Shown in pieces: positions 1 to 64,000 of a stretch of DNA of 64,000 nt. This DNA is from Bosea sp. 685 (GTDB taxonomy: Bacteria > Pseudomonadota > Alphaproteobacteria > Rhizobiales > Beijerinckiaceae): assembly GCF_031884435.1 (NCBI RefSeq), contig NZ_CP134779.1, positions 2,294,001-2,358,000 of the forward strand, written 5' to 3'. How positions within the stretch are numbered: position 1 is the stretch's first letter; each line of letters opens with the position of its first letter. The position numbers and the translations under genes were made by a program. The notes beneath the pieces were generated by a model that ran no database searches, was not told where the DNA came from, and saw only the letters and a list, made by a program, of their open reading frames with translations.

Positions 1-707
1 GTACGCGGGTGGCTCGGCGCGCCCAGCACATCGCGGGCAGGTCCCTGTTCGACGATGACGCCGCCGTCGAGGAAGAGCACGCGGTTGGCGACCTCGCGGG
101 CGAAGCCCATCTCATGGGTGACGACGAGCATGGTCATGCCGTCCTCGGCCAGGCTCTTCATCACCTGCAGAACCTCGCCGACGAGTTCGGGATCGAGCGC
201 CGAGGTCGGCTCGTCGAACAGGATCGCCTTGGGCTGCATGGCGAGTGCGCGCGCAATGGCGACACGCTGCATCTGGCCGCCCGAGAGCTGGCCGGGATAA
301 GCGTCGACCTTGTCGGCGAGGCCGACGCGGGCGAGCAGGTCGCGGCCCCGCGCCATCGCCTGCGCCGGTGGCTCCTTTTTCACGAAGATCGGGCCCTCGA
401 CCACGTTTTCCAGCGCCGTGCGATGCGGAAACAGGTTGAAGCGCTGGAACACCATCGCCATCGCGGTGCGGATGCCGATGATCGAGGGCTTGTCACGCTC
501 GACGCGGGCGCCGTCGATGCTGATCGTACCGCCATCATAAGATTCGAGCCCGTTGATGCAGCGCAGGATGGTCGACTTGCCCGAGCCGGACGGGCCGATC
601 AGGCAGACGACTTCGCCTTTGTCGACGCTGGCCGTGATGCCCTTGAGCACCGGGAAGGCGCCGAAGCTCTTGGTGACGCCAGCGATCTCGATCATCGGAG
701 CGCTCAT
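1..707 (-). CDS. Polar amino-acid ABC transporter ATP-binding protein (3' end beyond window)
   Basis: Energises uptake of a polar amino acid by hydrolysing ATP at the inner face of the membrane. The reading frame starts at the ATG at 707-705 ([10 protein letters not shown]) and runs off the left edge. Visible motifs in order are Walker [10 protein letters not shown], the signature [15 protein letters not shown], Walker [13 protein letters not shown] and the switch His in VVTHEMGFA, all typical of GlnQ/HisP-type subunits. The start codon overlaps the permease stop as ATGA (704-707), so translation is probably coupled. It is the last gene of the binding protein-permease-ATPase set. The true substrate cannot be read from the sequence. 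Confidence 0.93.
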
Positions 708-1366
708 CGCCTCGTCCCCTTGCCGAAGCGTCGTTCGAGCCAGCTGACGAAGCCCATCAGAGGCAGGCACATCGCCAGATAGAGCAGGGCGACGAGCGAA
801 TAGACGGTCATGTTCTTGAAGGTCGAGGAGGCGATCAAAGTGCCCTGCAAGGTCAGTTCGGCGACCGTGATGGTCGAGGCTTGCGAGGAATCCTTCAGCA
901 TCATCACCATGATGTTGCCGTAGGGCGGCAGGACGAGCCGGATCGCTTGCGGCAGGATCACGCGGCGCATGGTCAGGCTCCAGCCCATGCCAATCGATTG
1001 CGCCGCCTCGACCTGGCCATGGTCGATAGCCTCGATGCCGGCGCGGAAATTCTCGGACTGATAGGCCGAGTACGCGATGCCGAGGCCGATGATCGCGGCC
1101 TGCAAGGCCGAGAGCGCGATGCCGAATTCGGGCAGGACGAAGTAGATGTAGAAGAGCTGCACCAGGATGGGGATGCCGCGCAGGGTGTTGACGATCACCT
1201 TCGCGATGGTCCCGAGCCAACCGATGCCTGACACCCGCATCAAGGCCCAGACGAGGCCGAGCACCGTCGAGAGCGCAAGCGAACCCAGCGCCACGATCAG
1301 CGTGAACTTCACGCCCTGGAGCAGGAGAGGCAGGAACTGGGTGGCGTCGCGCAGGAAGGTCTGCAT
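704..1366 (-). CDS. Polar amino-acid ABC transporter permease (HisM/GlnP family)
   Basis: A 220-residue inner-membrane permease, the usual family length, that would form the transport channel with the ATPase encoded directly downstream. It has about five hydrophobic segments and the EAA-type cytoplasmic loop around residues 115-150 ([22 protein letters not shown]), where the ATPase docks. It follows the binding-protein gene 1585-2340 on the same strand after a 218-bp spacer that holds a palindromic repeat, and it overlaps the ATPase start by 4 bases. One permease gene suggests a homodimer. The substrate is unknown. Confidence 0.93.
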
Positions 1367-1417
1367 AGGGGTTCTGATTGTCGGAGGAATTGGTCAGGAC
1401 GACGTTTGGAACCTCAG

Positions 1418-1560
1418 CGCGTCATCCCGGACAAGCCGCGAAGCGGCGCTGATCCGGGATCCATGCCTGAACCGTCCGGCATGGCTCCCGGATCTCCGCT
1501 GAGTTTATCCTTGGGCCGATCGAAGATCGGACCCGAGGGCTGCGTCCGGGATGACGGCGC
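1418..1560. repeat. Intergenic palindromic repeat (GTCATCCCGGAC family)
   Basis: The arms gtcatcccggac (1421-1432) and gtccgggatgac (1544-1555) are perfect inverted repeats that enclose GC-rich DNA. It sits between the binding-protein and permease genes of one operon. A shorter relative lies at 3406-3445. It could fold in the transcript and set the usual excess of binding protein over permease; that role is inference. Confidence 0.7.
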
Positions 1561-1584
1561 GTGGAGGCTATCGTCGATGCTCGT

Positions 1585-2340
1585 TCAGGCCAGGCCCCAT
1601 TTCGCCAAAATCTTGTCGACGGTGCCGTCGGCCTTGAGCTTGGCGAGGCCGGTATTGATCTTCTTGAGCAGTTCGCCGTCGCTTTTGCGCACGCCGATGC
1701 CAACCGAGCCGGAGATCACCGGCTTGTAGGATTTGACGATGCGGACTTTCGGGAACTGCCCCTGCGACAGGTTGTAGGCGATGATTGGCAGGTCGAAGAC
1801 GGCGGCCTGGACGCGCGCCGCGTTCACGTCGGCGAGGATGTCGGGCAGGGTCTTGTAGAGCTTGACCTCGGAGAACAGGCCGGATTTCTGCAGCACATCG
1901 ACATAAGCCGTGCCGATCTGCACGCCGATCGTGACGCCCTTCAAATCCTCGAGGGTGACGTAGTCCTTGGTGTCGGTGGCCGGTACGATCAGGCCTTCGC
2001 CATAGGTGTAGATCGGGTCGGAGAAGTCGATGACTTCCTTGCGCACCGGGGTGATGTACATCGCGGCCGCGACGATATCGACCTTGTTGCTGGTCAGCGA
2101 GGCGATCAGCGTCGAGAACTGCATGCCCTCGACCTCGACCTTGAAATCGGAGACCGCGGCGATCGCCTTGACCAGGTCAACCATCACGCCCTCGATGGTG
2201 TTGGTCTTGGTGTCGAGGAAGGTGAAGGGGCTGCCTGTCGGGGTGGAGCCGACTTTGAGCACGGATTGCGCCCGGGCGGGCAGAATGCCCGCAGCCATGG
2301 CGCTGCCGGCCAGCATGGACAGGAAGGTCCGACGTTCCAT
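1585..2340 (-). CDS. Amino-acid ABC transporter periplasmic binding protein (SBP family 3)
   Basis: A 251-residue solute receptor that captures the ligand in the periplasm for the permease and ATPase downstream. The N-terminus MERRTFLSMLAGSAMAAG looks like a short signal peptide with a hydrophobic core ending near AQS. The mature part has family-3 features, such as GSTPTGSPFTFLD near the start, VDLVKAIA and IDFSDPIY around residue 107. It is first in its operon and divergent from the XRE-cupin regulator; two palindromic operators lie between them, so the transporter is probably its target. Ligand specificity is not visible. Confidence 0.93.
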   Translation of the reverse strand: MERRTFLSMLAGSAMAAGILPARAQSVLKVGSTPTGSPFTFLDTKTNTIEGVMVDLVKAIAAVSDFKVEVEGMQFSTLIASLTSNKVDIVAAAMYITPVRKEVIDFSDPIYTYGEGLIVPATDTKDYVTLEDLKGVTIGVQIGTAYVDVLQKSGLFSEVKLYKTLPDILADVNAARVQAAVFDLPIIAYNLSQGQFPKVRIVKSYKPVISGSVGIGVRKSDGELLKKINTGLAKLKADGTVDKILAKWGLA

Positions 2341-2390
2341 CGCGATATCCCCTCGCTTACGGCGCGCTTGTTGCGCGTCCGGCCATGATT

Positions 2391-2404
2391 TTCATGTGCA
2401 TGAA
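2391..2404. promoter_or_regulatory. Palindromic operator, copy 1 (TTCATG-TG-CATGAA)
   Basis: An exact inverted repeat TTCATG/CATGAA with the central dinucleotide TG, in the divergent spacer between the ABC binding protein (start 2340) and the XRE-cupin regulator (start 2477). An identical 14-mer lies 49 bp away. Probably bound by the adjacent regulator. Confidence 0.65.
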
Positions 2405-2437
2405 GATACGAGCATAGGACAAACTTGCCTGCAAGCA

Positions 2438-2455
2438 ATTTCATGTGCATGAAAT
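2438..2455. promoter_or_regulatory. Palindromic operator, copy 2 (ATTTCATG-TG-CATGAAAT)
   Basis: The same 14-base core as copy 1, with arms extended to eight perfect pairs. It lies 21 bases upstream of the regulator's start codon, which suits autoregulation as well as control of the divergent transporter. A small cttgc-ct-gcaag palindrome (2424-2435) lies between the two copies. Confidence 0.65.
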
Positions 2456-2476
2456 AGAGGCGGAGATGGAGAGTTC

Positions 2477-3064
2477 ATGAGCGCCCCTGCCGCCAGCGGA
2501 CCCGGCCAGCCGGTCGACCAGGAGATCGGCGCGGGCTTGCGCAGATTGCGGCGTGCGCGCGGGCTTTCGCTGGTCGATCTCGCAGCCCGCACCAATCTGT
2601 CGATCGGCTTCCTCAGCCAGATCGAGCGCGGCCTGTCCTCGCCGACCCTGCGCGTACTCGTCGGCATGGCGGATGCGTTCGGCGTCGGGCTTGCCGATCT
2701 CTTTCCCAATGGCGCGCCGCCGCAAGACCAGCCCGCAACCATCGTCCGCGGCTCTGACCGGAGCGAATTGCAGCTCTGGCGCTCGGGTATCCGCAAGCAT
2801 TTGCTGACCCCGCTTTCGGAGAGCTCGAAGCTCAACCTCTACATGGTCGAGCTGGAGCCGGGCGCAAGCACCGGTGACGAGCTCTATACGCATCAGGGCG
2901 AGGAGGCCGGGCTCGTCATGCAAGGCGCCATGCTGCTCAAGGTCGAAAGCGAGAGCTGGACCTTGCAGGAGGGCGACAGCTTCCGCTTCCTGTCCTCGCG
3001 CCCGCATTGCTTCGCCAATGCGGCAGAGGGCGAGACCCGGGTGCTCTGGGTCACGATCCTGTAA
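2477..3064 (+). CDS. XRE-family regulator with C-terminal cupin domain
   Basis: A 195-residue transcription factor. Residues about 17-70 form an XRE-type helix-turn-helix (LRRLRRARGLSLVDLAARTN, then IGFLSQIERGLSSPTLRVL). Residues about 110-190 form a cupin barrel (ELEPGASTGDELYTHQGEEAGLVMQGAMLL, and a late SRPHCFAN histidine) that may sense a small ligand. This architecture is common in regulators of amino-acid or polyamine metabolism. It is divergent from the amino-acid ABC operon and has two matching operators in its own upstream region. The ligand and the direction of control are unknown. Confidence 0.93.
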   Translation: MSAPAASGPGQPVDQEIGAGLRRLRRARGLSLVDLAARTNLSIGFLSQIERGLSSPTLRVLVGMADAFGVGLADLFPNGAPPQDQPATIVRGSDRSELQLWRSGIRKHLLTPLSESSKLNLYMVELEPGASTGDELYTHQGEEAGLVMQGAMLLKVESESWTLQEGDSFRFLSSRPHCFANAAEGETRVLWVTIL

Positions 3065-3131
3065 AAGCGACTGCGCTCAACTGGTGACACGCTGGTCCCG
3101 GAGCAGCGGGCAATGATCGGAGCTGAAATCC

Positions 3132-3332
3132 ATGCCGAAAAGAGCGATCCTACCGCTGATCTTGATCCTGCTCGGCGTCTTCACGGGGCTGGCCAAGCCA
3201 TTGACGGCGCTCGGCGATTCCTACGGCCCCGGCTGGGCCGACCTGCTCAATGGCGGGCTGGGTTTCGTGTTCATCATCGCGGCGGCGATCGCGGCCATCG
3301 CTGGGCGCTCGAAGGCGCGGCCCCGGGGCTGA
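3132..3332 (+). CDS. Small hypothetical membrane protein
   Basis: A 66-residue protein with two hydrophobic helices (residues about 5-25 and 42-60) and a basic tail KARPRG, so an inner-membrane hairpin is likely. It starts 67 bases after the XRE-cupin gene on the same strand, with a GGAG-like site upstream of the ATG. I do not recognise the family. High-GC third positions and the clean two-helix pattern favour a real gene. Confidence 0.55.
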   Translation: MPKRAILPLILILLGVFTGLAKPLTALGDSYGPGWADLLNGGLGFVFIIAAAIAAIAGRSKARPRG

Positions 3333-3405
3333 ACCCGAAGAAAGGCTGAGTCCGGGGAAAGTCCGAGCCCGAACAGATCCAATCAGCCCAACACTATGTT
3401 TCGCA

Positions 3406-3445
3406 GGTCATCCCGGATGCTGCGAGGCGCAGATCCGGAATGACC
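3406..3445. terminator. Palindrome between convergent genes, possible bidirectional terminator
   Basis: ggtcatcccggat (3406-3418) and atccggaatgacc (3433-3445) pair with one mismatch across a 14-base loop. It lies between the convergent small membrane-protein gene and the AbgB-like gene. It lacks a clear T run and is related to the repeat at 1418-1560, so it may be a short member of that repeat family. Confidence 0.45.
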
Positions 3446-3467
3446 CTATAGTTGGAGAGGGCGGCGT

Positions 3468-4889
3468 TCAGCCGCCAAGCGACATCTTCAGCGGCGGCTT
3501 GACCTCGGCCGGCAGCGGCGAGGTGTAGCCTTCCTTGCCCAGGCGCTTCTTGTGGTCCGCCTTGGCGGCCGCCATCAGGGCGGGGTCGGAGAGCACGGCG
3601 GCGCCGGTTGCTGCCATCGCCTTGGCGACATGGATCATCGCCTTGTGAGCAGCCGGCTGCTTGCCCTGCGAGACCACCTGCCAGGTGTGGAACGGCGTGC
3701 CGACAGCGACGGTGGGCGCATGCGCCTGCACGGTCGGCACGGCCCAGCTGACATCGCCGACATCGGTCGAGCCGATGGCAGGGTTGCGCTTGGCGTCCAT
3801 TGGAACCAGGAAATCGGCCAGCGGCACGCCCGAATCCTCCATGCCGATGGTGCGCCAGATCGAGGCGATCTCCTGCGGCGACAGCGTCTTGCGGATCTCC
3901 TCGGCGAAGGCTTTGTCGGCGTCGTCGAAATGCGGCGGGCCGAGCTCTTCCATGATCCCGTGCAGCGCCTGTTCGAGCGGCGGGTTGGCGAGCAGGTCGG
4001 AGACGGCGCTGATGATGCGCATCTCCATCTTGGTTTCCGTCATCAGCGCCGCGCCTTCGGCGATTTTCTTCACGCGTTGGACGAGTTCGAGCATGCCACG
4101 CAGATCGCGCGCGCGGATCGAATAGCGCACGCGGGCATGGGCCTGGACGACGTTTGGCGCGATGCCGCCGGTGTCGAGCAGGGCGTAATGCACGCGCGCA
4201 TCGCTGGGCATGTGCTCGCGCATGTAGTTGACGCCGACATTCATCAGTTCGACGGCGTCGAGCGCGCTGCGGCCGAGATGCGGGCTGGCGGCGGCATGCG
4301 CCGCGCGGCCGGTGAAGATGAAATCGGCGCGGGTGTTGGCGAGTGCCAGCGGCGGGGCGACCTCCCACCAGCTCGACGGATGCCAGGTGATCGCGACATC
4401 GGCGTCATCAAAGGCGCCGGCGCGGACCATGAAGGCCTTCGCAGCGCCGCCTTCCTCGGCCGGGCAGCCATAATAGCGCACGCGGCCCGGAATCTTGTTC
4501 TCGGCGAGCCAGTTCTTCATCGCGGTCGCGGCGAGCAGCGCGGCCGAGCCGAGCAGGTTGTGGCCGCAGCCATGGCCATGGCCGGCGGCTTCGACCTCTT
4601 GATGCTCGGCGAGGCCGGCCTCCTGGCTGAGGCCGGGTAGGGCGTCATATTCGCCGAGGAATGCAATGACGGGACCGCCTTCACCGGCCTCGCCCATCAC
4701 CGCGGTCGGGATTTCGGCGACGTTTTCGGTGATCTTGAAGCCCTGATGCTTCAGCTCGGCGAGATGCTCGGCGACCGAGCGCTGCTCGGTGTAGCAGACC
4801 TCGGGCATGCCCCAGACGCGGTCACTGAGTTCGATGAAGCGCTGCTTGCTCGCATCCACGTGCCGCCAGAGATCGTTTCGGTTGTCCAT
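3468..4889 (-). CDS. M20-family amidohydrolase, AbgB-like (p-aminobenzoyl-glutamate hydrolase subunit B type)
   Basis: A 473-residue metal-dependent amidase/peptidase of the cytosol. I start it at the ATG 4889-4887 (MDNRNDLWRHVD), because the upstream extension of the frame does not look like the family. M20 landmarks are LGEYDALPGLSQ, the metal site HGCGHNLLGSAA, the catalytic CPAEEGG, ITWHPSS and a dimerisation-domain stretch AAHAAASPHLGRSALDAVELM. The order and C-terminus match E. coli AbgB (481 aa). No AbgA-like partner is present, so the natural substrate may be another N-acyl amino acid. It heads away from the cupin-sulfurtransferase pair. Confidence 0.88.
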   Translation of the reverse strand: MDNRNDLWRHVDASKQRFIELSDRVWGMPEVCYTEQRSVAEHLAELKHQGFKITENVAEIPTAVMGEAGEGGPVIAFLGEYDALPGLSQEAGLAEHQEVEAAGHGHGCGHNLLGSAALLAATAMKNWLAENKIPGRVRYYGCPAEEGGAAKAFMVRAGAFDDADVAITWHPSSWWEVAPPLALANTRADFIFTGRAAHAAASPHLGRSALDAVELMNVGVNYMREHMPSDARVHYALLDTGGIAPNVVQAHARVRYSIRARDLRGMLELVQRVKKIAEGAALMTETKMEMRIISAVSDLLANPPLEQALHGIMEELGPPHFDDADKAFAEEIRKTLSPQEIASIWRTIGMEDSGVPLADFLVPMDAKRNPAIGSTDVGDVSWAVPTVQAHAPTVAVGTPFHTWQVVSQGKQPAAHKAMIHVAKAMAATGAAVLSDPALMAAAKADHKKRLGKEGYTSPLPAEVKPPLKMSLGG

Positions 4890-5025
4890 GATCGTTTTCG
4901 CCTTGATGGGGTCGCGATATATGAGCCGGGCGGCCGCCGCCCGTCCAGTTGCTGAAAGCATGGCCGATGCCAGCCGACGCAACGTCATCGTGTCGGCGGA
5001 TGTTGCTGGCGCCGGCCCGATGTCC

Positions 5026-5547
5026 TCAGGGTTGCTTGTGGATCGGATCGACCCAGTAGACCGCCTCCGGGGCCTCGACCGGATCGACATCGGTGATGTT
5101 GACGACCACGGCTTCGTTGTCCGAGCGCACCAGCACGCATTCCAGCGGCTCGTCGGGATTGGCGTTGATCTCCTGATGCGGCACGAAGGGCGGCACGTAG
5201 ATGAAGTCGCCCGGGCCGGCCTCGGCGACGAATTCGAGCCGTTCGCCCCAGCGCATGCGGGCCTTGCCGCGCACGACATAGATCACGCTCTCCAGCTCGC
5301 CATGGTGATGCACGCCGGTCTTGGCGTTGGGCTGGATCGAGACCGTGCCGGCCCAGATCTTCTGGGCGCCGACGCGGGCGTGATTGATCGCCGCTTGCCG
5401 GAACATGCCCGGCGTCTGCGCCGTGTTCGGGTCGAGCTTGTCACCGGTGACGACGCGCACGCCGTCATGCTTCCAGCGCGGCTCGCCATGGGAATGGTCA
5501 TGGGAATGATCGTGCGGGTGATCGTGGGAATGGTCGTGTCCCGACAT
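5026..5547 (-). CDS. Cupin-domain protein with His-rich N-terminus
   Basis: A 173-residue protein. I start it at ATG 5547-5545, giving MSGHDHSHDHPHDHSHDHSH, a run of alternating His and Asp that is a plausible metal-binding tail. A single cupin barrel follows, with VHHHGELESVIYVVRGKARMR as motif 1 and FIYVPPFVPHQEIN as motif 2, carrying the usual metal-ligand histidines. Only 4 bases separate it from the sulfurtransferase upstream, so the two are co-transcribed. The reaction is unknown; a metal-dependent dioxygenase or a sensor are both possible. Confidence 0.85.
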   Translation of the reverse strand: MSGHDHSHDHPHDHSHDHSHGEPRWKHDGVRVVTGDKLDPNTAQTPGMFRQAAINHARVGAQKIWAGTVSIQPNAKTGVHHHGELESVIYVVRGKARMRWGERLEFVAEAGPGDFIYVPPFVPHQEINANPDEPLECVLVRSDNEAVVVNITDVDPVEAPEAVYWVDPIHKQP

Positions 5548-5551
5548 GATC

Positions 5552-6418
5552 TCAGCCCTTCTTCGCCGGGCCGGTCGCGATCGGGCGCTCGCTCGAGCCC
5601 CATTCCGCCCAGGAGCCGTCATAGATGGCGCGCGCCGGCTTGCCGATCGTCTCCAGCGCAGCCGAGAGGATCGCGGCCGAGACGCCCGAGCCGCAACTCG
5701 TGATCAGGGGCTTGTCGAGATCGACGCCGGCTTCCGTGAAGGCCGCCGCAATCGCGTCGGGCGATTTCAGCCTGCCGTCCTGCATGATGGCGGGGAAGGG
5801 CAGGTTGAGCGCGCCCGGCATATGGCCCGAGCGCACACCGGCGCGCGGCTCGGGCGCCTCGCCGCGGAAGCGGTCGGCGGGGCGGGCATCGACGACCTGG
5901 ATGGCGCCGCTACCGAGCGCGCGCTCGACGTCGTCAGCGTCGGCGATGGCGGAATGGTCGAGGCGTGCGGTGAAGGTCCGGGCCGAGCGGGAGCGGGGTG
6001 GCCCTTCCTCGACGGGGCGGCCTTCCGCCTGCCATTTCGGGAAGCCGCCTTCGAGGATGACCACGTCCTTGGCGCCGAAGGTCTTGAAGGTCCAGCGCAC
6101 GCGCGGTGCCGAGAACAGGCCGAGCCCGTCATAGACGACGATGCGCATGCCGTCGCCGATGCCCATCGCGCCGACGGCGGCTGCGAAGGCCTCGGGCCGC
6201 GGCAGCATATGGGGCAGCTCGGAGCTGGTATCCTTGACGGTGTCGATGTCGAAGCGCAGCGCGCCGGGGATACGGCGCTGCGCATATTCGGCATGCGGGT
6301 CGCGGCCATGGACGGGCAGGTACCAGGAGCCGTCGACCACGACGACATCGGGCGCGTTCAGGCGCTCAGTGAGCCATTCCGTGGAGACGAAGACGTTGTC
6401 GCTGGCCATGATCGGCAT
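5552..6418 (-). CDS. sseA: 3-mercaptopyruvate sulfurtransferase
   Basis: A 288-residue tandem rhodanese that moves sulfur from 3-mercaptopyruvate to a thiol or cyanide in the cytoplasm. The first, inactive rhodanese domain covers residues about 10-130 and the catalytic one about 150-285. The active-site loop SCGSGVSA with Cys242 matches the mercaptopyruvate-type CGSGVTA signature rather than the CRxGxx loop of thiosulfate sulfurtransferases. The start may be ATG 6418 or the internal ATG at 6409 (MASDNVFV). It is followed after 4 bases by the His-rich cupin gene. Confidence 0.92.
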   Translation of the reverse strand: MPIMASDNVFVSTEWLTERLNAPDVVVVDGSWYLPVHGRDPHAEYAQRRIPGALRFDIDTVKDTSSELPHMLPRPEAFAAAVGAMGIGDGMRIVVYDGLGLFSAPRVRWTFKTFGAKDVVILEGGFPKWQAEGRPVEEGPPRSRSARTFTARLDHSAIADADDVERALGSGAIQVVDARPADRFRGEAPEPRAGVRSGHMPGALNLPFPAIMQDGRLKSPDAIAAAFTEAGVDLDKPLITSCGSGVSAAILSAALETIGKPARAIYDGSWAEWGSSERPIATGPAKKG

Positions 6419-6469
6419 TTCCTTGACGTTGCGGCCGCTCGTTATGACGGCCTGAGCTGGGCGGCTGCT

Positions 6470-7198
6470 TCAGGCGAGCGCGATGCGGACGCGCCGGTTC
6501 TGCTTGCCCTTCTTCTCGATATCCGTGACCGCGACAAGGCCGATCTCGGCGGTGTTGCGGACATGGGTGCCGCCACAGGGCTGCAGGTCGATGTCGCCGA
6601 TGGCCACCAATCGGACACGGCCCGAGCCGCGCGGCGGCTTCACCGACATGGTTTTGACCAGGCCTGGATTGGCGTCGAGCTCCTCATCGGTGATCCAGCT
6701 CTCGGTGACGGCGGCGTTGCGGGCGATCAGGGCGTTGAGCTTTTCGGAGATCTCGGCCTTGTCGAGGCCGCCTTCGGGAATGTCGAAATCGAGCCGCCCG
6801 TCGCCTTCGCCGATCGCCCCGCCCGTCACCGGATAGGACAAGACCACGCTCAGCAGATGCAGCGCGGTGTGGATGCGCATGCGCTTCAGCCGGCGCTCCC
6901 AGTCGAGCACGACTGTTACGGTCTCGCCGGGCTGCGGGGCGGCCTGTCCTTCAAGTTGTCCTGCAAGCGGAACATGGATCACGCGGCTCTTGTTCTCGGG
7001 ATCGTAGATCGCCGTGCCGATCGTAATCTCGCTTCCGTCTGCGCGAATGAGCTTGCCGGCGTCGCCCGGCTGTCCGCCGCCGGTCGCGTAGAACACCGTC
7101 CTGTCGAGGATGACGCCGCCGCGCTCATTCACGGCGTCGACGCGTGCTGACGTCTCCTTCAGATAAGCGTCCTGGCGAAACAGCAATTCGGTCGGCAT
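6470..7198 (-). CDS. Alanyl-tRNA editing protein (AlaX family)
   Basis: A 242-residue free-standing editing domain that hydrolyses Ser- or Gly-mischarged tRNA-Ala. The start is set at ATG 7198-7196 (MPTELLFRQDAY); earlier in-frame codons give an unlikely extension. The N-terminal part resembles the AlaRS C-terminal portion (RTVFYATGGGQPGD). The zinc-binding second half has HTALHLL and QPCGGTHVRNT, the HxxxH and CxxxH ligands. Its length fits AlaX-M. It lies 51 bases upstream of sseA on the same strand and is divergent from the SDR gene. Confidence 0.92.
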   Translation of the reverse strand: MPTELLFRQDAYLKETSARVDAVNERGGVILDRTVFYATGGGQPGDAGKLIRADGSEITIGTAIYDPENKSRVIHVPLAGQLEGQAAPQPGETVTVVLDWERRLKRMRIHTALHLLSVVLSYPVTGGAIGEGDGRLDFDIPEGGLDKAEISEKLNALIARNAAVTESWITDEELDANPGLVKTMSVKPPRGSGRVRLVAIGDIDLQPCGGTHVRNTAEIGLVAVTDIEKKGKQNRRVRIALA

Positions 7199-7379
7199 GG
7201 TCTGGTCGTCCCTGGGACGCGTCTCGTCGGCGCGGGCTGCGGAGATTGCACGGATTGGGCTGGCCGCGCCAGAATGCTTTCTCTGGGGGTAGCGTGCGGC
7301 CATTCCGGCTGGCCCTTCCGTCGCAGGACGGCAGGGACTAGATAGCGCGATGATCCGTCGGTTGCGCCCGGGAGCCTCG

Positions 7380-8186
7380 ATGTCATTGCCGCGCATGCAG
7401 CCGAAAGACGGTGTCGCCTGGATTACGGGTGCGAGTTCGGGCATCGGCGAGGCGGTTTCGCTCGAACTGGCGCGACGGGGCTGGACTGTCGCGATCACGG
7501 CGCGCCGGCTCGATCAGCTCGAGGATATAGCCCGGCGTGCGGAAGGGTTGCCCGGCCGCATCGTCGCCCATGCCGGCGATGTGACCGACACCGCCGCGAT
7601 GCAGGCGGTGGTGGATGGAATCGAGAGCGTGCACGGCCCGATCGCGCTCGCCTTCCTCAATGCCGGCATCGCCCCTCATGTCCATTCCGGCGCGTTCGAT
7701 CTGGCGGCCTTCGAGCAGGCTTTCGCCGTCAACCTGTTCGGCGTGGCCAAGGGGCTGGCGGCCGTGCTGGAGAACATGACGCGGCGCGGCCGGGGGCAGA
7801 TCGCCGTCAACGCCTCGATCGCGGGCTATGGCGGCATGCCGCGCGGAGCAGCCTATGGCGCCTCCAAGGCAGCAGTGATCCATCTCTGCGAGGCGCTTAA
7901 ATTCGACTGCGACAGGCTCGGCATCCGGCTGCAACTGGTCAATCCGGGCTTTGTCGACACGCCGCTGACCCGTGGAAACGGCTACCCGATGCCCTTCCTG
8001 ATGCCGCTCGAGGAAGCGGCCCGGCGCATCGTCGACGGTTTCGCGCGCGGCGGTTTCGAGATCGCCTTCCCGTGGCGCCTGGCCTGGTTCGCCAAGGCGG
8101 TGAATTGTCTGCCCTATCCCGCCTATTTCTGGCTCGTGGCGCGATTGATGCCCCGGGGCAAGTCAATGAGGCGCGACAGGGCCTGA
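7380..8186 (+). CDS. Short-chain dehydrogenase/reductase
   Basis: A 268-residue NAD(P)-dependent oxidoreductase. I chose ATG 7380 because GGAG lies 5 bases upstream at 7371-7374; an in-frame ATG at 7350 has no comparable site. The Rossmann glycine motif TGASSGIG is near residue 20, LNAGIA follows, and the catalytic triad is visible as Ser in NASIAGYGG and YGASK. A hydrophobic C-terminal stretch (WLVARLMPRG) suggests loose membrane contact. It is a single gene divergent from alaX. The substrate is unknown. Confidence 0.9.
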   Translation: MSLPRMQPKDGVAWITGASSGIGEAVSLELARRGWTVAITARRLDQLEDIARRAEGLPGRIVAHAGDVTDTAAMQAVVDGIESVHGPIALAFLNAGIAPHVHSGAFDLAAFEQAFAVNLFGVAKGLAAVLENMTRRGRGQIAVNASIAGYGGMPRGAAYGASKAAVIHLCEALKFDCDRLGIRLQLVNPGFVDTPLTRGNGYPMPFLMPLEEAARRIVDGFARGGFEIAFPWRLAWFAKAVNCLPYPAYFWLVARLMPRGKSMRRDRA

Positions 8187-8367
8187 GCCTTTGGCCTGAT
8201 TCTGGGCCTGCCCCCGTGCGGGATCGGCTTTGAATCCGCTGCCGGCCATGGCTACGGAACGCCGTGCGTCGGCTGGCGATTTCATCGCATTTTAACCAGT
8301 GTGACGCTGATATGGCGCGCTTTGAACGTTCGTTTTTTCTCCTGCGCTCCGGAGAGATCTGCCCTGA

Positions 8368-9741
8368 ATGCGCCTCGATTCGCGTAACATCCAGATTCCG
8401 ACTGTCGATGAAATCGAGCCGCGCCTGCGACTCTACGGAATCGACGATGAGTGTCGTGAACTGGCGCGGCAGCTCGCGCCTGAAGTCGGCCGCATCATCG
8501 AGCGTGTGATCCGGCACAATATCAGCATCACCAAGGACCATCTGAAATCGAGCCGGGCTTCGCTCGATATCCATGGGGAGGCACTGACGCGCGCGGTCGT
8601 GTCGCATTTCAACGTGCTGTTCCAGGCGCGTTTCGACGAGAGCTATCTGGTCTCCCTCGAGCAGATGCTGAAGGTCGAGTTCGATTCGATGATCGGCGCC
8701 AGGGCGCGGCTGCAGGTCGGCCAGAAACTGGTGCTTCCGCTGCTGCAGGCGCGTGCCGGGCGCGGCATGCGGCGCCTGCTCGGACAGGTCGTGTCGCCGC
8801 GCGATGTCGACCTGCTGATGCGGCTTCTCTATTTCGACTTGGTCTGCGCCATCGCCGTCGAGCAGCATGAGACGCGCCGCGCCGTCGTCGAGCGGCATGT
8901 CTCTCTCGATGGGGCGCTCAAGGTCTTCAGCCAGCGGACGGAAGCGCTCGGCACGACATTCGAAAGCAGCGCCCGCGAATTGACCGCGGCGGCGCGGCAG
9001 ATGCTGGAGAAGGCGCAAGCGACGCTGGAGCAGTCGGCCGAGGCCGAGGTCGCTTCGACCAAAGCCTATCGCCTGGCAGCCGAAAGCGCCGATACGACCA
9101 GCCAATTGCACCAGCTCACCAGCGATATGGGCGCGCGCCTGTCCGGTGCCGCCGAGGCGACGGCAACCAGCGTGGCGCATGCCTCCGACATCAAGGATTC
9201 GATGGCCGATCTGGCCGGGGTCATCGAACAGGTCGGCTCGATCGTGGCCGTCATCAAGCAGATCTCGGACCAGACCAATCTGCTGGCACTGAACGCCACG
9301 ATCGAGGCCGCGCGCGCCGGGGATGCCGGCAGGGGCTTTGCGGTCGTCGCACATGAGGTCAAGAACCTGGCCGCGCAGACCGGGACCGCGACCCAGGCCG
9401 TCGCCGGGCAAATCGAGAAGATCGAGACCGCGACGCGGCGCTGCGTCGGCAGTGTCGACGCCATTACCGACAGTGTCGAGACGATTTCACGTCTCAGCAA
9501 CGAGGCGGTCGTGACCTTCGCCTCGCAATTCGGCCTGGCCGGCCGGATTTCGGAGGCCGCGCGCCTGATCTCGGCGCAGTCTTCCGATGTGGTCAGCGGC
9601 GCGCGACGCTCGAGCCAGGCCATGACGGAAACCATCGCGGCGATCGACCGGGTGGAGACGACGGCTCTCGGCCTCGCCAGAAGCGCGGAGACGTTGCGCG
9701 CCCTGGTCGGCGAGCTCGGCGCGACAGTCGCCGCCGCCTGA
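8368..9741 (+). CDS. Soluble methyl-accepting chemotaxis-type signal transducer
   Basis: A 457-residue receptor with no membrane helix, so cytoplasmic. Residues 1 to about 185 form an all-helical sensor in the position and size of a protoglobin domain. The rest is the coiled coil and hairpin of a chemoreceptor ([20 protein letters not shown] then [18 protein letters not shown]). The architecture resembles HemAT-type globin-coupled sensors, but I cannot find an obvious proximal histidine, so haem binding is doubtful. A GGAGAG lies 11 bases before the ATG. No che genes are adjacent. Confidence 0.85.
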
Positions 9742-9832
9742 TCCGTCTCCCATCCTGCTCTTGCATGTAAAAACCGCGCCGCAGCGTGGTGCTGTGACGC
9801 GGCGTGGCTTGGACGATCGCTGATTTGGACGA

Positions 9833-10126
9833 TCAGCGGTAATAGGGCCGGTCGTAATAACGGCGGTGGTGGCGGTGGTGACGACCATAATAGGGCGGCG
9901 GGCCGTAGCGGCGCGGGCCGTGGCGGAACTCCCGGTGCCCGTCGAAGCGGCGGCCATCATCGCGCCAGTCGCGATACTGGACCTGCTGGATGTCGCCGGC
10001 CGGAGCTTCGCCTGCTGGAGCCTGGACCTCCCGGCCCGAGGCGAATGCGGGCGCGGCCTCGGCGATCGCGGGCAGGAACGCCGCTGCACCAAGCGCCAGG
10101 CTCGCGGCGAGGATCAGTTTACGCAT
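9833..10126 (-). CDS. Small secreted His/Arg/Tyr-rich protein
   Basis: A 97-residue protein starting at MRKLILAASLALGAAAFLPA, a clear Sec signal peptide cleaved near AEA-AP. The mature region turns into a low-complexity tail of His, Arg, Tyr and Pro (RRYGPPPYYGRHHRHHRR). Such small basic envelope proteins are frequent in Rhizobiales and mostly uncharacterised; metal binding or cell-surface interaction is a guess. It is convergent with the chemoreceptor gene. Confidence 0.7.
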   Translation of the reverse strand: MRKLILAASLALGAAAFLPAIAEAAPAFASGREVQAPAGEAPAGDIQQVQYRDWRDDGRRFDGHREFRHGPRRYGPPPYYGRHHRHHRRYYDRPYYR

Positions 10127-10241
10127 TGAAGTCTCCTTCCGATGGATCGGCATGGCTCCGATCTACCCCGGCGCCACGGAACTGCCGATGAACGGAAAAG
10201 TTCAGCTGCGTTCAGGGAGGGGAGAGGATGCGGACCTCCCG

Positions 10242-10357
10242 AGCCCTCATCCTGAGGAGCGGGCGTAGCCCGCGTCTCGAAGGATGCTGCAGGTAACTCC
10301 GGAACCATCTGGAGCACCCTTCGAGACGCCGCTACGCGGCTCCTCAGGATGAGGGCT
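10242..10357. repeat. Long intergenic palindromic repeat
   Basis: Arms agccctcatcctgaggagc (10242-10260) and gctcctcaggatgagggct (10339-10357) are perfect 19-base inverted repeats. Inside them a second imperfect pair (gcgtctcgaagg / cccttcgagacgc) continues the stem. The cruciform-sized element fills most of the 346-base gap between two secreted-protein genes and looks like a dispersed REP-type or MITE-like repeat rather than a terminator. I see no gene in the rest of the gap. Confidence 0.75.
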
Positions 10358-10472
10358 AGGTTTTCCAAACGAGGATTCTCAGGACGATCGGACGATGCCC
10401 CCGGATGCTGGCTCGCGGGCAGAGCCGGGAATCTCAAGCCCGGCGCAAGTGAGCGCCAGGCTGTCGACAGGC

Positions 10473-10835
10473 TCAGCCTGCCTTCTTGGTGACGATCGTG
10501 AGCAGCCCGTTCTCGCTCATCTGCGCGAAAAGGACATGGGTCGACGATAGTCCCTTGGCTTCCAGGGCAGATTTGATGGTTGGCGTGGAATCGACTGAAC
10601 TCCTGAGCTTTTGCAGCTCACCATCCCCGCGTTGGGAGACGATCTCGGTGACCTGCGATTGAGTCGCCGCCGGCAATTCACTGATGTCGACGACGTTGAC
10701 CGATTGAATCGTCGGCGGGGCCGATGGGGCTTGCGGCGCAGATGTCGGTGGGCGGGTGGGCGAGGGGGTCTGGGCGTTGGCGGCCATGGACAATGCGAGC
10801 GCGGCTCCGGTGGCCAAGGTTGTGATCATGCGCAT
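10473..10835 (-). CDS. Hypothetical secreted protein
   Basis: A 120-residue exported protein. The start at ATG 10835 has GGAGG 7 bases upstream on the minus strand and gives the signal peptide MRMITTLATGAALALSMAANA. A Pro/Thr/Ser/Ala-rich linker of about 20 residues follows, then a compact domain of about 75 residues (VVDISELPAATQSQVTEIVS to the end). I do not recognise the family. It stands alone, leftward, next to a large palindromic repeat. Confidence 0.7.
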   Translation of the reverse strand: MRMITTLATGAALALSMAANAQTPSPTRPPTSAPQAPSAPPTIQSVNVVDISELPAATQSQVTEIVSQRGDGELQKLRSSVDSTPTIKSALEAKGLSSTHVLFAQMSENGLLTIVTKKAG

Positions 10836-11471
10836 GGACGTTCCTCCATCAGTTGCGGATGAACGGCCTAACCCACACCGCAAATGCGGTCGGATGCTGA
10901 ACCGCATCTGACCATCTCGTGACGATGTCGTGGCGAAGGCATCACATTGATGGCGCCTGGAACTGTGGACCGAAGCTGGGCTGGATAGTCGCGGCTGTCC
11001 GACGACCGTCAGACGAATCTCCAAATTCATGGGAATGCGCAGAAATATCGACGACCTGGTGGCAATATTCGCCAATATCCTTCGTTTCGAAGGCGTTTTC
11101 GGCACAGCTCCTTCGCTTCGATATTTACGGTATTGCCGCGATCCCGCTAAGGTTGCGATGCTGTCGATCCGCCTCAGCCTGGCAAACCGAACGACCATGC
11201 CGATGTCGCTGCGCGGCCCGCGCAACGTCGCCGCCCTCCCGCTCGTGATGGGCGTGGGCCTATCGTCCTCGGCCATCCCATGCGTCAGGGACCTCGCAGT
11301 GGCGCGGCTTTCGTGCGGGACGCATCGGCTGATGCCGTCGCTGTTCCGGTCGCGGCGATCGGTTTCGTTGTGCTGCGTTGCGCTGCGCTGGACGCCTGCC
11401 GCGGCCGAACTGCTCGGGATCACATTCGCTATCGCCGTCATCGCGATTCATCGACCGAAAAGGCCAGCACC
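10836..11471. other. 636-base intergenic stretch without a supported gene
   Basis: Frames stay open on both strands, but none starts with a plausible ribosome site or resembles a protein family. The left part should hold the promoter of the secreted-protein gene and the right part that of the aldo/keto reductase. A mild AT-rich patch with repeated caatatt / aatatc motifs lies near 11058-11080. Confidence 0.5.
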
Positions 11472-12491
11472 ATGAAATACGCTAATCTGGGCCGTTCGGG
11501 CCTCAAGATATCCAGAATCGGCCTTGGCTGCATGAGCTTCGGTGTCGAATCGAGGGCGTGGCGGCTCGATGAAGCGGCGAGTCGCCTCGTTATCCGGCAC
11601 GCCCTCGAGCAGGGCATCACCTTCTTCGATACCGCCGACATGTACGGCGCAGGGGAAAGCGAAACCGCGCTCGGTCGCGCGCTTGCCGATTTTGCCCGGC
11701 GTGACGAGGTCGTGATCGCGACCAAGCTCTTCTACCCGGTGCGCCCGGACCCGAACGGGCGCGGCCTGTCGCGCAAGGCCCTGTTCGCTGCGATCGACGC
11801 CAGTCTGAAACGACTTGGAACCGATCACATCGACCTCTACCAGATCCATCGCTGGGACGAGGAGACGCCGATCGAAGAGACGATGGAAGCGTTGAACGAT
11901 GTCGTGCGCGCCGGAAAGGTGCGCTATCTCGGCGCCTCCTCGATGTTTGCCTGGCAGTTGCTCAAGGCCCAGAGCGTCGCGGCGGCCAACGGCTTCAGCC
12001 GTTTTGTCTCCGTGCAACCGCATTACAATCTTCTCAACCGCGAGGAAGAGCGTGAGATGCTGCCGATGTGCCGATCCGAAGGCATCGGCGTCATCCCGTG
12101 GAGCCCATTGGCGCGAGGGCGGCTCGCCCGGCCTTGGGCCGCGGAATCGACCTCGGACCGTGTGCGCCATGATCGCACTGCGGACCTGCTCTATGCCCAG
12201 ACCGAAGCCGCCGACCGGCGCGTTGTCGAAGCGGTGGGCGAGATCGCCCGCAAGCGCGGCGTTTCGCGAGCGCAGGTGTCGCTCGCATGGCTGCTGTCGC
12301 GGCAGGGCGTGGTCGCGCCGATTATCGGTGCAGGCAAGCTTGCCCATCTCGATGACGGGCTGGGCGCGCTGGACCTCGCGCTCGACGATGCGGAGATAGC
12401 GGTGCTTGAAGCGCCCTATGTTCCGCACGCCGCCAGCTTCTATCAGGAAGCTCCTGGCCCCGATCAAAAAGCGCTTCCCGAAGCGGCTTGA
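11472..12491 (+). CDS. Aldo/keto reductase
   Basis: A 339-residue NADPH-dependent reductase of carbonyl compounds with a TIM-barrel fold. The start is ATG 11472 (MKYANLGRSGLKISRIGLGC). Catalytic tetrad residues are visible as Asp in FFDTADMYG with its Tyr, Lys in VVIATKLFYP and His in LYQIHRWDEETPI. The cofactor-binding end has IPWSPLARGRL and PIIGAGKLAHL. It belongs to the YajO/Tas-like branch. It appears monocistronic; the physiological substrate cannot be told. Confidence 0.92.
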   Translation: MKYANLGRSGLKISRIGLGCMSFGVESRAWRLDEAASRLVIRHALEQGITFFDTADMYGAGESETALGRALADFARRDEVVIATKLFYPVRPDPNGRGLSRKALFAAIDASLKRLGTDHIDLYQIHRWDEETPIEETMEALNDVVRAGKVRYLGASSMFAWQLLKAQSVAAANGFSRFVSVQPHYNLLNREEEREMLPMCRSEGIGVIPWSPLARGRLARPWAAESTSDRVRHDRTADLLYAQTEAADRRVVEAVGEIARKRGVSRAQVSLAWLLSRQGVVAPIIGAGKLAHLDDGLGALDLALDDAEIAVLEAPYVPHAASFYQEAPGPDQKALPEAA

Positions 12492-12897
12492 TCCACCATG
12501 GTCCTGGGTCGGAGCGTCTTGCGGAGTTTGAGGGGGCCATTCGCCGCTCAATGTGCGGTGAACAATCCTGCATATGCGGAAATACCCAGATCCGCCTGGA
12601 GCGGAAGGACTCCTACGCCATCCTCGAGCGGACCCAGAGAGGCGAGGGCTTGTTGATAGAGCGGCTTGAAGCTGGCCCAAAGCCGACCGAGCGGATGACC
12701 GCATTTTGGCAGGCTCCAAGCGATACGGGGCGAATGCCCAAAGCTGGCGCTAGTCGAGCTGTGTGGCGCTGTCGGCAGCCACTGGCTCGCAGCAGTGGAC
12801 TAAAGGATGAGGCGTTATCCGCGCTAGACGAATGTATGATTCGCGCAACGGAACGCGAGGCCGGGCGCCAAGATCCGGCCCAATAGGGAGGATTGCC
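12492..12897. other. 406-base intergenic stretch without a supported gene
   Basis: A frame of about 130 codons is open on the plus strand, but its composition (scattered Trp, Cys, Arg) and lack of a start site argue against coding. The last 60 bases should carry the promoter of the branched-chain-type transporter operon; GGGAGG at 12886-12891 is the ribosome site of its first gene. Confidence 0.5.
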
Positions 12898-14052
12898 ATG
12901 CTGTTAACCCGTCGCGGGTTCACGACCGCTATTGCTGGAACCATCGCCGCTCCGACGCTCATTCGCAGCGCTTTCGCGCAAAGCGCTACGGTGAAGTTCG
13001 GCATGGTCATGCCGATGACCGGCGCGGCCGCCGAATCCGGCTCCTTCGCCCAGACGGGGGCCAAGCTCGCCCTCGAACAGGTCAACAAGGCCGGCGGCGT
13101 GCTCGGCAAGCCGGTCGAGCTCATCTTCGAGGATGACCAGACCACCAACCCCGGCGCGGTGCTGGCCTTCTCCAAGCTGGCGAGCCAGCCCGACATCGTC
13201 GCCTTCCTCGGCTCGATCCGCTCGACGCAGATGCACGCCATGGCCCCCGACATGCTGAAGGCGGGCAAGCCGGTCGGCTTCGGCGGCACAGACCCGAACC
13301 TGACCAAGCTCAACAACCCCTGGCTCTTCCGCTTTCGTCCAAATGATTCCTATTCGGGCAAGGTCATCGCCCAGTTCGGCACCAAGGAGCTCGGCAAGAA
13401 GAAGTGGGCGATCGTCCACTCGACAGACGCGTTCGGCACGGCCGGCGGAAAGGCGCTCGCCGATTCCCTGTCCGACAATGGCGCGACGCTCGCGCTTGAC
13501 CAGGGCTATGCCAACCAGAGCCAGGATTTTACGCCGGTCGTGCTGGCGGTTCGCCAGTCGGGCGCCGACATCCTCGGCACCTATTTTACCTTCGAGACGG
13601 ATCTGGGCATCTTCGCCCGCCAGTTGCGTCAGCTCGGCGTCACCATTCCGTGGGTCGGCTCGCCGTCGATCGTCAACATCTCGGCGCTGAAGCTCGCCGG
13701 CCCGGCGCTCTACAACACCTATGGCGTGGCTGATTATGCCGAGGATTCCAGCGATGCCTCGAAAGCCTTCGGTAAGGCCTATCGCGACGTTCGCAAAGTC
13801 GCGCCCGACAACCAGTCTTCCTGGACCTTCGACGCCGTGACCTGCCTCGCGCTGGCGATGAACAAGGCGGGTTCGACCGAACCGGCCAAGGTTCGCGAGG
13901 CGATGCTTGCCATTCGCGGCCACAAGGGCGCCGAGGGCGAATACAACTTCGACAAGAACGGTGACGGCCTGCATGGCTACAACATCGTCAAGAACGACAA
14001 GGGCGAGATCAAGTTCGACAAGCGGCTCGATTTCACGCCGAACCTCGGCTGA
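12898..14052 (+). CDS. Branched-chain amino-acid-type ABC transporter substrate-binding protein
   Basis: A 384-residue periplasmic receptor. GGGAGG ends 6 bases before ATG 12898. The leader MLLTRRGFTTAIAGTIAAPTL has a twin-arginine-like RR and ends near AFAQ, so Tat or Sec export. The mature protein has the LivJ-type fold: GMVMPMTGAAAESG, then LIFEDDQTTNPGAVLAFSKL and a long second lobe. Genes for two permease parts and two ATPases follow on the same strand, giving a complete HAAT-type importer. The ligand may be an amino acid, amide or small carboxylate. Confidence 0.93.
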   Translation: MLLTRRGFTTAIAGTIAAPTLIRSAFAQSATVKFGMVMPMTGAAAESGSFAQTGAKLALEQVNKAGGVLGKPVELIFEDDQTTNPGAVLAFSKLASQPDIVAFLGSIRSTQMHAMAPDMLKAGKPVGFGGTDPNLTKLNNPWLFRFRPNDSYSGKVIAQFGTKELGKKKWAIVHSTDAFGTAGGKALADSLSDNGATLALDQGYANQSQDFTPVVLAVRQSGADILGTYFTFETDLGIFARQLRQLGVTIPWVGSPSIVNISALKLAGPALYNTYGVADYAEDSSDASKAFGKAYRDVRKVAPDNQSSWTFDAVTCLALAMNKAGSTEPAKVREAMLAIRGHKGAEGEYNFDKNGDGLHGYNIVKNDKGEIKFDKRLDFTPNLG

Positions 14053-14204
14053 TCGCTTCGGCGCGGCGTTGGTTTCGCCTCCCGGCGAGATCCGCGCGCT
14101 GCCGGCGCCCGCTTTTCGGAACCATCCTACATCACGCCTCCGAGCGGCGGGCATGCCCTGTCGCCGGGAGGACCGATCCGGCTTCATTTGCGCGCGGTAG
14201 ATTG

Positions 14205-15080
14205 ATGGATCTTGCTCTCCAACTGCTTTTTACCGGCATCGGCATCGGCTCGGTCTATGCGCTCGTCGCGTTGGGTTTCGTGCTGATCTTCCGGGCGACC
14301 AATGTCGTGAACTTCGCTCAAGGCGAGTTCTCGATGCTGGCAGCCTTCATGATGGTGGTGTTCACGCTCAAGCTGGGGTTGCCCTACTGGCTGGCCTTCA
14401 TCATGGCGCTCGTCGGCATGGCGGCGGTGGGCGCGGTCTTCAACCTGGCGGTCTATTACCCGCTTCGGCACCGCACCTATCTGCCGGTGATCATCTCGAC
14501 GATCGGCGCCTCGATCTTCCTGGCCAATGGCATGCTCGCCTTGCACGGACCGGAGCCGGAGGTTCTCGAGGGCTGGTTCGAGACGCCGGGCTTCCTGGTC
14601 GGACCCGTTTATGTCGACAGCCAGTACCTGCTGATCATCGGCGTGACGGCGATCCTGGTCGTGCTGCAATACTGGTTCTTCGAGCACACGCTGCTGGGCA
14701 AGAAGCTGCAGGCGACGTCGCAGGACAAGGAGATGGCCGCGCTGCTGGGGATACCGGTCGCGGCGATGATCATGGTCACCTTCGTCTATTCGGCGGTGAT
14801 CGGCGGCATCGCCGGCATTCTGGTGGCGCCGGTCCTGTTCGTCTCGATCGGCATGGGCGCGGCGATCGCGCTCAAGGCCTTCGCGGCCACCATCATCGGC
14901 GGCTTCGGCGACGTCACGGGCGCGATCATCGGCGGTCTGGCGCTCGGCGTCATCGAGACCTTCGGCGCCGCCTATATCTCCGTCCCTTACAAGGACGGCT
15001 TCGCCTTTCTGGTCCTGATCGCCTTCCTGATCTTCCGGCCGCGGGGCATCTTCGGCGAGCGGGTGGCGGAAAAAGCATGA
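14205..15080 (+). CDS. livH: Branched-chain amino-acid-type ABC permease (LivH family)
   Basis: A 291-residue inner-membrane permease with about eight hydrophobic segments. A TTG directly precedes the ATG at 14205; I use the ATG. Recognisable LivH features are GIGIGSVYALVALGFVLIFRATNVVNFAQGE at the N-terminus and AFAATIIGGFGDVTGAIIGGL near the end. It lies 152 bases after the binding-protein gene and overlaps the fused LivM-LivG gene by ATGA at 15077-15080, so synthesis is coupled. It pairs with the LivM half of that protein in the channel. Confidence 0.93.
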   Translation: MDLALQLLFTGIGIGSVYALVALGFVLIFRATNVVNFAQGEFSMLAAFMMVVFTLKLGLPYWLAFIMALVGMAAVGAVFNLAVYYPLRHRTYLPVIISTIGASIFLANGMLALHGPEPEVLEGWFETPGFLVGPVYVDSQYLLIIGVTAILVVLQYWFFEHTLLGKKLQATSQDKEMAALLGIPVAAMIMVTFVYSAVIGGIAGILVAPVLFVSIGMGAAIALKAFAATIIGGFGDVTGAIIGGLALGVIETFGAAYISVPYKDGFAFLVLIAFLIFRPRGIFGERVAEKA

Positions 15081-16855
15081 GCACGACTGCTTCCCCCGCC
15101 ACCGAGGTCGCCCGTACGCGCCCGAACTGGGGCGTGCCCGCCTATATCCTTTTCGTTGCGGCGGCGATCGTCTTCGCCGTCCTGATCCCGAAGACCGGCT
15201 ACATCCTCAACATCTCACTGCAGGCGACGACCTACGCCATCGCCGTGCTCGGCCTGACGATCGTTCTGGGCCTCTGTGGCCAGATCAATCTCGCCCAGGC
15301 TGCCTTCTTCGGGCTCGGTGCCTATGCGGTCGGGCTCGGGCAGACCGAGCATGGCCTGAATTTCTGGATCTGCCTGATGATCGGCACCAGCCTCGCAGCG
15401 CTGTTTGGGGCGCTGCTCGGCGCCTCGACGCTGCGGCTCGGCGGGCATTACCTCGCCATGGTGACGATCTCCTTCCAGCAGATCCTGACGCTCGTCCTGA
15501 TCAATTGGATTCCCGTGACCAAGGGGCCCGACGGTGTGCGCGCCATCCCCCGCCCGGCGCTTTTCGCCGATGGGTCTTACTATCTCGGGCTCTGCATCGC
15601 GGTGCTTGCCGGGCTCGGCTATCTGGTCTGGCGCCTGCGCGATACGCGGCTTGGCCGCGCGATGAGGGCGGTGCGCGACAACGAACTCGCTGCGGGTGTT
15701 GCCGGCATCGACATCTATCGCACCAAGGTCACGGCCTTCGCCCTGTCTGCCATCCTCGGCGGTATCGGCGGCGGGCTCTTTGCCGGCGGCTTCGCCTATG
15801 TCAGCCCGGACCAGTTCTCCTTCGCCGAGTCGGTGGTGTTCCTGACCATGGTGCTGCTCGGCGGCGTCGCCTCGCCGATCGGCGCGGTCATCGGCACCGG
15901 GCTCCTGATCCTGATCCCGGAATGGCTGCGCTTCCTCAAGAGCATCCCGGGCCTGTATCTGGCAATCTACGGCGCGGCGGTCATCCTGATCGTCCTGTTC
16001 ATGCCCGACGGCATCTGGGGCTACCTGCGTGGGCAGCTCGATCGCTTCAAGCGCGTGAGGCTTTCGGTCAAAACCGGCGACGCCCTGCAACTCTCCGGTG
16101 GCGGTGCGGGCGCCGAGACGGTCCTGGAGGTGCGCAAGCTCTCCAAGCATTTCGGTGGCCTGAAAGCGGTCGACGAGGTCGATCTGCTGGTCAAGCGCGG
16201 CGGCGTCCATGCGCTGATCGGACCCAACGGTTCCGGCAAGACCACGACGCTGAACGTCCTGTCCGGCCTTTACAAGGCGACATCGGGAAGCGTCATTCTG
16301 AATGGGCAGGACATCACGAACCTGCCGCCGCACGCCCGCACGAAAGCCGGTCTCGGCCGGACCTTCCAGAACATCCGGCTCTGGCGCTCGATGACGGCGC
16401 TGGAGAACGTCATGGTCGGCGCCGAGCGCCCGGGAAACTCGGCCGCCGACGATCCGGCCGCCGTCATCGCCCGCGCGCGCGCCGCGCTTGCCTTCGTCGA
16501 TCTCGAGCACAGGGCCGACGAGGTTGTCGCCGGCTTCTCCTATGGCCATCAGCGCGCAGTCGAGATCGCTCGTGCGCTCGCCGGTGATCCCGCTTTGCTG
16601 CTGCTGGACGAGCCGGGTGCCGGCCTGAACTCGTCCGAGAAGGTCGAGCTGCGCAATCTGCTCAAGCGCATCTCGGCGCGCGGCCTGACCATTCTGATCA
16701 TCGACCACGACATGACGCTGGTGAGCGAGGTCGCCCAGCATATCACCGTGCTGAATTTCGGCCGCCATATCGCCGACGGCGTCTCGGCCGATGTGCTGCA
16801 GCATCCCGACGTGATTGCGGCCTATCTTGGAACGGCTCCCGATGTCGCTGCTTGA
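15077..16855 (+). CDS. Fused LivM permease - LivG ATPase of a branched-chain amino-acid-type ABC transporter
   Basis: A 592-residue two-domain protein. Residues about 20-325 are a LivM permease (LGLCGQINLAQAAFFGLGAY, GGHYLAMVTISFQQI, RAVRDNELAAGVAGIDIYRTK). A linker around 335-350 leads to a LivG ATPase with Walker A GPNGSGKTT, FSYGHQRAVEIARAL in place of the canonical LSGGQ, and Walker B LLLLDEPGAGLN. Normally these are two genes. The fusion is in frame with no sign of error, and similar fusions exist in other Proteobacteria. It overlaps livH before it and livF after it. Confidence 0.92.
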   Translation: MSTTASPATEVARTRPNWGVPAYILFVAAAIVFAVLIPKTGYILNISLQATTYAIAVLGLTIVLGLCGQINLAQAAFFGLGAYAVGLGQTEHGLNFWICLMIGTSLAALFGALLGASTLRLGGHYLAMVTISFQQILTLVLINWIPVTKGPDGVRAIPRPALFADGSYYLGLCIAVLAGLGYLVWRLRDTRLGRAMRAVRDNELAAGVAGIDIYRTKVTAFALSAILGGIGGGLFAGGFAYVSPDQFSFAESVVFLTMVLLGGVASPIGAVIGTGLLILIPEWLRFLKSIPGLYLAIYGAAVILIVLFMPDGIWGYLRGQLDRFKRVRLSVKTGDALQLSGGGAGAETVLEVRKLSKHFGGLKAVDEVDLLVKRGGVHALIGPNGSGKTTTLNVLSGLYKATSGSVILNGQDITNLPPHARTKAGLGRTFQNIRLWRSMTALENVMVGAERPGNSAADDPAAVIARARAALAFVDLEHRADEVVAGFSYGHQRAVEIARALAGDPALLLLDEPGAGLNSSEKVELRNLLKRISARGLTILIIDHDMTLVSEVAQHITVLNFGRHIADGVSADVLQHPDVIAAYLGTAPDVAA

Positions 16856-17579
16856 ACTGAAATCAATCGTCGTTCGCTATGGCGAGATCGAAGCCGTCGA
16901 GGGCGTCTCGCTGGTCGTTGACGCAGGCGAAGTCGTCACGCTGCTGGGCTCCAACGGTGCGGGCAAATCGACCACGCTGCGCGCCATCTCGGGGCTAGAG
17001 AAGCCCATTTCGGGCGATATTCTTTTTGAGGGGCAGTCGATCGTTGGGCTCAAGCCCGAGGAGATCGTTCGCCGCGGCATCGCGCAAGTGCCGGAGGGCC
17101 GCCGTATTTTCCCCGGCCTGAGCGTGCGCGAGAACATCATGCTCGGCGCCTCAAATCGGAAAGGCCTCAAGACCTCGGCGATCCGGCGCGAGGCCGACGA
17201 GATGTTCGACCTCTTCCCCGATATCCGCCGCTTCGCCGATGCACTCGGCTGGACCCTGTCGGGTGGCCAGCAGCAGATGGTGGCGGTGGCGCGGGGGCTG
17301 ATGGCCAAGCCCCGCATTCTGCTTCTCGACGAACCCTCTCTGGGGCTCGCGCCCGTAATCGTGCAGGCGGTCTTCGCCATCATCGCTGAGATCCGGCGTC
17401 GCGGGACGACCGTGCTTCTGGTCGAGCAGAACGCCCGAATGGGTCTCTCGGTCGCTGATCGCGGCTATGTGCTGGAGACCGGCAAGCTCGTGCTTTCGGG
17501 CACCCCGACGCAACTCTGGTCCAACGAGGAAATCCGTGCCGCCTATCTGGGCGGCCGCACGGCAGCGGCACATGCCTAG
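16842..17579 (+). CDS. livF: Branched-chain amino-acid-type ABC transporter ATP-binding protein (LivF family)
   Basis: A 245-residue second ATPase of the importer. The ATG at 16842 lies inside the end of the fused gene, a 14-base overlap in another frame. Walker A GSNGAGKST, signature LSGGQQQMVAVARGL, Walker B ILLLDEPSLGLAP and VLLVEQNARMGL are all present and typical of LivF. It heterodimerises with the LivG half of the upstream protein. It is the last gene of the operon; its TAG stop at 17577-17579 already lies in a palindromic repeat. Confidence 0.93.
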   Translation: MSLLELKSIVVRYGEIEAVEGVSLVVDAGEVVTLLGSNGAGKSTTLRAISGLEKPISGDILFEGQSIVGLKPEEIVRRGIAQVPEGRRIFPGLSVRENIMLGASNRKGLKTSAIRREADEMFDLFPDIRRFADALGWTLSGGQQQMVAVARGLMAKPRILLLDEPSLGLAPVIVQAVFAIIAEIRRRGTTVLLVEQNARMGLSVADRGYVLETGKLVLSGTPTQLWSNEEIRAAYLGGRTAAAHA

Positions 17580-17680
17580 AGCATTTCCGCGTTTCTCCGA
17601 ATCGCAGAAATGCTCTACCTCCTTGTTTTATCGCATTTTCTTCACGCGAACCGGTGTCCACTTCGCTCAAAAATGCTCTA
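17578..17680. repeat. Dispersed intergenic repeat, family with GTGGACACCGGTTCGCGTGA core (copy 1, reversed)
   Basis: The arm agagcattt (17578-17586) is repeated in inverted form as aaatgctct at 17608-17616 and again at 17671-17679. The second half reads, in reverse complement, like 60932-60994: a shared core with aagtgg, caccggttcgcgtgaagaaaa and gcattaaaacaa. It starts inside the livF stop codon and may act as a terminator structure. From 17681 to the attL repeat I see no gene. Confidence 0.75.
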
Positions 17681-18043
17681 GTTCCGGCCCTCCCGCGGAC
17701 AATGCGGATCTGTTTCAAAGACCGCATTCGGCTATCATCCGATTTTGGCAGGCCAGCGCTTAGAGGTGTTCTTTCTGAGGTGTTGGACTTGTGCAGATGA
17801 CCAATGGCAGCTCTTAGCAGCAGAGCTGCCATACACCGCTGATCGCGCGTCTTTCACGCCGTGGCGCTGATTCTGCGATGAGTGCTCAGAAGAGGTGGGC
17901 GACCGTGGTACGTGTCGCTGTTCGACACCTGTCTTCGATCTGCCCGGCAATCCAATGCTGGCCGTGCCGACGGGATCAAACCGGGTCGTAGCGTAGGGAA
18001 AAACCGCACGCGGGCACAGTAACGCGCCAAGGCGTGGAAAAGT

Positions 18044-18094
18044 CTGGCTCCCGGAGCAGGATTCGAACCTGCGACCAATCGATTAACAGTCGAT
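18044..18094. repeat. attL: displaced 3' part of tRNA-Asn
   Basis: Fifty-one bases identical to 34697-34747, covering the tRNA from the anticodon stem-loop to the CCA end plus one base. The remaining 5' part is missing here, so this copy is not a functional tRNA. It marks the left crossover end of the element, next to the integrase gene. Confidence 0.93.
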
Positions 18095-18217
18095 CCCGTT
18101 CTGATAGCGCCAGACAGTGCGAGATTTTCAAAGATTGTGAAAAAGAAGCCTTTTCAACGTCATACGCGTTCTCGTTGTGTCACTCGCATTCTTTCGATTG
18201 CGCTCTAGCGCATGCAG

Positions 18218-18247
18218 GCGTACCTTTTAGGTGCGAAATAGGTACGC
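18218..18247. promoter_or_regulatory. Possible integrase arm-binding sites, left end
   Basis: gcgtacc (18218-18224) and its inverse ggtacgc (18241-18247) are separated by 16 bases, just before the integrase gene. The same CGTACCT sequence occurs twice, 11 bases apart, near the right end (34630-34648). Presence at both ends suits arm-type integrase sites; the left pair could also be an operator of int. Confidence 0.45.
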
Positions 18248-18261
18248 AAATGGGAGCGCGG

Positions 18262-19530
18262 ATGCCACGGGTGAAGCTGACGGACAGGTTCTGCTCTGGC
18301 GTGAAGTCGACTGGCGCCCAGGTGGATTATTACGACGAGCAGGAAGCTGGGCTATTCCTACGCGTGTCCGCCCAGCGCAAGGCGTGGGGGTTGCTGTTCA
18401 CCCGCCCCAGTGACGGTAAGCGCGCTCGAACTACGTTCGGCAGCTACCCGTCGATGACGTTAGCCGCTGCTCGTGGTCGCGTGATCGAATTGCGGTCGGG
18501 TCTGGACGAAGGACAGGACGCGAGCGCCAAGGTCCGCGAGATCAAAAGCGGAGTTTCCGACGGCGAACTCACGCTGAAGCAGTTGGGTGCCCTGTTCCTC
18601 GCCGATCGTCGCCAGCGGGGCAGGAGGACCGCCGACGAAATGGAGCGCGCCCTAAAGATCGACATCTATCCCGTGATCGGTTCTATCGCCGTCCAGAAGC
18701 TCAAGCGCATAGATCTTTCCCGCGTTACCGATCTGATCAAACAACGGGGAAGCACCGTCCAAGCGAACCGGGTCGCGGCCCTATTGAAGACGCTTCTGGC
18801 ATGGTCGGTCGATCAGGGACACCTTGAAACCGACCCCGGTTACCGATGGAAGCCGCCCAGCGAAATAGCCCCTCCGCGCGAGAGGGCGCTCTCCGCCTCG
18901 GAGATCAAGCAGCTTTGGCACGGGCTCGAACAGGCCGACATGTCCAGATGGACGGTTGAACTCCTCCGGTTCTGCCTCGCGACCGCCTGCCGACAAGGAG
19001 AGGCGGGCGGCATGCTCAGAAGCGAGCTAGACCTTGAACAGGGGGTCTGGCACCTCCCGGCATCGCGATCGAAGAACAAGCGCCCGCATTCAGTCCCTCT
19101 ATCGCCGCTCGCCTTGGATGTACTGAACCGCGCGCTCACAGGGCATGAATTGCCGGCCGTTTTTCCCGGCGCTCGGGGCACACCGATCACGAACTCTGCT
19201 GTATCGCGCGCCGTTCAACGCTCTCAAAAGTCTCTTGGACTGGCACAATGGACGTCCCACGACTTGCGACGTTCGGCGGCGACGCACATGGCTGAATTAG
19301 GAATTTCTCCGTTCGATATCGGGCTGTGCCTCAATCACATCAGCACAACGCAGAAGTCCATTACGACCTCCACCTATGTGAAATACACGTTCGACAAAGA
19401 GAAGCGGGCCGCCCTGAGCCTTTGGGGCGAGAGGCTCGCGGCCATCGTCGCGGGCGACGCTGCCGACATCCTGCCACTGAACTCAGCGCGTCGCCGGTAC
19501 GGACTCAAGCGGAAGGCGCGGGCGGCATGA
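18262..19530 (+). CDS. int: Tyrosine-type site-specific integrase (P4/DUF4102 group)
   Basis: A 422-residue recombinase that would catalyse insertion and excision at tRNA-Asn. I use ATG 18262 with GGGAG 5 bases upstream. The N-terminus (KLTDRFCSGVKSTG to AAARGRVIELRSGLDEGQD) is the arm-binding DUF4102 domain; a SAM-like core-binding domain follows at about 100-190. The catalytic Arg is in ATACRQGEAGGM, the HxLRR box is WTSHDLRRSAATHMAE, a His lies in GLCLNHIS and the nucleophile is probably the first Tyr of TYVKYTFDKEKRAAL. It lies beside attL and overlaps the next gene by ATGA. Confidence 0.95.
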   Translation: MPRVKLTDRFCSGVKSTGAQVDYYDEQEAGLFLRVSAQRKAWGLLFTRPSDGKRARTTFGSYPSMTLAAARGRVIELRSGLDEGQDASAKVREIKSGVSDGELTLKQLGALFLADRRQRGRRTADEMERALKIDIYPVIGSIAVQKLKRIDLSRVTDLIKQRGSTVQANRVAALLKTLLAWSVDQGHLETDPGYRWKPPSEIAPPRERALSASEIKQLWHGLEQADMSRWTVELLRFCLATACRQGEAGGMLRSELDLEQGVWHLPASRSKNKRPHSVPLSPLALDVLNRALTGHELPAVFPGARGTPITNSAVSRAVQRSQKSLGLAQWTSHDLRRSAATHMAELGISPFDIGLCLNHISTTQKSITTSTYVKYTFDKEKRAALSLWGERLAAIVAGDAADILPLNSARRRYGLKRKARAA

Positions 19531-20168
19531 TCGACCTCGCGACCTTAAAGGGGAAGCGGACCGACCTGCGGGCACTTTTCCCAGCCCTCACAACCGACGA
19601 CGTCGCATTGGTTGATCGCGCACTTGGCGGGAACCGTAGTGGGTTCGTTGCGGCGGTCTGCTTTCAGGCCGATACGTTGTGGAGTGGAAGGCCGGGCGAA
19701 CCGCTGAAGGACGCGCAAGCGCGAATGGCGCGGATCGCAGCCGCAGCTCAAATCTTCGCAGACAACCTAGATGTGCTCGATGTCGCGCTGACTCTGCCGG
19801 ACGACACTGGCGACGCTGCTTTCACGAGGCCATCGGACCTACTCGTCTACATGAAGCTTCTGGCGTCCAGAGCTAACGCGCTTGCCACGGACAATCACAA
19901 ACTCAAGGTCGCGCGGTTTCAGGACCCAACCAAGCGGAAGCAGCGGGGAGTCACCCCTTCCTCTCTCATCACGCGACGCATGATCGCTGAATATTTCATT
20001 TGCCACGCCGAGTTGCCCATCCATGAGGGTAGCGATCTTCGGCGGTTGATCGAGATAGGGCACCTTGCAGCTGGCGTTGATGATCCGAGCGCATCGAACA
20101 TCGGCAACCTCGTTGCCGACTTCGCAAGCCGACAAGATAGGTCACCGGCCGATCCCTATCTAGAATAG
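19527..20168 (+). CDS. Hypothetical protein translated with the integrase
   Basis: A 213-residue soluble protein, mostly helical by composition, with no motif I recognise. Its ATG overlaps the integrase TGA (ATGA, 19527-19530), so it is made with the integrase. A basic patch DPTKRKQRG lies near residue 133. The position suggests an accessory recombination or control role, but nothing in the sequence proves it. Confidence 0.7.
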   Translation: MIDLATLKGKRTDLRALFPALTTDDVALVDRALGGNRSGFVAAVCFQADTLWSGRPGEPLKDAQARMARIAAAAQIFADNLDVLDVALTLPDDTGDAAFTRPSDLLVYMKLLASRANALATDNHKLKVARFQDPTKRKQRGVTPSSLITRRMIAEYFICHAELPIHEGSDLRRLIEIGHLAAGVDDPSASNIGNLVADFASRQDRSPADPYLE

Positions 20169-20228
20169 TCGCCGCAGAACGCGACCGACAGTGTCCGAAG
20201 CATTCCAACCTGATGGGAGTGCTTCAGC

Positions 20229-20447
20229 ATGACTGAGCTTGTCAAAGAACTCGAAGACCCTCGCACCGAACTCTTGACCGATTCTCAGATTGTCGCCGGC
20301 TGGCCGATCTCGCTGTCGACAATCGCGCGCCAGCGCCGTCTTGGCGCGTTCCCCGAGTCGGTGCGTATCGGCCGCCTCCGGCGCACTCGCCGCAGCGACG
20401 TCCTCGCCTACTTCACGCCCAAGCCCGCACGCCGCGCGGAGGGCTAG
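20229..20447 (+). CDS. AlpA/excisionase-like small DNA-binding protein
   Basis: A 72-residue protein with the short winged-helix pattern of AlpA/MerR-type excisionases: LLTDSQIVAGWPISLSTIAR followed by RRLGAFPESVRIGRLRRTRR and DVLAYF. Such factors bend attachment-site DNA for excision or activate the integrase promoter. It lies 60 bases after the integrase-linked gene and heads a run of small overlapping genes. Assignment rests on motif pattern and context. Confidence 0.75.
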   Translation: MTELVKELEDPRTELLTDSQIVAGWPISLSTIARQRRLGAFPESVRIGRLRRTRRSDVLAYFTPKPARRAEG

Positions 20448-20450
20448 ATC

Positions 20451-20669
20451 ATGGGCATCATCACTTGCCTCGCCCGCCTCTGCAGGGCGCATCGCCGCCC
20501 GGCCGCAGGGCCTCCCGAAACGATTGAGCCCCCGCCGGCGGCAACCGGCGAGGGGGGCGATAGCAAGCACTGGCATCAGGCCAAGGCCGCCCGCATCGCC
20601 CGCGCCGCCCGCGTCCGCATCGCGCTCGAGGGCTTCAATGCCGATCAGCGCCGGGAGGGCGGCCGGTGA
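20451..20669 (+). CDS. Hypothetical small protein
   Basis: Seventy-two residues with a Pro/Ala-rich middle and a basic helical second half (AKAARIARAARVRIALEGF). It starts 3 bases after the AlpA-like gene and its TGA overlaps the next gene's GTG, so it lies inside a tightly packed operon. No family is recognised and it may only have a structural or coupling role. Confidence 0.5.
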   Translation: MGIITCLARLCRAHRRPAAGPPETIEPPPAATGEGGDSKHWHQAKAARIARAARVRIALEGFNADQRREGGR

Positions 20670-21046
20670 ATGCTAGTGACCGTCTGCAGCGGTGCCGGTG
20701 GTTTCGCCAGCTGATCGAGGACGTCGAAGCGACCGGGATAACTGACCCGCTCGCGCAGATGGACGCTGTCGGCACGCGGTGCGGCGTGGATTCTGCCCGG
20801 ATCGTCTTTGCCGCAGGCGTGGTCAGCGTTGATTGGGCATGGGCCGAAGAGAGAAGTCTGCGGAGCCGGTTCGTCCAGATCACAAGCGCGTCGCCTATGA
20901 TGTCCGCTCCTGGCCGCTACCAACGGTGCCGCGATGCTTTTGATGCGGCATTCAGAAGCTCGCTCGACGAGCTGGAAAGTGGGCTTCGGCTGTGGGCAGG
21001 GCGGAACCGGCTCGAGGATGCTCCGTTTGAGGAGCCGCGCCGATGA
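20666..21046 (+). CDS. Hypothetical protein of the replication operon
   Basis: A 126-residue soluble protein, probably starting at GTG 20666 with GGGAGG at 20652-20657. It overlaps its neighbours on both sides (GTGA at 20666-20669, ATGA at 21043-21046), strong evidence for real translation. It is acidic and tryptophan-rich in the middle and end, with no motif I can name. Its place directly before the putative initiator gene suggests an accessory replication role. Confidence 0.6.
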   Translation: MNASDRLQRCRWFRQLIEDVEATGITDPLAQMDAVGTRCGVDSARIVFAAGVVSVDWAWAEERSLRSRFVQITSASPMMSAPGRYQRCRDAFDAAFRSSLDELESGLRLWAGRNRLEDAPFEEPRR

Positions 21047-22449
21047 ACACGAGTTCTTGGCCCATCCGGTCCGGCCCGGCCGTCATAGCTTGGCGGGCGG
21101 CGGCGCAGCGCCGGAATGAGGCGAAGCGGGCGCTGCTGCATCATCGCCAGACCGGGACACCGGTGGACGTTGTGGGCGCACTGGCGGTCGGTGCAGAGGC
21201 CAATGCACGCGCACCGCGGGGCCGCTATCCGGGGAAGGGCGGTCGCTACACTAGGTGGCCAGGCAACAACCATGTCGAACTCGCGCGCTGGGCGGAAGAG
21301 GCTGGGCTAGGTCGGTTCGGTGCAGACGACCCGGACATCTGCATAGCCGTCCGAGAAGCAGGAAGCGGCCGAAGCATCGGCCCCGAAGAAGCCGGCCGGC
21401 TGCTCGGTTTGACCGCAGAGATCCGCGACTTGCGCGGCATCCGAACCATGGAGTCGATCGACGAGACAAAGGCGGAGCGTGAGGATCGCCGCGCCCTCGA
21501 GCGTGCAGCGAAGGATGCTGTCCGGAAAGAGGCCGTCCGCAGAGCGGAGGGTGCGATCCCGCGGGCAAAGAGCAAGGCCGCGCTGAAACCATGGGCCGTG
21601 CAGGGCAAATCCAAGGCGACGTATTACCGGCACCTGCGTGAGACGAATTCGTCCGCAAAACCCATTGCTGCTGAGACAGATCCGTCCGGTGAGACGAATT
21701 CGTCCGCACCTCCTAGAGCCCTTAATAATATAGGATGTGCGGACGAAACTGTCTCACGGCAGAAAGAGGCTGCGCCGACGTCGCACGAGCAGCGCGCCGT
21801 CGTCGAGACCGGCCCCAGCCAGACAACAAGATCTCTTGGCGATGGAAAGAGGGCGCCAAAGACCGTCAGGTCGAAAAAGAGAACGGGCGACCTTGGCCGA
21901 CCGTTGCCGGAGGAGCCATCGCCCTTGATGGAGAGGTCGGCGGAGCCGGCCCAAGCCGATGACATCCGCGCCGGCTCGACGGCTTCCCTGACCCCGTCGA
22001 CTGCGGTCTTTCCTGAACCCGACAGAGTCGAGGATCTGCACGCGCGCGCGGGCGAGGTGGCGGCGTCCGCTACTGGCCTGCCTGACCTGTTCGGATCGCT
22101 GCCGCTGCCGGTCCCATGTGCCCGCCCGCAGCGCTCTAGAACGTCCGCTGGAAAGTCAGCAGGCGCGGGCGTGCAGCACTCGCTTTTCGGCGAGGAGTCT
22201 TCGCGCGATCATATGTTCCGTGGCGTCAACTTCTTCTGCGGCGTCGAGCTCGGTGCTATGTTCCAGGTGTTGGGCGAAGGCGACGCGGTTCGTGGCCGCG
22301 AACTGGCGATGCTGCTGCCTCTAGCCCGGCTCAGGGTGCTGGCAGAGGCCCTTGGAGAGGGCGGCGTCGATCGGTGCGGACATCTGATCATGCTTGCGAG
22401 GCGAGCGGCGCATACGGCGGAGGCGAAGGCCATGGGAGCAGCACGATGA
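21043..22449 (+). CDS. Putative replication initiator containing iteron-like repeats
   Basis: A 468-residue protein with a basic, Ala/Arg-rich N-terminal half, a helical segment with KPWAVQGKSKATYYRHLRE at about residues 184-202 that looks like a helix-turn-helix, a long low-complexity linker and a compact C-terminal domain (from about 385). Four repeats of a 19-base motif and an AT-rich stretch lie inside the gene at 21639-21756, the arrangement known from lambda O-type initiators. The repeats also encode RETNSSA twice. No helicase or primase motifs are visible. Function is inferred from this internal origin-like DNA and the operon context. Confidence 0.55.
   Translation: MNTSSWPIRSGPAVIAWRAAAQRRNEAKRALLHHRQTGTPVDVVGALAVGAEANARAPRGRYPGKGGRYTRWPGNNHVELARWAEEAGLGRFGADDPDICIAVREAGSGRSIGPEEAGRLLGLTAEIRDLRGIRTMESIDETKAEREDRRALERAAKDAVRKEAVRRAEGAIPRAKSKAALKPWAVQGKSKATYYRHLRETNSSAKPIAAETDPSGETNSSAPPRALNNIGCADETVSRQKEAAPTSHEQRAVVETGPSQTTRSLGDGKRAPKTVRSKKRTGDLGRPLPEEPSPLMERSAEPAQADDIRAGSTASLTPSTAVFPEPDRVEDLHARAGEVAASATGLPDLFGSLPLPVPCARPQRSRTSAGKSAGAGVQHSLFGEESSRDHMFRGVNFFCGVELGAMFQVLGEGDAVRGRELAMLLPLARLRVLAEALGEGGVDRCGHLIMLARRAAHTAEAKAMGAAR
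21639..21756. repeat. Iteron-like cluster with AT-rich stretch, candidate replication origin
   Basis: Two identical 19-mers TGAGACGAATTCGTCCGCA (21639-21657, 21690-21708), one degenerate copy (21672-21690) and one inverted copy (21738-21756, TGAGACAGTTTCGTCCGCA on the minus strand). cttaataatatagga at 21721-21735 separates copies three and four. The identical copies contain the palindrome GACGAATTCGTC. All lie inside the coding frame of the putative initiator. Confidence 0.65.
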
Positions 22450-22667
22450 GCGCGCATCAGCATTTGCCGCTGTTTAGGTGGGCGCTCGAGCAAGAGGCCT
22501 CCCGTCCTGCAAAGGCCGAACTCGTTGACCTCGCCGTGTTCCGCGAGACCAGCGCGCGGTGGAAAATGAAGATCTTGCCCAACGAGATCCCGGCCGATTT
22601 GGCGTTCGACCGGTGCGGCGGCTTGGAGCCGCAGCCGGCTGTCCTGCGGTTCGATCGCCGGGCCTGA
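22446..22667 (+). CDS. Hypothetical small protein
   Basis: Seventy-three residues (MSAHQHLPLFRWALEQEAS and onward), starting with an ATGA overlap at the end of the putative initiator gene, so its translation is coupled. No known motif; the second half is predicted to be compact and soluble. It closes the overlapping chain that starts at 20229. Confidence 0.55.
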   Translation: MSAHQHLPLFRWALEQEASRPAKAELVDLAVFRETSARWKMKILPNEIPADLAFDRCGGLEPQPAVLRFDRRA

Positions 22668-22766
22668 CCGGGGAGGTATATCCCTAGGCGAACCCTGCCT
22701 GCACCGTGCCTTGCGTGGCGCGTGCCGTCATGTTGGTGTCCGGTCGGGCTCGGGGAGGATAATGCG

Positions 22767-23027
22767 GTGGCGGTGCTGGCAGAGGATTGTGAGATCTGGG
22801 CGAACGAAGGCTGGCACGTGCTGACCGTGGAGCAGGCCCTGACTTATCCCCGCGCGCGCCTAATGCGATGTCGGGAGTGCCTTGGCATAGTCCGAGCGCA
22901 CAAGGCCGGGCACGACGGACAGAGGGCTCATTTCGAGCACGATTCTCGGCATGACGGCTGTTCTCGCTGCGATGAGTTCGCCGGCGTGAAGTCCCCCCAC
23001 CCTAACCCCGCCCGGATGCGGCGGTAG
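22767..23027 (+). CDS. Small zinc-ribbon-like hypothetical protein
   Basis: Eighty-six residues from GTG 22767, which has GGGGAGG 8 bases upstream; an earlier in-frame GTG at 22722 has no such site. The centre reads RCRECLGIVRAHK and then HFEHDSRHDGCSRCDEF, so two Cys pairs and nearby histidines could hold zinc. Similar short proteins occur in mobile DNA without known function. It stops 2 bases before the next gene. Confidence 0.55.
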   Translation: MAVLAEDCEIWANEGWHVLTVEQALTYPRARLMRCRECLGIVRAHKAGHDGQRAHFEHDSRHDGCSRCDEFAGVKSPHPNPARMRR

Positions 23028-23029
23028 AC

Positions 23030-23644
23030 GTGGCAAAAATCAACTTCTCGGGCTGGTACTTCGAAAAGGGCATCAAATCCCTGATGCGAAGCTTCGACAC
23101 CGCTGGCGCGGCCATATTGCGCGAATGCGACAAGGCGCTCACCGAGCAGTCAGATTATGAGAAATTTCTGGACGACGGCGGCGAGCTCGAATGCGAATGC
23201 GACGGCGACGGCTTCATCCTTTGGGACAAACAAACGGCTCTGCAGATTGAGGTTGCGAGCCTTAAGGATGCCGCCATAAGCCTCCGCAAGGCGTTCGCAA
23301 TCCAGCTCTATCATCACTGGGAACGTTCGGCCCAAGGGTGGACTGGCAGCGCCGCCAATGCCCGTCACGAAGATCTCGTGGCCAAGGCGCGCGTCAAGGG
23401 CCTCCCGATCGACGACAGGCTAGACGTTGTCCGAATGCTGGCGAACACGCTTAAGCACGGAAGCCCACATTATGGCCGAAAGCTCCTGACGGCTTGGCCG
23501 GAGATTCTCGCCATACCGAACCCCGCAGCGACGGCGATCGATTGGTATGCCGCCGTCACGCTGAGCGATGCCCAAGTCAAGGAAGTTGCGACGATCGTTG
23601 CCGGATCTGGACCGAAGTGCACGATCGACGATCTCGACCTTTGA
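23030..23644 (+). CDS. Hypothetical protein of the element
   Basis: A 204-residue soluble protein, probably starting at GTG 23030. The N-terminal half is acidic (ELECECDGDGF); the C-terminal half has LRKAFAIQLYHHWE and VRMLANTLKHGSPHYGRKLL. The latter pattern recalls HEPN-like helical bundles (RxxxNxxKH), but the match is loose. It follows the zinc-ribbon gene after 2 bases and is probably its partner. Function unknown. Confidence 0.6.
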   Translation: MAKINFSGWYFEKGIKSLMRSFDTAGAAILRECDKALTEQSDYEKFLDDGGELECECDGDGFILWDKQTALQIEVASLKDAAISLRKAFAIQLYHHWERSAQGWTGSAANARHEDLVAKARVKGLPIDDRLDVVRMLANTLKHGSPHYGRKLLTAWPEILAIPNPAATAIDWYAAVTLSDAQVKEVATIVAGSGPKCTIDDLDL

Positions 23645-23789
23645 GCTGATGTCTTGGCGCGCCCGCCCAACATAGGACAATATGCTACGTTCAGGGCAAT
23701 GCACGGCGGCCCGAAAGGGTTGTCAATTTGCTGACACTTCCGGCCCGATCCGACGGAGGGACGGCGGCCGACCAGCGTAATAATTGCGG

Positions 23790-23920
23790 CCTCCGCCTTC
23801 CGACGAACGCCGATGTCGGCGGCCGTGACCTTCTCGCCCGCCGAGGCCTTGGCGATCGCCTCTTCGCGGATTGGCTGTGGCGTGCTTGGCGCAGCCAGCG
23901 TCCACATGGCGATGCAAGCG
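23790..23920 (-). pseudogene. Decayed fragment of a phage/plasmid-type gene
   Basis: On the minus strand the short stretch LAAPSTPQPIREEAIAKASA, continuing GEKVTAADI, resembles a segment seen in mobile-element proteins with a DUF3102-like region. The frame stays open on both sides but the surrounding residues look like noise, and no start site is visible. It overlaps no other supported gene. I read it as the remnant of a lost gene in the 23645-23983 gap. Confidence 0.3.
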
Positions 23921-23983
23921 CTCGAGGCGCCGGCTGTTGGTGCCCCCCGCCGGTCCCAGCGGGGCAGAGCTAAGCGGAGACGC

Positions 23984-24142
23984 CTATGATGGTTCGGCAA
24001 TCTGTCTGCGCATGAATGCGTAAATTGCGGTGCCGCCGTGGGCTCCGTTGATCAGTTCCCAGCCTTCGGCCGCAAGCTTCGAAACTTCGCTATTAAATGC
24101 CTTTATGCCGAAGAACGCCCAAGCTTGATATTCATATTTCAT
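23984..24142 (-). CDS. Small DUF4177-like protein
   Basis: A 52-residue protein, MKYEYQAWAFFGIKAFNSEV then SKLAAEGWELINGAHGG and a short tail. The pattern of an aromatic first strand, a helix ending in AAEGWELI and a closing strand fits the small DUF4177 fold, whose function is unknown. A GGGGAAG lies 7 bases before the ATG on the minus strand. It is transcribed against the genes on both sides. Confidence 0.65.
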   Translation of the reverse strand: MKYEYQAWAFFGIKAFNSEVSKLAAEGWELINGAHGGTAIYAFMRRQIAEPS

Positions 24143-24272
24143 AGCGTCGCTTCCCCGTTGATTTGTACGTGCAGCTCAATTCTACTCTTCGAACTTAAAA
24201 CAATTGATGCTGCCTTATCAGCTCGCCGCAAACCAGCAGGCCCGCTGGTCAGGCATTTCGGCGCTTGGGGTT

Positions 24273-24320
24273 GCGGCCCTGCGGATGGCGCGTGCGGCTG
24301 TCGTTTGAATTTTACGGGGC
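24273..24320. repeat. 48-bp direct repeat, copy A, left of cargo segment
   Basis: It matches 26489-26536 in the same orientation with four mismatches (core gcggccctgcggatggcgcg, then gaattttacg). The two copies enclose three plus-strand genes, including the AT-rich cyclase-like gene. Sequence around the copies is unrelated. Confidence 0.7.
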
Positions 24321-24415
24321 ATCGGCGCGGGCACTGAGAAGCCGCTAGCCGAGGCGGTGGTATAGCCGCTGACGGCGGACATGATATCGCTGGCGAAGTA
24401 GGCAAGGGAGGGAAC

Positions 24416-24901
24416 ATGGGAACCAGCGATTACACCGAGAGCACAATAGTGATTGCCGTCCTTTTGGTTGGGACATTGCTGGCCTTGGCGCTCTCCTTCT
24501 ACGCCCTTCGCTGGGCAGTTCAGTGGTTGCATCAGAGTTTTCATCAGTTCAGGGATCATCTGAAGACACTTCCTGAAGCGAAGAAGCTGTCGAATTTAGC
24601 GATACCGGTGATCGTGGTGATGTTGATCGCAGCAATGCTTCCGTGGCCGTATTTTTACTACCAGATCCTGCGCCTTGCTTGCTTTGGGATCGTGATTTGG
24701 CTGCTTTGGCATGACTGGCGGCCTACGCTTGCGCACTTCACGCTCGCGATGATCGGTGTGCTGTACAACCCACTCGTACCAATCCATCTCACGCGGGAGA
24801 TCTGGTCGGTGCTCAACCCGCTAACGGTCATTGCGTTCGTGTGGTTCTGGTGGTCCACCCTACGTCCGGCAACTCGGGTCAAAGACCCGGCGCCGAGCTG
24901 A
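24416..24901 (+). CDS. Hypothetical four-helix membrane protein (DUF6804-like)
   Basis: A 161-residue inner-membrane protein with about four hydrophobic helices (residues 12-32, 62-80, 85-115, 132-150). The central part (PYFYYQILRLACFG, VLYNPLVPIHLTREIW) resembles the DUF6804 family. A GGGAGG lies 6 bases before the ATG. It starts the cargo segment between the 48-bp direct repeats and is followed by another small membrane protein. Function is unknown. Confidence 0.7.
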   Translation: MGTSDYTESTIVIAVLLVGTLLALALSFYALRWAVQWLHQSFHQFRDHLKTLPEAKKLSNLAIPVIVVMLIAAMLPWPYFYYQILRLACFGIVIWLLWHDWRPTLAHFTLAMIGVLYNPLVPIHLTREIWSVLNPLTVIAFVWFWWSTLRPATRVKDPAPS

Positions 24902-24944
24902 GACCAGCCGAAGCTCATCATCGCTGGAGGAAGGCACGCGCCTT

Positions 24945-25319
24945 ATGATCCTGACAGTCGTCATGTTTGTGGGGTGCTTCCTTACGGCAGTGGTAGCGAT
25001 CACCATCCCGTTGCAACTGATATCGGAAGTGAGATCGCCTTGGCTGTTGCTGGTGATCGTGCCGCTTGGTCTCGCGTTGCAAAACTGGCTCTTATCGCCC
25101 GAAACACATAAGACCCCGTGGTTCAGGAGCTCGGTTCTGAACGTGCTTACCGTAGCGAGCCTTGTGGTCGGCATGTTCGCCGTCCTGAGGATGGATCGCA
25201 AAATCCGAGACGAAGCAGCCATGACGCGTAGGGAGGCGGAGGTAGAGAGGTGCGTAGGTCGAGCGCTACTCGACGGTAAGAGACCAGCAGTCGCAAGACG
25301 TCTCTGCTCCGAAGACTAA
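24945..25319 (+). CDS. Hypothetical small membrane protein
   Basis: A 124-residue protein with three hydrophobic helices (residues 1-25, 30-48, 62-80) and a charged cytoplasmic C-terminal tail with four cysteines or nearby basic residues (MTRREAEVERCVGRALLDGK). It starts 43 bases after the DUF6804-like gene; GGAGG lies rather far upstream (24926-24930). No family recognised. It could work with its membrane neighbour. Confidence 0.6.
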   Translation: MILTVVMFVGCFLTAVVAITIPLQLISEVRSPWLLLVIVPLGLALQNWLLSPETHKTPWFRSSVLNVLTVASLVVGMFAVLRMDRKIRDEAAMTRREAEVERCVGRALLDGKRPAVARRLCSED

Positions 25320-25455
25320 GATCGCGACCGGGCTGTCCCGACTGCCCGCGGTCGGCGGGGGTGATGAGCCGCTCTGGAGTCCTCCAGCGGCTTGGGGCCG
25401 TCGGGGGTAGGTAGGTGCCGAGATTATCGCCAATTCCGCTCGGCAGGCGTCTTTT

Positions 25456-25471
25456 TATAATCGACATTATA
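25456..25471 (+). promoter_or_regulatory. Probable promoter -10 element inside a palindrome
   Basis: TATAAT-cgac-ATTATA is a perfect 6-base inverted repeat 23 bases before the AT-rich cyclase-like gene. TATAAT is a consensus -10; the -35 (ttccgc, 25434-25439) is weak. The symmetry could also be a repressor site. Confidence 0.4.
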
Positions 25472-25494
25472 GTTATGGATATGGAGGATTATGA

Positions 25495-26319
25495 ATGGCA
25501 AGGCACCTGCCAAAGAAGCGCGCTCTAGCTTTTATCGATTTTCTTGGGTTCCGTTCAAAAATAGAACAGATGCCAAGGAATGTAGAAATATATGAATTGA
25601 TAAAAGAGAATCTAAATGAAATTAAGAGCGATCTCGTTCAGCGAAAATCTACGCAACTTTCGAGTCCTGAGCTTGGTAGATTTGGTGGTTATTATTACCC
25701 GCTTGAAGCTACTCAATTTTCTGACAGTCTCGTTTTATCTGTCGAGCCCAAGGCCGCTGGCGTAGAAACTTTGATTGAAATAGTCGGCTCGTTGTCTGAT
25801 CGGCTGCTGATGAAAGGATTGTTTATTAGGGGCGGGATAGCGCTTGGGTGGGCTTATCATGAAGAGAATATAGTATTTGGAAAAGCGATGAATGATGCAT
25901 ATGATATTGAGAGTAAGAAGGCGATATTTCCGCGGGTAGTGATAGATGATTTAATATTTAAAAAAATACCTGACTGGTGCAAGGAAATGAATATATCTCG
26001 TGATAATGATGGATTGCTGTATATTAAGCCGTTTACAAATCTTATAGAAATAAAAGGAAATGTTATCGCGATTCCCGATTGTCAGCAACTTGCCGATGCG
26101 CGAATTCAGATTAAGAAATCTTTATCATCTGCAAAAAATAATCCAAAAGTATATGCTAAATATCATTGGCTTGGCACCAAATTCGACGAGCACATAGCCG
26201 AGTGCCGACAAGTTTGGCGCTTTTCAGCTTCGGACGTGGAAATGATATTTGCGCACGAATCAACTGGTCGGAACCGCACAAGGAAAAAGCGGGTGCCACC
26301 GTCGCCAATAACGAGCTGA
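25495..26319 (+). CDS. AT-rich cargo gene with class III nucleotidyl-cyclase-like motifs
   Basis: A 274-residue soluble protein with GGAGG 7 bases before ATG 25495. The order of motifs follows class III cyclases: Asp15 in FIDFLGF and Asp77 in FSDS as the two metal ligands, then IRGGIALGWA (111-120) and FGKAMNDAYDIES (128-140), which resembles the RxGIxxG and GxxxNxAxxLE strand-helix of cyclases with Asn133 kept and the usual Arg absent. Pycsar phage-defence cyclases use this fold. Base use is foreign: 25921-25980 has 22 G+C of 60. No cyclic-nucleotide-binding effector is evident. Recognition is by motif only. Confidence 0.6.
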   Translation: MARHLPKKRALAFIDFLGFRSKIEQMPRNVEIYELIKENLNEIKSDLVQRKSTQLSSPELGRFGGYYYPLEATQFSDSLVLSVEPKAAGVETLIEIVGSLSDRLLMKGLFIRGGIALGWAYHEENIVFGKAMNDAYDIESKKAIFPRVVIDDLIFKKIPDWCKEMNISRDNDGLLYIKPFTNLIEIKGNVIAIPDCQQLADARIQIKKSLSSAKNNPKVYAKYHWLGTKFDEHIAECRQVWRFSASDVEMIFAHESTGRNRTRKKRVPPSPITS

Positions 26320-26488
26320 CCTACCGCGCAAAGATCGGCGACTCGCCGTATAGCGCAACCTCGATGCTCATCCTACCTTGCCATCGTTCTTCGTAGCCTG
26401 CATTACGCACCGCGCGCGACCTCGACCAGCGCGCCTGCAGATTTGGGCTGCTGCAGACCTTCGCCTGTTCCGAGGGCGAGGTCAGCCA

Positions 26489-26536
26489 GCGGCCCTGCGG
26501 ATGGCGCGAGCGGTTGTCGTCTGAATTTTACGAGGC
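26489..26536. repeat. 48-bp direct repeat, copy B, right of cargo segment
   Basis: The right partner of 24273-24320 (44 of 48 bases identical). It lies 170 bases after the cyclase-like gene in the 300-base gap before the next gene, where I see nothing else coding. Confidence 0.7.
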
Positions 26537-26619
26537 TATTGCCACCGCATCGGTCCGCTCATCGAGACAGACTGAGTTAGAACGGACCTTTCAGGCAGTT
26601 ATGAGTGACCGAGCAAAAG

Positions 26620-27192
26620 CTATTGGGCATCGTCCCTGCGCCGGTGCTTTCGAAACGTCTGCCTAAGCCACCCGGTCAATCGGCCGAAGCTGCCAGAGTG
26701 AACCAAGTGGGCCGGGATGAGGGCGCCTTGGCAAGCCGCAAGCATCTCTTGGCCTGCCACCGTTTCCGCCGTGAGCTGGTGTTCAAAAAAGTCGATGGCA
26801 TCTGGTTGTTCGAGCGCACCTTGAGTGCGGACCAATTTTAGATGAGCGTCGACTACGGCCGGTGGAAGCATGAGCGTCTGAGAGCGTACAGATGACGTCA
26901 GTGCTTCCTGCGCCGCATTGTAAGTCAGGCGTGCTTGTTGGCTTTCGAGAACCGGCCTCGACTGCCTGAGCGACCAGAACACTTGGAAACACGCGTCTCG
27001 ACTGGTCTCCGCTTTGGCAAGAACATCGACCATGGCCGATCGTCGGTGTTCGAATAGCTTCTCTTCCCATGATTGGCGGGCTGAGAAGATGCGAGAACGT
27101 TCGGCCACCGCAAAATTGATGATTCCGGCCAGAAGCACACCTGCTAAAGCCGATCCCGCAGTAAGGAGGGGAGTCCATGACGGATCAAGCAC
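26620..27192 (-). CDS. Hypothetical membrane-anchored protein
   Basis: A 190-residue protein, GTG start at 27192 with GGGAG 8 bases upstream on the minus strand. One hydrophobic helix at residues 7-29 anchors a helical cytoplasmic domain (RSRIFSARQSWEEKLFEHRR, DVLAKAETSRDACFQVFWSL). The architecture, short TM plus coiled helices, is common in small island proteins. It is convergent with the cyclase-like gene. I do not recognise the family. Confidence 0.6.
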   Translation of the reverse strand: MLDPSWTPLLTAGSALAGVLLAGIINFAVAERSRIFSARQSWEEKLFEHRRSAMVDVLAKAETSRDACFQVFWSLRQSRPVLESQQARLTYNAAQEALTSSVRSQTLMLPPAVVDAHLKLVRTQGALEQPDAIDFFEHQLTAETVAGQEMLAACQGALIPAHLVHSGSFGRLTGWLRQTFRKHRRRDDAQ

Positions 27193-27354
27193 TGCTGAAC
27201 TCCCTTTGCCAAACGGCTAACGTACAACTACCGCCGCACCGCTTTGTCTGGCCAGCCCCGCCCGCCCGCGAAATCAGCCGCAGCGTGGCGATGGAATCCG
27301 TCGGCATTACCGGCGCGGTGTAGTGCGCCGTTTCAAATGGCAATGACGAAGGAT

Positions 27355-28074
27355 TCAAATGGCAGCAGATCGAGATTTCCTCGCGTCGCGCACAACGGCT
27401 TTCTTGAACGCTGGATTCTCGCGGATCGCCCCCCGGATGGGCGCGTCGCCAAGAGGTCCAACCCACTGGCCGTGGCGAGCAACGCTGAGGTTCATTACGA
27501 GCCGGGCTAGGTTGATTATCAGATCATGCGCTTCCCCGGCTTCGTCTAGCGCGTCAGCAAAATCCGCTGCGCCATAGAAATCGCCTTCCTCAACCACCGT
27601 CCCAAGATCGTTGCTGCTGAAGGTGCCGTGTATGAGATAGGCGGCGATATCCGCATTCGCCTTTTTCGCATGCTTTGGTCGCAGCAGAACTAACCGATCA
27701 TCGTCATCGATCGGCCGAGCCCAAAGTCCATGGGCAAAATCATTTCGCCGATCTCGGTGCGGCCGCAGTGCGTTGACCGCCAGTCTCACTATCGAAGCGT
27801 CAGTCGGCTCCAACTTCAATTCCGCTAGCCGAACGATCGCTGCGTCTTGATTTGGCCCCCCGCGCGCGCTCAAGCTTTCCAACAGAACCATCGCGGTGTC
27901 GATTTCCGATCCGCTCAAGCTGGCGAGGATCGTCGCCCAATGGTGGTCGATGGCCGCTGCAAATCCCATAACGGCAACGACCTTAATGGCCGCGTCCGGC
28001 ATGGCGCTAAATACACCTGGTCCGGTGATGTAGCCGTGCAAAAGCCTGCGATCCGAGGAGCTTTTCTTACTCAC
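27355..28074 (-). CDS. Hypothetical protein with HEPN-like RNDFAH motif
   Basis: A 239-residue soluble helical protein, probably GTG-started at 28074. Residues about 105-117 read RPHRDRRNDFAHGLWA, which contains the R-N-x3-H (Rx4H) motif that marks HEPN nucleases and related helical bundles. HEPN proteins often act as RNases in toxin or phage-defence systems, but inactive family members share the pattern. No antitoxin-like MNT partner is adjacent. Function is tentative. Confidence 0.55.
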   Translation of the reverse strand: MSKKSSSDRRLLHGYITGPGVFSAMPDAAIKVVAVMGFAAAIDHHWATILASLSGSEIDTAMVLLESLSARGGPNQDAAIVRLAELKLEPTDASIVRLAVNALRPHRDRRNDFAHGLWARPIDDDDRLVLLRPKHAKKANADIAAYLIHGTFSSNDLGTVVEEGDFYGAADFADALDEAGEAHDLIINLARLVMNLSVARHGQWVGPLGDAPIRGAIRENPAFKKAVVRDARKSRSAAI

Positions 28075-28164
28075 GTGCTGATCACCACCTCCCGCACCTG
28101 TTGCGCGTTTCCCGCGCTATCGCGACCATCGGCCTGCCCGTGTTCAAGCTGTAGAGGGTGCGTA

Positions 28165-28515
28165 TCAGCGCGAGGTCTTGATGGTCTTGGGCTTGTCGAA
28201 GCGCTCTCGGAATTCGTCGATGGCTTCTTCGAATCTGTTGAAGCCTTCGTTTCTCATCCGGGCGGCAAATCCCCTGCTTCGCTCAGTTCCGACAATGGCC
28301 GACCAAAAGTAGTGAACCATCCCTTTCGCGTCCCGCTCGTTCAAGCGCATGCGGGTCAGACGAACCCCGGCCTTAAGCTCCGCTGATGCAGTTGGAGAAG
28401 CCAGAACCGGGTTGAAAACTCGCTCGTCAAGAAACGCCATGATGTCAGATTCCGTTGTCACCACCCGATCCTCCAACCTGCGCCGGCGCTCCACCGGCCT
28501 TGGCTCGGCAAACAT
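28165..28515 (-). CDS. Conserved hypothetical protein, third gene of the SOS-box operon
   Basis: A 116-residue soluble protein. The core DERVFNPVLASPTASAELKA, GVRLTRMRLNERDAKGM and FWSAIVGTERS through NEGFNRFEEAIDEFRERF is evenly charged and looks like a compact helical domain; I recall similar uncharacterised proteins in mobile DNA. It starts 24 bases after the 28540-28788 gene, so it probably shares the promoter that carries the LexA-type box. An internal ATG (MAFLDERV) is an alternative start. Confidence 0.6.
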   Translation of the reverse strand: MFAEPRPVERRRRLEDRVVTTESDIMAFLDERVFNPVLASPTASAELKAGVRLTRMRLNERDAKGMVHYFWSAIVGTERSRGFAARMRNEGFNRFEEAIDEFRERFDKPKTIKTSR

Positions 28516-28539
28516 GCTGCCCTGCCATGCCCCTCTATA

Positions 28540-28788
28540 TCAATCGAAGTCCTGAAGTCCGGCACGGCCCCAACCGCTCGGGTCACGTTTGCCTTCGTCA
28601 ACGGCGGCGTTGAGCTGTTGGAGTGTGAGACCGACACTATCGTTGAGTGCTTGCAGCGCGACATAGATTGTCGTCCCGAGCGGGATCTCGCCGGACCAGC
28701 GCCGAATTTCATGCTGGAAAGCCAGCGTCGTCTTGCGCATTTCGTGGGCCCTGAACGGGTCCATGCTCCGCTTGGATCTCTGGACCAT
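28540..28788 (-). CDS. Hypothetical small protein, second gene of the SOS-box operon
   Basis: Eighty-two residues, basic N-terminus (MVQRSKRSMDPFRAHEMRKT), then a mixed domain with LGTTIYVALQALNDSVGLTL. Start and stop overlap by one base with the upstream gene (TGATG at 28786-28790). No family recognised. The coupling and shared upstream LexA-type box suggest DNA-damage-linked expression. Confidence 0.55.
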   Translation of the reverse strand: MVQRSKRSMDPFRAHEMRKTTLAFQHEIRRWSGEIPLGTTIYVALQALNDSVGLTLQQLNAAVDEGKRDPSGWGRAGLQDFD

Positions 28789-28997
28789 CAATCCTCCTCC
28801 CGCCGTGCGCTGCTCGAAAATAGGCCTCGCAAATATCCATGCGAGACCGAGCGATCGGCGTCCGCCAGCAGCACGGTCATGTCGTGCAGCACCGCCCGCA
28901 ACGCCGCGCGTTCACTGCCATGCTCTGCGATGAGATCGTCGATCTCGCATTCGAGCTCGGTCGCCGGGTCCGTATCTTCAAGCCGCTCCGCTGCCAT
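28788..28997 (-). CDS. Hypothetical small acidic protein, first gene of the SOS-box operon
   Basis: Sixty-nine residues from ATG 28997, with GGAGG 8 bases upstream (MAAERLEDTDPATELECEID). The protein is acidic and helical. A GTTC-N7-GTTC box ends 23 bases upstream of the start. Function unknown; the regulation is the informative part. Confidence 0.6.
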   Translation of the reverse strand: MAAERLEDTDPATELECEIDDLIAEHGSERAALRAVLHDMTVLLADADRSVSHGYLRGLFSSSARREED

Positions 28998-29019
28998 ATC
29001 CTGCGCCCTCCGGAACTGA

Positions 29020-29034
29020 GAACGTACAGAGAAC
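29020..29034 (-). promoter_or_regulatory. LexA/SOS box of the alphaproteobacterial type (GTTC-N7-GTTC)
   Basis: On the minus strand the bases read GTTC TCTGTAC GTTC, an exact match to the direct-repeat LexA operator of Alphaproteobacteria. It lies 23 bases before the first of three small leftward genes, where it would block their promoter until DNA damage. No other exact match was noticed in the element. Confidence 0.7.
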
Positions 29035-29192
29035 ATATGCCGAGATCGAGTCAACCCGTTGCGGCGTACCGGCTGTGAGAGATTTCGGGGAGAACGGCGG
29101 TATTCGCCTTGCGTCAATACGCCCTTCGAGATTGTCTGCCGGACCGGCAAGCTGAGCTAACCCGTTGTCGAGCACGGACTGGAGCATAGGCA

Positions 29193-30194
29193 ATGTCTTC
29201 TAGGGTCGACTTCCCAGGTGTCGAAATAGGGAACGCACAGGTGATGGCGCAAAGTGCCAGCCACTACCTGACGCACTACGACATCGCTGTGCACCGAGTT
29301 ATGGCCGTGCGCGGTAAGAACGAGATACTAGGTCAGACGCCCAATGTCTGTCGCTTCTGTTCCCGGACTGTGCCGGCTGTGACATTCTGCAAAGAGGCGC
29401 ACGCAGTGCCCGAGCTTGCCGGCAACGGTACGCTGATCAGCCTCTATGAATGCGACGAATGCAACGCGCGTTTCGCGAAGTTCGAAGACGACCTCGGCAA
29501 AATGACGCTGCTTGAGCGATCCGCCGGACAAGTTCTCGGTAAGCGCGGCGTTCCGTCCGTCACAACGGGGCAAAAGTCGCGTATCGACATGGGTACCAGC
29601 GGCTTCCTGATTCAAGAGCACGAGGGAGACCCTATCGCCGCTATCGATCAGGACAAAAAGACGCTGACGGTAACAATTGCTCCGCAAGCATATCGGCCAC
29701 TCGGTGCGTACAAAGCACTTGTAAAAATCGCTTTGACCCTCATGGCCGAAGGCGATCTTGCCAAGGTTCCTGAGGCGGTGCAGTGGCTGCGGGAAAACGA
29801 CCTTGCAACCAGCCAAGTCACTGACTGTACCGGTTATAGCTGCGTGCGCGGTTGGACGCCGGGCCCTCTGCCTATTGCGCAGACAACAGTGATGCTGCTG
29901 CGTCGGAAACCGAGCTTCCAAGCCGGGCCCGCTTACGTAATGCTGCTAGCTTTCGGAAACATGTCTTTCCAAATCGTCATTCCTGCGCCGCAGGAAGACG
30001 CCATAATTGTCGGCAAACCGATCACGATATGGCCTATTCCCGTCTTCGCTTTTCTGGAGGCGGACAGGGCTCGCGGTCCGACCCGCTTCTGGTTGAGAAG
30101 CCTTGCCTCACCAGCGCCGGAGAAAGGTGCGCCGAGCATCGTGTTTAATTTCGAAAGCATAGTCGAAGTGCCCCCCGGCGCGTCGGCGGCTTGA
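29193..30194 (+). CDS. HNH-endonuclease-domain protein
   Basis: A 333-residue protein with GGAG 8 bases before ATG 29193. Residues about 53-98 form an HNH/treble-clef zinc site: CRFCSRTVPAVTF, then KEAHAVPELAGNGTLISLYE and CDECNARFAKFEDDLGK, giving CxxC...H...GN...CxxCN. The C-terminal 200 residues are a separate domain of unknown type, far larger than phage packaging HNH proteins. A homing, restriction or defence nuclease is possible. It is divergent from the SOS-box operon. Confidence 0.7.
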   Translation: MSSRVDFPGVEIGNAQVMAQSASHYLTHYDIAVHRVMAVRGKNEILGQTPNVCRFCSRTVPAVTFCKEAHAVPELAGNGTLISLYECDECNARFAKFEDDLGKMTLLERSAGQVLGKRGVPSVTTGQKSRIDMGTSGFLIQEHEGDPIAAIDQDKKTLTVTIAPQAYRPLGAYKALVKIALTLMAEGDLAKVPEAVQWLRENDLATSQVTDCTGYSCVRGWTPGPLPIAQTTVMLLRRKPSFQAGPAYVMLLAFGNMSFQIVIPAPQEDAIIVGKPITIWPIPVFAFLEADRARGPTRFWLRSLASPAPEKGAPSIVFNFESIVEVPPGASAA

Positions 30195-30395
30195 GCGGAA
30201 CGCTGGAGTTGCGGGGCTGGCAGTCCGCGTTCGGCTGGATCGTGTTGGGGTTCCGGTTTCGATCCCCTGCGACTAGTGAAGCTTCCGCTTTTCGGCCTTG
30301 ACCGCGCGACGCGCACGGCGATTAAGTTCCGGCGGGGGAGTTGGCGGAACCACGACGACGCCCGGCGGTTGAGCGCTGATAAGGCGCGCGCCGCC

Positions 30396-30575
30396 ATGCC
30401 GAGCATCACGATCGAGACCGAGGAGCAGCTTCATTCGGTCGAGCGGCGCATCGCGCAGCTCGCCAGTTGCCTCGACGATACGCCGGAGAAGCGCGAGCTC
30501 GTCGAACTGACGCTGGCTTATGATATCTGGGAGACCAAGCGCTGGAAGGGGCCCGAGAGTTTCCCGACCGATTGA
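30396..30575 (+). CDS. Small conserved hypothetical protein
   Basis: Fifty-nine residues, MPSITIETEEQLHSVERRIA then QLASCLDDTPEKRELVELTL and a short tail. The pattern (IxTEEQ, paired helices, DDTPEKREL) resembles small island proteins that precede or accompany HTH antitoxins. A longer minus-strand frame overlaps but lacks comparable order. Function unknown. Confidence 0.5.
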   Translation: MPSITIETEEQLHSVERRIAQLASCLDDTPEKRELVELTLAYDIWETKRWKGPESFPTD

Positions 30576-30727
30576 GTAGCGACCTCTGGTGATCACCCAT
30601 CAATCTCGTAGATATCTCCGCAATCGGCGTCGTCCCGCACGCGCTTGAAGGAGACGAAGCCGGCCCAGCGAGTTAAAGCCGCATTCAGATCCCGGGCCCC
30701 AAGCTGCGAGTATCTTTTGCTAGAAAT

Positions 30728-30895
30728 TCATGAGCTTTTCACGCAGATAAAAGCAACTCCATTAAGTCGATTTTCGCGATTGATCAGCACTGACTGCGAT
30801 GCCGCTGCTTGGCATGACTGAATACTGTCAAATTGCCCAATGAGCGTATTGGCGGTGCCGGGTATCATAAATGTAATAAGAACGAGAGCGAACAT
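30728..30895 (-). CDS. Small secreted protein
   Basis: Fifty-five residues. GGGAG lies 8 bases before ATG 30895 on the minus strand. The start MFALVLITFMIPGTANT is a short signal peptide; the mature peptide of about 38 residues has two cysteines (QSCQAAAS and FICVKSS) that could pair, as in other tiny exported proteins with a Cx(n)FxCV pattern. Transcribed alone, function unknown. Confidence 0.55.
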   Translation of the reverse strand: MFALVLITFMIPGTANTLIGQFDSIQSCQAAASQSVLINRENRLNGVAFICVKSS

Positions 30896-31538
30896 GGCTG
30901 ATCTCCCAAAATTTCTTTCACGCCGCTAATGCAGCAGCCGGATATTTCCAAATAAATTGGACTGCGGCAAGCGGGAGCCGAGATCGCGCCACGCGAGGAC
31001 ATCGCAGGGGAGGAAGTGCTTGCGTGGAATACTTCTTGGTTCGGCCGAGAACTGATGCTCGCCATCGAGATTTGGGATCGCCTCATGATGACGCGACGCG
31101 GTGGGACCGGTGAGGCTCTTCTGGGGCCTCTGGCTCCAGCACAGCCTCAACAGCCTCATCTTCGCTGATTACATTCTGCGAATGGTCAGTTTAGTTCGCT
31201 CCAAGGCATGAGGCCGAGATCAGTGCCTGTCACGCGACACGGCCTTCAATCATGATCCGGCGGACGACTTCCGTCTGCGTCATGGCGGCGTTTCCTATTC
31301 AAACGGTTCGGGCTGGCGGTCACGCCCGTTTGAATTCCGCCTCATCGAAAGCCCCGTGTGGATAGGGCCCCGTTGATTGTTTCGATGCGCGACCCGTTTG
31401 AATAACGGCGCCGGAATTCAACCGGGCCTCGAATGCAAATTTCCCAGCCCGGCCCCAGGAAAAAAACGGCGCGCATGTGACCCCGTGCGGTGGCGCGGTC
31501 CTCGAGTGCGCCGCCTGCTTTCGCCCCCCCGGGTCTGG
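30896..31538. other. Gene-poor stretch with coding remnants and motif cluster
   Basis: No complete gene is supported. On the minus strand 30926-31085 carries a plausible C-terminal fragment (PRKHFLPCDVLAWRDLGSRL, ending NIRLLH) without a matching beginning, and 31232-31285 a 17-codon frame MTQTEVVRRIMIEGRVA behind a good ribosome site. These look like decayed genes. The right part holds the ATTCAAACGG cluster described separately. Confidence 0.35.
31297..31425. repeat. Cluster of four ATTCAAACGG motifs in alternating orientation
   Basis: attcaaacgg at 31297-31306, its inverse ccgtttgaat at 31326-31335 and 31394-31403, and a one-mismatch direct copy attcaaccgg at 31416-31425. All lie downstream of the capsid operon in noncoding DNA. 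Possible regulator, replication or packaging site. Confidence 0.5.
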
Positions 31539-31787
31539 TCATTGGAGGTCGACGGTGGGGGCGCTGGGCTCGTCGGCGAGGCGCGACGCCTTCGTCGTGA
31601 CCTCCTCGATGATGCGGTCCCGCCGGGCCAGGATCTCGGCGATCCATTGCACGCGCTGATGGGGGCCGATGTCGGGAAGTTCGCCGAGTTCGTCGTCGAT
31701 GCGGCGGGCAAGGGCCTGATCGACGTGGGCGGCCACGATGGCCTTCATCCTGGCCGTTGCGTCGGTGGTGTCGGCTGTCTGAGTCAT
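31539..31787 (-). CDS. Hypothetical small protein, last gene of the capsid operon
   Basis: Eighty-two residues from ATG 31787 with GGAAGGA upstream (MTQTADTTDATARMKAIVAA). Helical and charged: HVDQALARRIDDELGELPD and WIAEILARRDRIIEEVTTKA. Its ATG overlaps the previous stop (ATGA 31784-31787). It could be a small scaffold or structural accessory, but no homologous family is recognised. Confidence 0.55.
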   Translation of the reverse strand: MTQTADTTDATARMKAIVAAHVDQALARRIDDELGELPDIGPHQRVQWIAEILARRDRIIEEVTTKASRLADEPSAPTVDLQ

Positions 31788-32020
31788 GGGGTTGTCCTTC
31801 CGTGAAGACCGAGAATGTGAGGGCCTCGGCTGCGCCAGCCGCGAAGCCACTCCGCGGTCTTGGCAAGTTCAGCGGCACGGCGCGCAGGAGAGGCGCGCTC
31901 CGCCGAGAGGCGTTGCTCGGCCCGGCGCATGGCGTCAGCGGCGATGGCATCAAAGTGGCCATCCACGGCCGCAGCGCTGCCGGGCGGCGGCGCGATCTTG
32001 GGGCGCCTCCGGAACCTCAT
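31784..32020 (-). CDS. Hypothetical small basic protein of the capsid operon
   Basis: Seventy-eight residues from ATG 32020: basic N-terminus MRFRRRPKIAPPPG, then an amphipathic helix AIAADAMRRAEQRLSAERAS. It overlaps both neighbours by 4 bases (ATGA), so it belongs to a translationally coupled chain. Function unknown. Confidence 0.55.
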   Translation of the reverse strand: MRFRRRPKIAPPPGSAAAVDGHFDAIAADAMRRAEQRLSAERASPARRAAELAKTAEWLRGWRSRGPHILGLHGRTTP

Positions 32021-32232
32021 GGTCGACGCTCCATCACCGGCGCCCGCGGGGCGTCGGGAGCCGCACGGTCGCGCCATACCCGCAACTCGCGTCGGATCCC
32101 CGCCAGTGCGCCGGCAACCTCATCGGGGCCGATGCGGCGGACGTTGAGTTGCCGGCGCTGGCGGAGCCGGGCTTCGGCGATGAGGCTGTCCAACCGAGCC
32201 TCGATGTCGTCGAACAGTGCCGGCGCGATCAT
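32017..32232 (-). CDS. Hypothetical small helical protein of the capsid operon
   Basis: Seventy-one residues (MIAPALFDDIEARLDSLIAE and RRIGPDEVAGALAGIRREL). Predicted mostly helical and basic. ATGA overlaps at 32017-32020 and 32229-32232 link it to its neighbours. No family recognised. Confidence 0.55.
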   Translation of the reverse strand: MIAPALFDDIEARLDSLIAEARLRQRRQLNVRRIGPDEVAGALAGIRRELRVWRDRAAPDAPRAPVMERRP

Positions 32233-32528
32233 GGCTTCGTCCGTCCGGTCTTGACGGCTGCGAGCTTGGCCTCGAGCTCGGCGAGCTTTGCTTCAAGCGC
32301 TTGGATGCGGTCGCTGTTCCACTTCGTTTGAACGGTCTCGGCTGCGTGAAGTCCAACCACGAAACTGAACGGCGCAGGCGCGTGGCGCTCGGATTTGCCC
32401 AGCCCCTTGTCCGCATTGTCCAACATCCACGAAGCGAGCCGGTCACCCTCGTGAAGGCGCACGGCCTTCCTCTCGTCAGCGTCCAGATGAGCAGGGAATT
32501 TCTTGATCTCGAACTCGGCGTTCGTCAT
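32229..32528 (-). CDS. Hypothetical coiled-coil protein of the capsid operon
   Basis: Ninety-nine residues. The C-terminal third is a clear heptad coiled coil (DRIQALEAKLAELEAKLAAV). The N-terminal part is charged (EIKKFPAHLDADERKAVRLH). It follows the capsid gene after 47 bases on the same strand. A coiled-coil next to a capsid gene could be a scaffold or assembly factor; this is a guess from position. Confidence 0.55.
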   Translation of the reverse strand: MTNAEFEIKKFPAHLDADERKAVRLHEGDRLASWMLDNADKGLGKSERHAPAPFSFVVGLHAAETVQTKWNSDRIQALEAKLAELEAKLAAVKTGRTKP

Positions 32529-32575
32529 CGCGGCAACCTCCGGAAATTTTGGGGGGATCAGGTCAGCGACCCGGA

Positions 32576-33703
32576 TCAGGAAACGGGAACGGTGCCGCCC
32601 CAGCTCACGCCGGTCAGGTAAGCGACGGCGCTGGCGCGAGCACGCTTCCAGTTGATCGTCCGCTCGGCCCTCAAAGCCACGGCGCCGACCTGAAACATGC
32701 TGACCATTGAACTGCCGGTGCCAGTGAGGGCGTCCTGCCCCGGCGCATCGGACATTTCCAAGGTCGCGTCTCTGCTCAGATCGACGCTCACACCGCCGTC
32801 TTCGCCGACGAAGATCTCCGACGTCTTCGCCAAGACAACGATGTTGCCGATAAAATCGCTGACGACGACCGGCAGGCCCATGAAGCTGCCACCGGTCATC
32901 CCGACGCCGGGGAATTCCGCCTGACCCAGCGCGTTGACCATCAACGCCAGCGCAAGCGCCGTCGTCGAGGACATGACCCAGACGCCGCCGCTCGGCGTGT
33001 TGCCGGCCGCAATAAACTTGGAAAACACCGCGCGGACGTCGAGGCGAACCGCATCGGCATCGGTTCCGGTCGAAGCCACCGTGGCCGCACCGTTCGTGAT
33101 CGAGGCCGGGCTGACACCAGCCGACGCCGTCTTGGCCGGATTGATGAAGTCGATGTCGAGGCGCGCGGCCAGCGCATCACGGAGCGAATCGCGGACGATC
33201 GCTTCCGAAGACGGGCTGGAATCGCGGATCGACTCCTCGGTGAGGACGCAGATGTTGGCGACCTTGAGCGGCTCGAGGGTCGAACGGTCGAAGTCGAAGG
33301 CGGTGAGTGGCTTCGCCTTGCCTTCACCCACCCAATAACCGGCGCCGCCGCCGGTCTGCGTCACGACAGGAACCCGGAACGGCATCGCACGGAGCGCCGG
33401 AACGCCGTTCGCGCCGAACTTGCCCAGGATCGTGGCCGGGCGCAGATACGCCAGGAAGTCGAACACGACGCCGCCTTCGGCCGAGATCAGGTCCGCAGCC
33501 CAGTTGCCGGCGGTGGTCGAACCCGCAGCGACAGCGGCCTTGATCGTGGCGACGACGACGCTGTCTTCGCCGTATCGCTGCCGGGCGACGGCAAGCGGGC
33601 TGAGACCGTCGAGCCGCGCAAGGGCTTTCGCGGTCGCCAGACGGGCGAAGCCGATGCCGGGCGCCGCAGCGCGCTGACGATATGCTGGGGTAATCTGACG
33701 CAC
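32576..33703 (-). CDS. HK97-fold phage major capsid protein, stand-alone
   Basis: A 375-residue structural protein. Family landmarks are ARQRYGEDSVVVATIKAAVA, LRPATILGKFGANGVPALRA, the E-loop region PVVTQTGGGAGYWVGEGKA, PLKVANICVLTEESIRDSSP, ARLDIDFINPAKTASAGVSP and GLPVVVSDFIGNIVVL. Related phage proteins are often fused to a ClpP-like prohead protease of about 300 residues; here that part is absent and no protease gene is near. No portal, terminase or tail gene is recognised in the element. It lies in a leftward operon near attR. Confidence 0.88.
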   Translation of the reverse strand: MRQITPAYRQRAAAPGIGFARLATAKALARLDGLSPLAVARQRYGEDSVVVATIKAAVAAGSTTAGNWAADLISAEGGVVFDFLAYLRPATILGKFGANGVPALRAMPFRVPVVTQTGGGAGYWVGEGKAKPLTAFDFDRSTLEPLKVANICVLTEESIRDSSPSSEAIVRDSLRDALAARLDIDFINPAKTASAGVSPASITNGAATVASTGTDADAVRLDVRAVFSKFIAAGNTPSGGVWVMSSTTALALALMVNALGQAEFPGVGMTGGSFMGLPVVVSDFIGNIVVLAKTSEIFVGEDGGVSVDLSRDATLEMSDAPGQDALTGTGSSMVSMFQVGAVALRAERTINWKRARASAVAYLTGVSWGGTVPVS

Positions 33704-33745
33704 GTTGTCGCCTCCGATAATCGTGAGGCGACGGTGGCGGCCAGG

Positions 33746-34171
33746 CTACTCGGCAGCAACGAGCCTCAGCGGTTTCGGAGCCGAGACCATGTTCGGGTAG
33801 AGGCGCCAAAGGTTGCCTGATCGCTCAGATCGAAGGCACACCACCTTTGGCGTGAAGTCTGCACTCTGCGCGATGCGGGCGAGTTTGCAGCCCAAAACCT
33901 TCCCGCTTAGTCGGCCCCCGCAAGCAGCTTCGATTGCGACTCTGAGCGCGGGCACTTCGAAACGGGCGCGACGGATCGCCTCCGCCGAAGTGAAGGCCTT
34001 GTCGCCGTACTGCTCAGTCAGCGCGAGGATCAACTGCAGGTCAGGGGGAGGTCTGATGTTGATCTCGATTGCATCCACCCGGCTAGCGACCGACGAAATC
34101 GCAGCTAGGATTTTGGCGTCGTTCTCAAGCGAGCGGCGGAGCAGCGAGATGAAGGTGTCGAGATCAGCCAT
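33746..34171 (-). CDS. Hypothetical protein with winged-helix-like C-terminal region
   Basis: A 141-residue protein. The N-terminal 50 residues are helical (ISLLRRSLENDAKILAAISS). Residues about 55-140 (ALTEQYGDKAFTSAEAIRRA, GGRLSGKVLGCKLARIA, final strand NLWRLY) resemble the small winged-helix module at the C-terminus of some plasmid and phage replication or regulatory proteins. It overlaps the upstream gene by 8 bases and precedes the capsid gene by 42 bases, so it may regulate the operon. Confidence 0.55.
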   Translation of the reverse strand: MADLDTFISLLRRSLENDAKILAAISSVASRVDAIEINIRPPPDLQLILALTEQYGDKAFTSAEAIRRARFEVPALRVAIEAACGGRLSGKVLGCKLARIAQSADFTPKVVCLRSERSGNLWRLYPNMVSAPKPLRLVAAE

Positions 34172-34418
34172 GGGCCGCCTCCACCGGATCGGCGGTCTCA
34201 GCGAACGCAGCCGCCGTCATGACGGTTGCTCGGCTGAAGTCGCCAGCATCCCATAGCTGCCTGCTGGGCAGGGTGGTGACGAAGCTCGCTTTGGGGAACC
34301 CGGTTATCGCCCACGTCAGTACCCGACCGCTGGGCCGCCGCAGACGAAACCACCCACCAGCAACCGCACCCGGAAGGGCGACATTGGCATGCGGGAAAGG
34401 GGCGAGCGCGAGCGACAT
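34164..34418 (-). CDS. Hypothetical small protein, first gene of the capsid operon
   Basis: Eighty-four residues from ATG 34418 (a TTG precedes it directly): MSLALAPFPHANVALPGAVA, then a beta-rich stretch GWFRLRRPSGRVLTWAITGF. It starts the leftward run of seven genes that includes the capsid gene. No family recognised. In 34419-34656 I see no other secure gene; a 29-codon frame (34509-34598, TTG start) is only a possibility. Confidence 0.5.
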   Translation of the reverse strand: MSLALAPFPHANVALPGAVAGGWFRLRRPSGRVLTWAITGFPKASFVTTLPSRQLWDAGDFSRATVMTAAAFAETADPVEAAHG

Positions 34419-34629
34419 CAATAGACGGAATCACGCGGATTCGCGGGGCGCAAGGGAGCCTCTACAGCCGTTGCGCGGCAGCCGTTTCAGCGGAGGACGG
34501 TATTCATTTTGCCCGCGAAATCGCGCAAAACATCGGTGCAGGCCGTGATAGACGAGGCGAGATTCCTGGCCAACGCAGTCCGCATGCTCGAGGAATGACG
34601 CCGAATCCCCCAAGGTATTCAAGCGATCT

Positions 34630-34648
34630 GCGTACCTATGCCGTACCT
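34630..34648. promoter_or_regulatory. Possible integrase arm-binding sites, right end
   Basis: gcgtacct (34630-34637) and ccgtacct (34641-34648) are direct repeats with an 11-base period, one helical turn, 50 bases from attR. The same motif occurs as an inverted pair near the left end (18218-18247). Confidence 0.45.
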
Positions 34649-34656
34649 GGAAAGCG

Positions 34657-34689
34657 AAAAGGGCCCAGGCGATTTGCGCCTAAGCCCTT
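34657..34689 (-). terminator. Rho-independent terminator after tRNA-Asn
   Basis: On the minus strand the stem AAGGGC-tt-AGGCG pairs with CGCCT-gg-GCCCTT around the loop caaat and is followed by TTTT. It lies 8 bases after the tRNA 3' end and on the element side of attR, so the element supplies the terminator for the host tRNA gene. Confidence 0.75.
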
Positions 34690-34696
34690 GAAATGA

Positions 34697-34747
34697 CTGG
34701 CTCCCGGAGCAGGATTCGAACCTGCGACCAATCGATTAACAGTCGAT
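34697..34747. repeat. attR: tRNA-Asn 3' part supplied by the element
   Basis: Identical over 51 bases to attL (18044-18094). It completes the tRNA-Asn gene; identity stops at 34748, inside the anticodon stem. The crossover must lie somewhere in these 51 bases. Confidence 0.93.
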
Positions 34748-34772
34748 TGCTCTACCGCTGAGCTATCCGGGA
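34698..34772 (-). tRNA. tRNA-Asn (anticodon GTT)
   Basis: A 75-base cloverleaf with encoded CCA: acceptor TCCCGGA/TCCGGGA, anticodon loop CTGTTAA in the stem AATCGA/TCGATT, and T-loop GGTTCGAATCC. The 5' third lies in the chromosome and the rest in the attR repeat, so integration rebuilt an intact tRNA. It is the integration target of the element. Confidence 0.97.
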
Positions 34773-34960
34773 TCAGTGGCCGCCGTATACCCATGCCACC
34801 GGGACCGCGCAAGCCCTTTGCGACAAAGCAGGCGGGAAAACGTCGGCTCACCAATTTGCCCACGGGTCATCCAACGCGGCTTGGCGAGGATGGGTTGCGG
34901 CCCGGCCCGGCATGTGGTTATACGCCGTGCAAGATGTCACGCCAGCGCGGGCATCGGGAA

Positions 34961-35034
34961 GGCCTCGTGGCGGAGTGGTTACGCAGAGGACTGCAAATCC
35001 TTGCACCCCGGTTCGATTCCGGGCGAGGCCTCCA
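34961..35034 (+). tRNA. tRNA-Cys (anticodon GCA)
   Basis: A 74-base cloverleaf with encoded CCA: acceptor GGCCTCG/CGAGGCC, anticodon loop CTGCAAA and T-arm CCCCGGTTCGATTCCGGG. It lies 188 bases from tRNA-Asn on the opposite strand. Between it and the methyltransferase gene (35035-35311) I see nothing else. Confidence 0.96.
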
Positions 35035-35311
35035 ATTTCCCCGATCATATCCATGCCATCAGATTCGGGGCCGCTCCGGCGGGCCGCCGCGTTCTCGTGG
35101 CGTCATGCCCTGATGGTGTCTCGTCCTCTTGGCGTCTTGTCCCCCTGGCGTCTTGCCTTTTGACGCGGCCTCGAACAAAAGCTGTCGGATCGGTCGATAG
35201 GCTTGGCTCGGGCCCCGGGCCATGGCGTATCGGCTCGCTTTCGATGGCGCCGGCCGCGAGCCGCCGCCTGATGTCGCAGCAACCTGGTGTCGCAGACGGA
35301 GATTTCGGGAC

Positions 35312-35953
35312 ATGGATAGTTTCGCCGCGCTGCGCCGCATGATGGTCGATTGCCAATTGCGGACCTATGACATCACCGACCGGGCCGTCCTGGCGGCGGC
35401 CGATACGGTGCCGCGCGAGGCCTTCCTGCCCGATACGCTGTCGCATCTGGCCTATCTCGACCAGTCCGTGCCGTTGCCTGGCACGGGGAGGGCGCTGATG
35501 ACACCGATGGTCGTGATCCGCATGATCCAGACGCTCGCCTTGCAGCCTGGCGAGGCCGCGCTCGAATATGGTGGCGGCACGGGCTATGGCGCAGCCGTGA
35601 TGGCGAGCATGGGCGCGCTCGCGACGCTCTGGGAGCCGGATGCCGATGCCGCCGCCCTGGCTGGCCCAGCCCTGAAGCGGGCCGATGCCGGCGCTGTTGC
35701 GCTGGCGGTCAAGCGCCCCGCTGACCACAGCTTCGACGTGATCCTGGTCGGCGGCGCCTGCGAGACCGGGCCCGACGAGCTTTTCCCCTTGTTGCGCGAT
35801 GGCGGCCGGCTCATCGCGGTCGAAGGGTTCGGGCGCGCCGCCCGGGTAAGACTCTATCAGAAAACGGGAAAAATCGTCTCGGGGCGGCCGGTTTTCGATG
35901 CCGCCGCACCGGTTCTGGCGGAATTCCGCAAGGCGCCGGCGTTCGTTTTCTGA
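35312..35953 (+). CDS. Protein-L-isoaspartate O-methyltransferase family protein
   Basis: A 213-residue SAM-dependent methyltransferase-like protein. I start it at ATG 35312 (MDSFAALRRMMVDCQLRTYD), the usual family beginning. Motif I is ALEYGGGTGYGAAV, where the family normally has a Gly-rich LEIGTGSGYQ; the acidic post-I residue is in LWEPDADAAA. The sequence deviates enough that repair activity is uncertain. It sits directly before tolC, a pairing often seen in Rhizobiales. Confidence 0.88.
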   Translation: MDSFAALRRMMVDCQLRTYDITDRAVLAAADTVPREAFLPDTLSHLAYLDQSVPLPGTGRALMTPMVVIRMIQTLALQPGEAALEYGGGTGYGAAVMASMGALATLWEPDADAAALAGPALKRADAGAVALAVKRPADHSFDVILVGGACETGPDELFPLLRDGGRLIAVEGFGRAARVRLYQKTGKIVSGRPVFDAAAPVLAEFRKAPAFVF

Positions 35954-36138
35954 ACAGCGGCCTTGGTTTTTGAGTGGCAGTCTTGGTTTTCTGAACGGCA
36001 GCTTTGGTTCTCCGAGCGGGAGGTGTCGCATTTTTGCGGCAGTGCGAAACGGAAACCCGATCTCTGGCCAAGCTGGCGTTGGCGCGTGCCCCGGTTGCGG
36101 CTATGTAGGATTCTTAAACGTATGCCGAGGCTGGGGCG

Positions 36139-37599
36139 ATGCCTGGGCGTGACAGCAGTCCGCACATGAGGCGTCCGGTGACAAGACAGAAGTTCGATAA
36201 CAAGACGGTTGAGTTTGGTGCTGCGGCGTTGATCGCTGTCGCGTTGCTGTTCGGGGGCACTGCCGCCGCCAGCGCTCAAACCATGGATGCGGCGTTGTCG
36301 CGGGCCTATTCGGGCAACCCGACACTGAATTCGCAGCGCGCCTCGCTGCGGGTGACGAATGAGAACGTGCCGCAGGCGCTCTCCGGCTATCGGCCGAAGA
36401 TCACGGCCTCGGCCGATATCGGCGCGAGCATTTCCGAGACCGACACTCCCGCCAAGGACACGACGCGAGGGGTTCACAGCAGCGCCCTCAGCCGGCTCGG
36501 CTCGCGTGGCGCCGGCGTGCAGATCGACCAGAACATCTTCGACAGCGGCAAGACGCGGAGCTCCGTCAGCCAGGCCGAATCGCTGGTGCTGGGCGCACGC
36601 GCGACGCTGCGCAACACTGAGCAGAACGTCCTGCTCGATGCCGCGACCTCCTATATGAACGTGCTGCGCGACACCGCGATCCTGAATCTCAACCGTAACA
36701 ACGTCGAGGTTCTGGAAGAGCAGTTGCGCCAGACCCGCGACCGCTTCCAGGTCGGCGAGGTGACGCGTACCGACGTCGCTCAGGCCGAGGCGCGCCTGTC
36801 GGCGTCGCAGTCGCAGGCGATTCTCGCCGAATCGAACCTCAAGACCTCGATCGCGCGTTTCCGCCAGAATGTCGGCGTTGAGCCCAAGCAGCTCGCGCCG
36901 GGACGGCCGATCGAGAATCTGCTGCCGAAATCGCTGCCCGCGGCGCTCAACGTCGCACTGACCGGGCATCCTTCGATCATCGCCTCGCTGCATGGCGTCG
37001 ATGCCGCCGAATTGCAGGTCAAGGTCACGGAAGCGGACCTCTTGCCGACCTTCGGTGTGCGCGGCATCGTCCAGCAGCGCTATGATTCAACCTATTTCGG
37101 CGACAACCGGACCAGCGCCAGCGTCGTCGGCACGCTGACGGTGCCGATCTATGAGGGCGGCCAAGTTTATTCGCGGACGCGGCAGGCCAAGGAGACGGCC
37201 GGCCAGCGCCGGATCGATGTCGATACGCAGCGCGACACGGTGCGTGCGGCGGTGGTCTCGGCCTGGGGCGGTCTCGAGGCGGCCAAGGCGCAGATCATCG
37301 CAGCCCAAGCGCAGGTGCAGGCGGCCGAGACCGCGCTGTCTGGCGTGCGCGAGGAGGCCAAGGTCGGTCAGCGCACCACGCTCGACGTGCTCAATGCGCA
37401 GCAGGAGCTCGTCAGCGCCCGCTCGACCCTGGTCACGGCACAGCGCGACCGCGTCGTTGCCTCCTACTCGGTGCTTTCCGCAGTCGGCCGGCTTTCGGCC
37501 GAGACGCTGAAGCTCAGGACCGAAACCTATGACGCGCGCAAGCATTATGATCAGGTCAAGGGCTTGCTCTGGGGCACCCAGACGCCGGACGGGCGCTGA
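36139..37599 (+). CDS. tolC: TolC-family outer-membrane efflux protein
   Basis: A 486-residue outer-membrane channel for type I secretion and multidrug efflux. A long leader (start ATG 36139, or 36166 at MRRPVTRQ) ends in LIAVALLFGGTAAASAQ. Two homologous halves have the TolC pattern of strands and long coiled helices: NPTLNSQRASLRV, DVAQAEARLSASQSQAILAE, then TLTVPIYEGGQVYSRTRQA and TLDVLNAQQELVSARSTL. No adaptor or pump genes adjoin, so it probably serves several exporters. Confidence 0.93.
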   Translation: MPGRDSSPHMRRPVTRQKFDNKTVEFGAAALIAVALLFGGTAAASAQTMDAALSRAYSGNPTLNSQRASLRVTNENVPQALSGYRPKITASADIGASISETDTPAKDTTRGVHSSALSRLGSRGAGVQIDQNIFDSGKTRSSVSQAESLVLGARATLRNTEQNVLLDAATSYMNVLRDTAILNLNRNNVEVLEEQLRQTRDRFQVGEVTRTDVAQAEARLSASQSQAILAESNLKTSIARFRQNVGVEPKQLAPGRPIENLLPKSLPAALNVALTGHPSIIASLHGVDAAELQVKVTEADLLPTFGVRGIVQQRYDSTYFGDNRTSASVVGTLTVPIYEGGQVYSRTRQAKETAGQRRIDVDTQRDTVRAAVVSAWGGLEAAKAQIIAAQAQVQAAETALSGVREEAKVGQRTTLDVLNAQQELVSARSTLVTAQRDRVVASYSVLSAVGRLSAETLKLRTETYDARKHYDQVKGLLWGTQTPDGR

Positions 37600-37738
37600 G
37601 TCAGAATAACAACAGCGGGCATTTCTCTTGTGGGCGGCTGAAAAGCCGCCTTGCCCGGGTTGCTCCCCGTGAAATACTCAAGGCTGGAGCGGCGTTGATT
37701 CTATCGACGCGCCTGGTGTCGAGTGGTCCGGACCCAAG

Positions 37739-38341
37739 ATGAGCGCGCAACCGAAGCCCAGCGAACCGTCGATGGAGGAAATCCTTGCCTCCATTCGTCG
37801 GATCATCTCGGATGACGAGGCCAAGCCTGCTGAGGCGCCGCCTGCTGCCGTAACGGACGGGGACGATGAACTGAAGGCGCTCCTCGCCGGTGCGAGCGCC
37901 GTATCGGCCGCCGATGACGATGTGCTCGATCTCGGGGCCGAAGCCAATCTGATTTCCGAGCCTGAGCCGCCGGCCGAGGCCCAGGCGCTCGCGGAGTCCA
38001 GTGATATCGACTTCCTCGAGGCCCCGGAGTTGGCCGCGACAACCGAGCCGGAACCCGTCTTGCCGCAGGCTTTCGTGCCGGCTCCGTCGCCGCCTGCTGC
38101 TTCCGCGCCGCCCTTCGACATGGCTCAGCTTCTCTCCGACCAGACGAGTTCGGCGGTCACCAGTGCCTTCGGCCAGCTTGCCCATACGGTTTTGTCCAAC
38201 AACGCCCGCACGTTGGAGGATCTGGTGAAGGATATGTTGAAGCCGATGCTGAAGGGCTGGCTCGACGACAACCTGCCGACCATGGTCGAGCGGCTGGTGC
38301 GTGCCGAGATCGAACGTGTGGCGCGCGGCGGCCGCAACTGA
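37739..38341 (+). CDS. popZ: PopZ polar organizing protein (DUF2497)
   Basis: A 200-residue polar scaffold that anchors chromosome origins and cell-cycle proteins. The family layout is clear: N-terminal helix PSMEEILASIRRIISDDE that binds clients, a long acidic Pro/Ala/Glu-rich disordered linker (about 25-120), and the C-terminal oligomerisation helices (TLEDLVKDMLKPMLKGWLDD, NLPTMVERLVRAEIERVARG). In many Rhizobiales popZ lies next to valS; here four genes or elements lie between. Confidence 0.92.
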   Translation: MSAQPKPSEPSMEEILASIRRIISDDEAKPAEAPPAAVTDGDDELKALLAGASAVSAADDDVLDLGAEANLISEPEPPAEAQALAESSDIDFLEAPELAATTEPEPVLPQAFVPAPSPPAASAPPFDMAQLLSDQTSSAVTSAFGQLAHTVLSNNARTLEDLVKDMLKPMLKGWLDDNLPTMVERLVRAEIERVARGGRN

Positions 38342-38398
38342 GCCCGCCGCGCCTGCCGGCGCGACCCCAGACATCCCGTGGTTATCTTTACCGCCTGG

Positions 38399-38623
38399 TC
38401 AGGCGCGCGGCGCGCGGCGCCGCGCTGGCACGGTCTGCAGCCGCTCGAAAGCGCCTTCCGAGCGCAGCTTCTTATAAATGAGGCTGCCGAGCATCAGGGC
38501 CAGCGTCGGCGTGCCGAGCCGCGCGACCAGCATCGCGATGCCGATGGTGGCGGGGCGGGAATAGCGGCCTGACGCCGCTCCAGCCGCGAACCAGGCGCCG
38601 AGCGCGTGGACAAAAAACTTCAT
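38399..38623 (-). CDS. Small hypothetical membrane protein
   Basis: Seventy-four residues with one or two hydrophobic helices (residues about 5-20 and 26-48) and a strongly basic C-terminus (ARRRAPRA). It starts at ATG 38623 and is 25 bases downstream of the pyridoxamine-oxidase-fold gene on the same strand. No family recognised. Confidence 0.55.
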   Translation of the reverse strand: MKFFVHALGAWFAAGAASGRYSRPATIGIAMLVARLGTPTLALMLGSLIYKKLRSEGAFERLQTVPARRRAPRA

Positions 38624-38648
38624 CGCAATCGTTCCCTTGCTGCAATGG

Positions 38649-39134
38649 TCACAGGACCACTTTGCGATTATCGCCGAGATGGGGCTTCGAGCCCGTGATC
38701 GCGGCCGCCGCCATCTTCACTGTCGTGACGATCTTGCCGGGACTGTCCCAGAATTCGGCCATGGCGGGCCGGACGCGCAGGACGCGGATATTGGGATCGT
38801 CCTTGCTCTTCCAGAACGCCCTCGCAGCGGTTGACCAGAGTTCGCCGATCTTGCGACGGTCGTCGAGGATGTTGGCCGTGCCGGTCACGGAGACATAGCG
38901 ATAGCTGCCATTATCGGCAAAGGTCAGGCAGACATTGTCGTTGATCTCGACCTCGTCGTCCTTGTGATTGCGCGCGTCGGTCAGGAAGTAGATCGCATCC
39001 TCGTCGCGAGCCGCATGGGCGCTCATCGGCCGGGAGCGCAACTCGTCGCTCGAACCGTCATGCGTCACCAGCATGCACAGCCCGATATCGTCGATCAGCG
39101 TCCAGGCGCGATCCTGGTCGGTGTGATGGGTCAT
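38649..39134 (-). CDS. Pyridoxamine 5'-phosphate oxidase-fold protein (general stress protein 26-like)
   Basis: A 161-residue split-barrel flavin-binding protein. ARTWT-like start (DQDRAWTLIDDIGLCMLVTH), RSRPMSAHAARDEDAIYFLT and a conserved tail with VRPAMAEFWDSPGKIVTTVK are typical of the GSP26 group, which binds FMN or FAD and is linked to general stress. It is divergent from dps, another stress gene; both may share upstream control in 39135-39332. Confidence 0.88.
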   Translation of the reverse strand: MTHHTDQDRAWTLIDDIGLCMLVTHDGSSDELRSRPMSAHAARDEDAIYFLTDARNHKDDEVEINDNVCLTFADNGSYRYVSVTGTANILDDRRKIGELWSTAARAFWKSKDDPNIRVLRVRPAMAEFWDSPGKIVTTVKMAAAAITGSKPHLGDNRKVVL

Positions 39135-39332
39135 GGCAGATTCTCCTGTCGTTCACTGTCTCAACGGGTGGACGCTGCAACAGTTCCTTCCGCCCCTTTT
39201 CGCGATGCCCTGCCGTCTCCTCCTCCCTGGGAACGCGAACCTGGGGAACGCGAAGCGCCCTCGCGCGTATCTTGAGCCAAGGCTCCGACCAGGCGTGGGC
39301 CTTCCACACGTGACCGCATCGAGGATATCGCC

Positions 39333-39815
39333 ATGAAGAAGCCCGTCTCCAAGATCGACCTGACCTCGAACACCAAGACCGAGGTGATCAGCCTGCTGAA
39401 TGAGCGTCTCGCTGATGGAATCGACCTCGCGCTCGTCACCAAGCAGGCGCATTGGAACCTGAAGGGGCCGGGCTTCATCGGCATCCACCTGATGCTCGAT
39501 GGCTTTCGCAAGGATCTCGACGAGCATGTCGACACGGTCGCCGAGCGCATCGCCCAGCTCGGCGGCATTGCGCTAGGCACGACGCAGACGACCGCCTCGG
39601 CCACCACGCTGAAAGCTTACCCGACCGACATCATCGCGGTCGGCGACCATCTCGTCGCGCTGATCGAGCGCTATGCCGCGACCGCCAATCTGGTGCGCGT
39701 GGCGATCGACAAAACCGATGAGGCGGGCGACGCCGGTACCGCCGATCTGCTGACAGCCTATTCGCGCATGCTCGACAAGGCTTTATGGTTCCTGCAGTCC
39801 AATGCGGCATCGTGA
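39333..39815 (+). CDS. dps: Dps ferritin-like DNA-protection protein
   Basis: A 160-residue subunit of the 12-mer that oxidises and stores iron with H2O2 and protects DNA in stationary phase. The inter-subunit ferroxidase site is visible as His in KQAHWNLKGPGFIGIHLMLD, then Asp and Glu in GFRKDLDEHVDTVAERI. The Lys-rich N-terminus MKKPVSKID could contact DNA. It ends before a tandem repeat and a strong terminator, so it is monocistronic. Confidence 0.93.
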   Translation: MKKPVSKIDLTSNTKTEVISLLNERLADGIDLALVTKQAHWNLKGPGFIGIHLMLDGFRKDLDEHVDTVAERIAQLGGIALGTTQTTASATTLKAYPTDIIAVGDHLVALIERYAATANLVRVAIDKTDEAGDAGTADLLTAYSRMLDKALWFLQSNAAS

Positions 39816-39830
39816 TCGATCGAAGACGTT

Positions 39831-39885
39831 GACGCGCAGGCCTTGCTCCACGCGTAAGGCCTTGCTTGACGCGTAGGCCTTGCTT
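39831..39885. repeat. Three-unit 18-19 bp tandem repeat
   Basis: Units gacgcgcaggccttgctc, cacgcgtaaggccttgctt and gacgcgtaggccttgctt follow each other directly in the dps-valS spacer. A recent slippage product; no function is evident. Confidence 0.7.
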
Positions 39886-39927
39886 GGGCTCTTAAGTTCT
39901 TCGACCTTTTTGGCCTTTGATTTTCAC

Positions 39928-39954
39928 GGCCGGGGCGTGCTCCCCGGCCTTTTT
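39928..39954 (+). terminator. Rho-independent terminator between dps and valS
   Basis: GGCCGGGG pairs with CCCCGGCC across a 6-base loop and is followed by TTTTT. It ends 16 bases before the valS start, so it could also influence valS expression. Confidence 0.85.
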
Positions 39955-39970
39955 GCGTTCGAGCGAAGCG

Positions 39971-42790
39971 ATGATGGACAAGACATTCGAGCCGGCGACC
40001 GTCGAGGCGCGCGTCAGCGCGGCATGGGAGAAGGCCGACGCCTTCAAGGCCGGGCGCGGGGCTGCGCCCGGCGCCGAGCCCTATTGCATCGTGATCCCGC
40101 CGCCCAACGTCACCGGCTCCTTGCATATGGGCCATGCACTCAACAACACGCTGCAGGATGCGCTCTGCCGTTTCGAGCGTATGCGCGGCAAGGATGTGCT
40201 CTGGCAGCCGGGCACCGACCATGCTGGCATCGCCACGCAGATGGTGGTCGAGCGCAAGCTGTCAGCCGAGCGCAACATCTCCCGCCGCGACATGAGCCGC
40301 GAGGACTTCCTGAACGAGGTCTGGGCCTGGAAAGCCGAGTCCGGCGGCACGATCGTCAACCAGCTGAAGCGCCTGGGCGCCTCCTGCGACTGGTCGCGCG
40401 AACGTTTCACCATGGATGAGGGCCTGAGCCAGGCCGTGCTCAAGGTTTTTGTGGCCCTGCACAAGCAGGGGCTGATCTATCGCGCCAAGCGCCTAGTGAA
40501 CTGGGATCCGAAGTTCCAGACCGCGATCTCCGATCTCGAGGTCGTCCAGGTTGAGAAATCCGGTTCGTTCAAATGGGAGCGGGGCGGCGAGGAGGCCTTC
40601 GATTCCACCAAGCTGGAGAAGGTGCTGAACCGCGATCCGGGCGGCCATCTCTACTATTTCAACTACCCGCTCGAAGGCGTGACTTACGCTGCCGACGACG
40701 CCTCGACCTTCATCACGGTGGCGACGACGCGGCCCGAGACCATGCTGGGCGACACCGGCGTCGCGGTTCATCCCGAGAACGAAAAGCTCGGCCATCTGAT
40801 CGGCAAGAATGTGGTGCTGCCGCTGGTCGGGCGCATCATCCCGATCTTTGGCGACGACTATGCCGATCCGGAGAAGGGCACGGGCGCGGTCAAGATCACC
40901 CCGGCGCATGACTTCAACGATTTCGAGGTCGGCAAGCGCCACAAGCTCGACATCATCAACATCCTCGATGGCGAGGCCAGGATCCTGCTCGCCGACAATG
41001 CCGATTTCCTCGCCGGCTCAGTGCCGGAGGGCGAGACGCTGGCGCTGCATGGCCTCGACCGCTTTGCCGCGCGCAAGCGCGTCGTCGCGCTGATGGCCGA
41101 GCGCGGCTTTCTCGCCAAGGTCGAGCCGCATGGCCACACCGTGCCGCATGGCGACCGCTCGGATGTCGTGATCGAGCCCTGGCTGACCGATCAGTGGTAT
41201 GTCGACGTCAAGCCGCTGGCGCAGCGCTCGCTGAAGGCGGTCCGCGACGGGCGCACCAAGTTCACGCCGGAAAGCTGGACCAAGGTCTATTACGACTGGC
41301 TGGAGAACATCGAGCCCTGGTGCGTCTCGCGCCAGCTCTGGTGGGGCCATCAGATTCCGGTCTGGTACGGGCCCGACGGCGAGGTTTTCGTGGCGGAATC
41401 GGAGGTCGAGGCGCAAGCGCTGGCGCTCAGTCATTACGGTGGCACCGTCGAGCTCACCCGCGACGAGGACGTGCTCGACACCTGGTTCTCCTCGGCGCTG
41501 TGGCCGTTCTCGACCCTGGGTTGGCCGGAGGATACAGCCGAACTCAAGCGCTATTACCCGACCGCGACGCTCGTCACCGCCTTCGACATCATCTTCTTCT
41601 GGGTCGCCCGGATGATGATGATGGGCCTCAACTTCATGGATGAGGTGCCGTTCAAGGACGTCTACATCCACGCCATCGTTCGCGACGAGAAGGGCGCGAA
41701 GATGTCGAAGTCGAAGGGCAACGTCATCGACCCGCTGACGATCGTCGATCAGTACGGCGCCGATGCCTTGCGCTTCACGCTCGCCGCCATGGCGGCGCAG
41801 GGGCGCGACATCAAGCTCTCGACCGCGCGCGTCGAGGGTTACCGCAACTTCGCGACAAAAATCTGGAACGCGGCGCGCTTCGCCGAATTGAACGGCTGCG
41901 CCCGCACCGAGGGCTTCGACCCGGCCAAGGTGAAGCAGCCGCTCAATCGCTGGATCCTGAGCGAGGCGGCGCGCGCGGCCGACGAGATCGCGGCCGGCAT
42001 TCCGAGCTTCAAGTTCAACGAAGCGGCGGCTGCGGCTTATCGCTTCACCTGGGGCCAGTTCTGCGACTGGTATCTCGAACTGGCCAAGCCCGTGCTGCAG
42101 GGCGAGGGCGTCGATCCCGCCGAGAAGGCCGAGACGCAGGCGACGGTCGCTCATGTCATCGACCTGATCTGCCAGCTCCTGCACCCCTTCATGCCCTTCC
42201 TCACCGAGGAGCTCTGGGCGCAGAAGGCGGGCGAGGGCGCTCCGCGCAAACTCGCTTCGGGCGATGACGCGCTGGTCTGCCTGACGCATTGGCCCGATCT
42301 CGCGGCGCTGCGCAATGCTGCGGCCGAGGCCGAGATCGGCTTCGTCGTCGACCTGATCTCGGACATCCGCTCGGTGCGCTCGGAGGTCAATGTGCCGGCG
42401 GGCACGCAGGCGCCGCTCGTCCTGGTCAAGGCCTCGGCAGCGACGCGGGCGACGATCGAGAGCTGGCGGCCGATGATCGAGCGGCTCGCACGCGTCTCCG
42501 AGATCGCCTTTGCGGAGACCGCGCCGGCGCAATCGGCGCAGATCATCGTGCGCGGCGAGGTCGCGGCGCTGCCGCTCGCCGGCATCATCGATCTCGATGT
42601 CGAGCGGGCGCGCCTGACCAAGGAGATGGCCAAGCTCGACCAGGACGTCGCGGTGGTCGACAAGAAGCTCGGCAATCCCGACTTCATGGCCCGCGCGCCC
42701 GAGGAGGTCGTCGAGGAGAATTTGGAGCGCAAGGCCGTGGCGCAAGCGCGCAAGCTCAAGATCGCCGAGGCGCTGACGCGGCTGTCATAG
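39971..42790 (+). CDS. valS: Valyl-tRNA synthetase
   Basis: A 939-residue class I synthetase that charges tRNA-Val in the cytoplasm. The start is ATG 39971 (a second ATG follows directly). HIGH-type motif PPNVTGSLHMGHALNNTL is near residue 45, the CP1 editing domain with ATTRPETMLGDTG and the KMSKS loop KGAKMSKSKGNVIDP follow, and a C-terminal coiled-coil tRNA arm (LTKEMAKLDQDVAVVDKKLG) ends the protein. Length is normal. Single gene after the dps terminator. Confidence 0.97.
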   Translation: MMDKTFEPATVEARVSAAWEKADAFKAGRGAAPGAEPYCIVIPPPNVTGSLHMGHALNNTLQDALCRFERMRGKDVLWQPGTDHAGIATQMVVERKLSAERNISRRDMSREDFLNEVWAWKAESGGTIVNQLKRLGASCDWSRERFTMDEGLSQAVLKVFVALHKQGLIYRAKRLVNWDPKFQTAISDLEVVQVEKSGSFKWERGGEEAFDSTKLEKVLNRDPGGHLYYFNYPLEGVTYAADDASTFITVATTRPETMLGDTGVAVHPENEKLGHLIGKNVVLPLVGRIIPIFGDDYADPEKGTGAVKITPAHDFNDFEVGKRHKLDIINILDGEARILLADNADFLAGSVPEGETLALHGLDRFAARKRVVALMAERGFLAKVEPHGHTVPHGDRSDVVIEPWLTDQWYVDVKPLAQRSLKAVRDGRTKFTPESWTKVYYDWLENIEPWCVSRQLWWGHQIPVWYGPDGEVFVAESEVEAQALALSHYGGTVELTRDEDVLDTWFSSALWPFSTLGWPEDTAELKRYYPTATLVTAFDIIFFWVARMMMMGLNFMDEVPFKDVYIHAIVRDEKGAKMSKSKGNVIDPLTIVDQYGADALRFTLAAMAAQGRDIKLSTARVEGYRNFATKIWNAARFAELNGCARTEGFDPAKVKQPLNRWILSEAARAADEIAAGIPSFKFNEAAAAAYRFTWGQFCDWYLELAKPVLQGEGVDPAEKAETQATVAHVIDLICQLLHPFMPFLTEELWAQKAGEGAPRKLASGDDALVCLTHWPDLAALRNAAAEAEIGFVVDLISDIRSVRSEVNVPAGTQAPLVLVKASAATRATIESWRPMIERLARVSEIAFAETAPAQSAQIIVRGEVAALPLAGIIDLDVERARLTKEMAKLDQDVAVVDKKLGNPDFMARAPEEVVEENLERKAVAQARKLKIAEALTRLS

Positions 42791-42810
42791 GCTTGCCGCG
42801 ACGGGGCGGC

Positions 42811-42862
42811 AGAGCAGGATGCGGAAAAGTGGGAACCGGTTTTTTCGCATCGATCCTGCTCT
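42811..42862. repeat. Dispersed intergenic repeat, family with GTGGGAACCGGTT core (copy 1)
   Basis: Inverted arms agagcaggat (42811-42820) and atcctgctct (42853-42862) enclose aaaagtgggaaccggtttt. The same core recurs at 56078-56096. It follows valS and might end its transcript. Confidence 0.7.
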
Positions 42863-42887
42863 CACTTTTAGATGAGAGACGGATTCA

Positions 42888-42926
42888 GATGTCAGATGGG
42901 GTCACTTTGTGATCCCATCTGACATC
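42888..42926. terminator. Strong hairpin between valS and phoD
   Basis: gatgtcagatggg (42888-42900) and cccatctgacatc (42914-42926) are perfect 13-base arms; inner bases gtcac/gtgat extend the stem. No T run follows, so it may be an mRNA-end structure or a repeat remnant. Confidence 0.5.
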
Positions 42927-42966
42927 ATCCGGCTCTAGTCTCCGGCGCGATCCCCCGGAGGCAGCC

Positions 42967-44598
42967 ATGTTTCGTCTTGATTCCTTCGGTCGACTCGACC
43001 CGGACTACTTCGTCACGGCCGCCGGCACGCCCTCGCGCCGGCTGCTGCTGAAGGGGCTTGCGGCATCCGGCCTGTTGCTGGCGAGCGGGCCGGCGCTTGC
43101 GCAGCGGCTCTGGACCAACCCTGTCTTCAAGGCCGATCCGTTTTCGCTCGGCATCGCCTCGGGCGATCCCGCCGCGGACGGCTTCGTGATCTGGACCAGG
43201 CTCGCCCCCGAGCCGCTCGCCGAGCATGGCGGCATGCCGATGCGCGCCGTCGAGGTGGCCTGGGAGGTTGCCGCCGACGAGGCCTTCGCACAGGTCATTC
43301 AGCACGGCACAGGCCTGGCGCGGCCGGAACTCGGCCATGCCGTCCATGTCGAGGTCGCCGGGCTCGCGCCGGACAGACCTTATTTCTACCGCTTCAGCTG
43401 TGGCGGGGTGCGAAGCGCGGTCGGACGCGGCCGGACCTTTCCTGCTGCGGGCTCGGCCGTGGCACGCATGGATTTCGGCGTGCTCGGCTGCCAGCGCTAT
43501 GAGGACGGCTTCTTCACCGCCTTCCGCCATGCCGCGGCGGAGCGCTTCGATTTCATCTTCCACTACGGCGACTATATCTACGAATATAGGACCATCCGCC
43601 CGGGCGACCGCCAGCTGCCCGTAGCGCGCATGATGCCCGGCGAGCCCGATGAGATCTACGCGCTCGGCGACTACCGCCGCCGCTATGGGCTCTACAAGCT
43701 CGACGCCGACCTCCAGGCGGCGCATGCCTCGGCGCCTTGGCTGGTCTCCTTCGACGACCATGAGGTCGACAATAACTGGGCTGGCTTTGTCTCCGAGGAG
43801 CAGGGTGTGCCGCCCGAGATCTTCGCCTTGCGCCGCGCCGCCGCCTTCCAGGCCTGGTATGAGCACATGCCGCTGCGCCGCTCGGCCATTCCCGCCGGGC
43901 CCAACATCCAGGCTTATCGCCGCTTCCGCTATGGCGACCTCGCCCAGATCGAGGTGCTCGACACCCGCCAGTTCCGCTCCGACCAGCCCTGTGGCGATGG
44001 CTGGCAGAGCCATTGCGCGGATGCACGGAGGCCCGAGAACACGATGCTGGGCCCTGCGCAGGAAGCCTGGCTGGGGGAGGGGCTGCGGACCTCCCGAGCC
44101 CGCTGGAACGTACTCGCCCAGCAGGTCATGGTGATGCGCCTTGACCGCGAGCCAAATCCTGGCGCCATGAGCGTCCACATGGACAAGTGGGATGGCGCAG
44201 TAGCGGCCCGCCAGCGGCTGTTCGACAGCCTGAGCGAGGCCCGCATCGCCAATGCCGTGGTGCTGACCGGCGACATCCACCAGAACTGGGCCGGTGAGCT
44301 GAAGGCGAATTTCGACGATCCGGCCACGCGGACGGTCGGAGTCGAATTTGTCGCGACCTCGATCAGCTCCGGCGGCGACGGCGCGGCCATGACAAAGGGC
44401 GGCGAGATCGGGCTCAGGAAGAACCCGCATCTGCGCTATTTCAACAACCAGCGCGGCTATATGCGCCATTCCGTCACGAATGAGCGCTGGCAGGCCGATT
44501 ACCGCGTGCTCGACAGGGTGACGACTGCTGGCGCGCCGGTCACGACGGCGGCGAGTTTCGTTGTCGAAGCGGGAAAGCCCGGGCTGAAGCCGGCGTGA
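42967..44598 (+). CDS. phoD: Alkaline phosphatase D family protein
   Basis: A 543-residue exported phosphatase/phosphodiesterase for phosphate scavenging. The leader has a twin-arginine motif SRRLLLKGLAAS and ends near ALAQ, so it is a Tat substrate folded with metals before export. PhoD motifs are PFSLGIASGDPAADGFVIWT, FHYGDYIYEY, FDDHEVDNNWAG and VVLTGDIHQNWAGEL, giving the Fe/Ca ligands. It stands alone; no Pho box was searched successfully by eye. Confidence 0.93.
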   Translation: MFRLDSFGRLDPDYFVTAAGTPSRRLLLKGLAASGLLLASGPALAQRLWTNPVFKADPFSLGIASGDPAADGFVIWTRLAPEPLAEHGGMPMRAVEVAWEVAADEAFAQVIQHGTGLARPELGHAVHVEVAGLAPDRPYFYRFSCGGVRSAVGRGRTFPAAGSAVARMDFGVLGCQRYEDGFFTAFRHAAAERFDFIFHYGDYIYEYRTIRPGDRQLPVARMMPGEPDEIYALGDYRRRYGLYKLDADLQAAHASAPWLVSFDDHEVDNNWAGFVSEEQGVPPEIFALRRAAAFQAWYEHMPLRRSAIPAGPNIQAYRRFRYGDLAQIEVLDTRQFRSDQPCGDGWQSHCADARRPENTMLGPAQEAWLGEGLRTSRARWNVLAQQVMVMRLDREPNPGAMSVHMDKWDGAVAARQRLFDSLSEARIANAVVLTGDIHQNWAGELKANFDDPATRTVGVEFVATSISSGGDGAAMTKGGEIGLRKNPHLRYFNNQRGYMRHSVTNERWQADYRVLDRVTTAGAPVTTAASFVVEAGKPGLKPA

Positions 44599-44759
44599 GA
44601 GTGACAGCCGCCGCCGCGCGGTCACGAAGCCGTCTTCAAATTGACGTTACCGTAAGACAACTCTGGCAATCTTCCGCGGACAGGCTTAGATGCGCGCCGG
44701 GCGCAAGCCCGCCATGCGCTCGATGCCGTCGTTAACCCAGGACCGGTTGCTCTTACGCC

Positions 44760-45341
44760 ATGCTCAAACGAGCCTATGACTGGTGCGTTTCCTATGCGTC
44801 CCACCCCGCCGCCCCCTGGCTCCTGTTCGCGCTGACCTTCGTCGAAAGCTCCGTCAGCCCGCTGCCGCCACTCCCGCTCCTGCTGCCGATGTGCATCGCC
44901 AGGCCCGACCGCGCCTGGTTCTATGCCGGAGTCTGTTCGCTCGGCGCGGTGCTGGGCGGCTATCTCGGCTATGCCATCGGCGCGCTGCTCTACGATTCGG
45001 TCGGCTCCTGGCTGATCGGCATCTACGGCCTGCAGGACAAGGCCGCCCAGTTGATCTCGACCTCGCAGGACTACTGGTTCTGGGTGCTGGTCACCAAGGG
45101 GCTGACGCCGATCCCGTTCAAGATCGTCACGATCATGTCGGGCTTCCTGCATTTCGACATCTGGAAGTTCACCATCGGCATGGTGGTCTCGCGCGTCACC
45201 TTCTTCATGATGATCGCGCTGGCGCTGCGCTTCTATGGCGACGACATCCGCATCTTCATCGAGAAGCACCTGCCAATGGTGGCGATCGGACTGCTCATCA
45301 TCGTGGTCGGCGGCTTCTTCGTCCTGCCACTGGTGCTCTGA
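44760..45341 (+). CDS. YqaA-type membrane protein (DedA/SNARE-associated superfamily)
   Basis: A 193-residue inner-membrane protein with four to five hydrophobic helices. ALTFVESSVSPLPPLPLLLP in the first re-entrant region and LVTKGLTPIPFKIVTIMSGF in the second are the paired motifs of the VTT/DedA fold. DedA relatives flip lipids or maintain membrane potential; for YqaA-type proteins the role is less clear. Single gene following phoD. Confidence 0.88.
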   Translation: MLKRAYDWCVSYASHPAAPWLLFALTFVESSVSPLPPLPLLLPMCIARPDRAWFYAGVCSLGAVLGGYLGYAIGALLYDSVGSWLIGIYGLQDKAAQLISTSQDYWFWVLVTKGLTPIPFKIVTIMSGFLHFDIWKFTIGMVVSRVTFFMMIALALRFYGDDIRIFIEKHLPMVAIGLLIIVVGGFFVLPLVL

Positions 45342-45748
45342 GGCGGCACGCTGCCGCCAGAGCAATGCTCTAAATTTTTAGAGTCGATCACGTCGCCTTC
45401 GGAGGTTTCCGTCCGAAAGCGACGCGGTCGGGGCATGAATCGCGACAGCGCAAAAGTTTCCCGCCTCCGAGAGATGCTCGTGAATTTGTGGCATCGCCGC
45501 AACACTGCTCCCGCATCGCGCGGTGATGGCCTGGGACCGGCCCAATTGCCGCGAAGCCGCCACAAAGCGCGCCCAGCAGAGGGCTCCGATAAGTCACTGA
45601 GATATAGAAGAATTAGAGTGTGAGTTTCACGACCGGGAGAGGCTTTCGCCCTTACGGTCGGCAGGCAGGATAACGTTGCGTCCGGCTCGGGCTGCGTGGC
45701 ACATCTGCCACGCGCCTCAAGCGCAGGGTGGAACGAGGAAAAAAGACG
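45342..45748. other. Spacer upstream of ilvD with two palindromes
   Basis: No supported gene. ctctaaa-tt-tttagag (45368-45383) is a perfect palindrome and cgtcgccttcgga / tccgaaagcgacg (45391-45403, 45412-45424) a 13-base stem with one mismatch. Neither has a T run. A 62-codon plus-strand frame (45435-45623) has no ribosome site. The ilvD promoter should lie near the right end. Confidence 0.45.
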
Positions 45749-47479
45749 ATGGACGTGCGTGTGTTCGATAAATCGAAACTCCCCAGCCGGCACGTCAGCG
45801 TCGGGCCGGCTCGCGCGCCGCATCGCTCCTATTACTACGCCATGGGCATGACGGCCCGCCAGATTGCCCAGCCCTTCGTCGGCGTCGCCTCCTGCTGGAA
45901 CGAGGCCGCGCCCTGCAACATCTCGCTGATGCGCCAGGCCCAGGCCGTCAAGAAGGGCGTCGCCTCGGCCAATGGCACGCCACGCGAATTCTGCACCATC
46001 AGCGTCACTGACGGCATCGCCATGGGCCACCAGGGCATGAAGTCCTCGCTCGCCTCGCGCGAATGCATCGCCGACTCGGTCGAGTTGACCATGCGCGGCC
46101 ATTGCTATGACGCGCTCGTCGGCCTGGCCGGCTGCGACAAGTCGCTGCCGGGCATGATGATGGCGATGGTGCGCCTGAACGTGCCCTCGATCTTCATCTA
46201 TGGCGGCTCGATCATGCCCGGCGTCTTCAAGGGCAAGCCGGTCACGGTGCAGGACGTGTTCGAAGCCGTCGGCAAGCATTCCGTCGGTGCCATGTCCGAC
46301 GAGGATCTGAAGGAGCTGGAGGAGGTCGCCTGTCCGTCCTCGGGCTCCTGTGGCGCGCAGTTCACCGCCAACACCATGGCGACTGTCGCCGAGGCGATCG
46401 GCCTGGCGCTGCCCTATTCCTGCGGCGCGCCAGCGCCCTACGACATGCGCGACAGCTTCTGCTACACCGCCGGCGAGATGGTGATGGAGCTGATCGCCCG
46501 CAACATCCGCCCGCGCGACATCGTCACCCGCAAGGCGCTGGAGAACGCCGCGACCGTCGTTGCGGCCTCGGGCGGCTCGACCAATGGCGCGCTCCACCTG
46601 CCGGCGATCGCGCATGAATGCGGCATCGATTTCGATCTCTTCGCCGTGGCCGAGATCTTCAAGAAGACGCCCTATATCGCCGATCTGAAGCCCGGCGGAA
46701 AATATGTCGCCAAGGACATGTTCGAGGTCGGCGGCATCCCGCTCCTGATGAAGACCTTGCTCGACCATGGCTATCTGCATGGCGACTGCATGACCGTGAC
46801 CGGCCGCACCATCGCCGAGAATATGGCCTCGGTGAAGTGGAACGGCGAACAGGACGTGATCCGGCCGGCCAACAAGCCGCTTTCGCCCAATGGCGGCGTC
46901 GTCGGCCTTCAGGGCAACCTCGCTCCCGAGGGCGCGATCGTGAAGATCGCCGGCATGACGACCGAGCAACTGACCTTCACCGGCCCGGCGCGCTGCTTCG
47001 ACCGCGAGGAAGACGCCTTCGCCGCCGTCACCAACCGCGACTACAAGGTCGGCGACGTGCTGGTCATCCGCTATGAGGGCCCCAAGGGCGGCCCCGGCAT
47101 GCGTGAGATGCTGGCGACCACGGCGGCGCTCTACGGCCAGGGCATGGGCGACAAGGTCGCGCTGATTACGGATGGCCGTTTCTCGGGCGCGACGCGCGGT
47201 TTCTGCGTCGGCCATGTCGGTCCGGAGGCGGCTGTCGGCGGCCCGATCGCGCTCATCCGCGACGGCGACATCATCGAGCTCGACGCCGTCACAGGAAAGC
47301 TCGCTTGCCGCCTTTCTGATGCCGAACTTGGAGAGCGTCGTAAGGCTTGGACACCGCGCAAGACCGACTACGCATCGGGCGCGCTGTGGAAATACGCCCA
47401 GACGGTTGGCTCTGCGAAGGGAGGGGCCGTCACCCACCCGGGAGGGGCGGCCGAGACCCATTGCTATGCGGATATTTGA
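45749..47479 (+). CDS. ilvD: Dihydroxy-acid dehydratase
   Basis: A 576-residue Fe-S enzyme that makes 2-ketoacids for valine, isoleucine and pantothenate. ATG 45749 has GAGGAAA 8 to 10 bases upstream. Cluster cysteines are in [27 protein letters not shown] and [15 protein letters not shown]; the C-terminal part has [21 protein letters not shown]. Its last 14 bases overlap the start of the SEL1-repeat gene in another frame. Confidence 0.96.
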
Positions 47480-48413
47480 CGCGACATTTGCAGCATTGTT
47501 CCTGATCCTAGGCGGCCAACAGGCCGCCTGGGCGCAGGACAGCGTGCCTATGCGCGGACCGATTCCGCCGCGTCCGATTCCGGGCGTGATGCTGCCCGAG
47601 CCCGATCTTGCTCTGCCCGCGCCGCCTGCTCCCAGTGTGCGGCCGATCGCGCCCTCACCGAGCGGCCCGGCCGCGCATACGGCCCTGCCGATCGCTCCTT
47701 TCAGCAGCGCCCGCGACGCGATCCGGGCCTGGATGCGTGACTCGACCGCCGGCGACCAGGTCGGCGCCGTGCGCGCGCTGGAATACGCCGCTTCGCAGGG
47801 CCATCTCACGGCGCAGTTCAAGCTGGGCAGGATATATGCCGGCGGCGATGGCGTGCCGGCCAATGACCTCAAGGCGTTCGAGTATTTCTCGAAGATCGCC
47901 GACGAGAATGCCGACGCGATTCCAGGCACGGCCGATGGCCGCATCGTCGGCAGCGCTTTTGTGGCGCTCGGCGGCTATTTCGCCGACGGCATCAAGGGCA
48001 GCTATGTGAAGCCCAACCCCGACCGCGCCTTCGACATGTTCCACTACGCCGCAACATATTTCGGTGATCCGGAAGGCCAGTACAATCTCGCCCGGCTCTA
48101 TTTGAACGGGCAGGGCACCAATCGCGATGCGCGCCAGGCCGCACGCTGGATGAAGCTTGCGGCGGAGAAGGGCCATGCCCCCGCCCGCGCCGTCTTCGGC
48201 GACATGCTGATCCGCGGCGGAGACGGCGTGCCGCGCGCGCCCGTGATGGGGCTGATGTGGCTTTCGCTGGCGCGTGATAGCGCCGATGCGGTGCGCGAAG
48301 CCTGGATCATCGAGCGCTGCGAAGCCGCCTTCGCTGCCGCTTCGCCTGCGGACCGCAGCGCGGCGCTCGCCATGGTCGAGCGCCAGCAATTCGCCAGCCG
48401 CAGCCAGCAGTAG
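47466..48413 (+). CDS. Exported SEL1/TPR-repeat protein
   Basis: A 315-residue protein. Signal peptide [20 protein letters not shown] to WAQ is followed by a Pro-rich linker ([16 protein letters not shown]) and SEL1-type repeats with [29 protein letters not shown] and [20 protein letters not shown]1 repeats bind partner proteins; ExoR-like periplasmic regulators have this design, but identity is not shown. ATG 47466 lies inside ilvD, so the two are translated together. Confidence 0.82.
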
Positions 48414-48485
48414 CGCTGAGCGCGCCACTGCATCCATCATCGCGATCTCGACGTAATTGGAGCAGACCCATCGGGAGCCTGCACC

Positions 48486-48866
48486 ATGCGCCATGCCATG
48501 TCTTTCCGTCACGCCATGCCCTTCAGCCTCATCGCCATCATGTTCACGGCTGCCGGCGCCGTCGCGCAGGATGATTTCGAGCACTGGGCTGCGCTCAAAG
48601 ACCCGTTCCCGAGCACGGGCGGCGGCGGCATCATGATCCACGACTACGATCCGATTGTCGCGGATGGCAAATGCACCACGAATTTCCGGGCGATCGAGCC
48701 CAATGGCACGGTCTATCGCAATGCGATCACGTTCGAGGCGGTGGAGACGCAAGGTGGCGTGCTCTGCACCAATGGTAGCTGGCGCTCGCTTGATGGCGGC
48801 GCCACCGGCACGACGCCGTTTCGGGTGTTCATCAAGGGTGGAGTGAAGCGGGGCTCGGCGGAGTGA
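48486..48866 (+). CDS. Hypothetical secreted protein
   Basis: A 126-residue protein with a long N-terminal region ending in a signal peptide (FSLIAIMFTAAGAVAQ). Mature part of about 98 residues with two cysteines (DGKCTTNF and GVLCTNGSW), possibly disulfide-linked. The first ATG at 48486 or an internal one (MSFRHAM, MPFSL) may be used. It lies 72 bases after the SEL1 gene on the same strand. Confidence 0.65.
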   Translation: MRHAMSFRHAMPFSLIAIMFTAAGAVAQDDFEHWAALKDPFPSTGGGGIMIHDYDPIVADGKCTTNFRAIEPNGTVYRNAITFEAVETQGGVLCTNGSWRSLDGGATGTTPFRVFIKGGVKRGSAE

Positions 48867-48893
48867 ACCCTATCGTTGCGCTCGCAATAACGC

Positions 48894-49679
48894 TCAGGCG
48901 GCGCGCAGCTCCAGTATCACCGGCACATGGTCCGACGGCTTCTCCCAGCCGCGGACATGCTTGACGATCTGCACGCCTGCGAGCCGGTCCGCCGCCTGCG
49001 GCGAGAGCAGGAGATGGTCGATGCGGATGCCGTTGTTCCGCTGCCAGGCGCCGGCCTGATAATCCCAGAAGGTGTAGAGGCCCGGCGCATCCGTCGTCGC
49101 GCGCAGCGCCTCGGTCAGGCCGAGATTGATCAGGCCGCGAAAGGCGGTGCGCGTCGGGGGCAAGAAGAGCGCATCATTGACCCAGGCGGCCGGTTCGCGG
49201 GCGTCGCGCGGCTCGGGGATGACGTTGTAGTCGCCAGCGAAGACCAGCGGCTCCTCCTGCTCCAGCAGCGCCCGGGCATGGTTGGTGAGGCGCTTCATCC
49301 AGGCGAGCTTGTAGGGGTATTTTTCAGTGTTGGGCGGGTTGCCATTGGGCAGGTAGATGGTGGCCAAGCGAACCACGCCACTGCCCATGGGCAGGACGCC
49401 TTCGAGATAGCGCGCCTGCTCGTCGCTCGCGTCGCCCGGCAAGCCGCGCCGGACATCCTCGAGCTTGCTGCGGCTGATGATGGCGACGCCGTTGAAGGTC
49501 TTCTGGCCATGGGTCTCGACCTGCCAGCCGGCCTCTTCGATCTCGGCGCGCGGGAAATCGGCGTCGACGCATTTGATCTCCTGCAGGCAGAGCGCGTCAG
49601 GCTGCGCCTCCCCCAGGAAGTCGAGCAGATGGCCCAGCCGCTGGCGGACCGAATTGACGTTCCAGGTGGCGATGCGCAC
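48894..49679 (-). CDS. xthA: Exodeoxyribonuclease III
   Basis: A 261-residue apurinic/apyrimidinic endonuclease and 3' exonuclease of base-excision repair. Motifs of the Mg-dependent EEP fold are all visible: IATWNVNSVRQR, CLQEIKCVD with the metal Glu, GVAIISR, TIYLPNGNPP, VFAGDYNVIP and the C-terminal DHVPVILEL, with NGIRIDHLLLS before it. Length is normal. It is convergent with the preceding secreted-protein gene. Confidence 0.95.
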   Translation of the reverse strand: MRIATWNVNSVRQRLGHLLDFLGEAQPDALCLQEIKCVDADFPRAEIEEAGWQVETHGQKTFNGVAIISRSKLEDVRRGLPGDASDEQARYLEGVLPMGSGVVRLATIYLPNGNPPNTEKYPYKLAWMKRLTNHARALLEQEEPLVFAGDYNVIPEPRDAREPAAWVNDALFLPPTRTAFRGLINLGLTEALRATTDAPGLYTFWDYQAGAWQRNNGIRIDHLLLSPQAADRLAGVQIVKHVRGWEKPSDHVPVILELRAA

Positions 49680-49784
49680 GAACCTAACTCCGACTCAGAA
49701 GAGCGTGAGGATAAGCGACAGGTGCGCCGCGCTGGCAAGCCCGTTCAGTCTGATCGCGCACATGGCCTGCCTGGCTCCGGACAT

Positions 49785-49816
49785 GAAAAACCTCCGCGCA
49801 TTGCTGCGCGGAGGTT
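49785..49816 (-). terminator. Rho-independent terminator after the BA14K gene
   Basis: aacctccgcgca (49789-49800) and tgcgcggaggtt (49805-49816) form a perfect 12-bp stem with a 4-base loop. On the minus strand it is followed by TTTTT, placing it 40 bases after the stop of the leftward BA14K-type gene. Confidence 0.9.
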
Positions 49817-49856
49817 GTCGTATTCGCTCGTCAGGCGATGTCAGGGGCAAACGCTA

Positions 49857-50324
49857 TCAGGGGCAGGAGCGAACGACGCCGCCCGTGCCGATATAGGTGC
49901 CGGTCTCGGGGTCGTAGCTGCGGAAGCGGCGCGAGCAATAGGCGACCGCGTCGGGACCTGCGCCCGCGTAAACCGGGGCGCCATAAACCGGTCCGCCATA
50001 GATCGGAGCCGGCTCGGCATAGACCGGGCCGGGCGCGAGCAGCGCGCCCGCAGCCAGTGCGCCGATGGCGCCTGCTGCGATGCCGGCGCCGATGGCCCCG
50101 CCGCGTCCACCGCGATACCCGCCACGGTAGCCATAGCGCCCGCCACGATATCCGCCGCGGTAGCCGCCATAGCGGCGATACTGCACGGTCTCGACGAGAC
50201 CCTTGCCGCTATCGGCTAGCGTCAGGGCCGAGCCTGCCGTTGCGCTGAGCGGGGCGGCGGAGGCCGGGGCAGCGATGAGGGCGCCTCCAACGAGCGCGGC
50301 CGCGATGGTCAAGGTCTTGATCAT
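49857..50324 (-). CDS. BA14K-family secreted protein
   Basis: A 155-residue exported protein. Signal peptide MIKTLTIAAALVGGALIAAP ends near ASA. A Gly/Arg/Tyr-rich repeat region (YRGGYRGGRYGYRGGYRGG) is followed by a hydrophobic glycine segment (AIGAGIAAGAIGALAAGALL) and the BA14K ending DAVAYCSRRFRSYDPETGTY with two cysteines. BA14K proteins of Brucella are immunoreactive and lectin-like. It has its own terminator. Confidence 0.85.
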   Translation of the reverse strand: MIKTLTIAAALVGGALIAAPASAAPLSATAGSALTLADSGKGLVETVQYRRYGGYRGGYRGGRYGYRGGYRGGRGGAIGAGIAAGAIGALAAGALLAPGPVYAEPAPIYGGPVYGAPVYAGAGPDAVAYCSRRFRSYDPETGTYIGTGGVVRSCP

Positions 50325-50578
50325 GAGAAAACTCCTTTTCTCTCCAACGCGAGAGGAACGTCATCTGTTCCTTCGATTGCCGCTAAACTTAGTCCCTGAC
50401 GTGTCGTCATGGAAGCGCTGATCGTAAAGACGTCCGAATTTCCATCGATGGGACTGCTTGCGGGAACTTTTGCCGTGGTCCGGCGAGGGCCGCTTGCACG
50501 GTCGATGCTCTTGCACCATCTAGCGGCAGCACCCTTCTGCATTGCAACATCCGTTCGAGAAAGCCTGGAAACTCCTTC

Positions 50579-51142
50579 ATGTCGCATTCTGGCGAACCCC
50601 CGCGCGTCCCCGTGGCCGTGAAGCTGCTCCCGACGATCATCTTCAGTTCGCGCTGGCTGCAGCTGCCGCTCTATCTCGGGCTGATCGTGGCGCAGTGCGT
50701 CTACGTCTTCCTGTTCCTGAAGGAGCTCTGGCACCTCGTCACCCATGCGACCGAGTTCGGCGAGCAGCAGATCATGCTGGTGGTGCTGGGCCTGATCGAC
50801 GTGGTGATGATCTCGAACCTGCTGATCATGGTCATCGTCGGCGGCTACGAGACCTTCGTCTCGCGGCTGGGCCTACAGGACCATCCCGACCAGCCGGAAT
50901 GGTTGAGCCACGTCAATGCCAGCGTGCTCAAGATCAAACTCGCCATGGCGATCATCGGCATCTCGTCGATCCACCTGCTGCGGACCTTCATCGAGGCCGG
51001 CAATATCGGCAGTGCCACGGCGACGAGCTATACCGCGACCGGGGTCATCCTGCAGACCGCGATCCACACCGTCTTCATCCTGTCGGCGATCGGGATCGCC
51101 TGGGTCGACAGGATGACGATGCCCGTCGGCAAGGAGCATTGA
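50579..51142 (+). CDS. UPF0114 family membrane protein
   Basis: A 187-residue inner-membrane protein with four helices (FSSRWLQLPLYLGLIVAQCV, LVVLGLIDVVMISNLLIMVI and two later). Conserved UPF0114/YqhA features are the SSRW start, VIVGGYETFVSR and AIIGISSIHLLRTF. Function is unknown, although a role as channel-like protein has been suggested for relatives. No gene is supported in the 254 bases upstream. Confidence 0.9.
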   Translation: MSHSGEPPRVPVAVKLLPTIIFSSRWLQLPLYLGLIVAQCVYVFLFLKELWHLVTHATEFGEQQIMLVVLGLIDVVMISNLLIMVIVGGYETFVSRLGLQDHPDQPEWLSHVNASVLKIKLAMAIIGISSIHLLRTFIEAGNIGSATATSYTATGVILQTAIHTVFILSAIGIAWVDRMTMPVGKEH

Positions 51143-51293
51143 GAGAGCCCATTCGAAACTCTACTCCGGCGGCCGTCTGACGCGACATTCTGCGCTTCCG
51201 GTGCTCACGGACCAAAGTCCGCTGCGCTCCGGTTCTCGAAAGCCGCGCCAGCCGACTCACCGGAGCGAGTTTCGAAAAGGCCTCTCCGGTGTT

Positions 51294-51361
51294 TCTAGCT
51301 CCGCGCTCCGCGCGGCAGGCCCGCGCTGCGTGGCTGGGCGAGGCCCGGTGCGGTTTCCAGC
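51294..51361. repeat. 68-bp coding repeat, copy 1 (C-terminus of HAD hydrolase)
   Basis: It matches 51963-52030 with two differences. Read on the minus strand it supplies 21 codons (LETAPGLAQPRSAGLPRGAR, then Ser) and the TAG stop of the HAD hydrolase gene. Confidence 0.85.
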
Positions 51362-51957
51362 TTGGCCATCTCCCGGTCCAGCCGGCTGTCCTGCGTCCAG
51401 TGGATCGCCTGCCAGCCGAGACGGCGCGCCGCCTCGACATTCTCGAGGCTGTCGTCGAGCAGCAGCAAGGCCTGCCCCTCGAGACCGAGCTTGTCCTGTA
51501 CGGCTCGGAAGAAGGCAGGCTCGGGTTTCCGGGCCCCGATCGCCGCGGAATAGAAGATGTCATCGACGTGCCGGGACAGCCCGAGCGAGCCGAGCAGATG
51601 TCGGGCGCGCATATGCTCCTGGTTTGTCGCGAGAGCGATGGTGATGCCCGATGAGCGCAGGAGGTCGAGCGCGGCGAGCAGTTCGACATCAAGCCGAACG
51701 TCGTTGGCGAACCAGTACGCCGTGAAGTCCTGATACGTCAGATGCGGCGCGATCTCGGCCAGCACGGGAGCGAGCTTCTCTTCCAGAGCGGCACGGCCGA
51801 TGACGATATCTGGCCAGTGCTTTGCGAAGAAGTGCTGATGCAGCAACTCCGGGTCGAGGCCCAGATCCCGCTTTAGCTCACTCGTCCAGGGGCGGCCATC
51901 GCTCGGCCTGCCTCGGACGAGGACGCCGTCGACATCGATGAGCAAGGCTCGGCGCAC
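51295..51957 (-). CDS. HAD-superfamily hydrolase with repeat-derived C-terminus
   Basis: A 220-residue phosphatase-like protein. HAD motif I is LLIDVDGVLV (Asp8, Asp10), motif II is IALATNQEH, Lys of motif III is in GARKPEPAFF and motif IV is LLLLDDSLENVEAAR. It resembles the HAD-IA group acting on small phosphates. The last 21 residues (from LETAPGLAQ) come from a 68-bp repeat also found at the end of the next gene and are not part of the fold. It follows the ATPase gene after 6 bases. Confidence 0.87.
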   Translation of the reverse strand: MRRALLIDVDGVLVRGRPSDGRPWTSELKRDLGLDPELLHQHFFAKHWPDIVIGRAALEEKLAPVLAEIAPHLTYQDFTAYWFANDVRLDVELLAALDLLRSSGITIALATNQEHMRARHLLGSLGLSRHVDDIFYSAAIGARKPEPAFFRAVQDKLGLEGQALLLLDDSLENVEAARRLGWQAIHWTQDSRLDREMAKLETAPGLAQPRSAGLPRGARS

Positions 51958-51962
51958 CGGCC

Positions 51963-52030
51963 TCTAGCTCCGCGCTCCGCGCGGCAGGCCCGCGGTGCGT
52001 GGTTGGGCGAGGCCCGGTGCGGTTTCCAGC
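51963..52030. repeat. 68-bp coding repeat, copy 2 (C-terminus of HerA-like ATPase)
   Basis: The second copy of the repeat at 51294-51361. It again runs in the same frame and provides the last 21 codons (with Thr for Ser) and the TAG stop. Confidence 0.85.
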
Positions 52031-53475
52031 CCGAGTGTCGGCAGGGCCAGCGTACGCTGGCCGCGAAAATCGACATGGCAGACGAGGAGCCCGCGCTCCT
52101 CGATATAACCGATCAGGCGGCGCGCCCGGCTCGGCGAATGGCTGCCATAGACGGCGGCGAGCTCAGCATCGGTGGGGCAGGGCGCGCGCTCGATGCCGGC
52201 CCGCGCGATGAACAGGAACAGGCTCTGGAGATCGTCGGGCAGCGCGGCGGAGGCCTCGATCGCGGCTCGCCAGGGCTCTGAGGCGGTGACCTCCTCGCTC
52301 GCGCCGGCGCGCGCCACGGCGAGCCTGCGGCGGAATTCGTCGAGGCTCAGGCTCTGGCGGCCGAGCCGGCGCATGCGGCAGCGCACGGTGAAATCCTGGT
52401 AGAGCACCGCGATCTGGCGCGTGCGCGTCTCGGGATCGACCATCAATTCACGCAGGATCTCGGCCATGATCGCCTCGCGCTCTTCCGGCTCCATCGGAAT
52501 GTCCGGTTCGGGCTCAGGTGCGGGCGAGGGCCGGTAGGTCTCGATCTGGCGCAGCACGTCGTTGGCGGGCGGGCGCGGCCGTGGCGCCGGGCGCGGCGGC
52601 CAGTTGGTGGCCGGAGCCTCGTCGGCGCCGGCAGTGAAGATCAGCTTTCCCGCCTCCTCGGGGCCCTGTTCCGGCAATGGCATCAGGCCGGGCGCGCCGC
52701 CGCGATCGAGCGAGGTCGCCGGCCCGATCCGCAGCGGCAACGGGCGCTTCGACAGTGCGGGGCCGAGCGCGACGAACTGGCCGCGTTCGAGATCGCGGAA
52801 CATCTCGGCCTGCTTGCGGTCCATGCCGAGGAGGTCGGCGGCGCGGGCCATGTCGATGTCGAGGAAGGTGCGCCCCATCAGGAAGTTCGAGGCTTCGGCC
52901 GCGACGTTCTTGGCGAGCTTTGCGAGGCGCTGGGTGGCAATGACGCCGGCCAGCCCGCGCTTGCGGCCCCGGCACATCAAATTGGTCATGGCGCCGAGCG
53001 AGAGCCGGCGCGCCTCGTCGGAGGCCTCGCCCGCCATCACCGGCGCGAAGAGCTGCGCCTCGTCGACGACGATCAGCATCGGGAACCAGAGGCTGCGGTC
53101 GACGTCGAACAGGCCGCCGAGGAAGGCGGCGACTGCGCGCAACTGCTCGTCGGCCTCGAGGTTCTCCAGGTTCAGCACCACCGAGACGCGATGCTGCCGG
53201 ACCCTGAGCGCGACGCGCTGGAGCTCGGCCTCGCCGCATTGCGCATCGACCACGACATGGCCGAACTGGTCGGCGAGCGAGACGAAATCGCCCTCGGGAT
53301 CGATTACCGCCTGCTGTACGAGCGGCGCGCTCTGTTCGAGCAGGCGGCGCAGCAGATGCGATTTGCCCGAACCGGAATTGCCCTGGACAAGCAGGCGCGT
53401 CGCCAGCAATTCGGCGAGATCGAGCAAGGCCGGCTCGCCGCTCCGGGCGGTCCCCATGTCGATGGCCGTCGTCAT
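51964..53475 (-). CDS. HerA/FtsK-like ATP-binding protein (DUF87 type)
   Basis: A 503-residue RecA-fold ATPase. Walker A VQGNSGSGKSHLLRRLLEQS is near residue 32, DPEGDF follows, Walker B is MLIVVDEAQLFAP and the arginine-finger region is VIATQRLAKLAKNVAAEASN, as in HerA-type DNA translocases. The second half (about 300-480) is Pro-rich then helical. No NurA nuclease partner is adjacent; the co-transcribed neighbour is a HAD hydrolase. The C-terminal 21 residues derive from the 68-bp repeat. Confidence 0.85.
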   Translation of the reverse strand: MTTAIDMGTARSGEPALLDLAELLATRLLVQGNSGSGKSHLLRRLLEQSAPLVQQAVIDPEGDFVSLADQFGHVVVDAQCGEAELQRVALRVRQHRVSVVLNLENLEADEQLRAVAAFLGGLFDVDRSLWFPMLIVVDEAQLFAPVMAGEASDEARRLSLGAMTNLMCRGRKRGLAGVIATQRLAKLAKNVAAEASNFLMGRTFLDIDMARAADLLGMDRKQAEMFRDLERGQFVALGPALSKRPLPLRIGPATSLDRGGAPGLMPLPEQGPEEAGKLIFTAGADEAPATNWPPRPAPRPRPPANDVLRQIETYRPSPAPEPEPDIPMEPEEREAIMAEILRELMVDPETRTRQIAVLYQDFTVRCRMRRLGRQSLSLDEFRRRLAVARAGASEEVTASEPWRAAIEASAALPDDLQSLFLFIARAGIERAPCPTDAELAAVYGSHSPSRARRLIGYIEERGLLVCHVDFRGQRTLALPTLGLETAPGLAQPRTAGLPRGARS

Positions 53476-53590
53476 GCCGTGGTTGCGTCGCCTTGATTAT
53501 GCCTGTCGGACCGCTGCCTTTAGCACAGCGCAACGCCAGGCTCGCTGCGCCGCAGCGCGCCTTCCACAGCAAAGGTCGTTCACCGATCGC

Positions 53591-53887
53591 TCAGCGCGGG
53601 CAGCGCCGGGTCCGCTCCTCGCGGGCGATATCGGCGATGGTGCGGCGCTGGCTGTTGGAGAGCGGCACGTCCTCGACGGCGTCGTATTGGCAGCCGGCAT
53701 TACCGAAGGCGCTGATGCCGCGCGCGGTGCGGAAGCAATAGCCCTGCGCCTTGTAGATCTCGTTGCGGGCATACCAGAGATCGTCGCAGGTCTCGGCGCG
53801 GGCGGGAGCGGTGGAGGCGGCCATGAAACCAAAGCCCATCAGGCCAAAGCCCAGCAGGCCCAGCATCGTCAGCGTCCGGCGTGTCAT
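53591..53887 (-). CDS. Small exported YARHG-like protein
   Basis: Ninety-eight residues from ATG 53887. Signal peptide MTRRTLTMLGLLGFGLMGFG to ARA, then a 65-residue domain with four cysteines and LWYARNEIYKAQGYCF, which matches the pattern of the extracellular YARHG domain (RNxIYxxxGxxF). Such domains are thought to bind cell-wall material. It lies 16 bases after the diguanylate cyclase gene on the same strand. Confidence 0.78.
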   Translation of the reverse strand: MTRRTLTMLGLLGFGLMGFGFMAASTAPARAETCDDLWYARNEIYKAQGYCFRTARGISAFGNAGCQYDAVEDVPLSNSQRRTIADIAREERTRRCPR

Positions 53888-53903
53888 CGCCCGTTCCCTT
53901 GAT

Positions 53904-55202
53904 TCATCGGCGACGCTGAGTTTGCGGTCTGCGGCTGGCCAGGGCAACCACTGATCTTGGCCAGTCCAACCCCGCCCGGTTCCGGCCGCCGGTCTTGCTT
54001 TCATACAAAACCGCGTCGGCGCGCCGGTAGAGGCTCTCCAGCGTCTCGCGCCCGTCGAAGCAGGCCGCGCCGATGCTGACGGTGAGATGCGGCGCCGTCG
54101 CCGAGGCGTCATGGGGAATGGCGAGCGCGACGATGGCGGCGACGATGCCATCGAGCAGGACCTGGGCCTGTTCCGGCCCGGTTCCATAGAACAGCAGGCC
54201 GAATTCCTCTCCGCCGAGCCGGGCAGCGAGGTCCATCGGCCGGTGCAGGCCGGCCTTGAGGCTGCGCGCGACCAGGCTGAGCGCGAGATCGCCGGTCTGG
54301 TGGCCATAGCGGTCGTTGAACTTCTTGAAGTGATCGACATCGAGGATGGCGAGCACCACGCCGGCGCCCTCACGCCGTGCCTGCAGCAGGGCTGTCGCGG
54401 CGTGCTGCTCGAAGAAGCGGCGATTGCCGATGCCGGTCAGCGCGTCGAACATGGCGTGGTGATGCAGCAGGCGGCGCAGCAGGAACTGGTCGCGCTGGGC
54501 GTATTCGCGCAGATAGGCCCCGACGGCGCCGACGAAGACGGCGAAGAACACCAGGGTCGAGAGCCGGATATGCTCGCGCATATGGCCGGGATCGAGCATC
54601 ACCTCGCCGAGCAGGGCGGTCGCGACCGCGATCAGCGTCGCAGCGCCGAGGCTCTGGCGGAAGGTCATGCCGACTGGCAGGAAGACCGCGATGATGATGA
54701 CGAACTGCGCCATGTCGGCATGGGCGAGGTCACGCAGCTTCATGACATTGGCACTGATGGCGCTGGAGGTGCCGATCAGGACCAGGGCCAGGAACGACAG
54801 CCAAGGATAATCTGGCGGAGCGGCCTTGTCGGCTGCAAGGCCCCGATTCGCCACGCGCTGGACCAGCAGTAGCAGGATCGCCAGCACGACCAGGCGCAGG
54901 GTCACCGTGATCCAGACATCGTAGTGCCGCTCGGCGAGCTCGCGGGGCAGGTCGAGCCGCCAGAGATCGAGCGCCATGAAGGCGAGCCAGATCGCGAGCG
55001 CGGTCGCCGAGCAGATCAGCGTGCTGATGCGCTGATCCTGGCGCATATGCCGGCGGTATTCGTGCTCCAGCGCCGGCGAGAAGCGCAGCCGTCCGAAGCC
55101 CTTCCTCCGCTGCTCGGCATAGAGGCCAGCCTGCGCCGGAGTCGGCGCAGCTGTGGCGGCGGCGTCGATGACCTGTCCCGGGGCGTGCATGGGCGCGACC
55201 AT
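53904..55202 (-). CDS. Membrane-bound diguanylate cyclase (GGDEF)
   Basis: A 432-residue enzyme that makes cyclic di-GMP from two GTP. The N-terminal 250 residues have about six membrane helices in an MHYT/7TM-like sensory arrangement. The GGDEF domain begins with DALTGIGNRRFFEQHAA and ILDVDHFKKFNDRYGHQTGD; the active site is GGEEF. An RxxD inhibitory site (RPMD) lies exactly 5 residues before it, so product feedback inhibition is expected. The signal sensed is unknown. Confidence 0.94.
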   Translation of the reverse strand: MVAPMHAPGQVIDAAATAAPTPAQAGLYAEQRRKGFGRLRFSPALEHEYRRHMRQDQRISTLICSATALAIWLAFMALDLWRLDLPRELAERHYDVWITVTLRLVVLAILLLLVQRVANRGLAADKAAPPDYPWLSFLALVLIGTSSAISANVMKLRDLAHADMAQFVIIIAVFLPVGMTFRQSLGAATLIAVATALLGEVMLDPGHMREHIRLSTLVFFAVFVGAVGAYLREYAQRDQFLLRRLLHHHAMFDALTGIGNRRFFEQHAATALLQARREGAGVVLAILDVDHFKKFNDRYGHQTGDLALSLVARSLKAGLHRPMDLAARLGGEEFGLLFYGTGPEQAQVLLDGIVAAIVALAIPHDASATAPHLTVSIGAACFDGRETLESLYRRADAVLYESKTGGRNRAGLDWPRSVVALASRRPQTQRRR

Positions 55203-55425
55203 GCCGCCGACTATCTAAAACTCCGTTTGGGCATGCAGTGGATTTGTCGGCTTTGGTTTAAGGTTTCCTCATGATACTCGCCGGATCCGGCGTGATCGGA
55301 CCCATGCAGGGCGGCCGAGGGGAAGGCTTGCTGCCAGCCCATCGCGGGTCGCGCAACACCAATGTCGTGGAGCACTGGCAAGAGGGGCGTTCGGGAGGCA
55401 AGAGGGCCTTCAGGAGAATCGAACG

Positions 55426-56067
55426 GTGCTGAGCTACGGCTATTGCGAGCGGCTGAGCGGCGCGTTCTGGGCTGAGCCCTGGAATGCTCTGACGAACGGA
55501 GCCTTCCTGCTGGCGGCTGTCGCGGCTTTCCAACTCTGGCGGCGCAGCGGCGGTCCGGATCGGCCCACGCTGGCGCTCATCGCGCTGGTCTTTGCGATCG
55601 GGATCGGCTCCTTCCTCTACCACACCATGCCGCGGGGCTGGACGCTGGCCGCCGATGTCGTGCCGATCCAGGTCTTCGCCTTCTCCTATTTCGGGTTGGC
55701 GCTGACGCGCTTCTTCGGCTTGTCCTTGCGGGCGACAGTGCTGGGCACGCTCGCCTTCCTCGCCTTCGCTCTGCTGCTTTCGGGTGGGGTTGGCTCCTTG
55801 CTGCCGCAGCCGGCGCGCGGCTCGGCCGGCTATGCCGCCTTCCTGCTGGGGCTCATTGGCGTCACTGGAGCCTTGCTGCGCCGGCCGGACGGCCGGGAGA
55901 CGGCGCGGCTGGTCGGTTCGGCGGGGCTGGCATTCGCGCTGTCATTGGCCTTTCGGACGCTGGACGGAGCGCTCTGTGGTGGCTGGAGCATGGGCACGCA
56001 CTGGCTCTGGCACCTGCTCAATGCCGGCGTGCTCTATCTGCTGCTGAGGGCTGCGATCCTGCGCTAG
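55426..56067 (+). CDS. Ceramidase-like seven-helix membrane hydrolase
   Basis: A 213-residue membrane protein, GTG start 55426 with AGGAG 9 bases upstream. Seven hydrophobic helices. CREST/alkaline-ceramidase landmarks: YCERLSGAFWAEPWNALTN at the start, Ser and His in GIGSFLYHTMPRGW, Asp in TLAADVVP and the last-helix GTHWLWHLLNAGVLY, giving the Zn histidines. It probably hydrolyses an amide-linked lipid. Single gene followed by a dispersed repeat. Confidence 0.85.
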   Translation: MLSYGYCERLSGAFWAEPWNALTNGAFLLAAVAAFQLWRRSGGPDRPTLALIALVFAIGIGSFLYHTMPRGWTLAADVVPIQVFAFSYFGLALTRFFGLSLRATVLGTLAFLAFALLLSGGVGSLLPQPARGSAGYAAFLLGLIGVTGALLRRPDGRETARLVGSAGLAFALSLAFRTLDGALCGGWSMGTHWLWHLLNAGVLYLLLRAAILR

Positions 56068-56112
56068 AGCATCGGCCCGAAAAGTGGGAACCGGTTTTCG
56101 GAACAAGCCGAT
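56066..56112. repeat. Dispersed intergenic repeat, GTGGGAACCGGTT family (copy 2)
   Basis: agagcatcggcccg then aaaagtgggaaccggtttt, the same core as at 42829-42847, directly at the ceramidase stop codon. The arms differ between copies. Confidence 0.65.
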
Positions 56113-56124
56113 ACAAGATCAAAA

Positions 56125-56171
56125 CACGACAGCATCAGACCGAATACGATATTCGGTCTGATGCTGTCGTG
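56125..56171. terminator. Perfect 22-bp inverted repeat, probable bidirectional terminator
   Basis: Arms 56125-56146 and 56150-56171 are exact inverse copies (left arm begins cacgacagcatcagaccgaa) with a 3-base loop cga. It is preceded by aaaa on the left, which would read TTTT on the minus strand, and lies between convergent genes. Confidence 0.75.
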
Positions 56172-56200
56172 ACGGGCAACCTCGTGACGAGCAGCCGAGC

Positions 56201-56503
56201 TCACTTATGCGGGGCCATTTCCAGGCAGGTCAGCACCTGAACATAGCTCGGCGGGCCGCCGAGCCCCGCGCCCTCGACGCAGGTGGCGCGCTGTACGGGC
56301 GGATATTTTGTCCATTGCTGCTGCAGATCGGCCGCCGCCTTGCTTTCATCGTCGCGGCAGGCCTGGTTGGGCCGGCCGACGCCGGTCACGGGCTCGCCGG
56401 CATGGCGACAGGCCTGTTCGATGTTGAAACGGGGCGGGCTGTCGGCGACCGGCAGCACCATGCCAGACGACAGTGATAGTGCGACGAGACCGGCGATTAT
56501 CAT
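56201..56503 (-). CDS. Small secreted cysteine-containing protein
   Basis: One hundred residues. Signal peptide MIIAGLVALSLSSGMVLPVA, then a domain with four cysteines (EQACRHAGE, NQACRDDE, RATCVEGAG, VLTCLEMAP) likely forming two disulfides. The pattern is common in short Rhizobiales exported proteins without assigned function. Convergent with the ceramidase gene across the long palindrome. Confidence 0.72.
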   Translation of the reverse strand: MIIAGLVALSLSSGMVLPVADSPPRFNIEQACRHAGEPVTGVGRPNQACRDDESKAAADLQQQWTKYPPVQRATCVEGAGLGGPPSYVQVLTCLEMAPHK

Positions 56504-56607
56504 GGCATGAACCTCCGCAAAACCACGCCCCGCGCATGGAACGCAAGGTGTGCGGGGGGCGTTCCATGCGCTGGGCGTGGGGCTGCCTTGCGGCGCGAGA
56601 GTAGGCT

Positions 56608-57684
56608 TCAGTTCAACTTCACCAGCTCGACGCGGCGGTTCTGGCTGCGGCCCTCTTCGGCGTCGTTGCTGGCGACGGGAGCGACCATGCCGACGCCCGC
56701 CGCGCGGAAGCGCTTGGCGTCCAGTTTGTAGTCGGCCGCCAGCGCCTTGATTACGGCATCGGCGCGGCGACGCGAGAGATCGACATTGTAGTCGTAGCCG
56801 CCCTGATTGTCGGTGTGGCCGACGACGATGACGGCGAGCTTCGCGTCCGACTTCATCAGTGCGGCGATCTCCTGCAGCGTCGCGGCCGATTCCGGCTTGA
56901 TCTCGGTCTTGTTGGTGTCGAACAGGATGCCGTAGAGCGCGATCCTGCCGGTCGAGCCCAGGGAGCGCGCCATCTCCTGCGCCTTCACCTCGGTCATCTT
57001 CTTTTCGCGTGATCTCGGCTCGACGATATGGACGACGGCGACTGTGCGGCCGGTCAGCGCCGTGCAGTAGGTGTTGTCGCCGAGCTGATAGGTCTGGACC
57101 GTGACATAAGCCTCACCGCCGGGGCGCGGCAGCTTGGCCGCAAAGAAGCGCTGGTCGCTGATCGTGCTGGTGACGGCGCAGGCGCCGTTCGAGAAGCTGC
57201 CATCCTTGATGTCCGCCTCGTGGAAGAAATACATCATCAGGCTGGATTCGCCGCCGCCGCCGCTCGACGAGCGGGTGTGCGCGCCGCCGCAGCCCTCGGT
57301 CTTGCAGGCAAACAGCACCGAGCCGCCGGCCGCCTCGATCTCGTCCTGGTAGTTGCGCAGCACCTCCAATGGCGAGCGATTGGCCGGCGTGACATAGACT
57401 AGGCGGGTGAAGGCGCCTTCGACCTCCTGCTCCTGCTTGGGCGCGAACAGGACATTGTTCATCGTGTCGCGCTTGTCGGTCTGCTCCAGCTTGGAGAGCG
57501 GAACCTTGAAATCGGTGAAGGCCGAGCTCGCGCCGCTGACGATGAAGGAGCCCTCATAGCGCTTCAGCATGGGGTTATCCTTCACGCCGGCGATGTCCTT
57601 GGTCGGGATCGTCGCATCCGCATGGGCTGCGCCGGCAAAAGCCATCAACGCCAACGCAACACCAGCCAGTCGAGCCCAGGACAT
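56608..57684 (-). CDS. DUF4892 - OmpA-family envelope protein
   Basis: A 358-residue protein from ATG 57684 (MSWARLAGVALALMAFAGAA, signal peptide ending AHA). Residues about 30-235 resemble DUF4892. The C-terminal 115 residues are an OmpA-type peptidoglycan-binding domain: YGILFDTNKTEIKPES, VVGHTDNQGGYDYNVDLSRR and ENRRVEL-like NRRVELVKLN. It would tether the envelope to peptidoglycan. Single gene. Confidence 0.88.
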   Translation of the reverse strand: MSWARLAGVALALMAFAGAAHADATIPTKDIAGVKDNPMLKRYEGSFIVSGASSAFTDFKVPLSKLEQTDKRDTMNNVLFAPKQEQEVEGAFTRLVYVTPANRSPLEVLRNYQDEIEAAGGSVLFACKTEGCGGAHTRSSSGGGGESSLMMYFFHEADIKDGSFSNGACAVTSTISDQRFFAAKLPRPGGEAYVTVQTYQLGDNTYCTALTGRTVAVVHIVEPRSREKKMTEVKAQEMARSLGSTGRIALYGILFDTNKTEIKPESAATLQEIAALMKSDAKLAVIVVGHTDNQGGYDYNVDLSRRRADAVIKALAADYKLDAKRFRAAGVGMVAPVASNDAEEGRSQNRRVELVKLN

Positions 57685-57842
57685 CACCGCTTCTCCCGTT
57701 CGGATATTTGGGAGCGGGACCGTATCGACCTTTCTGGGGTGACTCAATGCCGTGTTCGCGTTGGGGAAGGTCGCTTTCCGTCTCCGCGAGAGAAGAAGGC
57801 TGCGCAGCTCGAAGTCCAGCAGGCGCGGGGAACCCGCGCCCG

Positions 57843-58814
57843 CTAGCTCGCGAGAATGCCCTCGACGATCTCCTGGACGTTCAGCGCCTCTGCCAGCGTC
57901 GCCAAGTGATGCGGCTGGCCCTGGGTGAGGCGCACCACGCCTTCGAGCTGGCGCTTGAGGGCGAGCGGGCGGGCCTGCTCGTTCGACATCGCGCCCGGCG
58001 CGCGCTGCCAGCTGCCATCGGGCAGGCGGCGTTCGGCGATCGACCAGTCGCAGAGCCGGACCGCGCCCTTGTCGCCTTCCAGCATCCAGATGTTGTGATC
58101 GTCCTTCGCGGTGGTGCCGACGCTGCCCTTGAGCAGGACCGGCACCTCGCCGGCGAAAAGTCGGGCCTCGATCGCGCGCTCCGCCTTGCCGGCTTCCGGG
58201 AAACTCGCGCTGGCCGAAAGCCCATGCAGCGGGCCAAGCAGCCGGCGGCTGAGGAACAGGAAATGCGACACGACCTCGCGGGTGAAACCGCCCTGGGCCG
58301 GCTTGTCGAGCCAGGCTGCGGCGTCGGCCTGCCAGGAGCGCGGCCAGGTCGCGAAGGCGACCTCGATCGTGATGCGCGAGACCTGGCCGATCTCGCCCTG
58401 CGCGACCCAGTCCCGCAGGGTCGCGACCGCAAGCGAGGAGGCGAAGGGGAAGTTGACCGCGCCCCGCTCGCCGGCGCTGGCGACGAAGGCGCGCGCATCA
58501 GTGACATCGACCGCAAGTGGCTTCTCCGCGAAGACGCTTTTGCCCGCCGCCAGCGCAGCACGGGCATGGTCGAGATGCGAGGCCGGCGGCGAGGCGATGT
58601 AGACGCAGTCGCTGGCCGCGATGACCGCGGCGGCATCAGTCAATTGTGGAACGGTGGGGAAAGTGGCGGCGATGCGCGCCATGGCGGCGGGCGCTGGGTC
58701 CCAGATGCCGCTGACCTGCAGGCTGTCGGGCGCCTGTTCGAGGATGGCGCGCAGCAGGCGCTCGCCCATGATTCCGGCGCCGATAATCCCGATCGAGAGT
58801 GTGGCCTGCGGCAT
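57843..58814 (-). CDS. Gfo/Idh/MocA-family oxidoreductase
   Basis: A 323-residue NAD(P)-dependent sugar or cyclitol dehydrogenase-like protein. The Rossmann start IGIIGAGIMGERLLRAIL lies close to ATG 58814; an earlier GTG at 58877 overlaps the marR stop (GTGA) and is an alternative. The cofactor-pocket EKPLAVDVTDAR carries the family's catalytic Lys. The second half is the open sheet domain. It is transcribed with the MarR regulator; the substrate is unknown. Confidence 0.87.
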   Translation of the reverse strand: MPQATLSIGIIGAGIMGERLLRAILEQAPDSLQVSGIWDPAPAAMARIAATFPTVPQLTDAAAVIAASDCVYIASPPASHLDHARAALAAGKSVFAEKPLAVDVTDARAFVASAGERGAVNFPFASSLAVATLRDWVAQGEIGQVSRITIEVAFATWPRSWQADAAAWLDKPAQGGFTREVVSHFLFLSRRLLGPLHGLSASASFPEAGKAERAIEARLFAGEVPVLLKGSVGTTAKDDHNIWMLEGDKGAVRLCDWSIAERRLPDGSWQRAPGAMSNEQARPLALKRQLEGVVRLTQGQPHHLATLAEALNVQEIVEGILAS

Positions 58815-58873
58815 GGCGGTCAAGGTCTCAAGCTGTGAGGGCAGGGCGGGATAGCAGGATTCGTGGGGGTCGG

Positions 58874-59383
58874 TCACTGTCCGGCGCCAGGGCGCTCCGG
58901 ATCGCCGGGGGCGTCATCGTTCACGGCGTCGGCGAATTTGCGCATGAGCCGCACCAGTTCCACGACATCACGCTCATCCCAGCTGGCGAAAATGGCGCGG
59001 CCGATCCGGTCGCGTGCCTTGTCCACGGCCTCGGTCATGGCCTTGCCCTTCGGCGTCACGATCGCTTCCCGAACGCGACGGTCAGCGGCTCCGGCCTGGC
59101 GCGCGACGAGACCGAGGCTTTCCAGTTTGGCGACCTGCCGGCTGACGGTGGTGTAGTCGCGCCCGACGCGGTCGGCGAGATCGACGACCCCGATCGGGCC
59201 GCGCCGTTCGATGCCGACGAGCAGCGGGAACAGAGCGCGATCGAGCGAAATGCCGGCTTCCCGAACCATCATCTCGTCACGCTGGGGGCGGTTCATGATG
59301 CTGACGATGTCGATCAGCGCTCCGTGCAGAACCCTGAGCTGTTCAGATATATGTGTATTTTGCACATTTTGTCTTGACGGCAT
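58874..59383 (-). CDS. MarR-family transcriptional regulator
   Basis: A 169-residue winged-helix dimer. The recognition region is VVDLADRVGRDYTTVSRQVA with KLESLGLVARQAGAADRRVR as the wing. It is divergent from the FAD monooxygenase gene, and two ATGTG-N7-CACAT palindromes lie between and at its own start, so it probably represses both until an aromatic or phenolic ligand binds. Confidence 0.93.
   Translation of the reverse strand: MPSRQNVQNTHISEQLRVLHGALIDIVSIMNRPQRDEMMVREAGISLDRALFPLLVGIERRGPIGVVDLADRVGRDYTTVSRQVAKLESLGLVARQAGAADRRVREAIVTPKGKAMTEAVDKARDRIGRAIFASWDERDVVELVRLMRKFADAVNDDAPGDPERPGAGQ
59351..59367. promoter_or_regulatory. MarR-type operator, copy 1 (ATGTG-N7-CACAT)
   Basis: A perfect inverted repeat with 7-base spacer, inside the first codons of the marR-type gene. 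Same sequence and spacing as copy 2, 48 bases away. Occupancy would also block marR expression. Confidence 0.6.
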
Positions 59384-59398
59384 GCCGACCCTCCAATT

Positions 59399-59415
59399 AT
59401 GTGCATACTACACAT
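59399..59415. promoter_or_regulatory. MarR-type operator, copy 2 (ATGTG-N7-CACAT)
   Basis: In the 38-base spacer between the two divergent genes, 7 bases before the monooxygenase ATG. The palindrome extends by one pair to TATGTG-N7-CACATA. Confidence 0.65.
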
Positions 59416-59421
59416 AAAGAG

Positions 59422-60933
59422 ATGGCGATGACAGAGGATTTCACAGCGGAGGTGTTGATTTGTGGCGCGGGGACGGCCGGCCTCACACTCGCGATCGAAC
59501 TTGCACGTCGCGGTCTATCCTTCCGCTTGATCGAGAAGATGGACGGGCCTTTCCGTGGTTCGCGCGGCAAGGGCATCCAGCCGCGAACACAGGAGGTCTT
59601 CGAGGATCTCGGCATTCTCGACCGCGTCGTCGCGGCCGGAGGCCTCTATCCGCGGCAGCGGGAATATCGCGACGACGGCAGCTATGCAGAATCCTATGTC
59701 ACGGCGCATGAGGATCCGACGCCTGCCGAGCCCTACCGCCTCCCGCTCATGGTGCCGCAATTCCTGACCGAGGGCGTGATGCGCGAGCGCCTCGTCGAGC
59801 TCGGACATCGGCCTGAGTTCGGCTGCGAGCTGGTCGGATTGGAGCAGGACGAAGATGGCGTGACGGCGCGGCTGGTCTCCGGAGCCGGCGAAGAGGTCAT
59901 GCGTGTGCGCTATCTCATTGGCGCGGATGGCGGCCGCAGCTTCGTGCGCCACGCGCTCGACATCGGCTTCCCGGGCAAGACGCTCGGCGTTCGGGCCGTT
60001 GTCGCCGATGTCGTCCTGACAGGCCTGGGACGCGATGCCTGGCACCGCTTCAGCGAAGGATCGATGGAGCGGCAGGTGTCGCTATGCCCGCTCGCCGGGA
60101 CCGAGCTGTTCCAGCTGCAGGCGCCGATCCCGCTCGAAGGCGATGTCGATCTTTCCACTGAGGGCCTCTCCGCAATGGTGGCCGGGCGCACCGGCCGCGA
60201 CGATATTCGTATCCAATCCGTGTCCTGGGCATCGGCCTTCACGATGAATGCGCGGCTGGCCGATCGCTACCGTGTCGGTCGCGTGTTCCTGGTCGGCGAC
60301 GCCGCGCATATTCATCCGCCGACGGGCGGCCAGGGGCTCAATACGAGCGTCCAGGACGCCTATAATCTCGGCTGGAAACTGGCGGCGGTCGCCGCCGGCG
60401 CTCCCGACGCATTGCTCGACAGCTACGAGGAAGAACGCCGACCGATCGCAGCGGGCATGCTGGGATTGGCCACCAGATTGCTTGATGCGGCCAAGCGCGG
60501 CGAGATGCGGCGCGGCCGCGAAGTCCACCAGCTCGACCTTGGTTATGCGGGGGCGTCGCTTGCGCTGGAAAAGCCGGAACGCGGCGGCGGCCTGCTCGCG
60601 GGAGACCGCGCGCCCGATGCGCCGATCCGCGGCGCTGCCGGACAAGCGACGCGTCTGTTCGAACTGTTCAAGGGCGCGGACTGGACGCTGTTGGGCTATG
60701 AGGTCGAGCGCGATGCCGTGCCGTCGCGTCCCGGGCTCAGCATCCATATGCTGGGTCCGCGCGGCGATATCCTCGATGAGGGCGGCCATCTGCGCGACGC
60801 CTATGCTTTGACACCAGGCGACTGGGTGCTCGTGCGTCCCGACGGCTATGTCGGGGCGATCGTCTCGTCCAGCGAGGTCGGCGGGCTGGAGACCTATCTT
60901 CGGAATGTGGGTCTCGAGCGCGGCCGGTTCTAA
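59422..60933 (+). CDS. FAD-dependent monooxygenase (PheA/TfdB/MhpA type)
   Basis: A 503-residue flavoprotein hydroxylase. Start at ATG 59422 (MAMTEDFTAEVLICGAGTAG). FAD-binding GAGTAGLTLAIEL at the N-terminus, DG motif YLIGADGGRSFVRHAL and the second FAD site FLVGDAAHIHPPTGGQGLNT define group A monooxygenases. The C-terminal 150 residues are a thioredoxin-like domain. Probably hydroxylates an aromatic ring; controlled by the divergent MarR gene. Confidence 0.92.
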   Translation: MAMTEDFTAEVLICGAGTAGLTLAIELARRGLSFRLIEKMDGPFRGSRGKGIQPRTQEVFEDLGILDRVVAAGGLYPRQREYRDDGSYAESYVTAHEDPTPAEPYRLPLMVPQFLTEGVMRERLVELGHRPEFGCELVGLEQDEDGVTARLVSGAGEEVMRVRYLIGADGGRSFVRHALDIGFPGKTLGVRAVVADVVLTGLGRDAWHRFSEGSMERQVSLCPLAGTELFQLQAPIPLEGDVDLSTEGLSAMVAGRTGRDDIRIQSVSWASAFTMNARLADRYRVGRVFLVGDAAHIHPPTGGQGLNTSVQDAYNLGWKLAAVAAGAPDALLDSYEEERRPIAAGMLGLATRLLDAAKRGEMRRGREVHQLDLGYAGASLALEKPERGGGLLAGDRAPDAPIRGAAGQATRLFELFKGADWTLLGYEVERDAVPSRPGLSIHMLGPRGDILDEGGHLRDAYALTPGDWVLVRPDGYVGAIVSSSEVGGLETYLRNVGLERGRF

Positions 60934-60994
60934 AGCGTTTTCGAACGAAGTGGACACCGGTTCGCGTGAAGAAAACGCATTAAAACAAAGAGCT
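60932..60994. repeat. Dispersed intergenic repeat, GTGGACACCGGTTCGCGTGA family (copy 2)
   Basis: gcgttttc (60935-60942) and gaaaacgc (60971-60978) are inverted arms. The sequence matches 17617-17680 in reverse complement over most of its length. It fills the gap between two convergent genes and touches both stop codons. Confidence 0.75.
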
Positions 60995-62054
60995 AACGCA
61001 GCCTGGCGGGTGGCGCGCCGGTCGTGTCCCTGATGACCAGTTTGGTTGGCAGCAGGACGGTCTCGACGGGCGCATCAAAAGCCTCGATCCGGCGCAGCAG
61101 CAACTGGGCGGCGGTCCGGCCCACGGTCTGCCGCGCCACGGCGACGGTGGTGAGTGCCGGACGCCACAGGGTCGCCTCGGCGATGTCGTCGAAGCCGATG
61201 ACGGAGAAATCCCGCCCCGGCGTCAATTCGCGCGAGCGCAGGCCGAGCATGGCGCCAAAGGCGACGACATCGTTGAAGCAGGCGACCGCCGTGGGCGGTT
61301 CGGGCAGATCGAGCAAGGCGAGCACATGGGCCATGCCGGTGTCGCGCGTCGCCGAGCCGGAGAGCACGAGGCGCGGCTCGAGCGCGATCCCGGCATCGAA
61401 CAAGGCCTGCCGATAGCCCTCGAACCGCTCGCGGCCGGTCGAGATGTTCTCGTTGAGGCCGATCATGCCGATCCGGCGATGGCCGAGCTCGATCAGGTAC
61501 CTTGTGGCCTCGATCATGCCGGCGCGGTGATTGGCCTGGACGAGATCGACCTCCGCTCCCGGAACCGAGCGCGAGACCATCACGCAAGGCAAACGCCAGG
61601 ATCGGAGCAGGTCGACGAAGGCGGCGTCCGTGCCCATGGCGGGCACGACAAGCAGGCCTGCTACATTATATTCGCGCACGGCCGAGACGAAGGCGCTTTG
61701 GCGCGCGACGGATTCGGCGGTGTTCGACATCAAGACGATGCGGTTCTGCTCCGTCAGCGCGTCTTCCATCGCCGCGACGATCTCGGCGAAATAAGGGTTG
61801 ATCAGATCGTTGACCGCCATGGCGATCAGGCGGGACTCTGTCGAGCGCAGGCCCGCGGCGCCGCGGTTATAGACATAGCCGAGGTTTTTCGCCGCCTCGA
61901 GCACGCGCTCATGAGTGCGCTTGGGGATGGTCGGACTGTTGCGCAGCACGAGTGAGACGGTGGCCTTCGAGACGCCGGTCGCATTCGCGATATCCACCAG
62001 AGTGGGCCGCAGATTCGCTTGCGATTGCGCCTTGCGATGCTCGAAATCTGCCAC
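60993..62054 (-). CDS. LacI-family transcriptional regulator
   Basis: A 353-residue repressor. The helix-turn-helix TLVDIANATGVSKATVSLVL is near residue 18, the hinge helix follows at AAKNLGYVYNRGAAGLRSTE, and residues 70-345 are the periplasmic-binding-protein-like effector domain (LIAMAVNDLINPYFAEIVAA). It lies downstream of the DUF993-MaoC-SDR genes on the same strand and is the likely local regulator of that catabolic cluster; the effector is probably a sugar-like compound. Confidence 0.92.
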   Translation of the reverse strand: MADFEHRKAQSQANLRPTLVDIANATGVSKATVSLVLRNSPTIPKRTHERVLEAAKNLGYVYNRGAAGLRSTESRLIAMAVNDLINPYFAEIVAAMEDALTEQNRIVLMSNTAESVARQSAFVSAVREYNVAGLLVVPAMGTDAAFVDLLRSWRLPCVMVSRSVPGAEVDLVQANHRAGMIEATRYLIELGHRRIGMIGLNENISTGRERFEGYRQALFDAGIALEPRLVLSGSATRDTGMAHVLALLDLPEPPTAVACFNDVVAFGAMLGLRSRELTPGRDFSVIGFDDIAEATLWRPALTTVAVARQTVGRTAAQLLLRRIEAFDAPVETVLLPTKLVIRDTTGAPPARLR

Positions 62055-62123
62055 GGATTCGTCTGTTTCTGCCTCTGGATGGATGATCTGATCGCGGTGG
62101 ACCGGCCCGTCAAGCCTGCGGCA

Positions 62124-63287
62124 TCAGGCGACGCCATGGAGGGCGAGGACATGCCCCATCCGCTGCGCCGCCCGGTCGGGGTCCAAGAACAGGCCGAGTG
62201 TCGCGGCGTGACGGAAGACGCGAGCGAGATGCAGCACCGAGCGGGCGCCCTGCTGGGCACCGAGCATGGTGAAATGCTCCTGATGGCCGCCGAGGTAAGC
62301 GAGCAGGACGACGCCGGTCTTGTAATACTGCGTCGGAGGCTGGAATAATTCGCGTGAGAGTTCCACGGTCGGGTCGAGGATGTCCCGGAAGGGCGCGACG
62401 CCGCCTTGCGTCAAGGCCTTGAGGGCGGCCGATGCGATGGGTGCGATCGGATCGAAGATGCCGAGCAAGGCGTGGCTGAAGCCCTGCGCGTCTCCCGTGA
62501 TCAGTTCGGGATAGTTGAAGTCATCGCCGGTATACATCGCGACGCCCTCAGGGAGGCGGCGGCGCATCGCGATCTCGAGCCCCTTGTCGAGGAGCGAGAT
62601 CTTGATGCCGGCGATCCTGCCGGCATTGTCGGCGATCATGCCGAGGCAGGAATCCATCGCGGCATCGATGTCGCGACCGCCCCAATAGCCGGCGAGCGCC
62701 GGATCGAACATGTCGCCGAGCCAGTGCAGGATTACCGGCTGGTCCGCCTCGGAGAGGACGCGGGCATAGACGCGGGCATAATCGGCGGGGGATCGTGCCG
62801 CCCGGGCGAGAGCCCGGCTCGCCATCAGGATGACGCGCCCGCCGAGACCCTGGACATAGGACAACTGCTCGAGATAGGCGGCGATGACGCTCTCGATCGT
62901 CGCGTCCTCGGGCGTGAGTTGTTCGGTCCCGACGCCTGAGAAGACCACTGCGTCGGGCCGCTGGCGGGCGCTAGCGAGGGTGTTGCGGATCAGGATTTTC
63001 GCGGAGGGCCAATCCAGCCCCATGCCGCGCTGGGCGGTATCCATCGCCTCGGCGACGCCGAGGCCGAGATCCCAGAGATGCTCGCGGAAGCGCTGTGTCG
63101 CGTCGAAATCGATCGCGATCTCGCGCATCGGCGCGATATCGGCCAGCGGATCGGCGACGACATGGGCGGCCGAGAGGACGGCGCGCGCCAGCGTTTCGCC
63201 GGGACGGGCGGTGTCCCAGCGGACAGGATCGGGCAGGGCGAAGCGTTCCAGAGAGCGGTCTGCGCGGGGAAGAGCGAGCGTGATCAT
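62124..63287 (-). CDS. DUF993 protein (dihydrodipicolinate synthase/aldolase-like TIM barrel)
   Basis: A 387-residue protein of the DUF993 group, distant from DapA-type class I aldolases. Landmarks: SGVGTEQLTPEDATIESVIA, VILMASRALARAARSPADYA, ILHWLGDMFDPALAGYWGG and GIKISLLDKGLEIAMRRRLP, where the conserved Lys could be the Schiff-base residue. Relatives lie in sugar-acid and cyclitol gene clusters. Start overlaps the MaoC stop by one base (TGATG). Confidence 0.85.
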   Translation of the reverse strand: MITLALPRADRSLERFALPDPVRWDTARPGETLARAVLSAAHVVADPLADIAPMREIAIDFDATQRFREHLWDLGLGVAEAMDTAQRGMGLDWPSAKILIRNTLASARQRPDAVVFSGVGTEQLTPEDATIESVIAAYLEQLSYVQGLGGRVILMASRALARAARSPADYARVYARVLSEADQPVILHWLGDMFDPALAGYWGGRDIDAAMDSCLGMIADNAGRIAGIKISLLDKGLEIAMRRRLPEGVAMYTGDDFNYPELITGDAQGFSHALLGIFDPIAPIASAALKALTQGGVAPFRDILDPTVELSRELFQPPTQYYKTGVVLLAYLGGHQEHFTMLGAQQGARSVLHLARVFRHAATLGLFLDPDRAAQRMGHVLALHGVA

Positions 63288-63775
63288 CAGGGCGACCGTT
63301 CCGAGGCTTGAGGGCGCAGGCGGGTGAGGAGCGTGGTTTCGCCTTCCTGGGCGATCTCGCCGCCGCGTTTCACCACTTCGAAAGCCAGCGTGACGATGCC
63401 TTGGCCCTTGCTGGACAGGCGCTTGCCGGCGACGCGGATTTGCGCGCCGATGCGGTCGCCCGCGAAGATCGGGGCCCTGAAGCGCCAGTTCCAGCCGAGC
63501 GAGGCGATTGCCATGATGCGCACCGAGGCCCGGTTCTTCAGCCCGTCGGTCAGCGCCAGGCCGAGCAGGCCATGGGCGACCCTGGCCGGAAAGCCCTGCG
63601 AGCGGGCGAAGTCATCATCCATGTGGATGTCGAAGAAATCGCCGGAGAGGCCGGCAAAGGAGACGATATGCGCCTCGGTCACGACCAGGAAGCCGGTCTG
63701 GTAGCGATCGCCCTCCTCAAGGTCCTCGAACCAGTATTCGCCCGGGGGAAGCTCTCTGCCGCTCATGATCGTCAC
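63287..63775 (-). CDS. MaoC-family dehydratase
   Basis: A 162-residue hot-dog-fold hydratase, normally acting on an enoyl-CoA or similar substrate. MaoC features are [40 protein letters not shown] with the catalytic Asp/His and [16 protein letters not shown] 63775 overlaps the SDR stop (GTGA); ATG 63766 (MSGRELPP) is the alternative start. Middle gene of the catabolic operon. Confidence 0.9.
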
Positions 63776-64000
63776 AGCCTGCGCACCGCCAGGCCGCCAT
63801 CGACCCGCACCACCTCGCCGGTCGAATAGGGCAGGGAGCCTGAGGCCAGCATCGCGGCCGCCTTGCCGATATCCTCGGGCTCGCCCCAGCGGGCGAGCGG
63901 GGTGAGGCCTTCAGCGAAAAGCGCGTCATAACGCTCCTTCGCCACGGCGGTCATGTTGGTGCGGATGATACCGGGGCGGATCTCGTAGGCATTGATGCCG
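63772..64000 (-). CDS. Short-chain dehydrogenase/reductase (5' end beyond window)
   Basis: The visible 75 C-terminal residues ([58 protein letters not shown]) are the typical end of a 3-oxoacyl-ACP-reductase-like SDR: PG motif after the catalytic region and the DGG terminus. It continues past 64000. It is upstream of and coupled to the MaoC gene, so it probably oxidises an intermediate of the same pathway. Confidence 0.9.

What the first reader, a model, noticed from the sequence alone, without database searches (positions are those of the whole stretch)
18044..34747. Candidate capsid-bearing phage satellite integrated in tRNA-Asn
Seen: exact 51-bp tRNA-derived ends, inward integrase, AlpA-like factor, iteron-bearing gene, one HK97-type capsid gene in an overlapping operon, and an exact SOS box. 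Not seen: portal, terminase, tail, lysis. Established: P4-like elements and PICIs use tRNA sites, AlpA-type control and helper phages; capsid-forming PICIs carry their own capsid gene. Inference: this is a satellite that makes its own shell but borrows other helper functions, or a prophage reduced to this state.
Basis: partly seen in the sequence, partly recalled or inferred. Interest (0 to 1): 0.85.

Follow-up and report, generated by a model that had tools for sequence, protein, structure and literature searches.

The report
Satellite island with scaffold-free capsid gene
This is a 16.7-kb mobile DNA island, probably a parasite of bacterial viruses, whose single shell gene has lost the protein-cutting and scaffold parts that its virus relatives carry; the same loss is found in other such islands, which suggests an undescribed way of building borrowed virus particles.

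Summary
A 16,653-bp island sits precisely in tRNA-Asn (51-bp exact repeat; empty site in a same-genus genome). It carries an inward integrase, an AlpA-type HTH gene, an iteron gene and one HK97-fold capsid gene in an operon. TerL, portal and protease searches find nothing. The SOS box is at chance level.

New: the nearest phage capsids (up to 64% identity) are protease-scaffold-capsid fusions; the island copy starts just after the scaffold coiled coil. Fifteen other loci, 14 of the 16 with an integrase in view, carry capsids without protease or scaffold. TerL 0 of 16, portal core 1 of 16; ten full-phage controls give all three. One further locus keeps the coil. One clade of island capsids is rejected (p-AU 3e-8). 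A sister island at the same tRNA (integrase 65%) has a capsid of another lineage (28%) in the same slot. At least 6 of 16 carry a tail tape-measure gene.

Best reading: a phage satellite supplying a coil-less capsid subunit, probably to make small heads with a helper's portal, terminase and tail. It fails the cf-PICI definition. Induction, packaging and helper are untested.

The parts
18044..18094 (.). Left attachment copy, 51 bp (3' fragment of tRNA-Asn)
   Evidence: exact match to 34697-34747; empty site in G573
18262..19530 (+). Tyrosine integrase, 422 aa
   Evidence: PF00589 1.4e-22, PF13356 4.1e-13; 65% identical in the sister island of G541
19527..20168 (+). 213-aa gene overlapping the integrase stop by ATGA; candidate excision partner like PICMI 'iolg'
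   Evidence: no Pfam family; function inferred from position only
20229..20447 (+). AlpA-type HTH protein, candidate excisionase/activator
   Evidence: PF12728 2.9e-4, below the curated cut-off; 62% identical in the G541 island
20451..21046 (+). Two small ORFs (72 and 126 aa) between alpA and the iteron gene
   Evidence: no family above cut-off
21043..22449 (+). 468-aa iteron-bearing gene, probable replication-initiation gene (inferred)
   Evidence: iterons inside the gene; partial relatives in 8 of 149 family genomes, own included
21640..21755 (.). Iterons: 21640 and 21691 (exact), 21673 (3 mismatches), 21740 minus (3 mismatches)
22722..23644 (+). Two genes (101 and 204 aa) shared with the sister island (70% and 39%)
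24416..28997 (.). Low-GC cargo region: DUF6804 membrane protein, a 274-aa protein, several minus-strand ORFs
   Evidence: PF20619 4.5e-14; no PADLOC match at E<=0.01 in 10 proteins; GC falls to 0.515
29193..30194 (+). HNH_5-like protein, phrog_26663
   Evidence: PF14279 3.8e-6, just below cut-off; phrog 4e-37
31342..32232 (-). Four small ORFs (71, 78, 82, 66 aa) joined by ATGA overlaps at the distal end of the capsid operon
   Evidence: the 71-aa ORF and the next one both match one same stretch of L044
32229..32528 (-). 99-aa protein with a C-terminal heptad stretch, directly after the capsid
   Evidence: 0 of 200 shuffles reach its score in a home-made heptad test; 30% match in the L044 island
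32576..33703 (-). HK97-fold major capsid protein, 375 aa, lacking the protease and scaffold coil of its phage relatives
   Evidence: PF05065 2.7e-21, phrog_617 only 292-626/626, AF2 pLDDT 79.6 pTM 0.77, PDB matches to Bxb1, D3, HK97 heads
33746..34171 (-). 141-aa protein, long helix plus winged-helix-like domain, directly before the capsid; candidate DNA-binding regulator
   Evidence: 36% match at the same place in L044; AF2 pLDDT 78.4; weak winged-helix matches only, none at E<=0.001
34697..34772 (-). Intact tRNA-Asn with the right attachment copy (34697-34747)

Best explanation
A phage satellite integrated in tRNA-Asn. Shown: precise integration; the gene set; a capsid gene that begins just after the scaffold coiled coil of its protease-scaffold-capsid phage relatives; no TerL, portal, protease or scaffold detected in the island; more than one origin of such shortened capsids in islands. 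Inferred: on infection by, or induction of, a helper phage with a PAJU2/RHph_X2_26-type head, the AlpA-type protein and integrase excise the island, the iteron gene starts its replication, and the operon supplies a coil-less capsid subunit. That subunit co-assembles with the helper's full-length protease-scaffold-capsid protein on the helper's portal. Fewer coils inside the shell let it close at a smaller size that fits about 17 kb and excludes the helper genome; helper terminase and tail complete the particle. Needing to fit the helper's capsid lattice explains why the slot changes capsid lineage between sister islands.
For: Truncation: the window capsid matches the PAJU2, RHph_X2_26 and Escherichia vB_EcoS-705R7 fusions only from about residue 292-303 on; nine island capsids, window included, start at PAJU2 residue 272-299 of 667 in an alignment. 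Missing parts: in one table of 16 islands and 10 full-phage controls, TerL 0 of 16 against 10 of 10, protease 0 of 16 against 10 of 10, portal core 1 of 16 (L098) against 10 of 10. Protease+scaffold HMM: 0 of 10 islands at E<0.1 and 8 of 8 prophage loci at 1e-13 or better, of which 4 were in its training set and 4 not; among 8 later loci 6 islands have no hit at E<0.1. Of 16 viral contigs nearest to the window capsid, 15 show the protease/scaffold part and 1 starts inside the capsid (some are near copies). Sister island at the same site with another capsid lineage. One clade rejected: p-AU 3e-8 with 24 rows (at least 3 changes forced), 2e-12 with 31 rows (5 forced, but four long branches). Third/second codon-position differences to five phage contigs 1.8-2.4, like three phage-phage pairs 1.6-2.7. 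Passages: capsid size correlates with coil length, and crowding may preclude smaller shells (PMC12749128).
Against: No excision, induction, packaging or helper is shown. The host genome has no other capsid of this Pfam family; its two TerL loci look Mu-like and podovirus-like by eye. No standalone form was found among viral contigs: none of the 15 judged with the window capsid, and scans with two other island capsids and the 141-aa protein found nothing, though such scans reach close relatives only. HK97 work implies that portal uptake needs the scaffold (PMC10275583, passage), so a purely coil-less shell should lack a portal; the model needs helper subunits. L222 keeps the coil while lacking protease, TerL and portal-core hits. 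The genome-wide TerL model (phrog_2) found the TerL beside the capsid in one control genome (G358) but missed it in the other (G537), so alone is weak. No TerS or tape measure was recognised in the window island.
Confidence: 0.5

Rival explanations
1. Anti-phage capsid: the coil-less subunit is a dominant-negative poison that enters an invading phage's procapsid and spoils it; the island is kept as a defence element.
For: Close kinship to phage capsids, lack of partner genes, and capsid change in a fixed slot would suit an arms race. Many satellites encode anti-phage defence (PMC11389934, passage).
Against: At least six of 16 islands also carry tape-measure genes and some a TerS, which suits particle building better; an integrase is in view in 14 of 16.
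Confidence: 0.17
2. Self-sufficient small shell: the coil-less protein assembles alone into a T=1-like, encapsulin-like particle that packages the island or a cargo.
For: Encapsulins are HK97-fold shells of 60 copies (PMC12749128, passage); an encapsulin is among the structural matches (9fy6).
Against: A T=1 shell could not hold 16.7 kb (recalled, not computed); no portal or terminase for DNA entry was found; the sequence is that of phage heads.
Confidence: 0.1
3. Decayed prophage: a phage reduced by deletion, with the capsid left by chance.
For: The window capsid is nested among phage capsids (100/99 support); 8 of 9 distant islands fetched show no capsid.
Against: The same parts are missing in many islands and more than one lineage; good ribosome sites and overlapping downstream ORFs; constrained codon pattern (though most divergence may predate the cut); same slot filled in the sister island.
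Confidence: 0.13
4. A true capsid-forming PICI whose portal, protease and terminase genes are too divergent to see.
For: Many small ORFs of unknown function.
Against: No unassigned island ORF reaches the size of a portal or TerL among the likely genes (gene list); controls were detected 10 of 10 with the same queries.
Confidence: 0.05

Closest known systems
Capsid-forming PICIs (cf-PICIs, e.g. EcCIEDL933)
   Same: Integrated satellite with its own capsid gene.
   Different: cf-PICIs encode protease, portal, connectors, TerS, TerL and HNH and need only helper tails (PMC10690885 passage). Here protease, scaffold, portal and TerL were not found; only the shell part of the capsid is kept.
PAJU2 / RHph_X2_26 / Escherichia vB_EcoS-705R7 type phages (phrog_617)
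   Same: Same capsid family, 52-57% identity; viral contigs 55-65%.
   Different: Phage genes are protease-scaffold-capsid fusions next to TerL and portal; the island has the C-terminal shell part alone. Only 3 of 193 matching phage records were opened.
SaPI1 (CpmA/CpmB) and P4 (Sid) capsid-size redirection
   Same: Possibly the same outcome: small heads made with helper parts.
   Different: They use extra scaffold proteins acting on the helper's capsid protein (PMC5644958, PMC10690885 passages); here the island brings an altered capsid protein.
PICMI satellites
   Same: int, overlapping gene (ATGA), alpA order (PMC10803314 passages).
   Different: The prototype sits at fis, has a primase and six genes, none a capsid gene.
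VEIMEs and tycheposons
   Same: Integrative elements of marine bacteria proposed to travel in virions (PMC10803314 passage).
   Different: Whether any carry a lone capsid gene I could not read: I recall a possible capsid in some, unverified; a paper on Methylophilaceae tycheposons has no mention of a capsid (PMC10872708).
MulchRoom and MiniFlayer
   Same: Satellites with own head genes.
   Different: They carry TerS, TerL, portal, scaffold and capsid (PMC10690885 passage).

Membership tests
cf-PICI | major capsid protein | tested here: met
   PF05065 2.7e-21
cf-PICI | head maturation protease | tested here: not met
   tblastn 0 of 16 islands, 10 of 10 controls; HMM none in the window
cf-PICI | portal protein | tested here: not met
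   portal core: none in the window, 10 of 10 controls
cf-PICI | TerL | tested here: not met
   tblastn none; phrog_2 in own genome only at 3.75 and 4.55 Mb (this model missed one control)
cf-PICI | head-tail connectors | tested here: inconclusive
   no connector match among the 10 island proteins scanned with PHROGs; connectors are short and variable
cf-PICI | TerS | tested here: inconclusive
   no TerS match in the 10 island proteins scanned; too variable to exclude
cf-PICI | HNH endonuclease | tested here: inconclusive
   HNH_5-like gene at 29193-30194, just under the cut-off and not next to the capsid
phage satellite in general | integrase, AlpA-type regulator, specific attachment site | tested here: met
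   the AlpA-type match is below Pfam's cut-off
phage satellite in general | mobilised by a helper phage | not testable with these tools
   needs induction and transduction experiments
PICMI | primase and fis site | tested here: not met
   no primase above cut-off in Pfam scans of 20 ORFs; the site is tRNA-Asn
P4-like | P4-type primase, Psu/Sid (features recalled) | tested here: not met
   no such Pfam match in 20 island ORFs; small ORFs not all scanned
autonomous prophage | TerL and portal | tested here: not met
encapsulin | self-assembling shell with cargo enzyme | not testable with these tools
   needs expression and microscopy; the fold alone matches

The most novel reading that the evidence does not exclude
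A polyphyletic class of phage satellites, spread through this phylum, takes over a helper's particle by bringing its 'rulers': a capsid protein stripped of the scaffold coil (head size), often a tape-measure protein (tail length) and sometimes a small terminase (packaging choice), while borrowing portal, protease, large terminase and the rest. Head size is redirected by diluting scaffold coils rather than by a dedicated Sid/CpmB-type scaffold.
Probability: 0.3. Interest if true: 0.88.

Novelty: new variant of a known kind. Interest (0 to 1): 0.72.

Why it matters
How satellites shrink a helper's head is known for a few dedicated scaffold proteins. A repeated removal of the scaffold from the capsid gene itself would be a different route, and a natural experiment on what sets the size of HK97-type shells, which the D3 paper (passages) discusses as scaffold-guided. 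It would also mean that a capsid gene without protease, TerL and usually portal can mark a satellite, a gene set that a search requiring the full cf-PICI head and packaging module would not expect.

Tried and rejected
Rejected: SOS control as evidence. Rejected: remnant of scaffold or protease hidden in other frames (tblastn best E 0.35, HMM none). Rejected: single origin of the island capsids. Considered: a small coiled-coil gene beside the capsid as a scaffold in trans; in a home-made heptad test 4 of 9 downstream genes, the window's included, were strong (at most 3 of 200 shuffles), 5 were not. Considered: residues 15-60 of the capsid as a retained shell-bound part of the scaffold (PDAR); MAFFT places the HK97 scaffold/shell junction near residue 60, but hhalign gave 2% probability, so this stays a guess.

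Led nowhere: genome-contig scans with the capsid and the integrase; viral-contig scans with the 141-aa protein and two island capsids; PADLOC on the cargo; fold search with the 141-aa model. The plasmid search gave 28 records, all under 60% identity, none opened.

Rows left out and limits: the 16 islands were picked by score and open-frame length; weaker matches and G622, G750, G847, G878 were not fetched, so counts are floors. All trees omit L056 (wrong ORF picked) and L114 (near copy) and never held L100; trees two and three omit the long-branch rows L101 and L102; the third also L121 (near copy) and it has four long branches (L219, L223, L224, L225). L103 and L220 lie on contigs of 4.7 and 9.9 kb, so absence there is partial and no integrase is in view. 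For L223 and L225 the homology start is unclear. L100's capsid frame is open for 374 aa but my gene finder called 233. Proteins scanned for tape measure and TerS were chosen, not exhaustive.
Full report
WHAT IS THERE. The finding's coordinates are right. A 51-bp exact repeat (18044-18094 and 34697-34747) bounds the island. The right copy is the 3' part of an intact tRNA-Asn (34698-34772, minus), the left copy a fragment. In a same-genus genome (G573, locus L167) the window's left flank, one 51-bp copy and the right flank are contiguous, so 16,653 bp were inserted precisely. Inside, left to right: integrase, a 213-aa gene overlapping it by ATGA, an AlpA-type HTH gene, small ORFs, a 468-aa gene with an iteron cluster, two genes of unknown function, a low-GC cargo block, an HNH_5-like gene, and on the minus strand the capsid operon. 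The exact LexA-type box is at chance level. The taxon is unnamed here and I did not establish it.

THE CAPSID IS A CUT-DOWN FUSION PROTEIN. Pfam and PHROGs name it a major head protein, but phrog_617 aligns only over positions 292-626 of 626. Of 193 phage records with a match I opened three, PAJU2, RHph_X2_26 and Escherichia vB_EcoS-705R7: in each one protein holds the capsid and a long N-terminal part, beside TerL and portal genes; the PAJU2 record notes a 'prohead protease fused capsid protein'. Of 16 viral contigs found with the window capsid (55-65% identity), 15 have the protease and scaffold part in view and the other (65%) begins inside the gene; some of the 16 are near copies. In a joint alignment the phages have a coiled-coil stretch followed by a shell part, and the island protein begins where the coil has ended. 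No trace of coil or protease was found in any frame of the island. AlphaFold gives an HK97 fold (pLDDT 79.6, pTM 0.77); the best PDB matches are Bxb1, D3, R4C and HK97 heads, with an encapsulin further down.

THE SAME LOSS ELSEWHERE. Profile searches with island capsids matched 34 of 397 genomes of the order, 10 of 67 of the genus, 13 of 385 of the class and 21 of 398 of the phylum; these counts include ordinary prophages. I fetched neighbourhoods of the stronger matches with short open frames, plus prophages. Sixteen loci carry a capsid without a protease or scaffold match: window, L044, L048, L049, L051, L098, L099, L100, L101, L103, L218, L219, L220, L223, L224, L225; L220, L224 and L225 lie outside the class. 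One table (tblastn with three related phages, E<=1e-3) gives TerL in 0 of 16, protease in 0 of 16, portal core in 1 of 16 (L098); the ten full-phage loci (L046, L050, L056, L057, L059, L102, L104, L105, L157, L221) give all three. A C-terminal portal-associated domain alone occurs in L044, L051, L103, L218 and L220. The protease/scaffold HMM was built from 15 fusions; of its 8 positive loci 4 were in the training set. Genome-wide, TerL model phrog_2 places TerL on other contigs or over 200 kb away in the 10 island genomes searched, but it also missed the TerL next to the capsid in control genome G537, so it adds little. An integrase is in view in 14 of 16: 11 by BLAST, 3 by Pfam; the two others are on short contigs. 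Of 7 AlpA candidates scanned in other islands, 6 match Phage_AlpA or HTH_17 over the cut-off and 1 (L101) matches nothing. An exception is L222, which keeps the coil but has no protease, TerL or portal-core match. Some islands are bounded by tRNA repeats: L048 (47 bp, 10.5 kb), L098 (48 bp, 11.6 kb), L100 (51 bp, 11.5 kb), more weakly L049 (15 bp) and L051 (16 bp); none was found for L044 and L101.

MORE THAN ONE ORIGIN, ONE SLOT. In the tree without the longest branches the window capsid sits inside the phage fusions (100/99), apart from a clade of five island capsids (100/99). Holding the eight island rows together is rejected (p-AU 3e-8), also without L098 (1.5e-8); well-supported branches force at least 3 changes. 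With 31 rows 5 changes are forced and p-AU is 2e-12, but four rows have long branches. Gains and losses cannot be told apart by counts alone; I take the fusion as ancestral around the window because its phage neighbours share homologous protease and scaffold parts. In G541, a same-genus genome, an island of about 17.7 kb sits at the same tRNA-Asn beside the same tRNA-Cys and one flanking gene pair: integrase 65%, AlpA 62%, two further genes 70% and 39%, and in the slot next to the tRNA a scaffold-free capsid of only 28% identity. In contrast genes beside the window capsid resemble those of L044, whose capsid is 32% identical. So the capsid seems to be exchanged within a kept setting. Nine further places of the genus with distant integrases (30-36%) were fetched: one full prophage, eight without a capsid match in the stretch held. 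Codon-position differences to phages look like those among phages, as expected for a protein under constraint, although most of that divergence may predate the cut.

OTHER STRUCTURAL GENES. Tape-measure genes occur in at least 6 of the 16 islands (L044, L051, L100, L220, L224, L225), clear TerS in L048, weak in L101, ambiguous in L225, where the same gene also matches an excisionase family. In the window neither was recognised. A small gene follows the capsid in most islands, but in L098 the portal follows and in L224 the tape measure does; the heptad pattern is strong in 4 of 9 genes tested. The 141-aa protein before the window capsid is a long helix plus a winged-helix-like domain.

HOW IT MAY WORK. 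In HK97 and D3 the scaffold is an N-terminal coiled coil plus a shell-bound part; coil length goes with capsid size, and crowding of coils may preclude smaller shells (PMC12749128, passages); coils also touch the portal (PMC10275583, passages). A subunit without the coil, mixed into a helper's shell, should relieve crowding and favour small heads while helper subunits keep the portal. This is inference; no helper, induction or particle is shown, and the host's own genome has no second capsid of this Pfam family. The rivals are a poison against invading phages, a self-sufficient small shell, and decay. The recurrence argues most against decay.

KNOWN OR NEW. cf-PICIs carry protease, portal, connectors and terminases (passage); protease, portal and TerL were tested and not found, so I do not file it there. 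It works like a satellite that brings part of its own head. I saw no description of scaffold-free capsid satellites in the listings of ten searches of the open library (one search failed) nor in the passages read; that library lacks most subscription papers, and the cf-PICI, VEIME and tycheposon source papers were not read. Nine papers were seen, as passages only.

Noticed in passing
L044:4672-7926, L051:5652-7967, L100:5698-7533, L220:5811-8300, L224:10585-12882, L225:10936-12990: Tape-measure genes in small loci that lack TerL and portal core: tail-length rulers carried by satellites.
   Followed up: partly
L161:9016-11169, L162:7970-11248, L164:7551-10814: Another island type of the same genus: int, overlapping gene, HTH gene, then a large 717-1092 aa protein that by eye looks virion-like, no capsid match.
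   Followed up: no
L222:9403-10761: Integrase-linked capsid that keeps the scaffold coil but has no protease, TerL or portal-core match: a possible intermediate state.
   Followed up: partly
L098:3024-14676: 11.6-kb tRNA-Gln island with scaffold-free capsid plus a portal but no protease or TerL match.
   Followed up: partly
window 25495-26319: 274-aa protein that by eye resembles class III cyclase-like domains; no Pfam or PADLOC match.
   Followed up: no
window 27355-28074 and 28788-29150: Cargo ORFs with partial 36% and 43% matches in another island of the genus (L161), so cargo may move between islands.
   Followed up: no
L048, L100, L101, L103, L223, just before the capsid: Recurring 69-85 aa protein with an Arg-rich start, alike by eye, directly upstream of island capsids; role unknown.
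   Followed up: no
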